Positions 1 to 64,000 of a DNA stretch of 64,000 nucleotides are shown here, piece by piece. The position numbers and the translations under genes are program-made. Positions within the stretch are counted from its first letter, which is position 1. Every line of letters begins with the position of its first letter. The stretch spans positions 33,939-97,938 of the forward strand of contig PUQB01000535.1 in assembly GCA_003024785.1 (NCBI GenBank). The letters run 5' to 3'. Source of the DNA: Selaginella tamariscina (Eukaryota; Streptophyta; Lycopodiopsida; Selaginellales; Selaginellaceae). The notes beneath the pieces are model-generated. The model searched no databases. It was given only the letters and a program-made list of their open reading frames with translations, and was not told the DNA's origin.

Positions 1-946
1 CGGAGACTTTATGGGGTACCATCACTGCTTGTAGGAAACCGTTTCAATTGTTCGTGATGGATCGGCGGGTGTCAAAAAATCCTTCGACAGACAGGACACT
101 AGAGGATTTGGTGGAGAAACTTAGCCGTGCAAGCATGTACAAAGAAGGTATTTATTATTGAATTCATACTTGCACTCTTGACTGATATCTACGTTTTCAG
201 GTATTTATTTCTTGATTCTTGCTCATGTCACCGATACCTTTGCCTTCTCCTTTGCCAAGAGGAATAAACATCGTTGGACAGGATTTTATATGAATGATGC
301 TGATCCGAAGTGCATTGATTCGGTTGTTCACTTGGTTGTTAGGAATGCGCCAAACAGTTTCAAACTTCCAAATGACTGGCCAGGCATCTGTTTGCACTCC
401 AACGGCCCTGAACCTCCATCCGATACACCGATAGGTGAGTGACGTATTCGGCAATGTACGTTATCCAAACATCACAAGTCAAGCGGCACGGAGCATCGTC
501 AACTTGATCAGGGGTCCTCACAGTGATGCGTGGGTTTTTGACTACTGCACTAGGGGGTCCGTCTTGAAGGAGTGTTACCTTCGGCATACATGTGTATTTG
601 CCGTTGAAAAGGATAAGACCATGGTTGAGGACCTGAACAAGTGGATAGATAGGTTCTCAACTGACTACCCCAACGAATCCATAAAGGAGTATTTGAGAAA
701 GTTCCCTCCAGATAAGTGCGATAGCTCTGAAGACGAATCTGGTTCAATGTCGGAGTCTGAGGACGAACTTCAATCAGATATTAGACCGGAAGTTATCTCG
801 AGGAGTACAGAACATTGCACACTCCATTACCCATGGAAACATCAATAGAAGATGCAGAAGATCTTGAACCATCTCACAAGCGGCTTAGACCTTCTTCGCC
901 TCACTCAGAAGGTAATAGCGAAGAAGAATTGTTAATGAATTGTTAG
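1..946 (+). pseudogene. ParB/DNA-methylase-like fusion gene, copy A, 3' part
   Basis: Only the C-terminal part is in the window. Two exons are visible: 1-147 and 201-946, separated by a 53-bp GT-AG intron (148-200) found at the same place in copies B, D and E. The translation runs through the methylase-like region: FVMDRRVSKN at the place of a catalytic DPPY motif, then FDYCTRGSVLKECYL, which resembles the DPFxGSGTT S-adenosylmethionine-binding motif. It ends in an acidic Ser/Glu-rich tail. Compared with B and D, this copy lacks two bases at about 436 (GGTGAG for GGTATGAG, also seen in E) and one base at about 815, so the frame breaks twice. The phosphatase gene follows on the same strand. 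The methylase assignment is an inference from motif order. Confidence 0.6.
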
Positions 947-1147
947 AGTGACGAATAGTTGTAAATGAGTGTAACATAAGGCATTTTTGTATATTTCGTT
1001 TATATTTGTACAGAAAATAAATTCTCAAGGATTAATGAAGCTTTTAGTTCAAACATGGGTCACACATTAACAAGGTAAATAATATACCTTGATAATTTTA
1101 AGGTCAGCTAATTATCATTTTGCAGATGTAATGAAACAATTGAGAAC

Positions 1148-1962
1148 ATGGATTTTCAGCATTGGCATGAGGTAAGAGAGGGGTTTGGCGACAATTTCTT
1201 GTGCCACATGTCAGAATGACAGAGTTCATGCAGGAAATGGATAATAATGCAGCTCAAAACATCGTTACCATGGGGGCCACTTCAGTTTTTTCATCATCAT
1301 TTTTATTGGCTTCAGTTCCGAAATCAATTTCTTCAGCGCATGCAATATCTGAATCTTGTAAGGATGATGTACAATTAAATGATGAAGGGATAGGCAACGA
1401 GATAGTGGCAACGGATAAATGTGAAAGGGAGCAAACAAGTGATTTGCAAAGTATTCAAGAGGCAACGCTATCTCATGTTACTCATGGCCATATTGTGTTG
1501 TTGGATGTCAATGGTGTTCTGCTTCATCGACAAAGGCGAGGATAGGAAAAAAGAAATCAAACAAGGAGATTTCATTCCTTGTCATGGTAAATTTCGATAT
1601 GATATTATTTTTCGTCCAGGGTTGGATCGTCTCTTTCAAAAGCTTAAGGAGATGGGTGCGCTTGTGGGGATTTGGTCATGCATGCAGATTCATAACTTAA
1701 CACCGCTGTTGAATTTGCTTAAGAAACATTGTAGTGTTGCAGAAGATGTGATTCGTAAAGATTGGATTTTTGACCAGCGAATGTGTTATAAACCTCTCGA
1801 ATTTCACAATATAAGAAAGGAAAGCAAGCCATACTTCTTCAAGAATGAAAGAATAATTGGGACTCATGGGGAGATCAGTCGCTTAAGGATAATGAAGAAT
1901 GCACATATCTTAGTAGTAGACGACTCTCCTCAGAAGGCTATGCTCAACCAAAACATTGCTTG
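1148..1962 (+). pseudogene. NIF/FCP1-like HAD phosphatase gene, copy A, truncated by gap
   Basis: Exon 1 (1148-1171) encodes MDFQHWHE. A 62-bp GT-AG intron (1172-1233) leads to exon 2 at 1234 (EMDNNAAQN...). Exon 2 carries HAD motif I as LLDVNGVLLH, the FCP1-like IWSCMQIHN stretch, and motif IV VVDDSPQKAML just before the assembly gap cuts the gene. Two bases are missing after GACAAAGG at about 1536 relative to copy D, which breaks the frame. This copy shares a 9-bp segment (TTTTTTCATC region near 1287) with copy C that B, D and E lack, so it belongs to a different sublineage. The likely role is a protein phosphatase of the CTD-phosphatase type; activity is unknown. Confidence 0.6.
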
Positions 1963-2454
1963 NNNNNNNNNNNNNNNNNNNNNNNNNNNNNNNNNNNNNN
2001 NNNNNNNNNNNNNNNNNNNNNNNNNNNNNNNNNNNNNNNNNNNNNNNNNNNNNNNNNNNNNNNNNNNNNNNNNNNNNNNNNNNNNNNNNNNNNNNNNNNN
2101 NNNNNNNNNNNNNNNNNNNNNNNNNNNNNNNNNNNNNNNNNNNNNNNNNNNNNNNNNNNNNNNNNNNNNNNNNNNNNNNNNNNNNNNNNNNNNNNNNNNN
2201 NNNNNNNNNNNNNNNNNNNNNNNNNNNNNNNNNNNNNNNNNNNNNNNNNNNNNNNNNNNNNNNNNNNNNNNNNNNNNNNNNNNNNNNNNNNNNNNNNNNN
2301 NNNNNNNNNNNNNNNNNNNNNNNNNNNNNNNNNNNNNNNNNNNNNNNNNNNNNNNNNNNNNNNNNNNNNNNNNNNNNNNNNNNNNNNNNNNNNNNNNNNN
2401 NNNNNNNNNNNNNNNNNNNNNNNNNNNNNNNNNNNNNNNNNNNNNNNNNNNNNN
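1963..2454. other. Assembly gap (run of N)
   Basis: There are 492 undetermined bases. The left side ends inside phosphatase copy A and the right side begins in the intron just upstream of methylase-like copy B. The missing end of A, its subterminal region and TIR, and the 5' parts of copy B would need far more than 492 bp, so the gap length is probably not real and the A-B tandem order may be a scaffolding artefact. Confidence 0.97.
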
Positions 2455-2506
2455 CAAGTGTGTGTGCGTTTTATATAATTTATATTTATAGTGTATTATT
2501 TTGCAG

Positions 2507-5500
2507 AAGGACGATTTGATCAAACAAGAGAGATCGAGTCATTAGTATGGAGTCGTCGTCAAATTCTGGGTAAGAATTAAAATAAAATCTGTTATACTCG
2601 GATACTTGAACTAATCATTTTTGTATTCAGATGTGGAATTGAGGTGACATTAAAGACAAGAGCAGGAGAAGAGATGGGCAGGGGGATTCTGGAATCAACT
2701 TGGCCATATTTTAAGATAAATGGGAAGCGCATTGGAGCAACCATGGTTGCTGTCAAATTAACCTCTGTCACATCTCATGGACAAGCAAAACAATGGAAAG
2801 TAGATTCGCTAGTCAAGCACCCGAAAGCAGGCTGCGAACCCAGATTGGACGATGCTCGACAGATATGCCTTGTTCCATCCAATGTCACGTTCTCGGATCC
2901 AGAGGTCGTCAGTTACAACATTAATTCGGGTGGTTTTGTCGACTTGTGGATAATGACGTTCACGTGTTCACTAATGATGTTGACCTTGGAGTTCTTCTTC
3001 AACTCAACGAAAGCCCATCTATGGAGGGGATCCATCTGGATGTCTACTTCGAAGATCTTCAGACTCATCGAGTAGGTGTATTGTCAGGAGATATTGCTTC
3101 ACAATACAGAAAATCAGCAAGTGGAGCAATCTTCCCTCTTCACATTGAAGAAGAACACAGCGACATCATAATGGAGATTGAGAGGTGGCTCGGTCTCAGG
3201 TTCTCTACAGATCACGTTCAATTTGCTTAGGAAGCTTGGGAGCTGGAAGAGTGTGCCGAGAACACTAGAACAGCTGCAGTCGGGGATCACACATGTTGAT
3301 TCGGATCGCAAAAGAAAATCATCAATCGTTTTGTCAGCTGCACCTGTGGCATCTCATGCTGCAATAAGTCACAAGGAAATGATGTTGGATGATAAGATTT
3401 ATCCTTGTAGGGTTAAATATTGCAGCGTCAACCCAAACTTCAATTACAGGCCACTCAACCAGGAACGTGTAGCTGAGCTCATGGAGAAGATGAAGGACGA
3501 CAATTCTTATACCGTTCCACATAATGCTGTTTTGTGTCCATACTATGAAAGAAGGAAGGGCTGACAAAGTCTGGATCACAACACCAGAACAACTCATGAA
3601 GATTCAGACGGAGAATAAAAATCTATCAAGTACTACATCATTAGTGGCCAGCACACAATAACGGCAGCCCAACGACTTCTCGATGAACACAACAAAGGAA
3701 CGATGGCAACTAAACTTTCGAGCATACCCGTGAGAAGCTGACAAAAAGATCGGCGTTTTTAGCTAAGCCGAATCTCACAATCGAGCAGTACCATAAGTTA
3801 TCGGCGGAATGGGACGCTGCCGACACCAACCACTACAACAGCAAAATATGGGAGAAGTTTAAACACACGCGAGCCGTGTGGGAATCTCTTCAGCGACCAC
3901 AAAGAGCTACCGCAGGGAATACACAATCTGCGGAATACCGGGTAAGCAAATTGTTTGGGCGGGATTTATCTCGCCGGTATATTAATCTGTCTTTTTCCTC
4001 AGAGAGTTGAAGAAATTGCAGCAGTTGATTTTGCCCAGGTGGGCGGGAAGGAAACATCCTTTCTGATGATGTTGATTTCTTGCCCCGAAGATAGGATCTT
4101 TGCCAAATGGTTGGGGATTATGGAATCCTTTTCAAAAGGAACACTGAAGAAGAAGCAGACAAGTGAAGGGGAGCCCTCAGAAAAGTCTGCAAAGAAACCC
4201 AGTAAGACGCCGAAGGCTAAGTCTGTTCAATCTACAAAGGATGTAGACAACGATTTCAAGCTCACATGGTTGAAGCCTTTAAATGGAACAACGATGGAGG
4301 AGATGGAAGTCTTGGCTGATTTGGTGATCGATGGCAAACTACAAATTAATAACAGCAGCCCAACCTCTCCTTTTCATCTCAAGGCAATGGAGTTGAAGAC
4401 GGTCAGGCATTTCAAGGAGTGGTTGGGAATACACTGCCACAAACTGGGTTGGACCTCGACTTCAACATATGAAGAGGTAGCAAATATTTGCATGTGACGA
4501 ACGATGATATGCTTGTCGAATGGGTGAACCAATCGGAAGATCTGGGCAAGAATCTATTGCACGCCAACGCCAAAAAGGAGAACATTGGGATGACGCCTTC
4601 TCTTATGGCAGTCCTTCAGCAGCGGAGAACCGAATTGAACCTTATAAAGGAGGATGCTACGAATCACGACAAGCCCTACAGATGTTTGTTGTTAGATTCG
4701 GAGACTTTATGGGGTAACATCACTGCTTGTAGGAAACCGTTTCAATTGTTCGTGATGGATCGGCGGGTGTCAAAAAATCTTTCGACAGATAGGGCACTAG
4801 AGGATCTGGTGGAGAAACTTAGCCGTGCAAGCATATACATAGAAGGTATTTATTATTGAATTCATGCTTGCGCTCTTCACTGATACCTACTTTTTCAGGT
4901 ATTTATTTCTTGATTCTTGCTCATGTCACCGATACTTTTGCCTTCGCCTTCGCCAAGAAGAATAGACATCGTTGGACAGGATTTTATATGAACGATGCTA
5001 ATCCCAAGTGCATTGATACGTTGTTCACTTGGTTGTTAGGAATGCGCCAAACAATTTCAAGCTTCCAAATGACTGGCCAGGCATCTGTTTGCACTCCAAC
5101 GGCCCTGAACCTCCATCCGATACACCGATAGGTATGAGTGACGTATTCGGCAATGTACGTTATCCAAACATTACAAGTCAAGCGGCACGGAGCATCGTCA
5201 ACTTGATCAGGGGTCCTCACAGTGATGCGTGGGTTTTTGACTACTGCACTAGGGGGTCCGTCTTGAAGGAGTGTTACCTTCGGCATACATGTGTGTTTGC
5301 CGTTGAAAAGGATAAGACCATGGTTGAGGACCTGAACAAGTGGATAGATTGGGTCTCAACTGAGTACCCCAACGATTCCATAAAGGCGTATTTGAGAAAG
5401 TTCCCTCCAGATAAGTGCGATAGCTCTGAAGGTGAATCTGGTTCAATCTCGGAGTCTGAGAACGAACTTCAATCAGATATTAGACCGGAAGTTATCTCGA

Positions 5501-5643
5501 GGAGTACAGAACATTCGCACACTCCAGGACCCATGGAAACATCAATAGAAGATGCAGAAGATCTTGAACCATCTCACAAGCGGCTTAGACCTTCTTCGCC
5601 TCACTCAGAAGGTAATAGCGAAGAAGAATTGATAATGAATTGA
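2507..5643 (+). CDS. ParB-like / DNA-methylase-like fusion gene, copy B (frame-disrupted)
   Basis: Four exons are visible: 2507-2569 (ATG at 2547), 2631-3941, 4003-4845 and 4899-5643, with introns of 53-61 bp that all obey GT-AG. The consensus product is about 970 residues. The N-terminal module resembles the start of the transposase protein (GDRV, GRGIL). A ParB/sulfiredoxin-like stretch follows (YCSVNPNFNYRPL, then SGQHT about 75 residues on), then a lysine-rich linker, then the methylase-like domain (MDRRVS; FDYCTRGSVLKE) and an acidic tail. Small indels break the frame in several places relative to copy D: an extra A near 2530, a missing C near 3233, one near 4475 and one near 5019. The intron at 3942-4002 contains a palindrome unit of the array type. 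The start codon may lie in an upstream exon, because the frame is open back to the splice acceptor in copy D. Confidence 0.6.
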
Positions 5644-5846
5644 TAGAGTGATGAATAGTTGTAAATGAGTGTAACATAAGGCATTTTTGTATATTTTTTT
5701 ATATTTGTACAGAAAATAAATTCTCAAGGATTAATGAAGCTTTTAGTTCAAACATGGGTCACACATTAACAAGGTAAATAATATACCTTGATAATTTTAA
5801 GGTCAGCTAATTATCATTTTGCAGATGTAATGAAATAATTGAGAAC

Positions 5847-7091
5847 ATGGATTTTCAGCATTGCCATGAGGTAAGAGAGGGGTTTGGCGACAATTTCTTG
5901 TGCCACATGTCAGAATGACAGAGTTCATGCAGGAAATGGATAATAATGCAGCTCAAAACATCGTTACCATGGGGGCCACTTCATCATCATTTTTATTGGC
6001 TTCAGTTCCGAAATCAATTTCTTCAGCGCATGCAATATCTGAATCTTGTAAGGATGATGTACAATTAAATGATGAAGGGATAGGCAACGAGATAGTGGCA
6101 ACGGATAAATGTGAAAGGGAGCAAACAAGTGATTTGCAAAGTATTCAAGAGGCAACGCTATCTCATGTTACTCATGGCCATATTGTGTTGTTGGATGTCA
6201 ATGGTGTTCTGCTTCATCGACAAAGGCCCAGGATAGAAAAAAGAAATCAAACAAGGAGATTTCATTCCTTGTCATGGTAAATTTCGATATGATATTATTT
6301 TTCGTCCAGGGTTGGATCGTCTCTTTCAAAAGCTTAAGGAGATGGGTGCGCTTGTGGGGATTTGGTCATGCATGCAGATTCATAACTTAACACCGCTGTT
6401 GAGTTTACTTAAGAAACATTGTAGTGTTGCAGAAGAGGTGATTCGTAAAGATTGGATTTTTGACCAGCGAATGTGTCATAAACCTCTCGAATTTCACAAT
6501 ATAAGAAAGGAAAGCAAGCCATACTTCTTCAAGAATGAAAGAATAATTGGGACTCATGGGGAGATCAGTCGCTTAAGGATAATGAAGAACGCACAGATAG
6601 TAGTAGACGACTCTCCTCAGAAGGCTATGCTCAACCAAAACATTGCTTGTATTCATCCAATCACTTTCGATCCATATTCTGATACCGATATCATGGATGA
6701 GCTAGTGAACTACTTGGATACGTGCCTCAGAAAGAAGAATCTCGAAAATTTTTGTGAGCAGTATCCACCGTATCATACATTTCCTGAAGCTTTTCTTTCT
6801 CGTGATATTGAATTTTATAAAATGAAGGATAGCAACCGGGCGCTTTATAATATTATTCTTAAGGAACGTCAGTTTTTAGATGAGCCTTTATGCAGACCTT
6901 CTCTTATCACATCTTATGTATTAACAAGGATGGCAACTCCCAATTGCATTCGTGAGAGTGTTAAGTGGTGGCAACAACATCAAGATATTGACCAAAATGA
7001 TTTGATTAATCCGGAGAGTGATGATTTAGACAAAATGAAAAGATTTCTTTGTATGATAGAAAGAAAGTATTTAAAAAAATTAACATGTTGA
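5847..7091 (+). CDS. NIF/FCP1-like HAD phosphatase gene, copy B
   Basis: Exon 1 is 5847-5870 and exon 2 is 5933-7091, joined across a 62-bp GT-AG intron; the product is about 394 residues. HAD motif I is LLDVNGVLLH near residue 95, so the second Asp of the FCP1 signature DxDx(T/V) is Asn. IGIWSCM supplies motif II and VVDDSPQKAML near residue 230 supplies motif IV, typical of the NLI-interacting-factor (FCP1) branch. The C-terminal 150 residues (CEQYPPYHTF, RESVKWWQQHQ) I do not recognise. A base missing near 6230 breaks the frame just after motif I. The reading frame ends eight residues later than in copies D and E. It lies about 200 bp downstream of the methylase-like gene on the same strand. 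Role: probable protein phosphatase or phosphate-binding relic carried by a transposon. Confidence 0.65.
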
Positions 7092-7363
7092 TAAGAAAAT
7101 GATTTCATTTGTAATTATGTTTGATAGTATTTCTTCATTATTGTAAACTATTTTTAGAATAATATGAATATTCTAAGATATTTTAGGAATATTCCTTACT
7201 AAGTAAGGTTATTGAAGGATTAATTAATTAATTAATTAATATTTAAGGCTTAATTACATATTAATTAAATGATTAATTAATAATTAAAACTTAAGTATTA
7301 ATTAGTAATTTATTTTATATTCCCATTTTCACGTATCATGCCCACTTTAGTTACAACGTGCAT
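7092..7363 (+). repeat. Right subterminal region and TIR of copy B
   Basis: AT-rich sequence with runs of TTAATTAA and the palindrome GGAATATTCC leads to the 27-bp TIR at 7337-7363 (CATGCCCACTTTAGTTACAA, ending CGTGCAT). The same 270-bp tail follows phosphatase copies C, D and E. The next four bases are ATAT (7364-7367), the putative target duplication; the left end of copy B is not available for comparison. Confidence 0.75.
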
Positions 7364-8125
7364 ATATACTCACATTGTGAATTGGGATATATACCCTGTG
7401 TTGCTCTTAACTTAGAAGTTGAAGACATGCCTCAACCTTTCTAAAGTGGGTTGGCACGAAATCTTAATCACAATACAATAATACTTGGCGAGTTTAACAT
7501 AAAGACCCATCAACCCATAAACTTTAGGGGTGTTTTTAACTATATATGACACATGAACTAATCAAATTCAATTTTTTAAATGGAAGTGTTTGCTTCACCT
7601 AGAATTTTATGCAAATAAGTAATGATACCTAGCTAGATGAGTTTTTTAAATGCTAACTTCATCAAGAATTTTTGCAAATAACTAATGACACTTGATTGAG
7701 TGTTTCTTTGAAATGAAAGTACTAACTCTAACACCCAAAGGGACTTATTGTTATTAATTAATGACACCCAACTGGACTTTCATTAGATATTGTTACATAC
7801 CCCATAGGTTATAATTGTCCATGGTAGGCCACCTATTGCTAAATAAATAGCCAAAAGAGTTATTCAAAGACCTAAAACTTATAATTAAAAGAATAAGACT
7901 TAAACCCAATACCTCTCAATCTTTCTTAGTTTTAAGCTTTAAAGATAACTCAGCAAAAGGGCAATTGCTTATTCAAACACTCATTTTATTATATCTAATA
8001 GATACCCATGTGCACTAAATAAAGGCATGTTTCTTAAGACACTTAGGGCCCCTTGACATAATTTAATAGGTAACAATAGTCAACCTTCAAAGTAAAGGGT
8101 GGTGAAATAATAATTATTACCTTGA
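7364..8125 (-). repeat. Degenerate LTR fragment
   Basis: The stretch from about 7490 to 8110 matches, with many changes, the LTR family seen better at 52339-54086 and 43783-45527. Shared landmarks on the plus strand include AACTTTAGGGGTGTTTTTAA, the AATGACACCCAACTGGAC block, and CAACCTTCAAAGTAAAGGGT near the end. It lies in minus orientation and carries no coding frame. Confidence 0.5.
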
Positions 8126-8639
8126 ATGAGCCAACAAAACTTGGTAATTATTGTGCAAATGTAATCGTGTCATCAAAGCAATTCTTGAATTTTTGAACAA
8201 ACTCTTTGAAGTTCTCTAGCTTGAGGCCTACGTTGCACTTGTTTGATAGCTCTTTGACATGCCTCATCAGATTTTGGACATCTCTATTTTACCACTCATT
8301 AATATAATCAATCTTTTATTCTTGTTATCAACCATTGGTTCTTCGGACTTGTGAACTTAGTGAACAAACAATCTAGCTCGAAGAGCATACGATGGTAGTT
8401 TTTGAGTTATGACTATTGTCATGGCACAACAAGAACTTGATTCTATTTTTGGGAGATTTTGATTCAAACTATCATGGTTGCAAAAAATAAAATATGAATC
8501 AGAATTATTGATTCTTTATGAATTAAAGAGAGAGAAAATAATAAGAAAGCTAACTAAACAAAAGAATAACATACAACTTGTGTAAACCAATCCTGACCTT
8601 TTAATCTTGACTTCATAAATTCTTTTGGAAACTCATATG
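8126..8639. other. Intergenic stretch with a possible minus-strand coding relic
   Basis: The minus strand of about 8150-8310 reads as a short protein-like stretch (CNVGLKLENFKEF, then KNCFDDTI) with an interrupted continuation upstream. I do not recognise it; a retrotransposon gag relic is possible given the copia remains next to it. The rest of the stretch shows nothing I can name. Confidence 0.25.
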
Positions 8640-9480
8640 AACCACCAATCCCCATGCAGGATTTGGACCACCATCCCCATGCAAATAACCTACTATATCT
8701 ATAGAATACTCCAAGGCATATTGACATTGTATTAGCATATATTCTGGTGATTCATGACACCCACTCCATATTTGAGTCATCAAAGAAAAAGGTATTTCAT
8801 AACTTTTATTGATGACTACTCACACTACACTTCCTCATGCTCATGGCCAAGAAATCTGAGGTATTTGATCATTTCATGTGTATAAGATTTGAACTAGAAA
8901 TCTTATAGGGAAGCAGCTCAAAACTCTTTGCAATGACAACTATGAAGAATACAAGTCAGGAGAAGTTGTGCAATGATAGTGAAATCTAGCAGCAATTTAC
9001 AACCCTTCACAGTCTCACTCAGAATGATGTCGTTGAAAGGATGAATCGAAACTAATAGAGAGTGCTTGTAGCTTTTATCCTTTTGGTCAAAGGTTTATAT
9101 TAGCAATAGAGTACCAATGCAACTTCTTTCAAATGTTTCTTACAAATTTTGGATAGACAAGTAGGCCAGCTTGAAGCATATCAAAGTTTTTGGATGCTTA
9201 GTGTATGCATAAAATTCTGATGAGCATCGTAGAAAACTAGAACCAAAAGAGTATTCACTACATTATGGTTAAGTATTGCCTTAAGACTAAATATTGCTTA
9301 TACAACACAGCCACCAAGTCAATTATCACTAGTCGGGATGTCAAGTTCAATGAAAATACTTTGTATAAGCACATTACAAAACACCAAGCTCAACTTGTGT
9401 TTTGTGGTGCAATGAAGAAGATAGCTCTAGGGCAATTGGGTGGCAATGAGGTCAACCACAACATCAGGGCCAGATGATCA
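8640..9480 (+). pseudogene. Ty1/copia retrotransposon integrase remnant
   Basis: Broken frames on the plus strand spell copia integrase landmarks in order: FITFIDDYSHYT followed after a frameshift by MAKKSEVFDHFM (about 8795-8880), QNDVVERMNR (about 9020-9050, matching the usual QNGVVERMNR), FGCLVYA and DEHRRKLEPK (about 9190-9250), and LYNTATKSIITSRDVKFNE (9300-9356). The order and spacing match the C-terminal half of a Ty1/copia integrase. Several stops and frameshifts show it is dead. No matching reverse transcriptase was seen downstream. Confidence 0.7.
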
Positions 9481-9639
9481 GCAAGATTCAAAGGTCTAGA
9501 GTAACAGTACCCACTTTCATTCACCCTACTCATGCAAAGCAAGAAGAAGAAGACATTACCACGTTCAATGGGTTCAAATCATTTGAAAGTCTATTTGATT
9601 CATTGAAGTTGAGTATGAGCCGCCTCAGTTAGTGGCACC

Positions 9640-10645
9640 AATTGTCAGCAAGCTAGGATGGACAACCTAAGCTCATTAACTAAGGCACTTTTGCTAGCAA
9701 GCAAACCCATATATAAGGCCTAACCTCCCTTAAGAAGATGCCCAAAGCTTAACATCTTGATGTGAGCACAAGCACATCTGCTTACCAAGATCTCAACTCT
9801 TTAAGCATTAAACACATAACAGAACCCAAAGGGTGTGCCTTAGGTGTTGTATTGTATGCACAAGTGTCATATGTTCATCCTAGGACATAGGTTATTGACA
9901 TAACCCCTAAGAAATAAGAGTTATATTTGGTGTCACAAACATGAATCACATATGCCAACCCTAGAAATCTTCTCTATGAACCCTTAAGAAACATAGTAAG
10001 TGAAAATTTGCATGGCTAGATTACACACTCACAATTGGATAAGGGCATAGATAATACTTATATTATGAGTTAGGATGCATGTCTTGCTTAGTTATGAATA
10101 TCATTCTTAGCTTGGTGTGGAGGAGGAGAGTAGAGACATGCTTCAACTTCTAACCTAAAAAACATGACATTGTACTTTGACAAGATCTCCCACAAGTGTA
10201 AATGGATTGTAGGACAGAAGGAATTAGTCAATGTACTTAGTCACAACAACATGGAATTGTTAACCCATGTTTTCCTATTTTTAAAAAGTGTGATTAGCAC
10301 GAAATTGGTGACCCACCTACCCCTAAACCCTACCTCAAGGGATTATGGCATGGAATTAGGTCAACCCTAGGGTGTTTTTAATTATAATTGACATGCCAAA
10401 CTCATCAAAACTAGCCAAAAATATAACTAGGATATGAAAAATAAGGGGAAAGTTTTTTTTTTTTAAAAGGTGAGCTCTATCTTCATTTGAAGCTTTTTAA
10501 GGATACTCTGTTAGACTATCATTAAATACCTAAGTGCATTAAGCAGGTCCATTTCTTATTACATTTAAGGCCCGTTAACATAGTTCGATAAATAATAATA
10601 ATTAACTTCCAAAGTAAGGGATGATCATGAAAAACTATGACAATC
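9640..10645 (-). repeat. LTR fragment, minus orientation
   Basis: The stretch from about 9640 (CAAGCTAGGATGGACAACCT) to AAAAACTATGACA near 10643 parallels the 53.0-54.09 kb part of the LTR family, including CCTCCCTTAAGAAGATGCCC and the terminal AAAAACTATGACA. It is heavily diverged. It flanks the copia remnant, but the landmarks are those of the LTR family found elsewhere in the window, so I do not assign it to that copia element. Confidence 0.45.
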
Positions 10646-11085
10646 ATTATCTAAACATGTCCTTGATCCAAGCTCATCCTTGGTATTAATCACTCTAGAA
10701 ACCATATGACATCTTGCATAGACCAATGGATCATTAAAGTTTCTCCATAATGTACACTATATGTGCTACCCAAATTTGACTGTTCTTTTGCTATTGTTAG
10801 GTGGTTTCAATGTGGACTTTCACATCTAGGACGTTCCCATCCCTCCTATGTATTAAAATACATCTCACCATTGGTCCAAAACTTGTTTTGTCTCTTGTGT
10901 GCTTTAAAAAGTAAACTCATATATGTTGTTGTCATACTCATTGCGAGGAACATGGAGCTTGATAGCCATCTTTCCATAGTCATAGTTTGAGAAATAATGT
11001 CACTAGTTGAGGCAGTTCTACATACATAATAGGTGTGCATATATATGGAAAGAGATAAAAATCATATTTGACACACACACCCACA
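10646..11085. other. Unassigned stretch
   Basis: No domain, RNA or repeat is recognised here. The only open frames are short and lack motifs. Confidence 0.4.
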
Positions 11086-11665
11086 CACAACAATGGAAAA
11101 CATCAACACTTTGTGTGAGCAACACTAAGTTTTTCAAGATGACCCCAAAAGTTTGATTCAGATACCCAATTAGGCATGAGACTTAGGTCATACCTATGTC
11201 CCTTAAAATGACTATCCTATAACCTCAAATGATAAATTGAGTAGACTTTAGGATCTTGTCCCAAAAGACTTAGACATGTTCATGCCATAACCCCACTTAG
11301 GAGACATGTTTAACACATACCAACATGAAAGAACTAAGGATCATAGCTTACCCTTTAAGAAATCATCATGTATAACCCTTTTAGGGCCCATGATTAAACC
11401 TTAAGGTTTAAGCTGTATCCTAATCCCATGGTTAATACTTTGTGTTAACACGAGTGTGCACTTAAAGTGGACATAAGTGTTGTGCGAAATAAACCCATAA
11501 GGTTAGGTTTAGAGAACCCTAAGCATGTGACCACACAAGTGCCTCATGAAAGGGCTCTTGCTTGAGTTGTTCAACTTCTAAACATGTTCACACACCCCAA
11601 GAAAGAACACCCCTAGCCAATTGTGCTTACTAACACACCTAATTATGAAACTTGACCTCTCTTGA
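11086..11665 (-). repeat. LTR fragment, minus orientation
   Basis: This stretch follows the 52.36-53.04 kb LTR segment in order (GAGCAACACTAAGTTTTTCA, CATGCCATAACCCC, TGTGACCACACAAGTGCCTC). It stops near 11665, where the sequence turns into the opposite orientation of the same family. Confidence 0.5.
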
Positions 11666-13214
11666 GTAGATGCTCTTCTATCGGTCGAAGCTTAAGCTTG
11701 AGTCATTAAGGCACAACCCATATTGTACTACATCTTCTAGTAAAAGGGTACGTCACACCCTAAGGGTTGCCCAACCCTTATTATTGGTGAATAATGTCCC
11801 CATGATCGGGAAATTTGCATTTGAGTTTCTATTCAATAACCTATTCACAAGTTTAGAAGGCGTTGATTGAGTTTATATAATGCAAGTCTAGTGATTAAGG
11901 CCTTGCTCTGGCTACCTCATCCATGCCAAGCTAAAAACAACATTTGTACCATAATTGGTCACACTCTCCATGTACTTACCCAATTAAGAGTGTGAATTCT
12001 TGGGTGTCAAAGTTTTAACATTGGGTTATCTTACCAGACTTGTGGACTTTCAATGAGGTTTCAAAGTTGGCATCTAATGAGTTGCACTTTGACACCATAT
12101 AAAACTATGACATTGCAGTATTAGAGCCTATTTTCTTGATAAATAGAACTACTTAAGGTCATAGAGTGTTCCAATAACTTTAACAAGTTGAACGATGCTG
12201 AACTTAGATCTAAGTTTTTAAAATATCAATAACTTTTGCTTAACACACAGAGAGTTGGGTCCTGAGAGCTATCACTTTTCAAAATGCACATGCTTAACAA
12301 GTCAGTGCGGGATTTTAGGTTTGTCTTATGCTTGTTAAAAAAACTATGCATGTGGGTGTTTAACCTATGCATGATGTTTCCAACCTCAGAGTGAAGAATA
12401 TTCTAAGCTTATTCTTTAAGTGGTGATATTTGAGTTCAATATAATGAGCAACATGAGCCTGAGGGTTGTTGTAAAACTCAGAGTGAGGAACATGAAGAAG
12501 GTGAACCAACATGTTGACCCCTAGGGTTAAGTTGGTGAAACATAATGATGCATGCCTAAACTACATATCAACCCCTTGTTGGCAAGACATAATGATTTAT
12601 CATTGAGGGGTTGGATATCTTGGGAAGCAGGCATGCTTGTGCTTGCATTTGGGTATCTACTCAATGAAGGTAATGTGTAAGTAATCACACTTGACTAGGG
12701 ATGTTCTTCATGGAGGTGTGTGAACATGTCCAATTGAACAATCTACATTCATTAACATGAGCCCTTTCATGAGGCACTCATGTGGTCACATACTTAGAAT
12801 TCTTCAAATTTAGCCTTAGGCATTTGCTTAGCACAACACTTATGTCTGTCTCAAGTGTTGACATTAAGTATTACAACTAGGACTAGGCTATAACTTGATT
12901 TCAAAAACCCTTAGGGCTTAGTCATGGGGTAAAGTCCCCTTTGTCACCTTAAAGGTTTGTACTCCTAAACGAGGGTGATTCCTAAAGAGGTAAGTGACAA
13001 TGCCTTGGTTTTCTTATGGTGGTATGTGTGAAACACATCTCTCAAGTGGGGTTATGACATGAGCCTATTTAAGTCTTTTGGGGTGAAATCCTAAAGTCTA
13101 CTTAGGTTATTCTATAGGGTTTGAGAGATAATCGCTCTAGGGAACTGCATTGCTCACACAAAGTGATAACACCAAATAATCATTTGACAAACCCTTCATG
13201 TTAAAACATTGACA
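11666..13214 (+). repeat. LTR fragment, plus orientation
   Basis: From CTTCTATCGGTCGAAGCTTA at about 11670 the sequence follows the solo LTR at 43783-45527 in plus orientation, from its position near 44250 to its end. Landmarks are GGGTACGTCACACCCTAAGG, GGTGATTCCTAAAGAGGTAA, and the terminus TTAAAACATTGACA at 13201-13214. It is diverged and non-coding. Together with the preceding fragment it makes a head-to-head LTR junction. Confidence 0.5.
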
Positions 13215-13302
13215 ATGGTAGTGGAGCCTATTCTCTACGGCCAATCGGATTGCCAAAGCTATAGTGTGTTTAGTAAGTTAGATCTAAATATTTAAAGTAC
13301 TT

Positions 13303-13793
13303 ATGCAAGTTATAACTAAAATAGGCATGGCATTTTCTAATAATTAGCAATTTTAGCTATTTTTAGCATTTTCTAATATTAAAGGAATATTCTTTAAAAT
13401 ATATATTTGAAAATAAAATATTCTTTAGAATATTCTATTTTGTATTCAACCCTTTAATAAATTATAGCATTCATTGAACAAAAATTAATAACATTATAAA
13501 ATAAAAAGTATTAAATTATATAATATATTGCCTAATATAACAATTAAGGAAAAGCATAAGAGGTACATTATATAAATATTGATGTTGTTATTAAAATATT
13601 AATATTTAAATATAACATTATTAATTAAAATTTGTAGTAGTAATAATATATATATAATATACAAAATCCTATAATAATATAGTCAATCGTTTTTAAATTT
13701 ATATAGTTAAGTAAACAATTTGGTACTATTATTAAAGAGTTTATAATAATTATGAATATTAAATATATGATATTTTATAATTTTATAATTGCT
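13303..13793. repeat. Left TIR (13303-13329) and AT-rich subterminal region of copy C
   Basis: The TIR matches the transposase-side ends at 23255, 23825, 38947 and 49469. The following 460 bp is over 80 percent A+T by eye and recurs behind every transposase gene in the window, with conserved blocks such as AATATTAATATTTAAATATA and TTTGGTACTATTATTAAAGA. Confidence 0.75.
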
Positions 13794-16060
13794 TTAAGCT
13801 TCAGAAAACATACATTCTCTTTCAGTTTTGTTAATCATAGCTTTATTAACGCTTCTGACATCCACCCATATCGAATGGATTTAACATTTATAAAATATGC
13901 TGGGTCTTTTTGATTGGGAGACCATATGTTCTTTAGGCATCCATTATATCTTTCACTCTCCTTCTCGTGTCGCCTTTTTTGTGGTTTGAACCATGCAACC
14001 TTAACAATATTATTTTTTGTGATTACTTCAGGTGTGTTGATAATTGACCCATCCAAATACGCTGATTATATGACACATCTGGAGTAATGAGAACCATCAT
14101 TAGTTTTTGAAGATCCTGGCAGCAATCAAAGTATGCTTTAGGTTTTTGGTTTCTTTGTCCAACAAAGTGTGGGGTTTGCACTTCCACATCACTACTGGCT
14201 TCTATGTCATCTGTGCTCAGTGATGTCATTTTAATCTCCTCTCGCCACCTTGTTTTAGGCCAAAAAGGGTGTTGCAATTCTATACTTGTGACAATAGGCC
14301 CTTCCAACTCTCGAACAACAGTCTCCCAATAGTCCACTACATGCTTAATAGTTCTGAGTAACCAATTGCCTTATCAGAATTCTTTACATCGATTTTTGAA
14401 CCCATGCCACATATTTTTTGATGTCATCAATAATAACCTCTTGTTCCTTGAGCTGGACACTTAATGGAATACGGGTTTGGTTGTCCTTCTGGGAGAAGTG
14501 GCTTTCCATTCTCTCCACTTTTGAAGAGCATTAAGCCCTCTTTCGGTAACCACTCATGCTCTGATGGCCATAATTTGTACTGCATAATAGATATACCATC
14601 TCGTATGGAGAAAAAGAATTGTAGCGGCACAAGGTGACCAACTAAAGAATCACTCCCTCTTTTATATACTCCTTGAGAATTTTTTTGAAGTCTGGCACCT
14701 CAGTCACAAGCAAAGCACAACTTCTCTTGGAGATGCAATTTTCAAAAAGATTCATCATATGCGGTAGGTAAGTGCACTTGTCCTTTTTGTAGAGTTGGAG
14801 ACCTTGCTGAAGAACACATCAATATTATCTTCATGAGTGTGACCAACCATAAGAACACTAAGCGTGATTGTCTCAAACACACCTTTGGTAACAAGCATTG
14901 ACAAGTATGCTAGCACATATCTAAAAATAAAAGTAAGTATGAGCTTGAGAAACCATGTCTCACAACCATGTCCATGTGTTAGCACACATGTCAATGAAAT
15001 CGGAAGTTTCATGACATTTTCAAGCACTTTGGTGTTGCAATAAGCTTTGGAATGCTGGTCTTTGAATGATCCATCTTATCATGGATCAAGCACATGTACT
15101 CTGATGGACATGACACAGAAAGCATGCGGTGTGCATAAGTAATGAGACTGGCAAGTTTGTTGTGCAATCATGTGGGCCTCCATCTTCTTTTGAATGGCAG
15201 TGATCTCCACCAAGGTTTTTGCACAAGCCTCTGCAGCCTTCAATGATGTACAAGTGTCACACTTGGAAAAGCTAGAGTGTTTTGCAATCTCTACATCCTT
15301 AAAATGAGTATTCCATATGTTGTTGAAGGTACCAATGCAGATTGCTTGCAGCCCCATCAAACTAAGGCACTTGTTCACATGTTCACACAGCTTCAATTGA
15401 GTGTATATTGAAGGTAAAACCTTGAGATTTTCCCTGACCCTGCATTGGTGGTTCAGCATTTGTGAGGCATCCTGTTTGCATTTGCTTCCACAAAAGCCTT
15501 GAGTATCTCTATGATTGCCATAATGTGAGAGCGGGTTTTGAACAAGCGAGTGTTCCCATGTACTGAGGTTTGCGCTCCATGTAGCCACTCATCCCTCCGA
15601 CAATAAAACGTGGTCTTTGGGATCCCGTATATATTGTACCAAGCTTTGAAGCAGATGGCCACCTTATTAAATACCATGGATGTACTCTAATAACCTGTGT
15701 CCGAGGCCATTCCATCAATACAACCAGTTAGTGCAGCATATCCAAACTCATGCCTTTGCTTTTGGGTGAGCTTACGAAAGACATGTCTACATTGGGTAAT
15801 TTCATTCTGGTATGCCATCTGACAACACTTCTTCTTGCAGCAGTCATTATGAAAATGCTCATAACATTTTCGGAAGATGTAGGATCCATCTTCACCCTCT
15901 TGTTGAAACTTGCAGGGGAAGATTTGCAACCCATGAATCGCCTTTTCTTACAATAGGACCAATGCAAGGAACCTCTTCAAATATGAGTTGTTCTTCCGGG
16001 CTGTTATTATTGAAATCCAACCCAGAATATGTTGAACCATCTTGCCGTCTTAATTCAGAA
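13794..16060 (-). pseudogene. DUF7869-type transposase-like gene, copy T1 (5' truncated, internal deletion)
   Basis: The minus strand encodes pieces collinear with T3 at 35322-38440: SELRRQDGSTYSGLDFNNN, the KKKCCQM Cys cluster, FNKVAICFKAWYNIYGIPKT, CDTCTSLKAAEAC, then a jump from the HGHGCE region into the intron next to YVLAYLSMLV, GHTHED, and the C-terminal domain ending in the stop at 13794-13796. About 370 bp holding the MDNCAGEN motif are deleted. The first 125 or so residues are replaced by palindrome-array sequence at 16061, at a GGGGTAGC-like array spacer. Many frameshifts. It cannot make an active enzyme. Confidence 0.7.
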
Positions 16061-16900
16061 GCTACCCCTTCGGAGAGAGTCAACGAGATAATCCTGCCGT
16101 TGACTTTACCTCATTGGAGAGACTCAACGGGGTTAATCCCGCCGTTGATTCCCTCCCGCGAGGAAGAATCGGCGGAATTAATCCCGCCCCCGGATCTTCC
16201 TCGTCTGAGAGGCGGCGGGATTAATCTCGCCGCGGACTCCCTCCCGCGAGGAAGAATCGGCGGGATTAATCCCGCCCCGGATCTTCCTCGTCGGAGAGTG
16301 GTGGGATTAATCCCGCCGCGGACTCCCTCCAACGAGGAGTACCGACGGGATTAATCCCGCCGCCGGATCTTCCTCTCGGAGAGGTGGTGGGATTAATCCT
16401 GCCGCGGACTCCCTCCAACGAGGAAGTACCAACGGATTAATCCCGCCGCTGAATCTTCCTCGTCGGAGAGAGGCAGCGAGATTAATCCCGCCACAAATCC
16501 CTCCGACGAGGAAGAGGGGTGGATTAATCATGCCCACAACTCTGACAACAGGGAATAGGTGGCATGATTAATCCCGCCCACAACTCTCTCCGAATGTATG
16601 ATTCAAAGAGATCTCGAATATATCCTGCTCACAAATATTTAAAATAGGGAAGTGGTGACGAAATTAATCCCGCCACCCTTCTCTGCCTCCTAAAATGGTT
16701 GGCGAGATTAATCCCAAATAACTCTTTCTAATAAATTCAAGTAATTCTTTATCAATTGAGAGAGTTATTGGTGGGATTAACCTGCCGCTCTTTTTAAGAG
16801 GCGGAGAAGCATTGCCCAAACTAATTTTGCCATAGCTATCAAAGAGATGGTGGCGTGATTTAATCCGCCACCGCTTCGAAGAGGCGAAAACAGGCTAACC
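16061..16900. repeat. Palindrome array, class 1 (copy C)
   Basis: Units of GGCGGGATTAATCCCGCC and variants recur every 35-60 bp. Spacers contain CTCCGACGAGGAAGA and its complement, so larger imperfect hairpins are possible. Units toward the right become more diverged. Confidence 0.85.
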
Positions 16901-17139
16901 GAGAATATTAAGTTAGAAGTATATTTAAACGGGATAAATCTCTAATAGAATATATTGTAATCCTAATGCATTCCTAAACCCCTAAATTTTAAATTTAAGA
17001 GAGAATGTAAGAGAGGGAATCTTTATAACTATATCTAAATTTTTTTAATACTTACTTGTAAACAGCATTGAAGGCGCCATGCTTTCCTATAAACAATAGC
17101 GCACCCAATTTAATGTCGCTCCTGAGCTGATCACTATGG
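16901..17139. other. Remnant of the AT-rich core between the arrays (copy C)
   Basis: This is the reverse complement of the edge of the core seen at 43070-43300, including GGCGCCATGCTTTCCTATAA and GAGTGAATC-like text. It shows that copy C keeps only one end of the core, so the microsatellites and about 2 kb were lost internally. Confidence 0.55.
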
Positions 17140-18012
17140 TTAGACCCTCGGCGGCGGGATTAATCCGCTATATGGTTAGACCCTCGGCGGCGGGATTAAT
17201 CCCGTCGCCTACGCATGCCCTACGCAGAATCCGGCGGATTTATCCTGTCTGAAGGGTCTAGGAGGCAAGATTAATCCCGCTGGATTTCGCGTAATGCATG
17301 GGTGTCCGGCGGGATTCATCCTGCCGCCCATGGCCTGCGTGCTGGGCCTAGACGGCGAGATTAATCCCGCTGCGTACGCATGCCCTACGCAGAATCCGAC
17401 GGGATTAATCCCGCCGCCTAGGCCCTTCAGACAAGCCATTGGCGGCGGGATAAATCCACCGGATTCCACGCAGGGCATGCGTACGCAGTGGGATTAATCT
17501 CGTCGTCTAGGCCTAACACGCAGGCCATGGGCGGTAGGATGAATCCCGTCGCACGCCCATGCCATGTGCAAAATCCGGCAGGATTAATCCCGCCGCACAT
17601 GGCCTACGGGAAGGGCCTGGGTGGCGAGATTAATCTCGTCAAGCCTTCAATGCCTGGTGGAGGGATGAATCCTGTCACCCTTCGTTTTTTCCTCCATTGG
17701 TGAGTCAGACCAATCCCAAACATTTCTGTCTGAGCCGTAAAAGGTTTACAACATACCAATGGAGGGGCTGAGAAGGGTGGCCAGATTCATTTCACCATCC
17801 CTTACATGGTGGGCGAGATTAATCCAGCCGCCTTTCTGGAGCCCCTGAAGGGGTGTGCCAAATAAATCCTGCCCAGTTCTCTCTGAGACCAAGAAGGGTG
17901 GCGGGATTAATCCCGCACACCCGTTCAGGGCCTTTAGAAAGTAGCGAGATTAATCCCGCCCACTCTTTCAGGAGGCATTGAAAGGGTGGCGAGATTAATC
18001 CCGCCGCACCTT
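17140..18012. repeat. Palindrome array, class 2 (copy C)
   Basis: GGCGGGATTAATCCCGCC units are separated by spacers of the GCATGCCCTACGCAGAATCC and GGCCTGCGTG...GGGCCT type, unlike the class 1 spacers. This array abuts the leader of the methylase-like gene. Many units differ from the consensus by C-to-T or G-to-A changes. Confidence 0.85.
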
Positions 18013-18120
18013 CCATGTGAATATATATGTGTATTAGTATATATAAGTTGCATATCTCATTTTATTTACTTTTATCATCTTATCATAATATTTTGAGTAA
18101 AAGCTAGGAAACTATGTAAA

Positions 18121-18204
18121 ACTGTCTAGAGCTCACATTTGTGGTGGTTCTAAAACGAAATGTTATCTTTCTTTGCACTAGCACAAATGTGAGCTTTGAA
18201 CAGT
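18121..18204. promoter_or_regulatory. Leader hairpin upstream of methylase-like gene (copy C)
   Basis: Two 23-nt arms, 18121-18143 (ACTGTCTAGAGCTCACATTT then GTG) and 18182-18204, are near-perfect reverse complements around a loop of about 38 nt. The same structure is present in copy D (27211-27295) and copy F (39035-39119). Its position is between array and first coding exon. A role in RNA structure, splicing or promoter function is a guess. Confidence 0.5.
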
Positions 18205-18308
18205 TAATCCCGTCCACTTCTCTCTGTGTATTATTTTTGTATATTCGGGTTTATACAAGTGTGTGTGCGTTTTTATATGATTTGTATTCATAATGTATTA
18301 TTTTGCAG

Positions 18309-20861
18309 AAAAACGATTTAATTAAACAAAGAGATCGAGTCATTAGTATGGAGTCGTCGTCAAATTCTGGGTAAGAATTAAAATAAAATCTGTTATACTT
18401 GGATATGTGCTTGAAGAACTAATCATTTTTGTATTCAGATGTGGAATTGAGGTGGCATTGAAGACGAGAGTAGGAGAAGAGATGGGCAGGGGGATTCTGG
18501 AATCAACTTGGCCATATTTCAAACTAAACTTGAAGCGCATTGGAACAACCATGGTTGCTGTCAAATTAACCTTTGTCACATTGCATGGACAAGCAAAACA
18601 ATGGAAAGTGGGTGTGCTATCAAGCATCCGAAAGCATATGCCTTATTCCATCCAATGTCACGTTCTCGGATCCAGAGGTCGCTAGTTACAACATTAATTT
18701 TGGGTGGTCTTGTCGACTTGTGGATAATGACGTTCACGTGTTCATTAATGATGTTGACTGTGGAGTTCTTCTTCAACTCAACAAAAGCCCATCTATGGAG
18801 GGGATTTAACTAGATGTCTACTTCGAAGATCTTCAGACTCATCGAGTAGGTGTATTCTCAATAGAGATTGCTTCACAATATAAACATCCACATGTGGAGC
18901 AATCGTCCCTCTTCACATTGAAGAAGAACACAGCGACATCATAAGGGAGATTGAGAGTGTGTCTCGGTCTCAGGTTCTTTACAGATCACGTTCAATTTGC
19001 TTAGAAAATTTTGGGAGCTGGAAGAGTGTGCCGAGAACATTAAAATAGCATCAATCGGGGATCACACATGTTAATTCGGATCGTAGAAGAAAATCATCAG
19101 TCGTTTTGTCAGTTGCACCTGTGGCATCCCATGCTGCAATAAGCCACAAGGAAATGATGTTGGATGATAGGATTTATGAGTGTAGGGTTAAGTATTGCAG
19201 CGTGAACCCAAACTTTAATTACAGGCCACTCAACCAGGAACGTGTAGTTGAGCTCATGGAGAAGATGAAGGACAACAATTCTTATACCGTTCCACATAAT
19301 GATGTTTTGTGTCTATACTACGAGAGAAACAAAGGCGCTGACAAAGTATGGATCTCAACACCAGAACAAATGAGGAAGATTCAGACGGAAAATAGAAAAT
19401 CAATCAAGTACTACATCATTAGTGGCTAGCACACAATAACGTCAGCCCAATGACTTCTCGATGAACACAACAAAGGAACGATGGCAACAAAACTTTCTGA
19501 GCATACTCATGAGAAGCTGACGAAAAGATCAACGTTTTTAGCGAAGGCAAATCTATAATTGAGCAGTACCATAAGTTATCAGCGAATGGGATGCTGCAAA
19601 CCAACCACTACAACACAAAATATGGCAGAAGTTCAAACACACGCGAGCCGTGTGGGAATCTCTTCAGTGACCACAAAGAGCTATTGTAAGGAATACATAA
19701 TGTGCGATGTACATGGTAAGTAAATTGTTTGGGCGGGATTTATCTTGCCGGTATATTAATCTATCTTTTTTTTTTCCAGAGAGTTGAAGAAATTATAGCA
19801 GTTGATTTTGCCCAGGTGGGCGGAAAGAAAACATCCTTTTTGATGATGTTGATTTCTTGTCTCGAGGATAAGATCTTTACCAAATGGTTAGGGATTATGG
19901 AATCCTTTGCAAAAGGAACACTGAAGAAGAAACAGACAAGTGAAGAGGAGCCCTTAGAGAAGTTTGCAAAGAAACCCAGTAAGACGTCGAAGGCTAAGTC
20001 TGTTCAATCTACAAAGGATGTAGATAACGATGTCAAGCTCACATGGTTGAAGCCTTTAAATGGAACAACGATGGAGGAGATGGAAGTCTTGGTTGATTTG
20101 ATGGCAAACTACAAATTAACAACAGCAACCCCACATCTCCTTTTCATCTCAAGGCAATGGAGTTGAAGATGGTCAGGCACTTCAAGGAGTGGTTGGGAAT
20201 ACACTGCCACAAATTGGGTTGGACCTCGGCTTCAACATACGAAGAGGTCAGGAAATATTTGCATATGACAAACGATGATATGCTTGTCGAATGGGTGAAT
20301 CAATAGGAAGATTTGAGCAAGAATCTATTGCACAACCCTGAACCGATACACCGATAGCTGAGAGTGACGTATTCGGCAATGTACGTTATCCAAACATTAC
20401 AAGTCAAGCAGCACGGAGCATCATCAACTTGATCAGGGGTCCTCACAGTGATGCATGGGTTTTTGACTACTGCACTAGGGGGTCCATCTTGAAGGAGTGT
20501 TACCTTCGGGATATATGTGTGTTTGCCATTGAAACGGATAAGACCATGGTTGAGGACCTGAACAAGTGGATAGAGAGGTTCTCAACTGACTACCCCAACA
20601 AACCCATACAAGAGTATTTGAGAAAGTTCCCTCTCGATAAGTGTGATAGTTTTGAAGACGAATCTGGTTCAATGTCGGAGTCTGAGGATGAACTTTAGAC
20701 CAGAAGTTATCTCGAGGAGTACAGAACATTCACATACTCCATTACCCATGGAAATATCAATAGAAGATACGAAAGGTCTTGAACCATCTCACAAGCGGCC
20801 TAGACCTTCTTCACCTCACTCAGAAGGTAATAGCGAAGAAGAATTGTTAATGAGTTCTTAG
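18309..20861 (+). pseudogene. ParB/DNA-methylase-like fusion gene, copy C (degenerate)
   Basis: Exons 18309-18370 (ATG at 18348), 18439-19715 and 19780 onward match copies B and D. The frame across PEVASYNINFG and RLVDNDVHVF is intact here although B and D are shifted there, which makes this copy useful for rebuilding the consensus. The ParB-like segment reads YCSVNPNFNYRPL, but the glutamine codon of SGQHT is a stop (TAG at about 19426). Near 20334 about 600 bp are deleted, joining NLLHN to PEPIHR, so the DRRV part and an intron are gone. The FDYCTRGSILKECYL motif remains. Clearly dead. Confidence 0.65.
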
Positions 20862-21043
20862 AGTGACAAATAATTGTAAATTTTGTATATTTCGTTTATA
20901 TTTGTATAGAAAATAAATTCTCAAGGATTAATGAAGCTTTTAGTTTAAACATGGGTCACACATTAACAAGGTAAATAATATACCTTGATAATTATAAGGT
21001 TAGCTAACTATCATTTTGCAAATGTAATGAAACAGTTGAGAAC

Positions 21044-22286
21044 ATGGATTTTCAGCATTGCCATGAGGTAAGAGAGGGGTTTGGCAAAAATTTCTTGTGC
21101 CACATGTCAGAATGACAGAGTTCATGCAGGAAATAGATAATAATGCAGCTCAAAACATCCTTACCATGGGGACCACTTCAGTTTTTTCATCACCATTTCT
21201 ATTGGCTTCAGTTCCGAAATTAATTTCTTCAATGCCTGCAATATCTGAATCTTGTAAGGATGATGTACAATTAAATGATAAAGGGATAGGCAACGAGATA
21301 GTGTCAACAGATAAATGTGAAAGGGAGCAAACAAGTGAGTTGCAAAGTATTCAAGAGGCAACACTATCCCATGTAACTCATGGCCATATTGTGTTGTTGG
21401 ATGTCAATGGTGTTCTTCTTCATCGACAAAGGCTTGAGGATAGGAAAAAAGAAATCAAACAAGGAAATTTCATTCCTTGTCATGGTAAATTTTGATATGA
21501 TATTATTTTTTGTCTAGGGTTGGATAGTCTCTTTCAAAAGCTTAGGAGATGGATGTGCTTGTGGGGATTTGGTCATGCATGCAGATTCACAACTTGACAC
21601 CGCTGTTGAATTTACTTAAGAAAAATTGTAATGTTGCAGAAGAGATGATTCATAAAGATTGGATTTTTGATCAACGAGTATGTTATAAACCTCTCGAATT
21701 TTACAATATAAAAAAAGAAAGTAAGCCATACTTCTTCAAGAATGAAAGATTTATTGGGACTCATGGGGAGATCATTCGCTTAAGAATAATGAAGAACGCA
21801 CATATGTTAGTGGTAGACGACTCTCCTCAGAAGGCTATGCTCAACCAAAACACTGCTTGTATTTATCCAATCACTTTAGACTCATATTCTGATACCGATA
21901 TCATGGATGAGTTAGTGAACTACTTGGATACGTGCCTTAAAAAGAAGAATCTCGAAAACTTTTGTGAGCAGTATCCACCGTATCAAACATTTTCTAAAGC
22001 TTTTCTTTCTCGTGATTTTGAATTTTATAAAATGAAGGATAGCAACCGGGCGCTTTATAATATTATTCTTAAGGAACGTCAATTTTTAAATGAGCCTTTA
22101 TGCAAACCTTCTCTTATCACAGCTTATGTATTAACAAAGATGGCAACTCCCAATTGCATTCGTGAGAGTGTTAGGTGGTGGCAACAACATCAAGATATTA
22201 ATCAAAATGATTCGATTAATTTAGAGAGTGATGATTTAGACAAAATGAGAAGATTTCTTTATATGATAGGAAGAAAGTATTTATAA
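21044..22286 (+). pseudogene. NIF/FCP1-like HAD phosphatase gene, copy C
   Basis: Exon 1 is 21044-21067 and exon 2 is 21130-22286 with the family's 62-bp intron. HAD motif I LLDVNGVLLH and motif IV VVDDSPQKAML are intact. A CGA-to-TGA change at about 21493 puts a stop after CHGKF, and a base is missing near 21545. The C-terminal part is otherwise open to 22286. It differs from B, D and E at many codons and is the oldest-looking copy. Confidence 0.65.
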
Positions 22287-22574
22287 AAAAATTAACATGT
22301 TGATAAGAAAATGATTTCATTTGTAATTATGTTTGATAGTATTTTTAATTATTGTAAATTATTTTTAGAACGAAGAATAATATGAATATTTTAAGATATT
22401 TTAGGAATATTCCTTACTAAGTAAGGTTATTGAAGGATTAATTTATTAATTAATTAATATTTAAGGCTTAATTATATATTAATTAAATAATTAATTAATA
22501 ATTAAAACTTAATTAGTAATTTATTTTATATTCCCATTTTCACATATCATGCCCACTTTAGTTACAACGTGCAT
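22287..22574. repeat. Right subterminal region and TIR (22548-22574) of copy C
   Basis: AT-rich tail as in copy B, ending in the inverted repeat CATGCCCACTTTAGTTACAA then CGTGCAT. The direct repeat ACTT follows. Confidence 0.75.
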
Positions 22575-22578
22575 ACTT

Positions 22579-23254
22579 ACCACTTTTAGTTAACATATTT
22601 GAATTTTGCGTACAGAATTTGATTTTAAAATATATAACTCTTTAAAGAATACTTGCTTGGTAAGTGGGTGTGGGTTATGAACTCTAGTGTTAAAGTTAAC
22701 ACTCAAAAGGCAACTTCTTATTATGTGCCAAGTTGGTACTTTATTTTACATTTGCCAGGTTATTTTATGTTTACTTATGTTATTTACATTATGTTTTACA
22801 TGTTAATTTATCATATACTTTCACAAGACATAGCGAGTTAGTTTGTTATGGCTTACAAATTAAGTCTTGTGAAATGGATTATGTGATGTGCTAAGTCTAC
22901 ACATCACTAAAAGACATTTTTTTTTTGTTTAAAATGCATGAAATTAGAATAATACATGATTCAGAAATGTGACATTATCCGTTGAATTTTGGCTAGGTTA
23001 ATAACTTATAACAATAGAGGTATATAATAGTACATTCTTATCAATGCAATTTTGAGGTAGATGACACGATCTACCAAAAATAGAAATGAGAATGCAATTT
23101 ATTGACTATAAGAAAACTTGCATGGTGAAGGCGTTCTATGCACACATATGCGTTTCATTACTAACTATTTAAGCTTGAAACTTATAATATTGTTTGCATT
23201 ATGGGAGTTGATTGATTTAGTCTTAATCAAGGGTGATTCTTTGATTACCAAGAG
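22579..23254. other. Unassigned AT-rich stretch between transposons
   Basis: The sequence lies between the ACTT target duplication of copy C and the next TIR at 23255. Only a short hydrophobic open frame (22653-22841) is present and it resembles nothing I know. It may be original target DNA. Confidence 0.4.
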
Positions 23255-23689
23255 ATGCATGTTGTAACTAAAATGAGCATGGTTATAGTCCCATTTCCTA
23301 ATAATTAGCAATTTTAGCTATTTAATTAGCATTTTCTAATATTAAAGGAATATTCTTTAGCATTCATTGAACAAAAATTAATAGCATTATAAAAGTAGAA
23401 GGTATTAAATTATATAATATATTGCCTAATATAACAATTAAGGAAGAGCATAAAGGTACATTATATAAATATTAATGTTGTTATTAAAATATTAATATTT
23501 AAATATAACATTATTAATTAAAAATTTGTAATAGTAATAATATATATATAAAATCCTATAATAATATAGTCAATCTTCCATATCATTTTTTAAATTTATA
23601 TAGTTAGTAAACAATTTGGTACTATTATTAAAGAGTTTATAATAATTATGAATATTAAATATATTATATTTTATAATTTGGTAATTGCT

Positions 23690-23820
23690 TTAAACTTCAG
23701 AAAACATACATTCCCTTGTAGTTTTGTTAATCGTGACTTTAATAACGCTTCTTTACATCCACTCATATCGAATGGATTTAACATTTATAAAACATGCTGA
23801 GTCTTTTTGATTAGGAGACC
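23690..23820 (-). pseudogene. Transposase-like gene fragment of element G, 3' end
   Basis: The minus strand encodes the last 40 or so residues of the transposase-like protein (SPNQKDSACFINVKSIRYEW, stop at 23690-23692). It is cut at GAGACC by insertion of copy D. The upstream continuation is at 32187-32336. Confidence 0.7.
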
Positions 23821-23824
23821 ATGT

Positions 23825-24329
23825 ATGCAAGTTGTAACTAAAATGGGCATGGCTATAGTCCCATTTCCTAATAATTAGCAATTATAGCTATTTAATTAGC
23901 ATTTTCTAATATTAAAGGAATATTCTTTAGAATATATGTTTGAAAAGAGAATATTCTTTAGAATATTCTATTTTGTATTCTACCCTTTAATAAATTATAG
24001 CATTCATTAAACAAAAATTAATAACATTATAAAAGTAGAATGTATTAAATTATATATAATTGCCTAATATAACAATTAAGGAAGAGCATAAGAGGTACAT
24101 TATATAAATATTGATGTTGTTATTAAAATATTAATATTTAAATATAACATTATTAATTAAAAATTTGTAGTAGTAATAATATATATATAAATCCTATAAT
24201 AATATAGTCAATCTTCCATATCATTTTTTAAATTTATATAGTTAAGTATACAATTTGGTACTATTATTAAAGAGTTTATAATAATTATGAATATTAAATA
24301 ATATGATATTTTATAATTTTGTAATTGCT
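23825..24329. repeat. Left TIR (23825-23851) and AT-rich subterminal region of copy D
   Basis: Nearly the same sequence as 23255-23689, which explains the apparent 570-bp tandem repeat here as two transposase-side ends lying next to each other by nested insertion. Confidence 0.75.
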
Positions 24330-25717
24330 TTAAGCTTCAGAAAACATACATTCCCTTGCAGTTTTGTTAATCGTGACTTTATCAACGCTTCTTGACATCC
24401 ACCCATATCGAATGGATTTAACATTTATAAAACATGTTGGGTCTTTTTGATTGGGAGACCATGTTTTCTCTAGGCATCCATTATATCTTTCGTTCTCCTT
24501 CTCGTGTCGCCTTTTTTGTGGTTTGAACCATGCAACCTTAACAATACTATTTTTTGTGATTACTTCAGGTGTGTCGATAATTTGACCCATCCAAATAGGC
24601 TGATTATATGACGCATCTGGAGTAATGAGAACCATCATTAGTTTTGAAGATCCTTGCAGCAATCAAAGTATGCTTTAGGTTTTTGGTTCCTTTGTCCAAC
24701 AAAATGTGGGGTTTCACTTCCACATCACTACTGCCTTCTATGTCGTCTGTGCTCAGTGATGTCATTTCAATCTCCTCTCGCCACCTTGTTTTAGGACAAA
24801 AGGGTGTTGCAATTCTGTACTTGTGACAGTAGGCCCTTCCAACTCTCGAACAACAGTCTCCCAATAGTCGACCACATGCTTATATAGTTCTGAGTAACCA
24901 GTTGCCTTATCAGAATTCTTTGGCATCGATTTTTGAACCCATGCCACATATTTTTTGATGCCATCAATAATAACCTCTTTGTTTCCTTGAGCTGGGCACT
25001 CAATGGAATAGGGTCTGGTTGTCCTTCTGGGAGAAGTGGCTTTCCATCCTCTCCACTTTTGAAGAGCATTAAGCCCTCTTTCGGTAACCACTCCTGCTCT
25101 GATGGTCGTAACTTGTACTGCATAATAGGTATACCATCTCGTATGGAGAAAAAGAATTGTAACGGCACAAGGTGACCAACTAAAGAATCACTCCCTTCTT
25201 TTATATACTCCTTGAGAAATTTTTTGAGTCTGGCACCTCAGTCACAAGCAAACACAACTTTTTTTGGAGATGCAATTTTCAAAAAGATTCATCATATGCG
25301 GTAAGGTAAGTGCACTTGTCCTTTTTGTAGAGTTGGAGACCTTGCTGAAGAACGCATCAATATCTTTCATGAGTGTGACCAACCATAAGGAAACTGAGCG
25401 TGATTGTTTCAAACACACCTTTGGCAACAAGCATGACAAGTATGCTAGCACATATCTAGAAAATAAAAGTAAGTATGAGCTTGAGAAACCCTTAAGTAAA
25501 ATGATTTACCTATTTTTGTTCTCGCCTGCACAATTATCCATCTGTAAAAAGCAAATGACGAGGAAGTTTATTTGATGTTGAGGACACATGTACACTATTT
25601 GAGCTAGATCCCTCCACTGAACCTGAACTCTCAACATGGCCATCTGTTTTTTGTGCAGGTTGCTGACAATGCCTCTCATATCCCAGTTAGCCTCAAGTGC
25701 AGATGTGTTCATGAGAA
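24330..25717 (-). pseudogene. DUF7869-type transposase-like gene, copy T2 (5' truncated)
   Basis: The C-terminal half only: coding from MNTSALEA at 25717 down to the stop at 24330-24332, with the 54-bp intron at 25456-25509 in the same place as in T3. It retains MDNCAGENKNR and the HTHED stretch but loses everything N-terminal, including the first conserved Asp region, the Cys cluster and the helix-turn-helix. The 5' break is directly in array sequence (ATTAATCCTGCC). Several frameshifts relative to T3. Confidence 0.7.
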
Positions 25718-27100
25718 TTAATCCTGCCGCTATAGGTTTATGGCCTCGGCGGCGGGATTAATCCCGCCGCTATATGGTTGGGGCCATGGCGGGGGATTAA
25801 TCCCGCCCCGAGGCCCTTCACGCAGGCTATGGGCGGCGGATTAATCCCGCCGCTCTACGACAAACCGAAGAGCGGGATTAATCCCGCCGCCCATGGCCTG
25901 CGTGAGGGGCCTCGGCGGCGGGATTAATCCCGCCGCTCATCCATGCCCTGCGGAATGCGGCGGGATTTATCTCGCCGGCAATGGCCTGTGTGAAGGCCCT
26001 AATGGGCGGGATTAATCCCGCCGGATTCCGCGCAGGGCATTTACAGGGGATGGGCGGCGGGATTAATCCCGCCGCTCATGAGGCTAACCGAGAGCCTGCA
26101 TGAAAGATCCTGCACGGAAGGCTAACCAAAGAGCCTGTATGACATGTCCTGCGCATAAGGCGGCGGGATTAATCCCGCCGCCCGGGAATTCACGCAGGAC
26201 ATGAACGGCGGCCCCACACTCATGCCCTTCGCGGAGGGGGCGGGATTAATCCCGCCGCTCAGGCACTTCCGCAGGATATAAGCGGCGGGATTAATCCCGC
26301 CCCCACCCATCCCTGTTCAAAATGCCGCAGCCATATATATGTGTGAGCGCATGATTTACGAGAGGGCGGCGGGATTAGCTCCGAACCTTCATTACCCGGT
26401 GGCGGATTAATCCCGCCACTTCTTACCCATTGGTATGTTGAATCAATCCCGACTAACTCTGTCTGAGACGGAGAAGGTTTACAAAATACCAATGGAGGGA
26501 ACTGAGAAGGGTGGTGGGATTAATTTCACCATCCCTTACATGGTGGGGGGATTAATCCCGCCGCGTACGCATGCCCTGCGCGGAATCGGGCGGGATTTAT
26601 CCCGCCGCCATTGGCCTGAAGTGCCTAGGCGGCGGGATTAATCCCGCCCGATTCCGCGCAGGGAATTGGCGTCCGGCGGGATTAATCCCGCATAGGGACC
26701 GAGTGAAGGCCCTGGGCGGGGGATTAATCCCGCGAGTCTTCAATGCCTGTTGGAGGAATGAATCCCGCCACCCTTCCTTTTTTCCATTGGTGAGTCGGAC
26801 CAATCCCAAACGTTTCTGTCTGAGACGTAGAAGGTTTACAACATACCAATGGAGAGAATGGGAAGGGTGGGGAAATTCATTTAACCATCCTTACATGGTG
26901 GGCGAGATTAATCCCGCCTCCTTTCTGGAGTCACTGAAGGGGTGTGAGAAATAAATCCTGCCCAGTTCTCTCTGAGACCGAGAAGGGTGGCAAGATTAAT
27001 TCCGCACTCCCGTTCAAGGCCTCCAGAAAGGTGGCGAGATTAATCCCGCCCACTCTTTCAGGAGGCATTGAAGGGGTGGCGAGATTAATCCCGCCGCACC
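25718..27100. repeat. Palindrome array, class 2 (copy D)
   Basis: This is one of the longest arrays, with the highest share of perfect GGCGGGATTAATCCCGCC units. Spacers hold GGCCTGCGTGAAGG, GCCCTGCGCGGAAT and paired GGCTAACCGAGAGCC / GGCTAACCAAAGAGCC blocks. It ends next to the leader of the methylase-like gene. Confidence 0.88.
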
Positions 27101-27210
27101 TTCCATGTGAATATATATGTGTATTAGTATATATAAGTTGCATATCTCATTTTATTTACTTTTATCATCTTATCATAATATTTCGAGTAAAAGCTAGGAA
27201 TCTATGTAAA

Positions 27211-27295
27211 ACTGTCCAGAGCTCACATTTGTGGTGGTTCTAAAACGAAATGTTATCTTTCTTTTGCACTAACACAAATGTGAGCTTCGGACAGT
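27211..27295. promoter_or_regulatory. Leader hairpin upstream of methylase-like gene (copy D)
   Basis: Arms 27211-27233 (ACTGTCCAGAGCTCACATTT then GTG) and 27273-27295 pair with one mismatch around a 39-nt loop. The arms stay complementary in copies C and F although the sequences have drifted. Confidence 0.55.
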
Positions 27296-27397
27296 TAATT
27301 ACGTCTACTTCTCTCTGTGTATTATTTTTGTATATTCGGGTTTATACAAGTGTGTGTGCGTTTTTATATAATTTTATTATAGTGTATTATTTTGCAG

Positions 27398-30300
27398 AAG
27401 GACGATTTGATCAAACAAGGAGATCGAGTCATTAGTATGGAGTCGTCGTCAAATTCTGGGTAAGAATTAAAATAAAATCTGTTATACTCGGATACTTGAA
27501 CTAATCATTTTTGTATTCAGATGTGGAATTGAGGTGACATTAAAGACAAGAGCAGGAGAAGAGATGGGCAGGGGGATTCTGGAATCAACTTGGCCATATT
27601 TTAAGATAAATGGGAAGCGCATTGGAGCAACCATGGTTGCTGTCAAATTAACCTCTGTCACATCTCATGGACAAGCAAAACAATGGAAAGTAGATTCGCT
27701 AGTCAAGCACCCGAAAGCAGGCTGCGAACCCAGATTGGACGATGCTCGACAGATATGCCTTGTTCCATCCAATGTCACGTTCTCGGATCCAGAGGTCGTC
27801 AGTTACAACATTAATTCGGGTGGTTTTGTCGACTTGTGGATAATGACGTTCACGTGTTCACTAATGATGTTGACCTTGGAGTTCTTCTTCAACTCAACGA
27901 AAGCCCATCTATGGAGGGGATCCATCTGGATGTCTACTTCGAAGATCTTCAGACTCATCGAGTAGGTGTATTGTCAGGAGATATTGCTTCACAATACAGA
28001 AAATCAGCAAGTGGAGCAATCTTCCCTCTTCACATTGAAGAAGAACACAGCGACATCATAAGGAGATTGAGAGGTGGCTCGGTCTCAGGTTCTCTACAGA
28101 TCACGTTCAATTTGCTTAGGAAGCTTCGGGAGCTGGAAGAGTGTGCCGAGAACACTAGAACAGCTGCAGTCGGGGATCACACATGTTGATTCGGATCGCA
28201 AAAGAAAATCATCAATCGTTTTGTCAGCTGCACCTGTGGCATCTCATGCTGCAATAAGTCACAAGGAAATGATGTTGGATGATAAGATTTATCCTTGTAG
28301 GGTTAAATATTGCAGCGTCAACCCAAACTTCAATTACAGGCCACTCAACCAGGAACGTGTAGCTGAGCTCATGGAGAAGATGAAGGACGACAATTCTTAT
28401 ACCGTTCCACATAATGCTGTTTTGTGTCCATACTATGAAAGAAGGAAGGGCTGACAAAGTCTGGATCACAACACCAGAACAACTCATGAAGATTCAGACG
28501 GAGAATAAAAATCTATCAAGTACTACATCATTAGTGGCCAGCACACAATAACGGCAGCCCAACGACTTCTCGAGAACACAACAAAGGAACGATGGCAACA
28601 AAACTTTCCGAGCATACCCGTGAGAAGCTGACAAAAAGATCGGCGTTTTTAGCTAAGCCGAATCTCACAATCGAGCAGTACCATAAGTTATCGGCGGAAT
28701 GGGACGCTGCCGACACCAACCACTACAACAGCAAAATATGGGAGAAGTTTAAACACACGCGAGCCGTGTGGGAATCTCTTCAGCGACCACAAAGAGCTAC
28801 CGCAGGGAATACACAATCTGCGGAATACCGGGTAAGCAAATTGTTTGGGCGGGATTTATCTCGCCGGTATATTAATCTGTCTTTTTCCTCAGAGAGTTGA
28901 AGAAATTGCAGCAGTTGATTTTGCCCAGGTGGGCGGGAAGGAAACATCCTTTCTGATGATGTTGATTTCTTGCCCCGAAGATAGGATCTTTGCCAAATGG
29001 TTGGGGATTATGGAATCCTTTTCAAAAGGAACACTGAAGAAGAAGCAGACAAGTGAAGGGGAGCCCTCAGAAAAGTCTGCAAAGAAACCCAGTAAGACGC
29101 CGAAGGCTAAGTCTGTTCAATCTACAAAGGATGTAGACAACGATTTCAAGCTCACATGGTTGAAGCCTTTAAATGGAACAACGATGGAGGAGATGGAAGT
29201 CTTGGCTGATTTGGTGATCGATGGCAAACTACAAATTAATAACAGCAGCCCAACCTCTCCTTTTCATCTCAAGGCAATGGAGTTGAAGACGGTCAGGCAT
29301 TTCAAGGAGTGGTTGGGAATACACTGCCACAAACTGGGTTGGACCTCGACTTCAACATATGAAGAGGTCAGCAAATATTTGCATGTGACGAACGATGATA
29401 TGCTTGTCGAATGGGTGAACCAATCGGAAGATCTAGGCAAGAATCTATTGCACGCCAACGCCAAAAAGGAGAACATTGGGATGACGCCTTCTCTTATGGC
29501 AGTCCTTCAGCAGCGGAGAACCGAATTGAACCTTATAAAGGAGGATGCTACGAATCACGACAAGCCCTACAGATGTTTGTTGTTAGATTCGGAGACTTTA
29601 TGGGGTAACATCACTGCTTGTAGGAAACCGTTTCAATTGTTCGTGATGGATCGGCGGGTGTCAAAAAATCTTTCGACAGATAGGGCACTAGAGGATCTGG
29701 TGGAGAAACTTAGCCGTGCAAGCATATACATAGAAGGTATTTATTATTGAATTCATGCTTGCGCTCTTCACTGATACCTACTTTTTCAGGTATTTATTTC
29801 TTGATTCTTGCTCATGTCACCGATACTTTTGCCTTCGCCTTCGCCAAGAAGAATAGACATCGTTGGACAGGATTTTATATGAACGATGCTAATCCCAAGT
29901 GCATTGATACCGTTGTTCACTTGGTTGTTAGGAATGCGCCAAACAATTTCAAGCTTCCAAATGACTGGCCAGGCATCTGTTTGCACTCCAACGGCCCTGA
30001 ACCTCCATCCGATACACCGATAGGTATGAGTGACGTATTCGGCAATGTACGTTATCCAAACATTACAAGTCAAGCGGCACGGAGCATCGTCAACTTGATC
30101 AGGGGTCCTCACAGTGATGCGTGGGTTTTTGACTACTGCACTAGGGGGTCCGTCTTGAAGGAGTGTTACCTTCGGCATACATGTGTGTTTGCCGTTGAAA
30201 AGGATAAGACCATGGTTGAGGACCTGAACAAGTGGATAGATTGGGTCTCAACTGAGTACCCCAACGATCCATAAAGGCGTATTTGAGAAAGTTCCCTCCA

Positions 30301-30531
30301 GATAAGTGCGATAGCTCTGAAGGTGAATCTGGTTCAATCTCGGAGTCTGAGAACATTCAATCAGATATTAGACCGGAAGTTATCTCGAGGAGTACAGAAC
30401 ATTCGCACACTCCAGGACCCATGGAAACATCAATAGAAGATGCAGAAGATCTTGAACCATCTCACAAGCGGCTTAGACCTTCTTCGCCTCACTCAGAAGG
30501 TAATAGCGAAGAAGAATTGATAATGAATTGA
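27398..30531 (+). CDS. ParB-like / DNA-methylase-like fusion gene, copy D (best copy)
   Basis: Four exons: 27398-27459, 27521-28831, 28893-29736 and 29790-30531, all with GT-AG borders. The first exon is open from its splice acceptor (KDDLIKQGDRVIS before ATG at 27437), so a leader exon is likely. Residue estimates on about 970: shared N-terminal module 1-60; ParB-like domain about 270-360 with YRPLNQERVAELMEKM and SGQHTITAAQRLL; Lys/Ser-rich linker after 480; methylase-like domain about 680-870 with FQLFVMDRRVSKN (site of DPPY), LILAHVTDTFAF and FDYCTRGSVLKE (site of FxGxG); acidic tail. Remaining frame breaks: near 27817 (shared with B), 28050, 28451, 28510, and 30267. ParB-family domains bind DNA and CTP or act as nucleases; activity here is unproven. 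Confidence 0.65.
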
Positions 30532-30668
30532 TAGAGTGATGAATAGTTGTAAATGAGTGTAACATAAGGCATTTTTGTATATTTCTTTTATATTTGTACA
30601 GAAAATAATATACCATAATTTAAGGTCGCTAATTATCATTTTGCAGATGTAATGAAATAATTGAGAAC

Positions 30669-31896
30669 ATGGATTTTTCAGCATTGCCATGAGGTAAGAG
30701 AGGGGTTTGGCGACAATTTCTTGTGCCACATGTCAGAATGACAGAGTTCATGCAGGAAATGGATAATAATGCAGTCAAAACATCGTTACCATGGGGGCCA
30801 CTTCATCATCATTTTTATTGGCTTCAATTCCGAAATTAATTTCTTCAGCGCATGCAATATCTGAATCTTGTAAGGATGATGTACAATTAAATGATGAAGG
30901 GATAGGCAACGAGATAGTGGCAACAGATAAATGTGAAAGGGAGCAAACAAATGATTTGCAAAGTATTCAAGAGGCAACGCTATCTCATGTTACTCATGGC
31001 CATATTGTGTTGTTGGATGTCAATGGTGTTCTGCTTCATCGACAAAGGCCCGAGGATAGGAAAAAAGAAATCAAACAAGGAGATTTCATTCCTTGTCATG
31101 GTAAATTTCGATATGATATTATTTTTCGTCCAGGGTTGGATCGTCTCTTTCAAAAGCTTAAGGAGATGGGTGCGCTTGTGGGGATTTGGTCATGCATGCA
31201 GATTCATAACTTAACACTGTTGAATTTACTTAAGAAACATTGTAGTGTTGCAGAAGAGGTGATTCGTAAAGATTGGATTTTTGACCAGCGAATATGTTAT
31301 AAACCTCTCAATTTCACAATATAAGAAAGGAAAGCAAGCCGTACTTCTTCAAGAATGAAAGAATAATTGGGACTCATGGGAGATCAGTCGCTTAAGGATA
31401 ATGAAGAACGCACAGATGTTAGTAGTAGACGACTCTCCTCAGAAGGCTATGCTCAACCAAAACATTGCTTGTATTCATCCAATCACTTTGATCCATATTC
31501 TGATACTGATATCATGGATGAGCTAGTGAACTACTTGGATACGTGCCTCAGAAAGAAGAATCTCGAAAATTTTTGTGAGCAGTATCCACCGTATCATACA
31601 TTTCCTGAAGCTTTTCTTTCTCGTGATATTAAATTTTATAAAATGAAGGATAGCAACCGGGCGCTTTATAATATTATTCTTAAGGAACGTCAATTCTTAG
31701 ATGAGCCTTTATGCAGACCTTCTCTTATCACATCTTATGTATTAACAAGGATGGCAACTCCCAATTGCATTCGTGAGAGTGTTAAGTGGTGGCAACAACT
31801 CAAGATATTGACCAAAAAGATTTGATTAATCCGGAGAGTGATGATTTAGACAAAATAAGAAGATTTCTTTGTATGATAGGAAGAAAGTATTTATAA
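30669..31896 (+). CDS. NIF/FCP1-like HAD phosphatase gene, copy D
   Basis: Exon 1 is 30669-30693 and exon 2 is 30756-31896 with the 62-bp intron. Motif I region is intact and, unlike A, B and E, the frame runs through RQRPEDRKKEIKQGDFIPCH into FRPGLDRLFQKLKEMG. Single-base differences elsewhere break the frame: an extra T in exon 1, a missing C near 30775, a missing G near 31312 and others near 31380 and 31798. The consensus of copies B, D and E gives one continuous frame. Stop at 31894-31896. Confidence 0.65.
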
Positions 31897-32182
31897 AAAA
31901 ATTAACATGTTGATAAGAAAATGATTTTTTTATAATTATGTTTGATAGTATTTCTTCATTATTGTAAACTATTTTTAGAATAATATGAATATTCTAAGAT
32001 ATTTTAGGAATATTCCTTACTAAGTAAGGTTATTGAAGGATTAATTAAATTTAATTAATATTTAAGGCTTAATTACATATTAATTAAATGATTAATTAAT
32101 AATTAAAACTTAAGTATTAATTAGTAATTTATTTTATATTCCCATTTTCACGTATCATGCCCACTTTAGTTACAACATGCAT
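31897..32182. repeat. Right subterminal region and TIR (32156-32182) of copy D
   Basis: AT-rich tail as behind the other phosphatase genes, ending CATGCCCACTTTAGTTACAA then CATGCAT; the direct repeat ATGT follows. Confidence 0.8.
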
Positions 32183-32186
32183 ATGT

Positions 32187-32336
32187 TTTCTCTAGGCATC
32201 CATTATATCTTTCGCTCTCCTTTTCGTGTCGCCTTTTTTGTGGTTTGAACCATGCAACCTTAACAATACTATTTTTTGTGATTACTTCAGGTGTGTCGAT
32301 AATTTGACCCATCCAAATAGGTTGATTATATGATGC
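32187..32336 (-). pseudogene. Transposase-like gene fragment of element G, continuation
   Basis: The minus strand continues the fragment at 23690-23820: PIWMGQIIDTPEVITKNSIV and KVAWFKPQKRRHEKESERYN. It ends abruptly at a GCAT shared with the AT-core sequence that follows (the core reads TTGCATATATTAG at 61965), which suggests a microhomology junction. Confidence 0.65.
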
Positions 32337-34394
32337 ATATATTAGTACACATATATACTTACACATATTATACACAGTATACATACATCGTATATGAGAG
32401 AAGAGAGACAGTACATATTATGGATCATGCATGGTGTGTATTATACACACAGACATACATACATATTAGTACATAATATTTGAGAGACCGAGTACATATT
32501 ATAGATCATGCATGGTGTGAATGTTTGAGAGAAGAGAGACAGTACATATTAACATGGATCATGCATGGTGTGTATGTATGAGAGAACAGAAAGTACACAT
32601 ATATACATACAGAGTACACATATATACATGCACACGTGTATACACACAGACATACATACATATTACATGAGTAAATTCATTGTGTTACATATTAGGGTTT
32701 AGGGTTTAGGGTTTAGGATGGATCATGCATGGTGTGAAGGAGAGTGTTGAAAAATTATTTTTGTACACACATGTATACACAGGGTTTAGGGTTTAGGGTT
32801 TAGGGTTTGCTCCCAACAAGCTTAATATAAATATTACACATGTAAATTCAATGTGTTACATACACACAGATTGAGTACATATATCATACATGCGTTGAAC
32901 ATGATGTTTTCAATAAAGAAGCAACATATTTCTTCAGTTTGGTTTAGGGTTGTGCATGTGTGTGCATATGTGTTTTTGTAAGTTCTTGTAATGCGTGTGT
33001 AAATTTATGATTGTGTTTATATATGTGTGCAAAACAAACATCGAATAATTAAGAAAATATATTAATAAACACACTAGAACATATTTTAAATTATACATAA
33101 TAATATATGATTTTATCTAATATATAGCCATATATAGTTTTAATAATATATATTAATTTAATATTGATAAAAAGGTTTAACATTGAAATATTCTTGAAAT
33201 AATAAGAAATTAATTGAGAAAATCCCATTAATATATACAAATGTAAATTAAGTACTCAAATAATTAACTAAATTAATTATCATAATCATGTTTAATATTG
33301 GAATATTCTTGGAATAATAAGAAAATAATAAAGAATATCCCATTAATATAAAGAAGATTAATTACTCAAGTAATTAAGGAAATGATATTAATATATATAT
33401 TATTAAAACTATATATACTATATATTAGATAAAATGATGTATTATTATGTATAATTTAAAATATGTTCATAGTGTGTATTAATTTAATATTGATAATAAG
33501 GTTTAACACATGAATATTCTTGAAATAATAACAAATTAATTGAGAAAATCCCATTAATATATACAAATGTAGAATAATTACTGCAATAATTAAGAACAAG
33601 ACTAATTTAATTATGATAATCAGGTTTAATATTAGAATATTCTTCAAATATTAATAAAATATTAAAGAATATCCCATTGATACTAGGAAATGAAAACTAA
33701 ATACTCGAGTAATTAAGAAAATAATAATAATAAACAGACTATGAATATATTTTAAATGATACATAATAATATATCAATTTATTTATTGTATAAGTATATA
33801 TTTATATATATATATATAATATAAATATACTTGAATACTAAGAATGTAGAATATAGTCTAAAATTTCGTAATATTAAACAGCTTGAATCACTTGAATAAC
33901 ATTAAATGCAATTTTAAAATACTCATTGGAACTGGAGAGTATATATGTCAGAGTGTCGGATATTTGTGTCAACTCATCTTAAATTTTATTTTCTGTTCTT
34001 TTTTAAAAAATTTGAATTTCTGACATATGTATTTGTCGGTCTGACATGTAAATTTTGAAATGCATTTAATTTCCACTCAAATTCAGATCTGGTTCTTTCT
34101 CCGGCAAGGGTTTCTTCATTTCTGTATTTTTCACTCTTTAATCTTCTTTTTCTTCATAGTGATCATCTCAGGAGCGAGATTAAATTGGGTGTATATCTTT
34201 ATAGGAAAGCAACGGCGCCTTCAGTGCTGTTTACATAAGTATTATAAACAAATTTAAAAATACTTATAAGATTCACTCTCTTACATTCTCTCTTAAAATT
34301 ACAATTTAGGGGTTTAGAATGCATTAGGATTATAATATATTCCGTTAGGGATTTATACCCGTTTAAATATCCTTTTAACTTAATATTCTAGGTT
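32337..34394. repeat. AT-rich core of element H with interstitial TTTAGGG tracts
   Basis: The sequence is collinear with 61960-63290 and 41400-43310. The left part has dinucleotide and tetranucleotide tracts (TACATACATA) and short TTTAGGG runs at about 32693-32717 and 32781-32808. The right part contains repeated GGAATATTCTTG and AAGAATATCCCATTAATA blocks about 290 bp apart, then GGCGCCTTCAGTGCTGTTTA near 34213. No coding capacity. Confidence 0.65.
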
Positions 34395-35175
34395 AACGGG
34401 GCGGCGGGATTAATCCGGCCATTTCTTTTTCGCCTCTTTCGAAGAGGTGGCGGGATTAATCCCGCCACCATCTCCCGGGCAATGCTTCTCCGCCACTGAA
34501 AAAGAGTGGCGGGATTAATCCCGATAACCTTCTCAACTGATGAAGAGTTACCAGAATTTATTAGAAAGAGTTGTCGGCGGGATTAATCCCGCCAACCATT
34601 TTAGGAGGCAGGGAAGGGGTGGCGGGATTAATCTCGCCACCACTTCCCCTGTTTTAAAGATTTGGGGACAGGATTTATCCCGAGATCTCTTTGAAATCAT
34701 AGTTTTGGAGAGAGTTATGTGCGGGTTTAATCCCGCCACCCATTCCCCGTCGTAAGAATTGTGGGCGGGATTAATCCCGCCTTGGACTCCCTCCGACAAG
34801 GAAGAGCCGGCGGATTAATCCCGCCGCCTCTCTCCTCGGGGGAGTCCGGCGGATTAATCCCGCCGGACTCTTCCTCGTCGAGAGAGTCGGCGGGATTAAT
34901 CCCGCCGACTCCCCTCGAGGAGAAGAGGCGGCGGGATTAATCCCGCCGGACTCCCTTCCTCGTCGGAGAGAGTCGGCGGGATTAATCCCGCCGGACTCCC
35001 CCCGAGAGGAAGAGGCGGCGGGATTAATCCCGCCGGCTCTTCCTTGTCGGAGGGAGTCCAAGGCGGGATTAATCCCGCCGACTCTCTCCGAAGGGGTTGA
35101 GTCGGCGGCGGGATTAATCCCCCGACCGTTCCTCGTCGGAGGGATTCGTGGGCGGATTAATCCCGCCCATCAGTT
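34395..35175. repeat. Palindrome array, class 1 (element H)
   Basis: About 16 units of the 18-bp palindrome or close variants in 780 bp, at intervals of 40-60 bp. Spacers alternate GACTCCCTCCGACAAGGAAG with complements such as CTCTTCCTCGTCGAGAGAGT, so neighbouring spacers can pair. The array ends 147 bp before the transposase start codon. Confidence 0.88.
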
Positions 35176-35321
35176 GTATTAATCAAACATGAGATATTAT
35201 CTCTAAACATAATTATGTATTATTGCATATGCATATTATTAAGTAACCGTAATTCAGATTTCTTAGAAATATTGCATAAACAGATATCATAAATAATACA
35301 ATTATTTATGTGCAGGACAAT

Positions 35322-38300
35322 ATGTTTAATACTGGAGATAAAGTATGTCTTCTTCGGAACAACGAGATAGTTGGCACTGGAACTGTGGAAGTTCGAGATA
35401 ATAATGCATCATGTCACAATATTGCCCAAGGATCTTGTGTGTACGTATGGGTGAACACCATTTACAAGCATGTTGAGGTTCTGGGAATGGAATTTGAGGA
35501 GGGTTCTCCTGTATTGTGGAATTTGGATGAAGTCAAGGCTGACACAGAATATGCAGAGTCACAAACAAATAGTAGCACGAGTTTACCAGATGATGGCTTG
35601 CCTGCTGTGATGGATGAGGTGATTCTCTTTCTTCGTGAGATTGAAGTCGGAAGAGGCATCATCACAGCTATAAATCCAATGGAAGCAGTGTCAGAAGAGA
35701 AACTAGGGTCCGACTTCGTGGGTGTAGTTGTGACAGAGGTTTCACCTAATGGCACATTGTATCCTGGATCCCTCGTGAGGTGGCGAACATCTGAATTAAG
35801 ACGGCAAGATGGTTCAACATATTCTGGGTTGGATTTCAATAATAACAACCCGGAAGAACAACTCATATTTGAAGAGGTTCCTTGCATTGGTCCTATTGTA
35901 AGAAAAAGGCGATTCATGGGTTGTAGATCTTCCCCTGCAAGTTTCAGCAAGAGGGTAAAGATGGATCCTACATCTTCCGAAAGTGTTACGAGCATTTCCA
36001 CGATTGACTGTTGCAAGAAGAAGTGTTGTCAGATGGCAGACCGGAATGAAATTACCCAATGTAGACATGTCTTTCGTATGCTCACCCAAAAGCAAAGGCA
36101 TGAGTTTGTATATGCTGCACTAACTGGGTGTATTGATGGAATGGCCTCGGACACAGGTTATCAGAGTACATCCATGGTATTTAATAAGGTGGCCATCTGC
36201 TTCAAAGCTTGGTACAGTATATACGGGATCCCAAAGACCACGTTCTACCGTCGGAGGGATGAGTGGCTAGATGGAGCGCGAACCTCAGTTCATGGGAACA
36301 CTGCTTGGTCAAAACCCGCTCTCACATCATGGCAGCCATAGAGATACTCAAGGCTTTTGTGGAAGCAAATGCAGACAGGATGCCTCACAAATGCCGAACC
36401 ACAAATGCAGGGGTCAGGGAAAATCTCAAGGTTTTACCTTCAATCTACACTCAATTGAAACTGTGTGAACATGTGAACAAGTGCCTCAGTTTGATGGGGC
36501 TCCAAGCAATCTGCACTGGTACCTTCAACAACATATGGAATACTCATTTTAAGGATGTGGAGATTGCAAAACACTCTAGCTTTTCTAAGTGTGACACTTG
36601 TACATCATTGAAGGCTGCAGAGGCTTGTGCAAAAACCTTGGTGGAGATCACTACCATTCAAAGGAAGATGGAGGCCCACATGATTGCACAACAAACTTGC
36701 CGGTCTCAGTACTATGCACACCGCATGCTTTCTGTGTCACGCCCATCAGAGTACCTGTGCTTGATCCATGACAAGATGGATCATTCAAAGACCAGCATTC
36801 CAAAGCTCTTTGCAACACCAAAGTGCCTTGGAAATGTCATGAAACTTCCGATTTCATTGACAGGTGTGCTAACACATGGACACGGTTGTGAGTCATATGG
36901 ACACTTTTCACTTCCACATTGGTCTAGCGACTCCAATTTCACTATTGGGTCGTTAGCCATGTGTTTCAGAAACCTTGAAGCCCACTCACAGACAAGTCCT
37001 ATCAGTGATCTCAAAGTGAAGAAACAACACCTTCAACCTTTACATAATGCTCTCATGAACACGTCTGCACTTGAGGCTACTTGGGAATATGAGAGGCATT
37101 GTCAGCAACCTGCACAAAAAACAGATGGCCCTGTTGAGAGTTCAGGTTCAGTGGAGGGATCTAGCTCAAATAGTGTACATGTGTCCTCAACATCAAATAA
37201 GCTTCCTCGTCATTTGCTTTTACAGATGGATAATTGTGCAGGCGAGAACAAAAATAGGTAAATCATTTTACTTAAGGGTTTCTCAAGCTCATACTTACTT
37301 TTATTTTCTAGATATGTGCTAGCATACTTGTCAATGCTTGTTGCCAAAGGTGTGTTTGAAACAATCACGCTCAGTTTCCTTATGGTTGGTCACACTCATG
37401 AAGATATTGATGCGTTCTTCAGCAAGGTCTCCAACTCTACAAAAAGGACAAGTGCACTTACCTTACCGCATATGATGAATCTTTTTGAAAATTGCATCTC
37501 CAAAAAAAGTTGTGCTTTGCTTGTGACTGAGGTGCCAGACTTCAAAAAATTTCTCAAGGAGTATATAAAAGAAGGGAGTGATTCTTTAGTTGGTCACCTT
37601 GTGCCGCTACAATTCTTTTTCTCCATACGAGATGGTATACCTATTATGCAGTACAAGTTACGGCCATCAGAGCAGGAGTGGTTACCGAAAGAGGGCTTAA
37701 TGCTCTTCAAAAGTGGAGAGGATGGAAAGCCACTTCTCCCAGAAGGACAACCAGACCCTATTCCATTGAGTGCCCAGCTCAAGGAACAAGAGGTTATTAT
37801 TGATGGCATCAAAAAATATGTGGCATGGGTTCAAAAATCGATGCCAAAGAATTCTGATAAGGCAACTGGTTACTCAGAACTATATAAGCATGTGGTCAAC
37901 TATTGGGAGACTGTTGTTCGAGAGTTGGAAGGGCCTACTGTCACAAGTACAGAATTGCAACACCCTTTCTGGCCTAAAACAAGGTGGCGAGAGGAGATTG
38001 AAATGACATCACTGAGCATAGACGACATAGAAGCCAGTAGTGATGTGGAAGTGCAAACCCCACACTTTGTTGGACAAAGGAACCAAAAACCTAAAGCATA
38101 CTTTGATTGCTGCAAGGATCTTCAAAAACTAATGATGGTTCTCATTACTCCAGATGCGTCATATAATCAGCCTATTTGGATGGGTCAAATTATCGACACA
38201 CCTGAAGTAATCACAAAAAATAGTATTGTTAAGGTTGCATGGTTCAAACCACAAAAAAGGCGACACGAGAAGGAGAGCGAAAGATATAATGGATGCCTAG

Positions 38301-38440
38301 AGAAAACATGGTCTCCCAATCAAAAAGACCCAGCATGTTTTATAAATGTTAAATCCATTCGATATGGGTGGATGTCAAGAAGCGTTGATAAAGTCACGAT
38401 TAACAAAACTGCAAGGGAATGTATGTTTTCTGAAGCTTAA
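35322..38440 (+). CDS. DUF7869-type transposase-like gene, copy T3 (best copy)
   Basis: Exons 35322-37257 and 37312-38440 are joined by a 54-bp GT-AG intron inside the conserved MDNCAGENKNR-YVLAYLSML stretch. The product is about 1,020 residues. Order: two repeats of a GDKV/VGxG module (1-130); Cys cluster CCKKKCCQM (about 229); helix-turn-helix-like FKAWYSIYGIPKTTFYRRRD (about 295-315); CDTCTS; HDKMDHSK (about 484, candidate first Asp); THGHGCESYGHFSLPHW (about 520); MDNCAGENKN (about 636, second Asp); VGHTHEDIDAFFS (about 672-683, third acidic residue); C-terminal domain. One base missing at about 36302 (AACACTGC against AACACTTGC in T4) is the only frame break I found. Start chosen at the first ATG after the splice acceptor at 35313. 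Likely role: cutting and joining the TIRs with a DDE-type site; relation to Sola transposons is a guess. Confidence 0.72.
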
Positions 38441-38947
38441 AGCAATTACAAAATTATAAAATATCATATATTTAATATTCATAATTATTATAAACTCTTT
38501 AATAATAGTACCAAATTGTATACTTAACTATATAAATTTAAAAAATGATATGGAAGATTGACTATATTATTATAGGATTTTATATATATATTATTACTAC
38601 TACAAATTTTTAATTAATAATGTTATATTTAAATATTAATATTTTAATAACAACATCAATATTTATATAATGTACCTCTTATGCTCTTCCTTAATTGTTA
38701 TATTAGGCAATATATTATATAATTTAATACATTCTACTTTTATAATGTTATTAATTTTTGTTCAATGAATGCTATAATTTATTAAAGGGTAGAATACAAA
38801 ATAGAATATTCTAAAGAATATTCTCTTTTCAAACATATATTCTAAAGAATATTCCTTTAATATTAGAAAATGCTAATTAAATAGCTAAAATTGCTAATTA
38901 TTAGGAAATGGGACTATAGCCATGCCCATTTTAGTTACAACTTGCAT
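38441..38947. repeat. AT-rich subterminal region and right TIR (38921-38947) of element H
   Basis: Reverse complement of the ends at 13303 and 23825. The TIR reads CATGCCCATTTTAGTTACAA then CTTGCAT. The next four bases, ACTT, fit the interrupted host text of copy F (ACTTGTATAAACCCG at the intact leader of copies C and D). Confidence 0.78.
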
Positions 38948-39230
38948 ACTTATATAAACCCGAATATACAAAAATAATACACAAATAAATTCACATACAA
39001 CCTGGTTTGTTTGAGAGAGAAGTGGACAAAATTAACTGTCCAAAGCTCACATTTGTGCTAGTGCAAAAGAAAAATAACATTTCGTTTTAGAACCACCACA
39101 AATGTAAGCTCTGGACAGTTTTACATAGTTTCCTAACTTTTACTCGAAATATTATGATAAAATGATAAAAGTAAATAAAATGAGATATACAACTTATATA
39201 TATTAATACACATATATATTCACATGGAAG
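38948..39230 (-). promoter_or_regulatory. Leader of methylase-like gene, reverse orientation, with hairpin 39035-39119
   Basis: Matches the 18013-18270 and 27100-27350 leaders in reverse complement, including TATAAACCCGAATATACAAA and the hairpin arms 39035-39057 and 39097-39119. The gene body that should follow to the left is missing. Confidence 0.65.
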
Positions 39231-40195
39231 GTGCAGCGGGATTAATCTCGCCACCCCTTCAATGCTCCTAAAGAGTGGGCGGATTAATCTCGCCACCTTT
39301 CTGGAGGCCCTGAACGGTGTGCGGGATTAATCCCGCCACCCTTCTCGGTCTCAAAGAGAACTGAGCAGGATTTATTTGGCACACCCCTTCAGGGGCTCTA
39401 GAAAGGTGGCGGGATTAATCTCGCTCACCATTTAAGGGATGGTGAAATGAATCTCGCCACCCTTCTCAGTCCCCTCCATTAGTATGTTGTAAACCGTCTA
39501 TGTCTCGGATCGAAACGTTTGGGATTGGTCCGACTCACCAATGGAGGAAAAAAAGAAGGGTGGCGGGATTCATCCCTCCACCAGGCATTGAAGGCTCGGC
39601 GGGATTAATCTCGCCGCCCAGGCCCTTCCCGCAGGCCATGTGCGGCGGGATAAATCCCGTTGCCCAGGCCCTTCCTGTAAGCCATGTGCGGCAGGATTAA
39701 TCCTACCGCCTAGGCCCTTTAGACGGGCATTTGGCAGTGAGATTAATCCTGCTGCACGCCCATGCCATGCGTGGAATCCAACGAGATTAATTCTGCCGGA
39801 TTCTGCACAGGGCATGCGTATGCGGAAGATTAATCCCGCCGTCTAGGCCCAGCACACAGGCCTTGGGCAGCGGGATTAATCCCACCGCACGTCCATGCCC
39901 TACGCAGAATCCGGCGGGATTAATCCCGCCGCCTAGGCCCTTCAAACAGGCCATTGGCGGTGGGATAAATACCATCGGATTCCACGCAAGGCATGCATAC
40001 GCAGCGAGATTAATCCCGCCGTCTAGGCCTAGCACGCAGGCCATGGCAGGCGGGATTAATCCTGCCGCTCATGACCTGCATGTAGGGCCTCGAAGGCGGG
40101 ATTAATTCTGCCGCCGAGCTTCTAACCATATAGCGGCGGGATTAATCCTGCCGCCCGCAGGGCTAACCAAAGAGCGGCAGGATTAATCCGCGCTA
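39231..40195. repeat. Palindrome array, class 2 (copy F)
   Basis: Palindrome units with the GGCCTGCGTG and GCATGCCCTACGCAGAATCC spacer types, in reverse orientation to 17140-18012. Many units carry transitions (GGCGGGATTAATCTCGCC, GGCAGGATTAATCCTACC). Confidence 0.86.
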
Positions 40196-40666
40196 CACAC
40201 ATATATATATCTATATGTGTAGGAGAGTGCGTGTGTGTGTAGACAAATCAGATAAAATTATACTGATACACACACACATGTATATATATATGTATATCGC
40301 ATGTGTGTGCTAAATAAATTAAATTATACAGACACAACCACACACACACACACATATATATGTATATATATGTATATGTATATGTATATACAGGAGTGTG
40401 CGTCTGTGTGCGAGAGACAGATAAATAAATAAAATTATATAGATACTTGTACACATAATATATGTATGTATATATGTACATAGGTATATTATATATATGT
40501 GTATATGTATATTGTGTGTATGCGTGTGTGAGCGAAACAAATAAAATCATACAGATAAACAAACACACACACATTCACATATATATATACAAGAGTGCGT
40601 GTGTGTGTGAGAGATACAATGAACAAATCAATAAAATTATATAGATACACACACACACACACACAC

Positions 40667-40707
<41 letters not shown>

Positions 40708-41130
40708 TGTGCGTGTGTTGCGAGAGATAGATAAATAAATAGAATTATACAGATACTAGTACACATAATATATATATGTATATATTATATATATATATAT
40801 ATTATATATATGTATATCGTGTGTATGCGTGTGCGAGCGAAACAAATAAAATCATACAGATAAACAGGAGTGTGCGTGTGTGCAAGAGATAAAATTAATA
40901 AATTAATTATTACAGATACACATACACATATATATATATATATATATATATATTGTGTGTGTGTGTAGGAGTGTGCATGTGTGTGCGAGAAATAGATAAA
41001 TAAATTATATTATTAAGATACACACAAATATAAATGTATATGTAATTAAAAATAAATAAATAAACTCAAGAGTGTGCGTGTGTGAAAGAGAAAGAAAGAG
41101 ATCTCACATGTGTGTGAGAGAGAGGAGATC
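40196..41130. repeat. Microsatellite block (copy F)
   Basis: Tracts of (TG)n, (CA)n and (TA)n are interleaved with a recurring phrase of the type GAGAGATAGATAAATAAAT followed by AAAATTATACAGATA. The longest tract is CACACACATGTGTGTG near 40650-40700. Open frames here are artefacts of low complexity. Confidence 0.85.
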
Positions 41131-43310
41131 TCACAACCGCCGCCTTACTTCTTGAAACCCTAAGAATATACCTAAACCTTAAAAGGAATAGAATATATAT
41201 TAACCCTAATTAAATATTCCTTCTAAAAATATACTTAAACCCTAAAAAGAATAAAAGATAGATTCACCCTAAACGAATATTCTTTCATTATATTATCAGC
41301 GTGTACGTGTGCGTGGGTGTATCAAATACACCCCAAAAATAAAAATCATGCAGGGATTTAACATGTGTGTGTCCATGAGAGTGTTAAAGTTTCACGTGTA
41401 GCAATACATACACACACACATAGTATTATACACATAGACATACATACATATTAATACATAATATTAGAGAGACAGAGTACATATTATGGATCATGCATGG
41501 TGTGTATGTATGAGAGAAGAGAGACAATACATATTATGGATCATGCATGGTGTGTATGTATGAGAAGAGGAGACATGCTACATATTATGGATCATGATCA
41601 TGCATGGTGTGTATGTATGAGAGAAGGGATTATGCATGGTGACACTGTGTATGTATAAGAGAAGAGAGAGAGTGTTAACAAATTAAAATCATACACATTA
41701 CATATATTAGTACACATATATACATACACATGTGTATACACACAAACATACATATATTTTATATATGTAAATTCAATGTGTTACATACACACAAACTGAG
41801 TACATAAATCATACATACGTTGAACATGATGTTTTTCAATAAAGAAGCAACATATAATTTATCAAGTTTGGTTTAGGGCAATGTGCATATGTGTGCAATG
41901 TGTCTCTGTAAGTGCTTCTAATACATGTGCACGTGTATATATAAATTTATGATTGTGTTTATATATGTGTGCAAAACAAACATCGAATAATTAAGAAATA
42001 ATATTAATAAACACATTATGAAAATATTTTAAATTATACATAATAATATATGATTTTATCTAATATATAGCCATATAGTTTTAATAATATATATTAATTT
42101 AATATTGATAATAAGGTTTAACATTAGAATATTCTTGAAATAATAAGAATTTAATTGAAAAAATCCCATTAATATATACAAATGTAGATCAAGTACTGAA
42201 ATAATTAACTAAATTAATTATGATAATCATGTTTAATATTGGAATATTCTTGGAATAATAAAAAATAATAAAGAATATCCCATTAATATAAAGAAGATTA
42301 ATTACTCAAGTAATTAAGAAAATAATACTAATATACACACTATGAACATATTTTAAATTATAATAATACATCATTTTATCTAATATATAATCATATATAG
42401 TTTTAAATATATATAAATTTAATATTGATAATAAGGTTTAACACTAGAATATTCTTGAAATAATAAGAAATTAATTGAGAAAATCCCATTAATATATACA
42501 AATGTAGAATAATTACTGAAATAATTAAAGAATAAGACTAATTTAATTTTGATAATCAGGTTTAATATTGAAATATTCTTTCGATATTAAGAAAATAATA
42601 AAGAATATCCCATTAATAGTAGGAAATGTAAATTAATTACTCAAGTAATTAAGAAAATAATAATAATAAACAGACTATGAATATATTTTAATTAATACAT
42701 AATAATATATCAATTTATTTATTGTATAAGTATATATATTTAATAATATATACTGGAATATTTAGAATGTAGAATAATTACTAAATTTTGTAATATTAAA
42801 CAGTTTGAATCACTTGAAGCACATTAAATGCAATTTTAAAACACTCATTGGAATTGGAGAGTATATATGTTAGACTGTCGGTTATTTGTTTTAATTCATA
42901 TTAAATTTTATTTTTTATTCTTTTTAAAAATTTTGAATTTCTGACATAAGTATTGTCGGTCTGACATGTAAATTTGAAAATGCATTTAATTTCCCACTCA
43001 AATTCAGATATGGTTCTTTCTCCGGCAAGGGTTTCTTCATTTCCTTATTTTTCACTCTTCAGATTTTCTTTTTCTTCATTGTGATCAGCTCAGGAGTGAC
43101 ATTAAATTGGGTGCGCTATTGTTTATAGGAAAGCACGGCGCCTTCAGTGCTGTTTACAAGTAAATTTAGATATAGTTATAAAGATTCACTCTCTTACATT
43201 CTCTCTTAAATTTAGAATTTAGGGGTTTAAGCCGCATTAGGATTACAATATATTTCATTAGGGATTTATCCCGTTTAAATATACTTCTAACTTAATATTC
43301 TCGGTTAGCT
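41131..43310. repeat. AT-rich core (copy F)
   Basis: Begins with short AAACCCTAA-type text (41155-41275), continues through TACATACA and GGATCATGCATGGTGTGTAT repeats (41480-41650, four near-identical units), then AT-rich sequence with AATATTCTTG and AATATCCCATTAATA blocks, and ends with CTCAGGAGTGACATTAAATT and GGCGCCTTCAGTGCTGTTTA. Non-coding. Confidence 0.65.
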
Positions 43311-43782
43311 AGGGCAGCAGGATTAATCCGACCATCTTTTTTTTGCTTCTTCAAAGAGGTGGCGGGATTAATCCCGCCACCATCTCTTTGATAGTGCTAT
43401 GGCAGAATTAGTCCAGGCAATGCTTCTTTGCCTCGCAGCGGGATTAATCCCGCCGATAACACTCTCAATTGATAAAGAGTTACCTGAATTTATTAGAAAG
43501 AGTTGTCGGCGGGATTAATCTTGCTAACCATTTTAAGAGGCAGAGAAGGGGTGGCGGGATTAATCTCGCCACCACTTCCCTATTTTAAATATTTATGGGC
43601 AGGATTTATCCCAAGATCTCTTTGAAATCATAACTTCGGAGAGAGTTGTGGGCGGGATTAATCCCGCCGCCTATTCCCCGTCGTCAAAGTTGTGGGCGGG
43701 ATTAATCCCGCCCCTCTTCCTCGTCGGAGGGAGTTGCGGTGAGATTAATCCCGCCGCCTCTCTCCGACGAGGAAGAGGGGCG
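43311..43782. repeat. Palindrome array, class 1 (copy F), left part
   Basis: Same order of units and spacers as 34395-34800 in element H, including TTGTCGGCGGGATTAATC and GAGAGTTGTGGGCGGGATTA. It is interrupted at 43783 by a solo LTR and continues at 45528. Confidence 0.85.
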
Positions 43783-45527
43783 TGTCATAGTTTTTACTAT
43801 GACTCCTCTTTACTTTGGATGTTGACTGTTGTTACCTACTGTACTATGTTAGCAAGCCCTAGATGTAGTGAGAAACAGCCTCGCTTAGTGCATTTAGGTG
43901 TTTAGGGGTAGTCTGGCCGGCTGTCGTTAGATATCGCGAGAAACTCTAAGCGAAGGTAGCACTTACCTTCTAGAAAACTCTTACCCTCATTTTTCGTGTC
44001 CCGATTGGGTTAATGGTTAGTTCTAGTGAGTTTGGCGTGTCGGATATGCTTAGAAATACCCCTAGGTTTGACAGGTTAGGGTTTAGGGGTCGATGGATAA
44101 CTCACCAAGTACATTCCCTATGGGAATGAGATTTCAGTGCTAGCCCACTTATGTAAACAAGAAAACAGGGGGGGGCCTTCTGTCACATAAATAAAGTAGT
44201 ATATAGGAGTGAGGGTTCCTGGGTTCATGACTGAGCTCGTTACTCTTCTCCCGGTGCAAGCTCTAGCTTGTGTCGTCAAGGCACAACCCTCTGTTGTGCC
44301 GCTCTAACTTCCAGATGCTAGGGGTACGTCCCACCTTCGGGGTAGCTTACCCTTAACGTTGGCGAATCCATGCCTGGGAGGTCTTGTCAGAATGCACGTT
44401 CCAAGAGGCAAAGGTAGAAGCTTGTCTCCAACCTCCTCCTCCATGTCAAGCTAGGTGTAGCACTCACGGCCAAGCAAGGCACATCCGTGTCCTTGTCCAA
44501 CTGTGGGCGTGGGATCTTGTTTGACAGGTTCACATTACCAGTTCCTGAGGGTTCACTAAGGGGTTCTAGAGTTGGCATTTAAGAGCCAGGTTTGTGGCAC
44601 TTGGTGCAACTCTTGAATTTAAGGGCTATGGCATGATAGCCCACATCGGGGAAGGCAGTGTCACATGGAGATGTGACACTGGGCTAAACGACACATGGTA
44701 CAACGCCTGAGGCACGCCCTTTGGGGTTATGTCAAGGGCTTGTTGCCAAGGGTTGGATACTTTAGCAAACAGACATGCTTGTGCTTGCACTAGGGTGCTA
44801 AGCCTTGGGGCATCCGCTCAAGGGAGGTTAGGTCTCATAACTAGGTGTGCTTTGGCACACTTGGCAGGGGAGTGTTCTCCTTGGAATTCAAGGGTTGAAC
44901 AACCTAAACATGTTAGCAGGAGCCCTTTCGTGAGGCACTTGCAAGGTCATGTGCTTAGGGTTATCCCAAACCTAGCCTTAGGGAGTTTGCTTAGCAGAAC
45001 ACTCGTGTCCGCCTACGGCGCACACTCATGTCCTCACTAAGTACTAACCCTAGGTCTAGGGTATAACTTGGCCACTCAAACCCTTAGTGGTTAGTCGTGG
45101 TTCAGGGTACCCCTTGTCGCCCTAAAGGGGTTGTACTCATGGATGAGGGTGATTCCTCAAGGGTAAGTGACGATGCCTTAACTCTATCCAAGGGTAAGTG
45201 TGGAACACACGTCTCCTTGATGGGGGTTAGGGCATGAGCCTGTCTAGGTCTTCTAGGGCAAGACCCTAAGTCAACTAGGGTTATCCCTCAAGGGTTTTGG
45301 GGGTAGACACTCTAGGGAGACTTATGCTAAACCCTAAGTCAACTAGGGTTATCCCTCAAGGGTTCTGGGGGCAGACATTCTATGGAGACTTAGGCTAAAC
45401 CCTAAGTCTCCTGTCCACTTGGGCATTAGAGTCTAACCCTAGGGGTCATTAGGGTTGTTCTAAGAAACTTAGCGTTGCTCACAAAGGGTGATGACGTCGA
45501 ATGGCCACCTGGGTTAAAACTCTGACA
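43783..45527 (+). mobile_element. Solo LTR inserted in the palindrome array
   Basis: The 1,745-bp insert starts TGTCATAGTTTTTACTATGA and ends AAAACTCTGACA (TG...CA, with TGTCA/TGACA inverted ends). It is flanked by GGGCG (43778-43782) and AGGCG (45528-45532), a near-perfect 5-bp target duplication. The first bases form a hairpin (GTCATAGT and ACTATGAC). An 84-bp segment near 45270-45410 is duplicated in tandem. No coding region; the family recurs at 7.4-13.2 kb and 49.5-54.1 kb. Confidence 0.72.
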
Positions 45528-45825
45528 AGGCGGGATTAATCCTACCGGTACGTCCTCGTCGGAGGGAGTCTGCCGTGGGATTAATCCCGCAGCCTCTCCG
45601 ACGAGGAAGATTTGGGGGCAAGATTAATCCTGCCTCTTCTTCCTCGTCGGAGGGAGTCCGTGGCGGATTAATCCCGCTGATTCTCTCCAAAGGGGTAACT
45701 TTGTTGGCGGGATTAATCCCGTCGACTCACTCTAAAGGGTAGAGTCGGCGGCGGGATTAATCCCGCCCACTGTTCCTCGTCGGAGGGAGTCGTGGGCGGG
45801 ATTAATCTCACCCATCATTTGTATT
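45528..45825. repeat. Palindrome array, class 1 (copy F), right part
   Basis: Continuation of the array after the solo LTR, with CCTCGTCGGAGGGAGTC spacers; it ends about 140 bp before the transposase start. Confidence 0.82.
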
Positions 45826-45966
45826 AATGAAGCATGAGATATTATCTGTATACATAATTATGTATTATTGCACATGCATATTATTAAGTAATCATAGTTC
45901 AGATTTCTTAAAAATATTGCATATACAGATATCATAAATAACACAATTATTTATGTTCAAGACAAT

Positions 45967-48900
45967 ATGTTTAATACTGGAGATAAAGTATGTCTTCTTA
46001 AGAATAATGAGATAGTTGGCACTAGAACTGTGGAAGTTCGAGATGATAATGCATCCTGTCACAATATTGCCCAAGGATCTTGTGTGTACGTATGGGTGAA
46101 CACCATTTACAAGCATGTTAAGGTTCCGGGAATGGAATTTAAGGAGGGTTCTCCTGTATTGTGGAAATTGGATGAAGTCAAGGCTAACACAGAATATGCA
46201 GAGTCACAAACAAATAGTAGCACAAGTTTATCAAATGATGGCTTGCCTGATGGATGGATGAGGTGATTCTCTTTCTTCATGAGATTGAGGTTGGGAGAGG
46301 CATCATCACAGCTATAAATCCAATGGAAGCAGTGTCAGAAGAGAATCTAGGGTCCAACTTTGTGGTGTAGTTGTGACAGAGGTTTCACCTAATGGCACAT
46401 TGCATCCTGGATCCCTCGTGAGGTGGCGAACATCTGAATTAAGACGGCAAGATGGTTCAACATATTCTGGGTTGGATTTCAATAATAACAACCCGGAAGA
46501 ACAACTCATATTTGAAGAGGTTCCTTGCATTAGTCCTATTGTAAGAAAAAGACGATTCATGGGTTGCAGATCTTCCCCTGCAAGTTTCAGCAAGAGGGTC
46601 AAGATGGATCCTACATCTTTTGAAAGTGTTACGAGCATTTCCACAATTGACTACTACAAAAAGAAGTGTTGTCAGATGGCAGACCGAAATAAAATTACCC
46701 AATGTAGACACATGTCTTTCGTACGCTCACCCAAAAGCAAAGGCATGAGTTTGTTATATGCTGCACTAGCTAGATGTATTGATGGAATGGCCTCGGACAC
46801 AGATTATCAGAGTACATCCATGGTATTTAATAAGGTGGCCATCTGCTTCAAAGCTTGGTACAGTATATACGGGATCTCAAAGACCACATTCTATTGTTGG
46901 AGGGATGAGTGGTTAAATGGAGCGCGAACCTCAGTACATGGGAACACTTGCTTGGTCAAAACCTGCTCTCACATTATGGCAGCCATAGAGATACTCAAGG
47001 CTTTTGTGGAAGCAAATGCAGACATGATTCCTCACAAATGCCGAACCACAAATGTAGGGGTCACGGAAAATCTCAAGGTTTTGCCTTCAATCTACACTCA
47101 ATTGAAGCTGTGTGAACATGTGAACAAGTGCCTTAGTTTGATGGGGTTGCAAGCAATCTGCACTGGTACCTTCAACAACATATGGAATACTCATTTTAAG
47201 GATGTGAAGATTGCAAAACACTCTAGCTTTTCCAAGTGTGACACTTGTACATCATTGAAGGCTGCAGAGGCTTGTGCAAAAACCTTGGTGGAGATCACTG
47301 CCATTCAAAAGAAGATGGAGGCCCACATGATTGCAACAACAAACTTGCCGGTCTCAGTACTATGCACACCGCATGCTTTCTGTGTCACGCCATCAGAGTA
47401 TTTGTGCTTGATCCATGACAAGATGGATCATTTAAAGACCAGCATTCCAAAGCTCGTTTGCAACACCAAAGTGCCTTGGAAATGTCATGAAACTTCCGAT
47501 TTCATTGACATGTGTGCTAACACATGGACATGGTTGTGAGTCATATGGACACTTTTCACTTCCACATTGGTTTAGTGACTCCAATTTCACTATTGGGTCA
47601 TTGGCCATTGTTGTTCAGAAACCTTGAAGCCCACTCACAGACACGTCCTATTAGTGATCTCAAAGTGAAGAAACAACACCTTTAACCTTTACATAATGCT
47701 CTCATGAACACGTCTGCACTTGAGGCTACTTGGGAATATAAGAGGCATTGTCAGCAGCCTACACAAAAAACAGATGGCCCTGTTGAGAGTTCAGTTCAGT
47801 GGAGGGATCTAGCTCAAATAGTGACATGTGTCCTTAACATCAAATAAACTTCTTGTCATTTGCTTTTACAGATGGATAATTGTGCAGGTGAGAACAAAAA
47901 TAGGTAAATCATTTTACTTAAGGGTTTCTCAAGCTCATACTTACTATTATTTTCTAGATATGTGCTATACTTGTCAATGCTTGTTGCCAAAGGTGTGTTT
48001 GAGACAATCACGCTCAATTTTTTTATGGTTGGTCACACTCATGAAGATATTGATGTGTTCTTTAGCAGGGTCTCCAACTCTACAAAAAGGACAAGTGCAC
48101 TTACCTTACTGCATATGATGAATCTTTTTAAAACTGCATCTCCAAAAAAATTGTGCTTTACTTATGATTGAGGTGCCAGACTTCAAAAAATTTCTCAAGG
48201 AGTATATAAAAGAGGGGAGTGATTTTTAGTTGGTCACTTTGTGCCGCTACAATTCTTTTTCTCCATACGAGATGGTATACCTATTATGCAGTACAAGTTA
48301 GGTCCATCAGAGCATGAGTGGTTACCAAAGAGGGGTTAATGCTCTTCAAAAGTGGAGGAGGATGGAAAGCCACTTCTCCCAGAAGGACAACCAAACCCTA
48401 TTCCATTAAGTGCCCAGCTCAAGGAACAAGAGGTTATTATTGATGGCATCATAAATATGTGGCATGGGTTCAAAAATCGATGCTAAAGAATTCTGATAAG
48501 GCAACTGGTTACTCAGAACTATATAAGCATGTGGTCGACTATTAGGAGACTATTATTTGAGAGTTGGAAGGGCCTACTGTCACAACACAGAATTGTACAC
48601 CCTTTTTTGGCCTAAAACAAGGTGGCGAGAGGAGATTGAAATGACATCACTGAGCATAGACGACATAGAAGCCAGTAGTGATGTGGAAGTGCAAACCCCA
48701 CACTTTGTTGGACAAAGGAACCAAAAACCTAAAGCATACTTTGATTGCTGCAAGATCTTTAAAAACTAATGATGGTTCTCATTACTCCAGATGTGTCATA
48801 TAATCAGCCTATTTGGATGGGTCAAATTATTGACACACCTGAAGTAATCACAAAAATAGTATGGTTAAGGTTGCATGGTTCAAACCACAAAGAAGGCGAC

Positions 48901-48971
48901 ACGAGAAGAAGAGCGAAAAATATAATGGATGCTTAGAGAAAACATGGTCTCCACTCAAAAAGACCTAGACT
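45967..48971 (+). pseudogene. DUF7869-type transposase-like gene, copy T4
   Basis: Collinear with T3 from MFNTGDKVCLL at 45967. The frame through HGNTCLVKTCSHIMAAIEI is intact and shows which base T3 lost. Many frameshifts (near 46250, 46365, 46711, 47335, 47455, 47800) and an intron at about 47905-47958. MDNCAGENKN and GHTHEDIDVFFS remain. The C-terminal 40 residues are deleted: after PLKKT the text jumps to AT-rich sequence at 48971. Dead copy. Confidence 0.7.
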
Positions 48972-49469
48972 CATATATTTAATATTCATAATTATTATAA
49001 ACTCTTTAATAATAGTGTTTGCTTAACTATATAAATTTAATTATATAACTATATAAATATAACCCTATATATGGAAGATTGACTATATTATTATAGGATT
49101 TTGTATATTATATATTATTACTACTACAAATTTTTAATTAATAATGTTATATTTAAATATTAATATTTAATAACAACATCAATATTTATATAATATACCT
49201 CTTATGCTCTTCCTTAATTGTTATATTAGGCAATATATCATATAATTTAATACCTTCTACTTTTATAATGTTATTAATTTTTGATCCATGAATGCTATAA
49301 TTTATTAAAGAGTCAAATACAAAATAGAATATTCTTAAGAATATTCTGTTTCAAACATATATTCTAAAGAATATTCTTTTAATATTAGAAAATGCTAATT
49401 AAATAGCTAAAATTGCTAATTATTAGGAAATGGGACTATAGCCATGTCCATTTTAGTTACAACATGCAT
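48972..49469. repeat. AT-rich subterminal region and right TIR (49443-49469) of copy F
   Basis: Matches 38441-38947. The TIR reads CATGTCCATTTTAGTTACAA then CATGCAT, with one C-to-T change from the consensus. Confidence 0.76.
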
Positions 49470-49856
49470 CTTAGGGGTTAGTTATGGTTTAAGGTACCCC
49501 TTGTTGCCCTAAAGGGGCTATATTCCTGAATGAGGGTGATTCCTCAAGGGGTAAGTGACGATGCCTTGGCTCTGTCACGGGCGTATGTGTGAGACACATC
49601 TCCTTTGTGGGGTTATGGCATGAGTCTGTCTAGGTCTATGGGACAGGATCCTAAAGTCTACTCGGGTTATCCTCTAGGGTTCAGGGAATGGTCATTTTAA
49701 AGGACTTAGGGTAGGACTCTAAGTCTTCTACCTAATTGGGCTCTAAGTTAGACTTTTAGGGTTATCTTGGAAGATTTAGCATTGCTCACACAGGGTGATG
49801 ACGCCGAATGGCCATTTGGCAGCCACGTGTTGGCCCTTTAGGTCAAAACTCTAACA
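49470..49856 (+). repeat. LTR 3' part, plus orientation, target of copy F
   Basis: Follows the last 460 bp of the solo LTR family (CTAAAGGGGCTATATTCCTG, GGTGATGACGCCGAATGGCC, end AAAACTCTAACA at 49856). The 5' part of this LTR should lie beyond the left end of copy F but is not in the window. Confidence 0.6.
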
Positions 49857-50054
49857 CATTAAAAAGTGTGAGAACTTCATAAGAAACTCATTCATATTAA
49901 AAAGTGTGAGAACATGATAATTTACTTAAACCTTCAGAAATCTCACCTATTTAAGTCACATATATGCATGTGTATGTGGGATGTTGTGTGTGTCTATATA
50001 ATACACAATATAACTTAAATATATCCAAAGACATTGTTTATATGTATTAAAGGC
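49857..50054. other. Unassigned AT-rich stretch
   Basis: Contains a duplicated ATTAAAAAGTGTGAGAAC phrase. Nothing else recognised. Confidence 0.4.
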
Positions 50055-53000
50055 GGCTTGTCAGGTGCCAACCCTGGAATTTCCTCTCTGGAAACCCCAC
50101 AGAATCTGGTAAAGTAACTTGTATTAGGAACCCAACCCTTAGGAACAGCCTCTAGCTGACTAAGTCCACGAACGAGGCTCACCTTGTGAATCAAGACATG
50201 CGGACTAGCTGAGCTACATGTATCATTCCTAGCTTGGCATGGTTGAAGCGGCCGAAGCAAGGCCTCAACCACTAGTTTTGCAGAACGTGAACTTGTGCAA
50301 TACCTTTGAGCATGCGAGTAGATTTCAGGCCAAGGAATCTGACTAACTCCTTTGGAAGTAACGTACTCCCGTCACAAAGGCATGATCCTGCCAACGATAA
50401 GGATAGTCTAACTCAAAGATGGGACATACCCTTGTCGTGTGGAAGTTAGGGCGGCATAACAAAGGGTTGCGCCTTGACAACACAAGCTTAGCTTGCACTG
50501 GTAGGAGGTTAACGAGCTCTCTTTTGAACCCAGGAAGCCTCACTACATATACTCTACCTTATTTATGTGACGGACCCCCTCCCCCTCCAGTTTTCCTAAG
50601 TGAGTAAGTGGGCTGGCATGGAAATACTAGCCCTTAGAGAAAATGAGTTGTCCTAACCTAACCCTAAACCTAACCCTAGGGGAGGTTAGGGCGTGGGGTT
50701 AGGGCAACCCTAGGGTTAGGTCAACCCTAGGGTGTCCCTAACCCTTATTTTGACAAGCTATACTTTATGAAAACCCTAACCTGGAACGTCAAAACGGGGA
50801 GAGTTTCTAAAAGTTAAGTTCTAGCTTCGCCTAGAGTTTCCTGCAAATACCTAATGACACCCAACTAGACCATCATTAGATACCCAAGTGCATTAAACGG
50901 GCCTATTTCTTACTATATCTAGGGTTCGTTACATAACTTGGTAAGTAACAACAATCAAACCCCAAAGTAAAGGGTCGAGTCACAGTAAAAACTATGACAC
51001 TCATGCATCTTTGATCTCTATATTTTTATATTATAAAATACATAAATACATACACACAACATATAAATATACTATGTAGTTATGTATGTATGTATTTATA
51101 TAACTCATATATACTCTAATTACATTCATGTTTACATTATGAAAAAGAAAGCATGAGTGCATGTAATTATGCATATAATCTCTCCTCTCTCTTTGCATGT
51201 GTGCGTGTGTTTGTGCATGTCTTTTTATGTATTAAATAACAGCTTTATCCAACTATAAATGGTGGTATCGAAATTGTTAGAGACTATTCTATATGTGTAT
51301 ATTAATACATGCATATACTTTTGTATATATATGAGCACAATATACATTGACTTATATATTAACAAAGGCTACTCATTAATATATTTATATTTTTATCTTT
51401 CCTGTAATTTACTCTTAATAGGTCTTTACGATAGATGACATATAAATAAACCACACACACACACATGTAGACAATTGCACACGGTTTTTATACACACAAT
51501 GTACAATATTATATGCATTGTTTTTTATATGTATATATTTGATTTATATATATGAATTTTAATTTGATTGTCCTACACTTTATGTAGGTGCTATATAGTA
51601 GTGCAGCATGCCTACACATACACATGTGTGTATATAGCAACACAATTATATAATATACATATAAAACAATATGCATTGTTTTTTATAACATGTGTCTCAA
51701 CCGAATCATAAGATCAACACTATAGCTTGTCTATAAAGACATGTGCCATAATGAGAACTTGTTTCACAAGTTTAAAAGGCTAGTGTTCATTCTCATGACC
51801 GAGTTAAAATTAAAATGCATATTGAAACATAAGTCTTTTCCCCATTTGAACATTATTGCCAAAAATGATATTGAATCTTGACCTAAGCCAAAAGTCAACG
51901 ATTACTGTCATTTTTCCAAAATCATGTGTTATTCCAAGTCCATACACATTAAAGAAAAAAAAAATTCAAAAGAGTATAAACTTGGATCATCACATGACCC
52001 ACTTCCCAGGACTTAGTTTGTAAGCCAAAACAAACGAACTCATCACATCCTATGGAAATGTTAAATAACGTAACTTTGGCACGCGAGACAAAAGTTGCCT
52101 TTTGAGTGCTACCTCGACACTAGAGTCCATACCCATTGCCTAGCAATAAGGCCTCATGGACTTGACTCTAAAATCTCACGCTGACTCATCAAGTGAGTGT
52201 TCTTCGAAAAGACAATGTCACAGGATCAAGCTTTGCACGGAATACAGACTAGTCAGCTGAAAGTTATTAAAGTATTTTCAAATACTCAATAACCTTAGGC
52301 AGTCCTATCGACTGCAGAACCTTGGCTCTGATAACAAATGTTAGAGTTTTTACCCGAAGGGCCAACACATGGCAACACATGGTTGCTAGGCGGCCATCCG
52401 GTGTTATAACCCTGTATGAGTAGCACTAAGTCTTCCAGAACAACCCCAACAACCCCTAGGGTTAGACTCTAATGCCTAAGTGGACAAGAGACTTAGGGTT
52501 TACCCTAGAATGTTTGCCTCTAGAACCCTTGAGGGATAACCCTAGTTAACTTAGGGTTAGCCTAAGTCTCCCTAGAGTGTCTGCCCCAAACCCTTGGGAT
52601 AACCCTAGTTGACTTAGGGTCTTGCACTAGAAGACCTAGATAGGCTCATGCCCTAACCCCCATCAAGGAGACGTGTGTTCCACACATACCCTCAATAGGG
52701 TTAAAGCATCACCCTACATCTTGAGGAATCACCCTCAATTAAGTACAACCCCTAAAAGACGACGAGGGGTATTAACCCACAACTAACCCCTAAGGTCTAA
52801 GTGGCCAATTATACCCTGGCTCTAGGGTTAGTACCTAGAGAACACACGAGTGTCTGCAATTACGGTGGTTAGAGGCTAAGGTTAGAAAACCCTAACCCTT
52901 ATTCCCCTGAGGGAACCATGCCTATGTCTAAGAAGACCCTTGCTAAGGAGCTTAGGTTGTTCAACCCTCAAACATGCTCCCACATCCTGAGAACAAACAC

Positions 53001-54086
53001 CCCTAACCATGTGTGCCACTAAGCACACTTGGCAAAGAGACCTAACCTCCCTTGGGCATGTGCCCAAGGCTTGGCCCTAGTCCTAGAACACGAACATGTG
53101 CTTGTCAGGTTCACCAACCCCTCAGGCCTTAGGCTCAAGACACGACCGCGTGGATTATGCCCTGAGTGTTGCATTTGTATGAAACCCATCCTAGTGTCAC
53201 ATGTGTGTGTGGCACCGTTTCACAGGACAAGGCTATCTTCATAGCCCCTTAGAGACGAGTTAGACCCAGTGCCATGATCGTGGCTCACTAGATGCCAACT
53301 CTTAAGCCCACAGTCGAATACCCCTTTGGGAACCTGTCTGCATGAGAGCTCATCCCACAATTAGCTAAGTTCACGGACAATGCTCACATTTACCCAGATG
53401 TGCGAGCGTTACCGGACGAAAGGAGTTGGCTAACTCCCTGGATGCGGCGTACCCGGGCACAACAGTGCAGATTTGCCAACGATAAGGGTAGGCTACCCCT
53501 AAAGTGTGATGTACCCCGCGGCGAGTGGGACACGGCAACATAGCAAGTATGCCTTGACAACATGAGACGAACCCATGCCAGCGGGGAGGAAGGAACCAGA
53601 GACCTCTCAGTCTCTGGCCTGCTTGCCCCACACCTACTCTACCTTATTTCTATGACAGAGCCAGCCCCCCTAAAATGCCATTCTAATAAGTGGGCTGGCA
53701 TAGAAATCTATCCCAATGCAAAAGAGACGGTGAGTTTACCCAATCAACCCATCAACCCTTAAACCCTACCCAAGGGGTTTAGGGCGTGGGGTTGAGTCAA
53801 CCCTAGGGGTGTTTCTAACCATATTCGACACGCCAAACTCACCAGAGCCAACCAAAAATCCAAATGGGACACAAATCGCCGAGAGGGGGCTTTCTAGAAG
53901 GTAATTGCTAGCTTCGCCTAGAGTTTCTTGTAAATACTTAGTGACACCCAGCCGGACCACCACTAGATACCTAAGTGCACTAAGCAGGCCTGTTTCTTAC
54001 ACCCTCTAGGGTCTGTCAACGAACTCGGTAGGTAACAACAGTCAACATCCAAAGTAAAGGGTCGAGTCATAGTAAAAACTATGATA
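50055..54086 (-). mobile_element. Non-coding LTR retrotransposon on the minus strand
   Basis: A full LTR at 52339-54086 lies next to a primer-binding site, read on the minus strand as TGTTATCAGAGCCAAG (52321-52336), close to the initiator Met-tRNA consensus TGGTATCAGAGC. The partner LTR, truncated, is 50055-50999, ending AAAAACTATGACA. The 1.3-kb interior (51000-52338) is AT-rich with no gag or pol frame, so this looks like a large non-autonomous derivative. It interrupts the gypsy reverse-transcriptase relic at 54087. Confidence 0.6.
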
Positions 54087-56151
54087 CTATCCAACATTTC
54101 CTCTGTAAATGAAATAGGAAAAACATCCTTTTTCATGGCATCATTTAGCTTCTTGTAATTTACACATACTCTCAATTTCCCTATTCTTCTTAGGAACTAT
54201 CACATGTGGTAATAACCACTGTGCACCTTGTATAGAATAAATAAAACCAATATTTAACAGTTTATCTATCTCCTCCTTAACAAGATATGCATAATTAAAA
54301 TTCATCCTATATACTCTTTGTTTCACATGTTCACTTCTTGGTAACAATTGTATTGTGTGTATACACAATTCAAGAGGTATGCCTTTAAGATCTCTATAAG
54401 ACCAAGTAGAAACATCTTGATACTTTTGAAATAAGTTCATTCATTTTTCTTAGAATTCCTTATTTAATTCATGAGCAATAAATAAAACTTTAAACTCATT
54501 TTCTGTGCCTATATTCACTTGCTTTAAAGGTTCTATGGTATACACATATGTATATTTTACATGTTGTTCCTGAAAATCAATTTCATTCGAGATTGCTTTA
54601 TAGAACTTTTCACATAATCCAAGCCTATTGTTTTTCTTCTATTGAACAATTTTATTTTCTTTCAGCATTACATGAAAGTCAATATATGTTAGGACCTTTA
54701 AATCAAGATATGCTTTCAAGATTTCTACTTCCTCCTAATCATTTAATCAATTAAACCTAATCATATCCTTTTAAAACAATAGGTCGACTTTCCTTTTTAA
54801 CATACTTCTTAGTATAATTATAGATCACTAGTTATCCTTCTTCTTCTCCCAGTGTCATCTTTCATGTTCCTCAATCCTATATAACTTTTGTAGATTTTAG
54901 CCAAGGTCTACCTAATAACATGATATATACAGTGGTTTTCCTTCCTAATTTAGAGGATAATGAGATTAGAAGGAGCATGTTTAATAGGACCTAAACCCAT
55001 TTTCTTACAAGCATGCTCTTCTATAAAGTTTAACTCCTGAGCCTCCATCTATAAGTGCTCCTTTTATCTTATTTTTACCAATATATACTTTGTTATTTCG
55101 TACATACCCATGATAATTACCTTCTTTTTTCATAATGTTTCTTTACTCGATGAATTTCATGTCCTATATAAGTAGATAGAGATTTCAGAATAATGTTTAA
55201 TATTTGCAGAATTTGATTTTTAATATATGAAGCAATATGTATTATTTGTCTCAACGTAATTGTGATCTCTTGAGTCAATGCACTTTGAGCCATTGATTTT
55301 ACCACATCATTATGAATCTGTTTCACATGAATACTTTATTTTATAGGAATATTCTATTGTACAAAAATATTCTATTTTACATAAATATTCTTTTCCATAA
55401 GAATATTCTTTTTCTCTTGAATATTCCTCCCTAAAATAGAATCAGTTATTTTTAGATTTTTAGGTACTTCAATTTCTTCTTTGTACTCCTTGTTTATAAT
55501 CATTTTGATATGCATAAACTTCTTTTCCTAGATAGGACTTATCTAGTCCTCTGTAGGAAGCCTCATTTTTATAATCTTTTATTGAATGTCCTTCTTTGTT
55601 ACACATTTGACATTTTGACAACTTTAGCCTACATTCATCCATAGTATACTCAGGATTTTTGCACTTGGCACACTATACCTTGGCACCAATTCCTTATACA
55701 TAGGACTGTTTTTTAAGGATAATACCAACTACATAATATTTTCTCATCATTTTTATAGTCCCAAACCTTAATAGGTTCTTCTTCATTGTTTGAACTATCT
55801 TCTCTTCGCCTTAAGGACTTTTCTATCATTTTTTGAATAGTCATTACATAATGCCTATATAGCTTCTACAATCCTTGCTTATACCTTTGAAGCAAATCAT
55901 CTTCCTTAACATATAGTATGCATTTCTTTTCATACTTCTTAAAATGGTGTGTATACTCTTTTAAAATTTTAGTTTTTCCTTGCAAGATATTTATCAGCTT
56001 TTCTAAGTGCTTTTTAAGTTTTTTAAAGTATTTTTTAAAAGCTTCTATAACTTTCTCATAATCTTCTCTCTCTAACTCATAATACCAATTAGATGCATTT
56101 CCTTTTAATGTGTGAGGAAATATAAGCAACTTATTTACATCGCTTACTTTA
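54087..56151 (-). pseudogene. Ty3/gypsy gag-pol remnant, doubly interrupted
   Basis: Reading the minus strand: gag (56151 to about 55866; HTLKGNASNWYYELE and a KKYFKK basic region); two zinc-knuckle-like motifs, CAKCKNPEYTMDEC (55631-55672, Tyr at the His position) and CQMCNKEGHSIKDY (55571-55612, Tyr at the last Cys); a protease-like ALIDGGSGVKL (about 55031-55062); reverse transcriptase start EEIDKLLNIGFIYSI and VIVPKKN (54141-54440) then, after a frameshift, VNYKKLNDAMKKDVFPISFT (to 54087). The order gag, knuckle, protease, RT is that of Ty3/gypsy. The gag end is cut by transposon copy E and the RT by an LTR element. Confidence 0.7.
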
Positions 56152-56178
56152 ATGCATGTTGTAACTAAAGTGGGCATG

Positions 56179-56439
56179 ATACGTGAAAATGGGAATATAA
56201 AATAAATTACTAATTAATACTTAAGTTTTAATTATTAATTAATCATTTAATTAATATGTAATTAAGCCTTAAATATTAATTAATTAATTAATTAATCCTT
56301 CAATAACCTTACTTAGTAAGGAATATTCCTAAAATATCTTAGAATATTCATATTATTCTAAAAATAGTTTACAATAATGAAGAAATACTATCAAACATAA
56401 TTACAAATGAAATCATTTTCTTATCAACATGTTAATTTT
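56179..56439. repeat. Subterminal region of copy E
   Basis: Reverse complement of the tail at 7092-7336, with TTAATTAATTAATTAATT and GGAATATTCC. Confidence 0.7.
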
Positions 56440-57673
56440 TTATAAATACTTTCTTTCTATCATACAAAGAAATCTTTTCATTTTGTCTAAATCATCACTC
56501 TCCGGATTAATCAAATCATTTTGGTCAATATCTTGATGTTGTTGCCACCACTTAACACTCTCACGAATGCAATTGGGAGTTGCCATCCTTGTTAATACAT
56601 AAGATGTGATAAGAGAAGGTCTGCATAAAGGCTCATCTAAAAACTGACGTTCCTTAAGAATAATATTATAAAGCGCCCGGTTGCTATCCTTCATTTTATA
56701 AAATTCAATATCACGAGAAAGAAAAGCTTCAGGAAATGTATGATACGGTGGATACTGCTCACAAAAATTTTCGAGATTCTTCTTTCTGAGGCACGTATCC
56801 AAGTAGTTCACTAGCTCATCCATGATATCGGTATCAGAATATGGATCGAAAGTGATTGGATGAATACAAGCAATGTTTTGGTTGAGCATAGCCTTCTGAG
56901 GAGAGTCGTCTACTACTAAGATATGTGCATTCTTCGTTATCCTTAAGCGACTGATCTCCCCATGAGTCCCAATTATTCTTTCATTCTTGAAGAAGTATGG
57001 CTTGCTTTCCTTTCTTATATTGTGAAATTCGAGAGGTTTATGACACATTCGCTGGTCAAAAATCCAATCTTTACGAATCACCTCTTCTGCAACACTACAA
57101 TGTTTCTTAAGTAAATTCAACAGCGGTGTTAAGTTATGAATCTGCATGCATGACCAAATCCCCACAAGCGCACCCATCTCCTTAAGCTTTTGAAAGAGAC
57201 GATCCAACCCTGGACGAAAAATAATATCATATCGAAATTTACCATGACAAGGAATGAAATCTCCTTGTTTGATTTCTTTTTTCTATCCTCGGGCCTTTGT
57301 CGATGAAGCAGAACACCATTGACATCCAACAACACAATATGGCCATGAGTAACATGAGATAGCGTTGCCTCTTGAATACTTTGCAAATCACTTGTTTGCT
57401 CCCTTTCACATTTATCCGTTGCCACTATCTCGTTGCCTATCCCTTCATCATTTAATTGTACATCATCCTTACAAGATTCAGATATTGCATGCGCTGAAGA
57501 AATTGATTTCGGAACTGAAGCCAATAAAAATGATGATGAAGTGGCCCCCATGGTAACGATGTTTTGAGCTGCATTATTATCCATTTCCTGCATGAACTCT
57601 GTCATTCTGACATGTGGCACAAGAAATTGTCGCCAAACCCCTCTCTTACCTCATGGCAATGCTGAAAATCCAT
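56440..57673 (-). CDS. NIF/FCP1-like HAD phosphatase gene, copy E
   Basis: Exon 1 is 57650-57673 (MDFQHCHE) and exon 2 is 56440-57587, with the 62-bp intron 57588-57649. This copy has the cleanest C-terminal half: motif IV VVDDSPQKAML, then one open frame to the stop at 56440-56442. One base is missing near 57285 (GGATAGAAAA against GGATAGGAAAA in D), breaking the frame just after motif I. The motif I aspartate-asparagine pair (DVNG) is the same in every copy, so the Asn is a family trait and not a copying fault. Confidence 0.68.
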
Positions 57674-57885
57674 GTTCTCAATTATTTCATTACATCTGCA
57701 AAATGATAATTAGCTGACCTTAAAATTATCAAGGTATATTATTTACCTTGTTAATGTGTGACCCATGTTTGAACTAAAAGCTTCATTAATCCTTGAGAAT
57801 TTATTTTCTGTACAAATATAAAAGAAATATACAAAAATGCCTTATGTTACACTCATTTACAACTATTCATCACTCTATCAATTCA

Positions 57886-59511
57886 TTACAATTCTTCTTC
57901 GCTATTACCTTCTGAGTGAGGCGAAGAAGGTCTAAGCCGCTTGTGAGATGGTTCAAGATCTTCTGCATCTTCTATTGATGTTTCCATGGGTCCTGGAGTG
58001 TGCGAATGTTCTGTACTCCTCGAGATAACTTCCGGTCTAATATCTGATTGAGTTCGTTCTCAGACTCCGAGATTGAACCAGATTCACCTTCAGAGCTATC
58101 GCACTTATCTGGAGGGAACTTTCTCAAATACGCCTTTATGGATTCGTTGGGGTACTCAGTTGAGACCCAATCTATCCACTTGTTCAGGTCCTCAACCATG
58201 GTCTTATCCTTTCAACGGCAAACACACATGTATGCCGAAGGTAACACTCCTTCAAGACGGACCCCCTAGTGCAGTAGTCAAAAACCCACGCATCACTGTG
58301 AGGACCCCTGATCAAGTTGACGATGCTCCGTGCCGCTTGACTTGTAATGTTTGGATAACGTACATTGCCGAATACGTCACTCACCTATCGGTGTATCGGA
58401 TGGAGGTTCAGGGCCGTTGGAGTGCAAACAGATGCCTGGCCAGTCATTTGGAAGCTTGAAATTGTTTGGCGCATTCCTAACAACCAAGTGAACAACGTAT
58501 CAATGCACTTGGGATTAGCATCGTTCATATAAAATCCTGTCCAACGATGTCTATTCTTCTTGGCGAAGGCGAAGGCAAAAGTATCGGTGACATGAGCAAG
58601 AATCAAGAAATAAATACCTGAAAAAGTAGGTATCAGTGAAGAGCGCAAGCATGAATTCAATAATAAATACCTTCTATGTATATGCTTGCACGGCTAAGTT
58701 TCTCCACCAGATCCTCTAGTGCCCTATCTGTCGAAAGATTTTTTGACACCCGCCGATCCATCACGAACAATTGAAACGGTTTCCTACAAGCAGTGATGTT
58801 ACCCCATAAAGTCTCCGAATCTAACAACAAACATCTGTAGGGCTTGTCGTGATTCGTAGCATCCTCCTTTATAAGGTTCAATTCGGTTCTCCGCTGCTGA
58901 AGGACTGCCATAAGAGAAGGCGTCATCCCAATGTTCTCCTTTTTGGCGTTGGCGTGCAATAGATTCTTGCCTAGATCTTCCGATTGGTTCACCCATTCGA
59001 CAAGCATATCATCGTTCGTCACATGCAAATATTTGCTGACCTCTTCATATGTTGAAGTCGAGGTCCAACCCAGTTTGTGGCAGTGTATTCCCAACCACTC
59101 CTTGAAATGCCTGACCGTCTTCAAACTCCATTGCCTTGAGATGAAAGGAGAGGTTGGCTGCTGTTATTAATTTGTTAGTTTGCCATCGATCACCAAATCA
59201 GCCAGACTTCCATCTCCTCCATCGTTGTTCCATTTAAAGGCTTCACCATGTGAGCTTGAAATCGTTGTCTACATCCTTTGTAGATTGAACAGAGACTTAG
59301 CCTTCAGCGTCTTACTGGGTTTTTTTGCAGACTTTTCTGAGGGCTCCCCTTCACTTGTCTGCTTCTTTTCAGTGTTCCTTTGAAAAGGATTCCATAATCC
59401 CCACCATTTGGCAAAGATCCTATCTTCGGGGCAAGAAATCAACATCATCAGAAAGGATGTTTCCTTCCCGCCCACCTGGGCAAAATCAACTGCTGCAATT
59501 TCTTCAACTCT
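57886..59511 (-). CDS. ParB/DNA-methylase-like fusion gene, copy E (exons 3-4 only)
   Basis: Exon 3 is 58671-59511 and exon 4 is 57886-58617, with the 53-bp intron 58618-58670. The first coding bases at 59511 are exactly those that follow the splice acceptor in B and D (AGAGTTGAAG); upstream is array-flank sequence instead of intron and ParB-like exons. The DRRV and FDYCTRGSVLKE motifs are present. Frame breaks: missing bases near 58222, 58386 and 59275 and a short end at 57886. It would make at most a ParB-less methylase-like fragment. Confidence 0.62.
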
Positions 59512-59624
59512 CTGATCCATTGGTATTTGTAAACCTTCTCCGTTGTTCCCTCCATTGGTATTTTGTAAACCTTCTCCGTCTCAGACAGAGTTAGTCGGGA
59601 TTGATTCAACATACCAATAGAGGA

Positions 59625-60285
59625 AAAAAAGAAGGGTGGCGGGATTAATCCCGCCACCGGGCAATGAAGGTTCGGAGAGACTAATCCCGCCGCCCTCTCA
59701 TAAATCATGCGCTCACAATATATTGGCTGCGGCATTTTGAACAGGGATGGGTGGGGCGGGATTAATCCCGCCGCTTATATCCTGCGGAAGTGCCTGAGCG
59801 GCGGGATTAATCCACCGCCCTCCGCGAAGGGCATGAGCGTGGGGCGGGATTAATCCCGCCGTTCATGTCCTGCGTGAATTCCCTGGCGGCGGGATTAACC
59901 CGCCGCCTTACGCGTAGGACATGTCATGCAGGCTCTTCGGTTAGCCTTCCGTGCAGGATCTTTCATGCAGGCTCTTTGGTTAGCCTCATGAGCGGCGGAT
60001 TAATCCCGCCGCCCATCCCCTGTAAATGCCCTGCACGGAATCCGGCGGGATTAATCCTGCCCATTAGGGCCTTCACACATGCCATTGCCGGCGAGATAAA
60101 TCCCGCCGCATTCCGCGCAGGGCATGGGTGAGCGGCGGGATTAATCCGCCGCCGAGGCCCCTCACGCAGGCCATGGGCGGCGGGATTAATCCCGCCGCCA
60201 TGGCCCAACCATATAGCGGCAAGATTAATCCCGCCGCCGAGGCCATAAACCTATAGCGGCGGGATTAATCCCGCCGCTCGAGGGC
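59625..60285. repeat. Palindrome array, class 2 (copy E)
   Basis: Reverse complement of much of 25718-26560 in copy D, including the paired GGCTCTTCGGTTAGCC and GGCTCTTTGGTTAGCC blocks (about 59930-59985) and many perfect palindrome units. Confidence 0.87.
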
Positions 60286-60374
60286 TTAGCGTGTGTGCGA
60301 GAGATAAAATTAATAAATAAAAAATTATACAGATAAAAACACACACATATATATGTGTGTGTGTGTATATATTA

Positions 60375-60406
<32 letters not shown>

Positions 60407-60773
60407 GTATGTATAGGAGTGTACGTGTGTGTGCAAGAGATAAATAAATAAATAAAATTATACAGTACTGGTACACAATATATGTGTGTACATAGGTATA
60501 TATATGTGTGTATATGTATATCGTGTGTATGCGTGTGAGCGAAACAAATAAAATCATACAGATAAACAAACACACACACACACATATATATACACAGGAG
60601 TGTGCGTGTGTGTGCGAAAGATAAAACTAATAAATAAATAAAATTATACAGATAAATACACACATATATATGTGTGTATATAGATATATAATCCATAGAG
60701 AAAGAGAGAGAGTCTGTGAATATATAAGCATATATATAAACTAGTGTTGTATACTATTTGTTAATATGCATTG

Positions 60774-60811
<38 letters not shown>

Positions 60812-61162
60812 AAGCAGTGTGCGTGTGTGTGGGAGAGATAGATCAATAAAAAAAATTATATAGATACTGGTACACATAATATATGTATGTATATATGTAT
60901 ATAGGTATATGTATATTGTGTGTATGCATGTGTGAGCGAAACAAATAAAATCATACAGATAAACAAACACACACACACACATATATATACACAGGAGTGT
61001 GCGTGTGTGTGCGAGAGATAAAACTAATAAATAAATAAAATTATACAGATAAACACACACATATATATGTGTGTATATAGATATATAACCCATATGAATA
61101 TATAAGCATATATATAAACTAGTGTTGTATACTATTTGTTAATATGCATTGATTATATATAT

Positions 61163-61216
<54 letters not shown>

Positions 61217-61510
61217 GCAGTGTGCGTGTGTGTGGGAGAGATAGATCAATAAAAAAAAATTATAGATACTGGTACACATAATATATGTATGTATATATGT
61301 ATATAGGTATATATATATATGTGTATATGTATATCATGTGTATGCGTGTGTGAGCAAAACAAATAAAATCATACAGATAAACAAACACACACCCACACAC
61401 ACATATACATACACAGAGTGTGCGTGTGTGTGCGAGAGATAAAACTAATAAATAAAATTATACGCACACTCCTATACATATATACATACATAACACACAC
61501 AGATCTCACC
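60286..61510. repeat. Microsatellite block with a 400-bp minisatellite (copy E)
   Basis: Dinucleotide tracts as at 40196-41130. A unit of about 400 bp that contains AAACTAGTGTTGTATACTAT and AGCAGTGTGCGTGTGTGTGG occurs twice in tandem (about 60600-61000 and 61000-61400). The second has a long (TG)n tract at 61168-61213. Confidence 0.8.
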
Positions 61511-63294
61511 TGTGTGCACAGCCGCCGCCTCTTGAAACCCTAAGAATATACCTAAACCCTAAAGGAATTAAATATATATTAACCCTAATAGAATATTCCT
61601 TCTGAGAATATACTTAAACCCTAAAAAGAATAAATATAGATTCGCCCTAAACGAATATTCTTTCATTATTATTAACGCGTGCGTGTGCGTGGTGTATCAC
61701 ATACACCCCAAAAATATAAATCATGCAAGGATTTAACATGTGTGTGTCCATGAGAGTGTTAAAGTTTCATGTGTATCAATACATACATACACATTGCATA
61801 TATTAATACACATAATATATACATACACACGTGTATACACACAGACATACATACATATTACATGGGTTTAGGGTTTAGGGTTTAGGGTTTTGGATTTAGG
61901 ATGGATCATGCATGGTGTGTATGTATGAGAGAAGAGAGAGTGTTGAAAAATTATTTTTGTACACATTGCATATATTAGTACACATATATACTTACACATA
62001 TTATACACAGATATACATACATAGTATATGAGAGAATAGAGACAGTACATATTATGGATCAACATTGAAATATTATGGATTAACATTGAAATATTCTTGA
62101 AATAATAAGAAATTAATTGAGAAAATCCCATTAATATATACAAATGTAAATTAAGTACTCAAATAATTAACTAAATTAATTATCATAATCATGTTTAATA
62201 TTGGAATATTCTTGGAATAATAAGAAAATAATAAAGAATATCCCATTAATATAAAGAAGATTAATTACTCAAGTAATTAAGGAAATGATATTAATATATT
62301 ATATTATTAAAACTATATATGACTATATATTAGATAAAATGATGTATTATTATGTATAATTTAAAATATGTTCATAGTGTGTATTAATTTAATATTGATA
62401 ATAAGGTTTAACACATGAATATTCTTGAAATAATAACAAATTAATTGAGAAAATCCCATTAATATATACAAATGTAGAATAATTACTGCAATAATTAAGA
62501 ACAAGACTAATTTAATTATGATAATCAGGTTTAATATTAGAATATTCTTCAAATATTAATAAAATAATAAAGAATATCCCATTGATACTAGGAAATGAAA
62601 ACTAAATACTCGAGTAATTAAGAAAATAATAATAATAAACAGACTATGAATATATTTTAAATGATACATAATAATATATCAATTTATTTATTGTATAAGT
62701 ATATATTTATATATATATTATAATATAAATATACTTGAATGTAGAATATAGTCTAAAATTTCGTAATATTAAACAGCTTGAATCACTTGAATAACATTAA
62801 ATGCAATTTTAAAATACTCATTGGAACTGGAGAGTATATATGTCAAAGTGTTGGATATTTGTGTCAACTCATCTTAAATTTTATTTTCTGTTCTTTTTAA
62901 AAAATTTGAATTTCTGACATATGTATTGTCGGTCTGACATGTAAATTTGAAAATGCATTTAATTTCCCACTCAAATTAAATCTGGTTCTTTCTCCGGCAA
63001 GGGTTTCTTCATTTCTGTATTTTTCATTCTTTAGATCTTCTTTTTTCTTCATAGTGATCATCTCAGGAGCGAGATTAAATTAGGTGCTATTCTTTATAGG
63101 AAAGCACGGCGCCTTCAGTGCTGTTTACAAGTAAGTATTATAAACAAATTTAAAAATACTTATAAAGATTCACTCTCTTATCTCTCTTAAATTTACAATT
63201 TAGGGGTTTTAGGGAATGCATTAGGATTATAATATATTCCGTTAGGGATTTATCCCGTTTAAATATCCTTTTAACTTAATATTCTAGGTTAACC
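61511..63294. repeat. AT-rich core of copy E with TTTAGGG tract
   Basis: Collinear with 41131-43310 but shorter. TTTAGGG repeats lie at about 61864-61890. From 62060 the text runs almost base for base with 33180-34390. Confidence 0.65.
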
Positions 63295-63649
63295 GGGGCG
63301 GCGGGATTAATCTGGCCATTTCTTTTTCGCCTCTTCGAAGAAGTGGCGGATTAATCCCGCCACCATCTCTCGGGCAATGCTTCTCCGCCACTGAAAAAGA
63401 GTGGCGGATTAATCCCGTCGATAACCTTCTCAACTGATGAAGAGTTACCAGAATTTATTAGAAAGAGTTGTCGGCGGGATTAATCCCGCCAACCATTTTA
63501 GGAGGCAGGGAAGGGGTGGCGGGATTAATCTCGCCACCACATCCCTGTTTTAAGGATTTGGGGACGGGATTTATCCCGAGATCTCTTTGAAATCATAGTT
63601 TTGGAGAGAGTTATGTGCGGGTTTAATCCCGCCACCCATTCCCCGTCAT
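63295..63649. repeat. Palindrome array, class 1 (copy E)
   Basis: Matches the first seven units of 34395-34760 in element H with few changes. Confidence 0.85.
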
Positions 63650-63955
63650 AAGAATGAGTTGTGTGCTTGGGAACACTATTGCAGTTGTCTCTAAGGCTAA
63701 TCCTGGCAATTTGATTCACTTTGAAGGAACCCTTTTTAACAGCTATACTGGAAAAACCTAACGTCAAATCGGGTAGAGTTTCTAGAAGGTAAGTTAAAAT
63801 TGTCAATCCATACTTGAGGTAGAAAAGAGTTCTCATCGACTACTTATTTAAACATGTTGAAGTAGAATTGCAATGGTTTGCTACTTAGGGAGCATGTTAT
63901 TGTCGTCTTGGATGGTTGTTCCCAGATTGTTTATCTCAAACGGGTCTTGTGCTGG
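63650..63955. other. Short insertion in the class 1 array, partly LTR-derived
   Basis: About 300 bp not found in the other arrays. Part of it (AACGTCAAATCGGGTAGAGT near 63760) resembles the LTR family at 50785-50820. The remainder is unrecognised. Confidence 0.45.
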
Positions 63956-64000
63956 ACCGTCCTCCTCGGGGAGTCCAAGGCGGGATTAATCCCGCCGACT
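63956..64000. repeat. Palindrome array, class 1 (copy E), resumed
   Basis: Begins with CCTCCTCGGGGAGTCC spacer text and one perfect GGCGGGATTAATCCCGCC unit, cut by the window edge. Confidence 0.75.

Follow-up and report, generated by a model that had tools for sequence, protein, structure and literature searches.

A large DNA transposon of Selaginella tamariscina with a DUF7869 candidate transposase, accessory genes and palindrome arrays

The stretch of Selaginella tamariscina DNA analysed here (64 kb, hereafter the window) holds several copies of a repeated multi-gene unit. We consider it likely, with a probability of about 0.8, that this unit is a 14-15 kb cut-and-paste DNA transposon in which a DUF7869 protein would be the transposase, further genes would be accessory, and regulation would operate through a protein named PM and arrays of palindromes. 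Outside the window, five complete elements of the 300.7 Mb assembly were measured; at 14,416-15,283 bp they exceed the 13-14 kb first estimated, and they carry inverted repeats of ~27 bp at both ends. The DUF7869 transposase gene lies at one end, PM (~976 aa) and a 388-aa NIF/HAD-like phosphatase lie at the other, and two palindrome clusters occupy the middle, upstream of the transposase and of PM. The observations of the initial annotation were confirmed in part and its interpretation was likewise supported in part; its core claim, a single multi-gene DNA transposon with transposase, PM and phosphatase between terminal inverted repeats (TIRs), holds and is supported by the TIRs, the target-site duplications (TSDs) and an empty site.

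The features of a TIR-type transposon, namely terminal inverted repeats and a TSD of fixed length (4 bp), are both present. The TIR scan located nine 27-bp ends within the window, each with at most two mismatches from the query end, in agreement with the shared 27-bp repeats described earlier. Across 12 two-ended copies, identical 4-bp flanks were found in nine when the boundary was kept as placed by the ungapped scan, and in 11 when the loss of one base at the TIR end was allowed (which adds C549b and C600b); the flanks of C549a do not match (AACG/AAAA). Nine matches compare with a maximum of six in 100,000 random re-pairings of the flanks, and the identity exceeds chance. The gene content of the element was followed at 10 genome PM/phosphatase loci, picked from the best-scoring matches, a choice by which host gene copies could be missed: all 10 blocks terminate in a TIR (with 1 or 3 bases deleted in two of them), and none of these loci carries phosphatase or PM genes without TIRs. 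All three genes lie inside each of the six two-ended copies from these loci, the gene starts being mapped inside the TIRs in five, with the exact PM start missing in one. The far TIR also encloses the phosphatase in each of four further two-ended genome copies. TIR pairs enclose the whole gene set in six copies and the phosphatase in four more.

The copies within the window differ in completeness. Copy A (1..1962, + strand) is a partial PM/phosphatase block cut by the window start and by a run of N at 1963-2454, and copy B (2455..7363, +) is a PM/phosphatase block with a TIR at 7337-7363 (-). The TIR scan and block map define two internally deleted copies, the only ones of which the window shows both ends: C (13303..22574; 9,272 bp; TIRs 13303-13329 (+) and 22548-22574 (-)) and D (23825..32182; 8,358 bp; TIRs 23825-23851 (+) and 32156-32182 (-)). 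The 4-bp direct repeats reported before are exact around both, ACTT at 13299..13302 and 22575-22578 for C (TIR scan), ATGT at 23821..23824 and 32183-32186 for D. D is nested in another element, X, represented by its transposase end (23255..23824, resuming at 32183-32338 after D, +; TIR 23255-23281; block map T 1-642 and T 639-794), and interrupts the transposase gene of X. When the flanks of D are joined, they match copy E without gaps over 347 bp at 96.5% identity, which restores the empty site and indicates that D transposed as one unit; copies C and F likewise match across the joined junction, with small gaps. Copy E (32349..38947, +) is truncated on the left and comprises an AT-rich part, a palindrome cluster, the transposase gene and a TIR at 38921-38947 (-). 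Copy F (38948..49469, +) has a PM-side edge, palindromes, an AT-rich part, the transposase at 45529-49469 and a TIR at 49443-49469, and is devoid of the PM/phosphatase half; a foreign repeat is seen inside it at 43782-45510. Copy G (56152..64000, -) is cut by the window end, and shows a TIR at 56152-56178, the phosphatase with C-terminal PM at 56152-59515, palindromes and an AT-rich part at 62077-63655. The five reported copies of a phosphatase/methylase-like block are thus recovered as PM/phosphatase blocks in A, B, C, D and G, and the four main transposase-like genes as stretches in C, D, E and F, to which fragment X is added. The common block order that had been proposed for C, D, E and F applies to C and D, and partly to the window-cut G, since E and F are without the PM/phosphatase half in the window.

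The transposase gene is best followed in copy E (35322..38440, +), where frame-aware alignment gives ~1,020 aa after one frameshift, with an intron at 37258-37311 and a putative catalytic domain, DUF7869 (PF25273). The initial annotation had proposed a comparison with DUF7869 profiles, and PF25273 indeed matched the two halves of the gene at 2.9e-13 and 1e-26 (Pfam). Among 48 relatives, those named being from Riccia, Physcomitrium, Exaiptasia, Oculina, Holothuria and Mya, D327, D367 and D369 are invariant and D169 and D172 near-invariant (42 of the 48 aligned), a conserved D/D/D pattern which suggests that DUF7869 may be a DDE/DDD nuclease. The N-terminus fell below the Pfam cut-off for Transposase_23 (E 0.14 and 0.054), and the PDB search found no relative, its single match being at E 0.18. 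DUF7869 was absent from the literature searched, which covers few subscription papers.

The PM gene of D (27437..30531, +) encodes ~976 aa, with introns at 27460-27520, 28832-28892 and 29737-29789 and six frameshifts relative to the reference. Its first 110 residues score 17.3 bits against the N-terminal domain of the transposase (best of 500 shuffles, 5.9), the whole protein scoring 12.1 bits; the PM N-terminus resembles that domain, which suggests a common module. The name 'ParB/methylase fusion' given to it previously is not borne out: Pfam, PHROGs and NCBIfam yielded no match of PM to any ParB or methylase model. Searches of PDB sequences gave chance-like matches only, tblastn against phage sequences gave none, and a search of 5.8 billion proteins, which reaches only relatives with common short words and similar length, found no match to the C-terminal 738 residues among its 5,894 candidates. 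These 738 residues, of which ~20 were in a wrong frame, were the query in the early searches (first Pfam, PHROGs, NCBIfam, phage and 5.8-billion-protein); the first Pfam scan also took the PM N-terminus as a second protein, and the corrected PM was used in the later Pfam and PDB searches. Four candidates were rejected, three as chance: AvrL567-A (0.026, Pfam scan), a P-type ATPase model (0.047, NCBIfam) and 3imf (PDB, E 2). The fourth, dTor (PDB, 1.7e-06), is a designed repeat protein with nine weak repeated matches. For the combination of ParB, phosphatase and methyltransferase in a DNA transposon, the literature searched, again comprising few subscription papers, gave unrelated work only.

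The phosphatase gene of D (30738..31896, +) reads 388 aa in register with five frameshifts. On the joined sequence the Pfam NIF model (PF03031) is matched at 2.4e-12, with 47.3 bits against a curated cut-off of 21.8, and an unjoined open reading frame of the window (6237-7088) scores 35.5 bits; the HAD phosphatase of the initial annotation is therefore retained as a NIF/HAD-like family member. The active-site motif of NIF/HAD phosphatases is DxDx[T/V]. In the window copies the first motif reads DVNGV, which departs from it, and phosphatase activity is doubtful because the second Asp is Asn. Although NIF is clear by profile, none of 1,334 candidate proteins matched, and PDB matches to p27 in the phosphatase searches were rejected as chance. 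The term 'NLI interacting factor' is absent among the literature matches listed, which is weak evidence.

The palindrome GGCGGGATTAATCCCGCC is 18 bp long and recurs in steps of ~44 bp with little-conserved spacers. Motif search places the array of D at 25754..27092 and the others at 16129-18002, 34406-35164, 39238-40149, 43261-43752, 45532-45809, 59641-60272 and 63245-63993. The window contains 95 palindromes, but none falls in its segments 7364-13302 and 49470-56151 (12,621 bp in all). Each of the five complete elements carries 30-43 of them in two clusters. The core string gave only an unrelated match in the literature searched.

The element has amplified very recently, as a burst: all 40 scored transposase-end matches, taken from 1,394 first-look candidates, show 100% identity across 1,089 bp, a likeness that assembly polishing may inflate, and PM-block matches reach 99-100% identity across the query's first 609 bp. 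Against a neutral control matched to the mutation spectrum, dN/dS was 0.41 for the transposase and 0.345 for PM, values as low as these being reached in 0 of 300 simulations each, and selection acts on both genes. For the phosphatase the raw dN/dS pointed to constraint, but the same control did not set its value of 0.477 apart from neutrality (69 of 300), and no selection is claimed. No copy with all three genes uninterrupted was found, and among 10 genome copies only the phosphatase of C549a reads through. A phosphatase frameshift at residues 108-109, in a G/A homopolymer, recurs in eight of 10 copies, and PM indels recur at residues 339 (7/10), 361 (4/10), 628 (5/10), 770 (4/10) and 889 (4/10). 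The indels are not purely random across copies; they could reflect homopolymer assembly error, a fault in the joined reference or inherited defects of the amplified lineage.

We propose that the transposase acts on the ~27-bp inverted ends and inserts the element at varied A-rich sites with a 4-bp duplication. The transposase and PM genes would be transcribed outward from a common centre, and an element protein would bind the two palindrome arrays, which lie upstream of both start codons, and would most likely do so via the N-terminal module common to PM and the transposase. The phosphatase, whose activity is uncertain, would be an additional accessory gene. By analogy with VANC and its motif arrays, PM and the palindromes would most likely keep the element expressed against host silencing. 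It can be speculated further, as a rather unlikely reading when taken whole, that the element encodes its own regulator in PM, which would bind DNA sequence-specifically, coat the arrays and keep the element unsilenced or organised, with the phosphatase acting on host transcription. If true, this would represent another, unrelated anti-silencing invention beside VANC and TET/JBP, and would account for the recent burst.

An ordinary Sola-superfamily transposon with two captured host genes as passengers, PM and the phosphatase being irrelevant to transposition, is a possible if doubtful explanation. It agrees with the published Sola range of TSD, TIR and size (PMC10741241, available in part), with the Physcomitrella Sola1 listed in the accessible part of PMC9033089 beside a Physcomitrium protein among the transposase relatives, and with a phosphatase that is not significantly constrained and has lost its frame around residue 108 in eight of 10 copies. 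However, a mere passenger is at odds with the PM dN/dS, lower than in any of the 300 neutral simulations, and with the module common to PM and the transposase; moreover, no host source of PM is visible, because its C-terminal 738 residues were unmatched among the 5,894 candidates of the search limited to short-word, similar-length relatives. An improbable alternative is that the transposon carries a ParB-methyltransferase system which came from a prokaryote or a virus, and that the palindromes serve it as methylation sites or in the manner of parS: the arrays are palindromic, and stretches like SGQHTITAAQ and VFDYCTRGS resemble such proteins at the level of motifs only, but PM has no ParB/methylase model match, credible PDB relative or phage match.

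That two separate mobile elements, one with the transposase and the other with PM and the phosphatase, were repeatedly nested or joined is very improbable. The window copies E and F, without the PM/phosphatase half, and A and B, without the transposase half, would suit such a history, but it is contradicted by the 12 two-ended copies, which span from the transposase end to the phosphatase end with matching TSDs (9/12 strictly, 11/12 with one lost base), and by D, which transposed as one unit. Length and several genes would also be expected of an integrated virus or a Polinton-like element, to which we assign a next to negligible probability: only DUF7869 and NIF exceeded Pfam cut-offs among the scanned proteins, one PM piece had 0 relatives among viral contigs, and no capsid or viral polymerase gene was recognised.

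Under the preferred explanation, a DNA transposon with accessory genes, DUF7869, a domain of unknown function with relatives in moss, liverwort and animals, gains a concrete candidate function, and the element offers a system for studying how a DNA transposon escapes silencing. With regard to known systems, for which the sources cited were available in part, the element is possibly a Sola-like, DDE-type transposon with accessory genes. Sola, suggested at the outset as the first comparison, is a reasonable one by published description only: it has a 4-bp TSD, TIRs of 11-1124 bp, a length mostly of 2-9 kb with some >15 kb, and a reported DDD transposase (PMC10741241), so that our element agrees with it in its 4-bp TSD and ~27-bp TIR and, at 14.4-15.3 kb, lies at the long end in size. 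A review table records Sola1 in the moss Physcomitrella (PMC9033089); in contrast, PM-like or phosphatase genes are not mentioned for Sola in the available parts of PMC10741241 and PMC9033089. The Arabidopsis VANDAL/VANC system likewise combines an accessory gene with dense short-motif arrays in the non-coding DNA of the element (PMC5735166), but VANDAL belongs to the MuDR superfamily (PMC12730594), and the motif here is an 18-bp palindrome whose protein-binding role is putative. The TSD of 4 bp also departs from the 7-12 bp of Mutator/VANDAL (PMC10741241) and from the 8 bp of KDZ (Zisupton) (PMC12730594). An enzyme gene captured within a DNA transposon is found in the fungal TET/JBP dioxygenase transposons, which differ in superfamily and enzyme (PMC12730594), and the KolobokP/KolobokD lineages are DDD/E transposons with an added enzyme (a His-Me finger or DEDDh nuclease), although they belong to another superfamily, carry nucleases rather than a phosphatase, and come without mention of palindrome arrays in the available part of PMC9587614. 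DNA transposons with accessory enzymes are thus known; the present element joins to its DUF7869 transposase two further genes, for an orphan protein and for a NIF-type phosphatase, together with phased palindrome arrays.

The element is a genuine DNA transposon of three genes that has amplified recently; it inserts as a unit bounded by terminal inverted repeats (TIRs) with duplication of 4 bp. Self-comparison and a reference-block map recovered the repeats that the initial annotation had counted in the window, five blocks encoding PM and the phosphatase (copies A, B, C, D and G) and four main ones encoding the transposase (C, D, E and F), and also showed a transposase fragment, X. The scan with the 27-bp end bore out the proposed termini, nine of which lie in the window with at most 2 mismatches each. 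The TIR scan places copy C at 13303-22574, flanked on both sides by ACTT, and copy D at 23825-32182, flanked on both sides by ATGT; the block map indicates that an AT-rich stretch is mostly missing from both and retained in G and F. Copy D is nested in the transposase gene of X, with reference positions 1-642 on its left (interrupted by a gap, 110-173) and positions 639-794 on its right, two segments whose 4-bp overlap in the block map is the duplication. Rejoined with a single ATGT, the flanks of X match E over 347 bp without gaps at 96.5% identity, C at 92.2% with 2 gap positions, and F in two pieces, the larger of which crosses the junction. These matches are a related empty site for D, and D therefore moved as one unit together with its PM/phosphatase block.

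Within 23255-38947, X is joined to E near 32338/32349, where two transposase-type ends face each other; this looks like a rearranged junction, because the outer flanks (AGAG and ACTT in the TIR scan) differ. A 492-base run of N (1963-2454) separates the partial copy A from copy B, and the order of these two may be an assembly artefact. Self-comparison also revealed a second, diverged repeat family (11103-13143, 43782-45510 and 49470-54088; copies ~68-79% identical), one piece of which interrupts F at 43782-45510.

Across the assembly (300.7 Mb, 1,391 contigs), in which the window occupies positions 33939-97938 of one contig, a 1,001-bp query from the PM block gave at least 79 matches (40 scored of 2,196 first-look candidates) and a 1,089-bp query from the transposase gave at least 40, all 40 of those scored (of 1,394 candidates) being 100% identical. 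Ten copies from each set, picked non-randomly among the best-scoring matches, were examined. Both ends were present in six of the PM-block set (C600, C549a, C549b, C335, C2 and C1281), the remaining four comprising two that run to the contig end, one with N runs and one without a visible transposase end. In the transposase set, both ends were found within the stretches examined in four of ten (C926, C837, C658 and C600b), each with the phosphatase inside the far end; for C647, no far-side stretch exists in the assembly. The phosphatase of C600b is strongly diverged or frame-broken. This copy, whose transposase piece is 100% identical to that of the window and whose phosphatase side matches only as poor, overlapping pieces, is perhaps mosaic or badly assembled. 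With C and D of the window, the two-ended copies number 12, and their 4-bp flanks are identical as scanned in nine; those of C549b (GTAT) and C600b (TCTA) agree if the loss of one TIR base is allowed, and C549a has no matching 4-bp flanks (AACG/AAAA). The targets vary between copies and are A-rich, and five measured copies span 14,416-15,283 bp.

A complete element reads from the left TIR into a minus-strand transposase gene (start codon near 3.6 kb), a first palindrome cluster (3.7-4.5 kb in C2), an AT-rich stretch bearing microsatellites, a second cluster (7.8-9.2 kb in C2), the PM gene (start at 9.6-10.1 kb, located exactly in four of five elements) and the phosphatase gene (start at 13.0-13.8 kb), which is followed by the right TIR. 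The transposase and PM genes contain spliceosome-type introns. The plant-type telomere-like repeat CCCTAAA occurs as two to three units in the AT-rich centre of four of the five complete elements (C600, C549b, C335 and C2), and also in window copies E (32698-32805) and G (61867-61887). The introns, this repeat and the relatives of the transposase in Riccia and Physcomitrium suggest a land plant, perhaps a bryophyte, as the host.

Relative to the older window copy C, selection acts on the transposase (dN/dS 0.41) and on PM (0.345): none of 300 neutral simulations that reproduced the mutation spectrum of the copies, CpG effects among them, gave values as low. For the phosphatase (0.477), 69 of 300 were as low and constraint was not seen. 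In the genome copies at loci L009-L027, all three genes have few stop codons, far fewer than indels of a single base. In PM such indels recur at residues 339, 361, 628, 770 and 889 (7, 4, 5, 4 and 4 of ten copies), and the phosphatase, whose frame is uninterrupted in one of ten copies (C549a), has a frameshift at residues 108-109 in eight of ten, at a G/A homopolymer. Since indel sites recur between copies, random assembly error cannot account for all of them; systematic homopolymer error, a fault in the joined reference and inherited defects are possible sources.

The catalytic part of the transposase matches the Pfam family DUF7869, a name not found in the literature searched. Its 48 relatives include named ones from Riccia and Physcomitrium. 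An alignment of 42 of the 48, which leaves out six with 13-47% coverage of the query region, shows D327, D367 and D369 to be invariant and D169 and D172 nearly so. These residues sit in the motifs LxxxHDKMDxxKT, QLDNC and GHTHEDID, a pattern compatible with a DDD triad, and a PDB sequence search returned no related solved structure. The phosphatase, 388 residues in register, matches the NIF family (Pfam, 2.4e-12 for the joined sequence and 1e-08 for the unjoined window ORF). Active HAD phosphatases carry a second Asp in their first motif, which here reads DVNGV, and enzymatic activity is therefore doubtful.

PM comprises ~976 residues and three introns in a frame-aware alignment. The ParB/methylase identity first proposed for it came from short motif resemblances alone and is not upheld, as searches of Pfam, PHROGs, NCBIfam and PDB sequences gave no credible domain match. 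A search of 5.8 billion proteins returned, within its limits, no relative for the C-terminal 738 residues (~20 of them queried in the wrong frame). Residues 12-65 match the HMM of the second tandem N-terminal domain of the transposase, scoring 17.3 bits when the first 110 residues are used and 12.1 with the whole protein; the top score among 500 shuffled sequences of 110 residues was 5.9. PM thus seems to be partly made of the transposase's own N-terminal module, or to share ancestry with it, and this common module would bind DNA.

The palindrome GGCGGGATTAATCCCGCC occurs 30-43 times in each of five complete elements (12-base core, at most 1 mismatch), mostly at intervals of 42-46 bp, about four helical turns. 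In C2, information content is 0.98-1.99 bits inside the 18-bp palindrome and at most 0.51 outside it, the outer six columns alone being an independent sign of conservation given that sites were picked by the core. The window holds 95 palindromes, with none in 12,621 bp of its other sequence; nine lie in 15,879 bp flanking the five complete copies, flanks that may include other element copies. The regular spacing, the conserved motif with free spacers and the location of the arrays, which precede the start codons of the transposase and PM, argue for binding sites. We propose that the DUF7869 protein would cut and join DNA, and that an element-encoded protein would bind the palindrome arrays.

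The element possibly belongs to Sola, the group that the initial annotation had named for a first comparison. No earlier description of its orphan accessory protein PM and palindrome arrays was found in the literature searched. The nearest working model for the mechanism comes from VANDAL elements, in which VANC is reported to bind a short motif that forms dense arrays in non-coding parts of the element and to induce loss of DNA methylation at these arrays (PMC5735166). Fungal transposons with TET/JBP genes are described as another route (PMC12730594).
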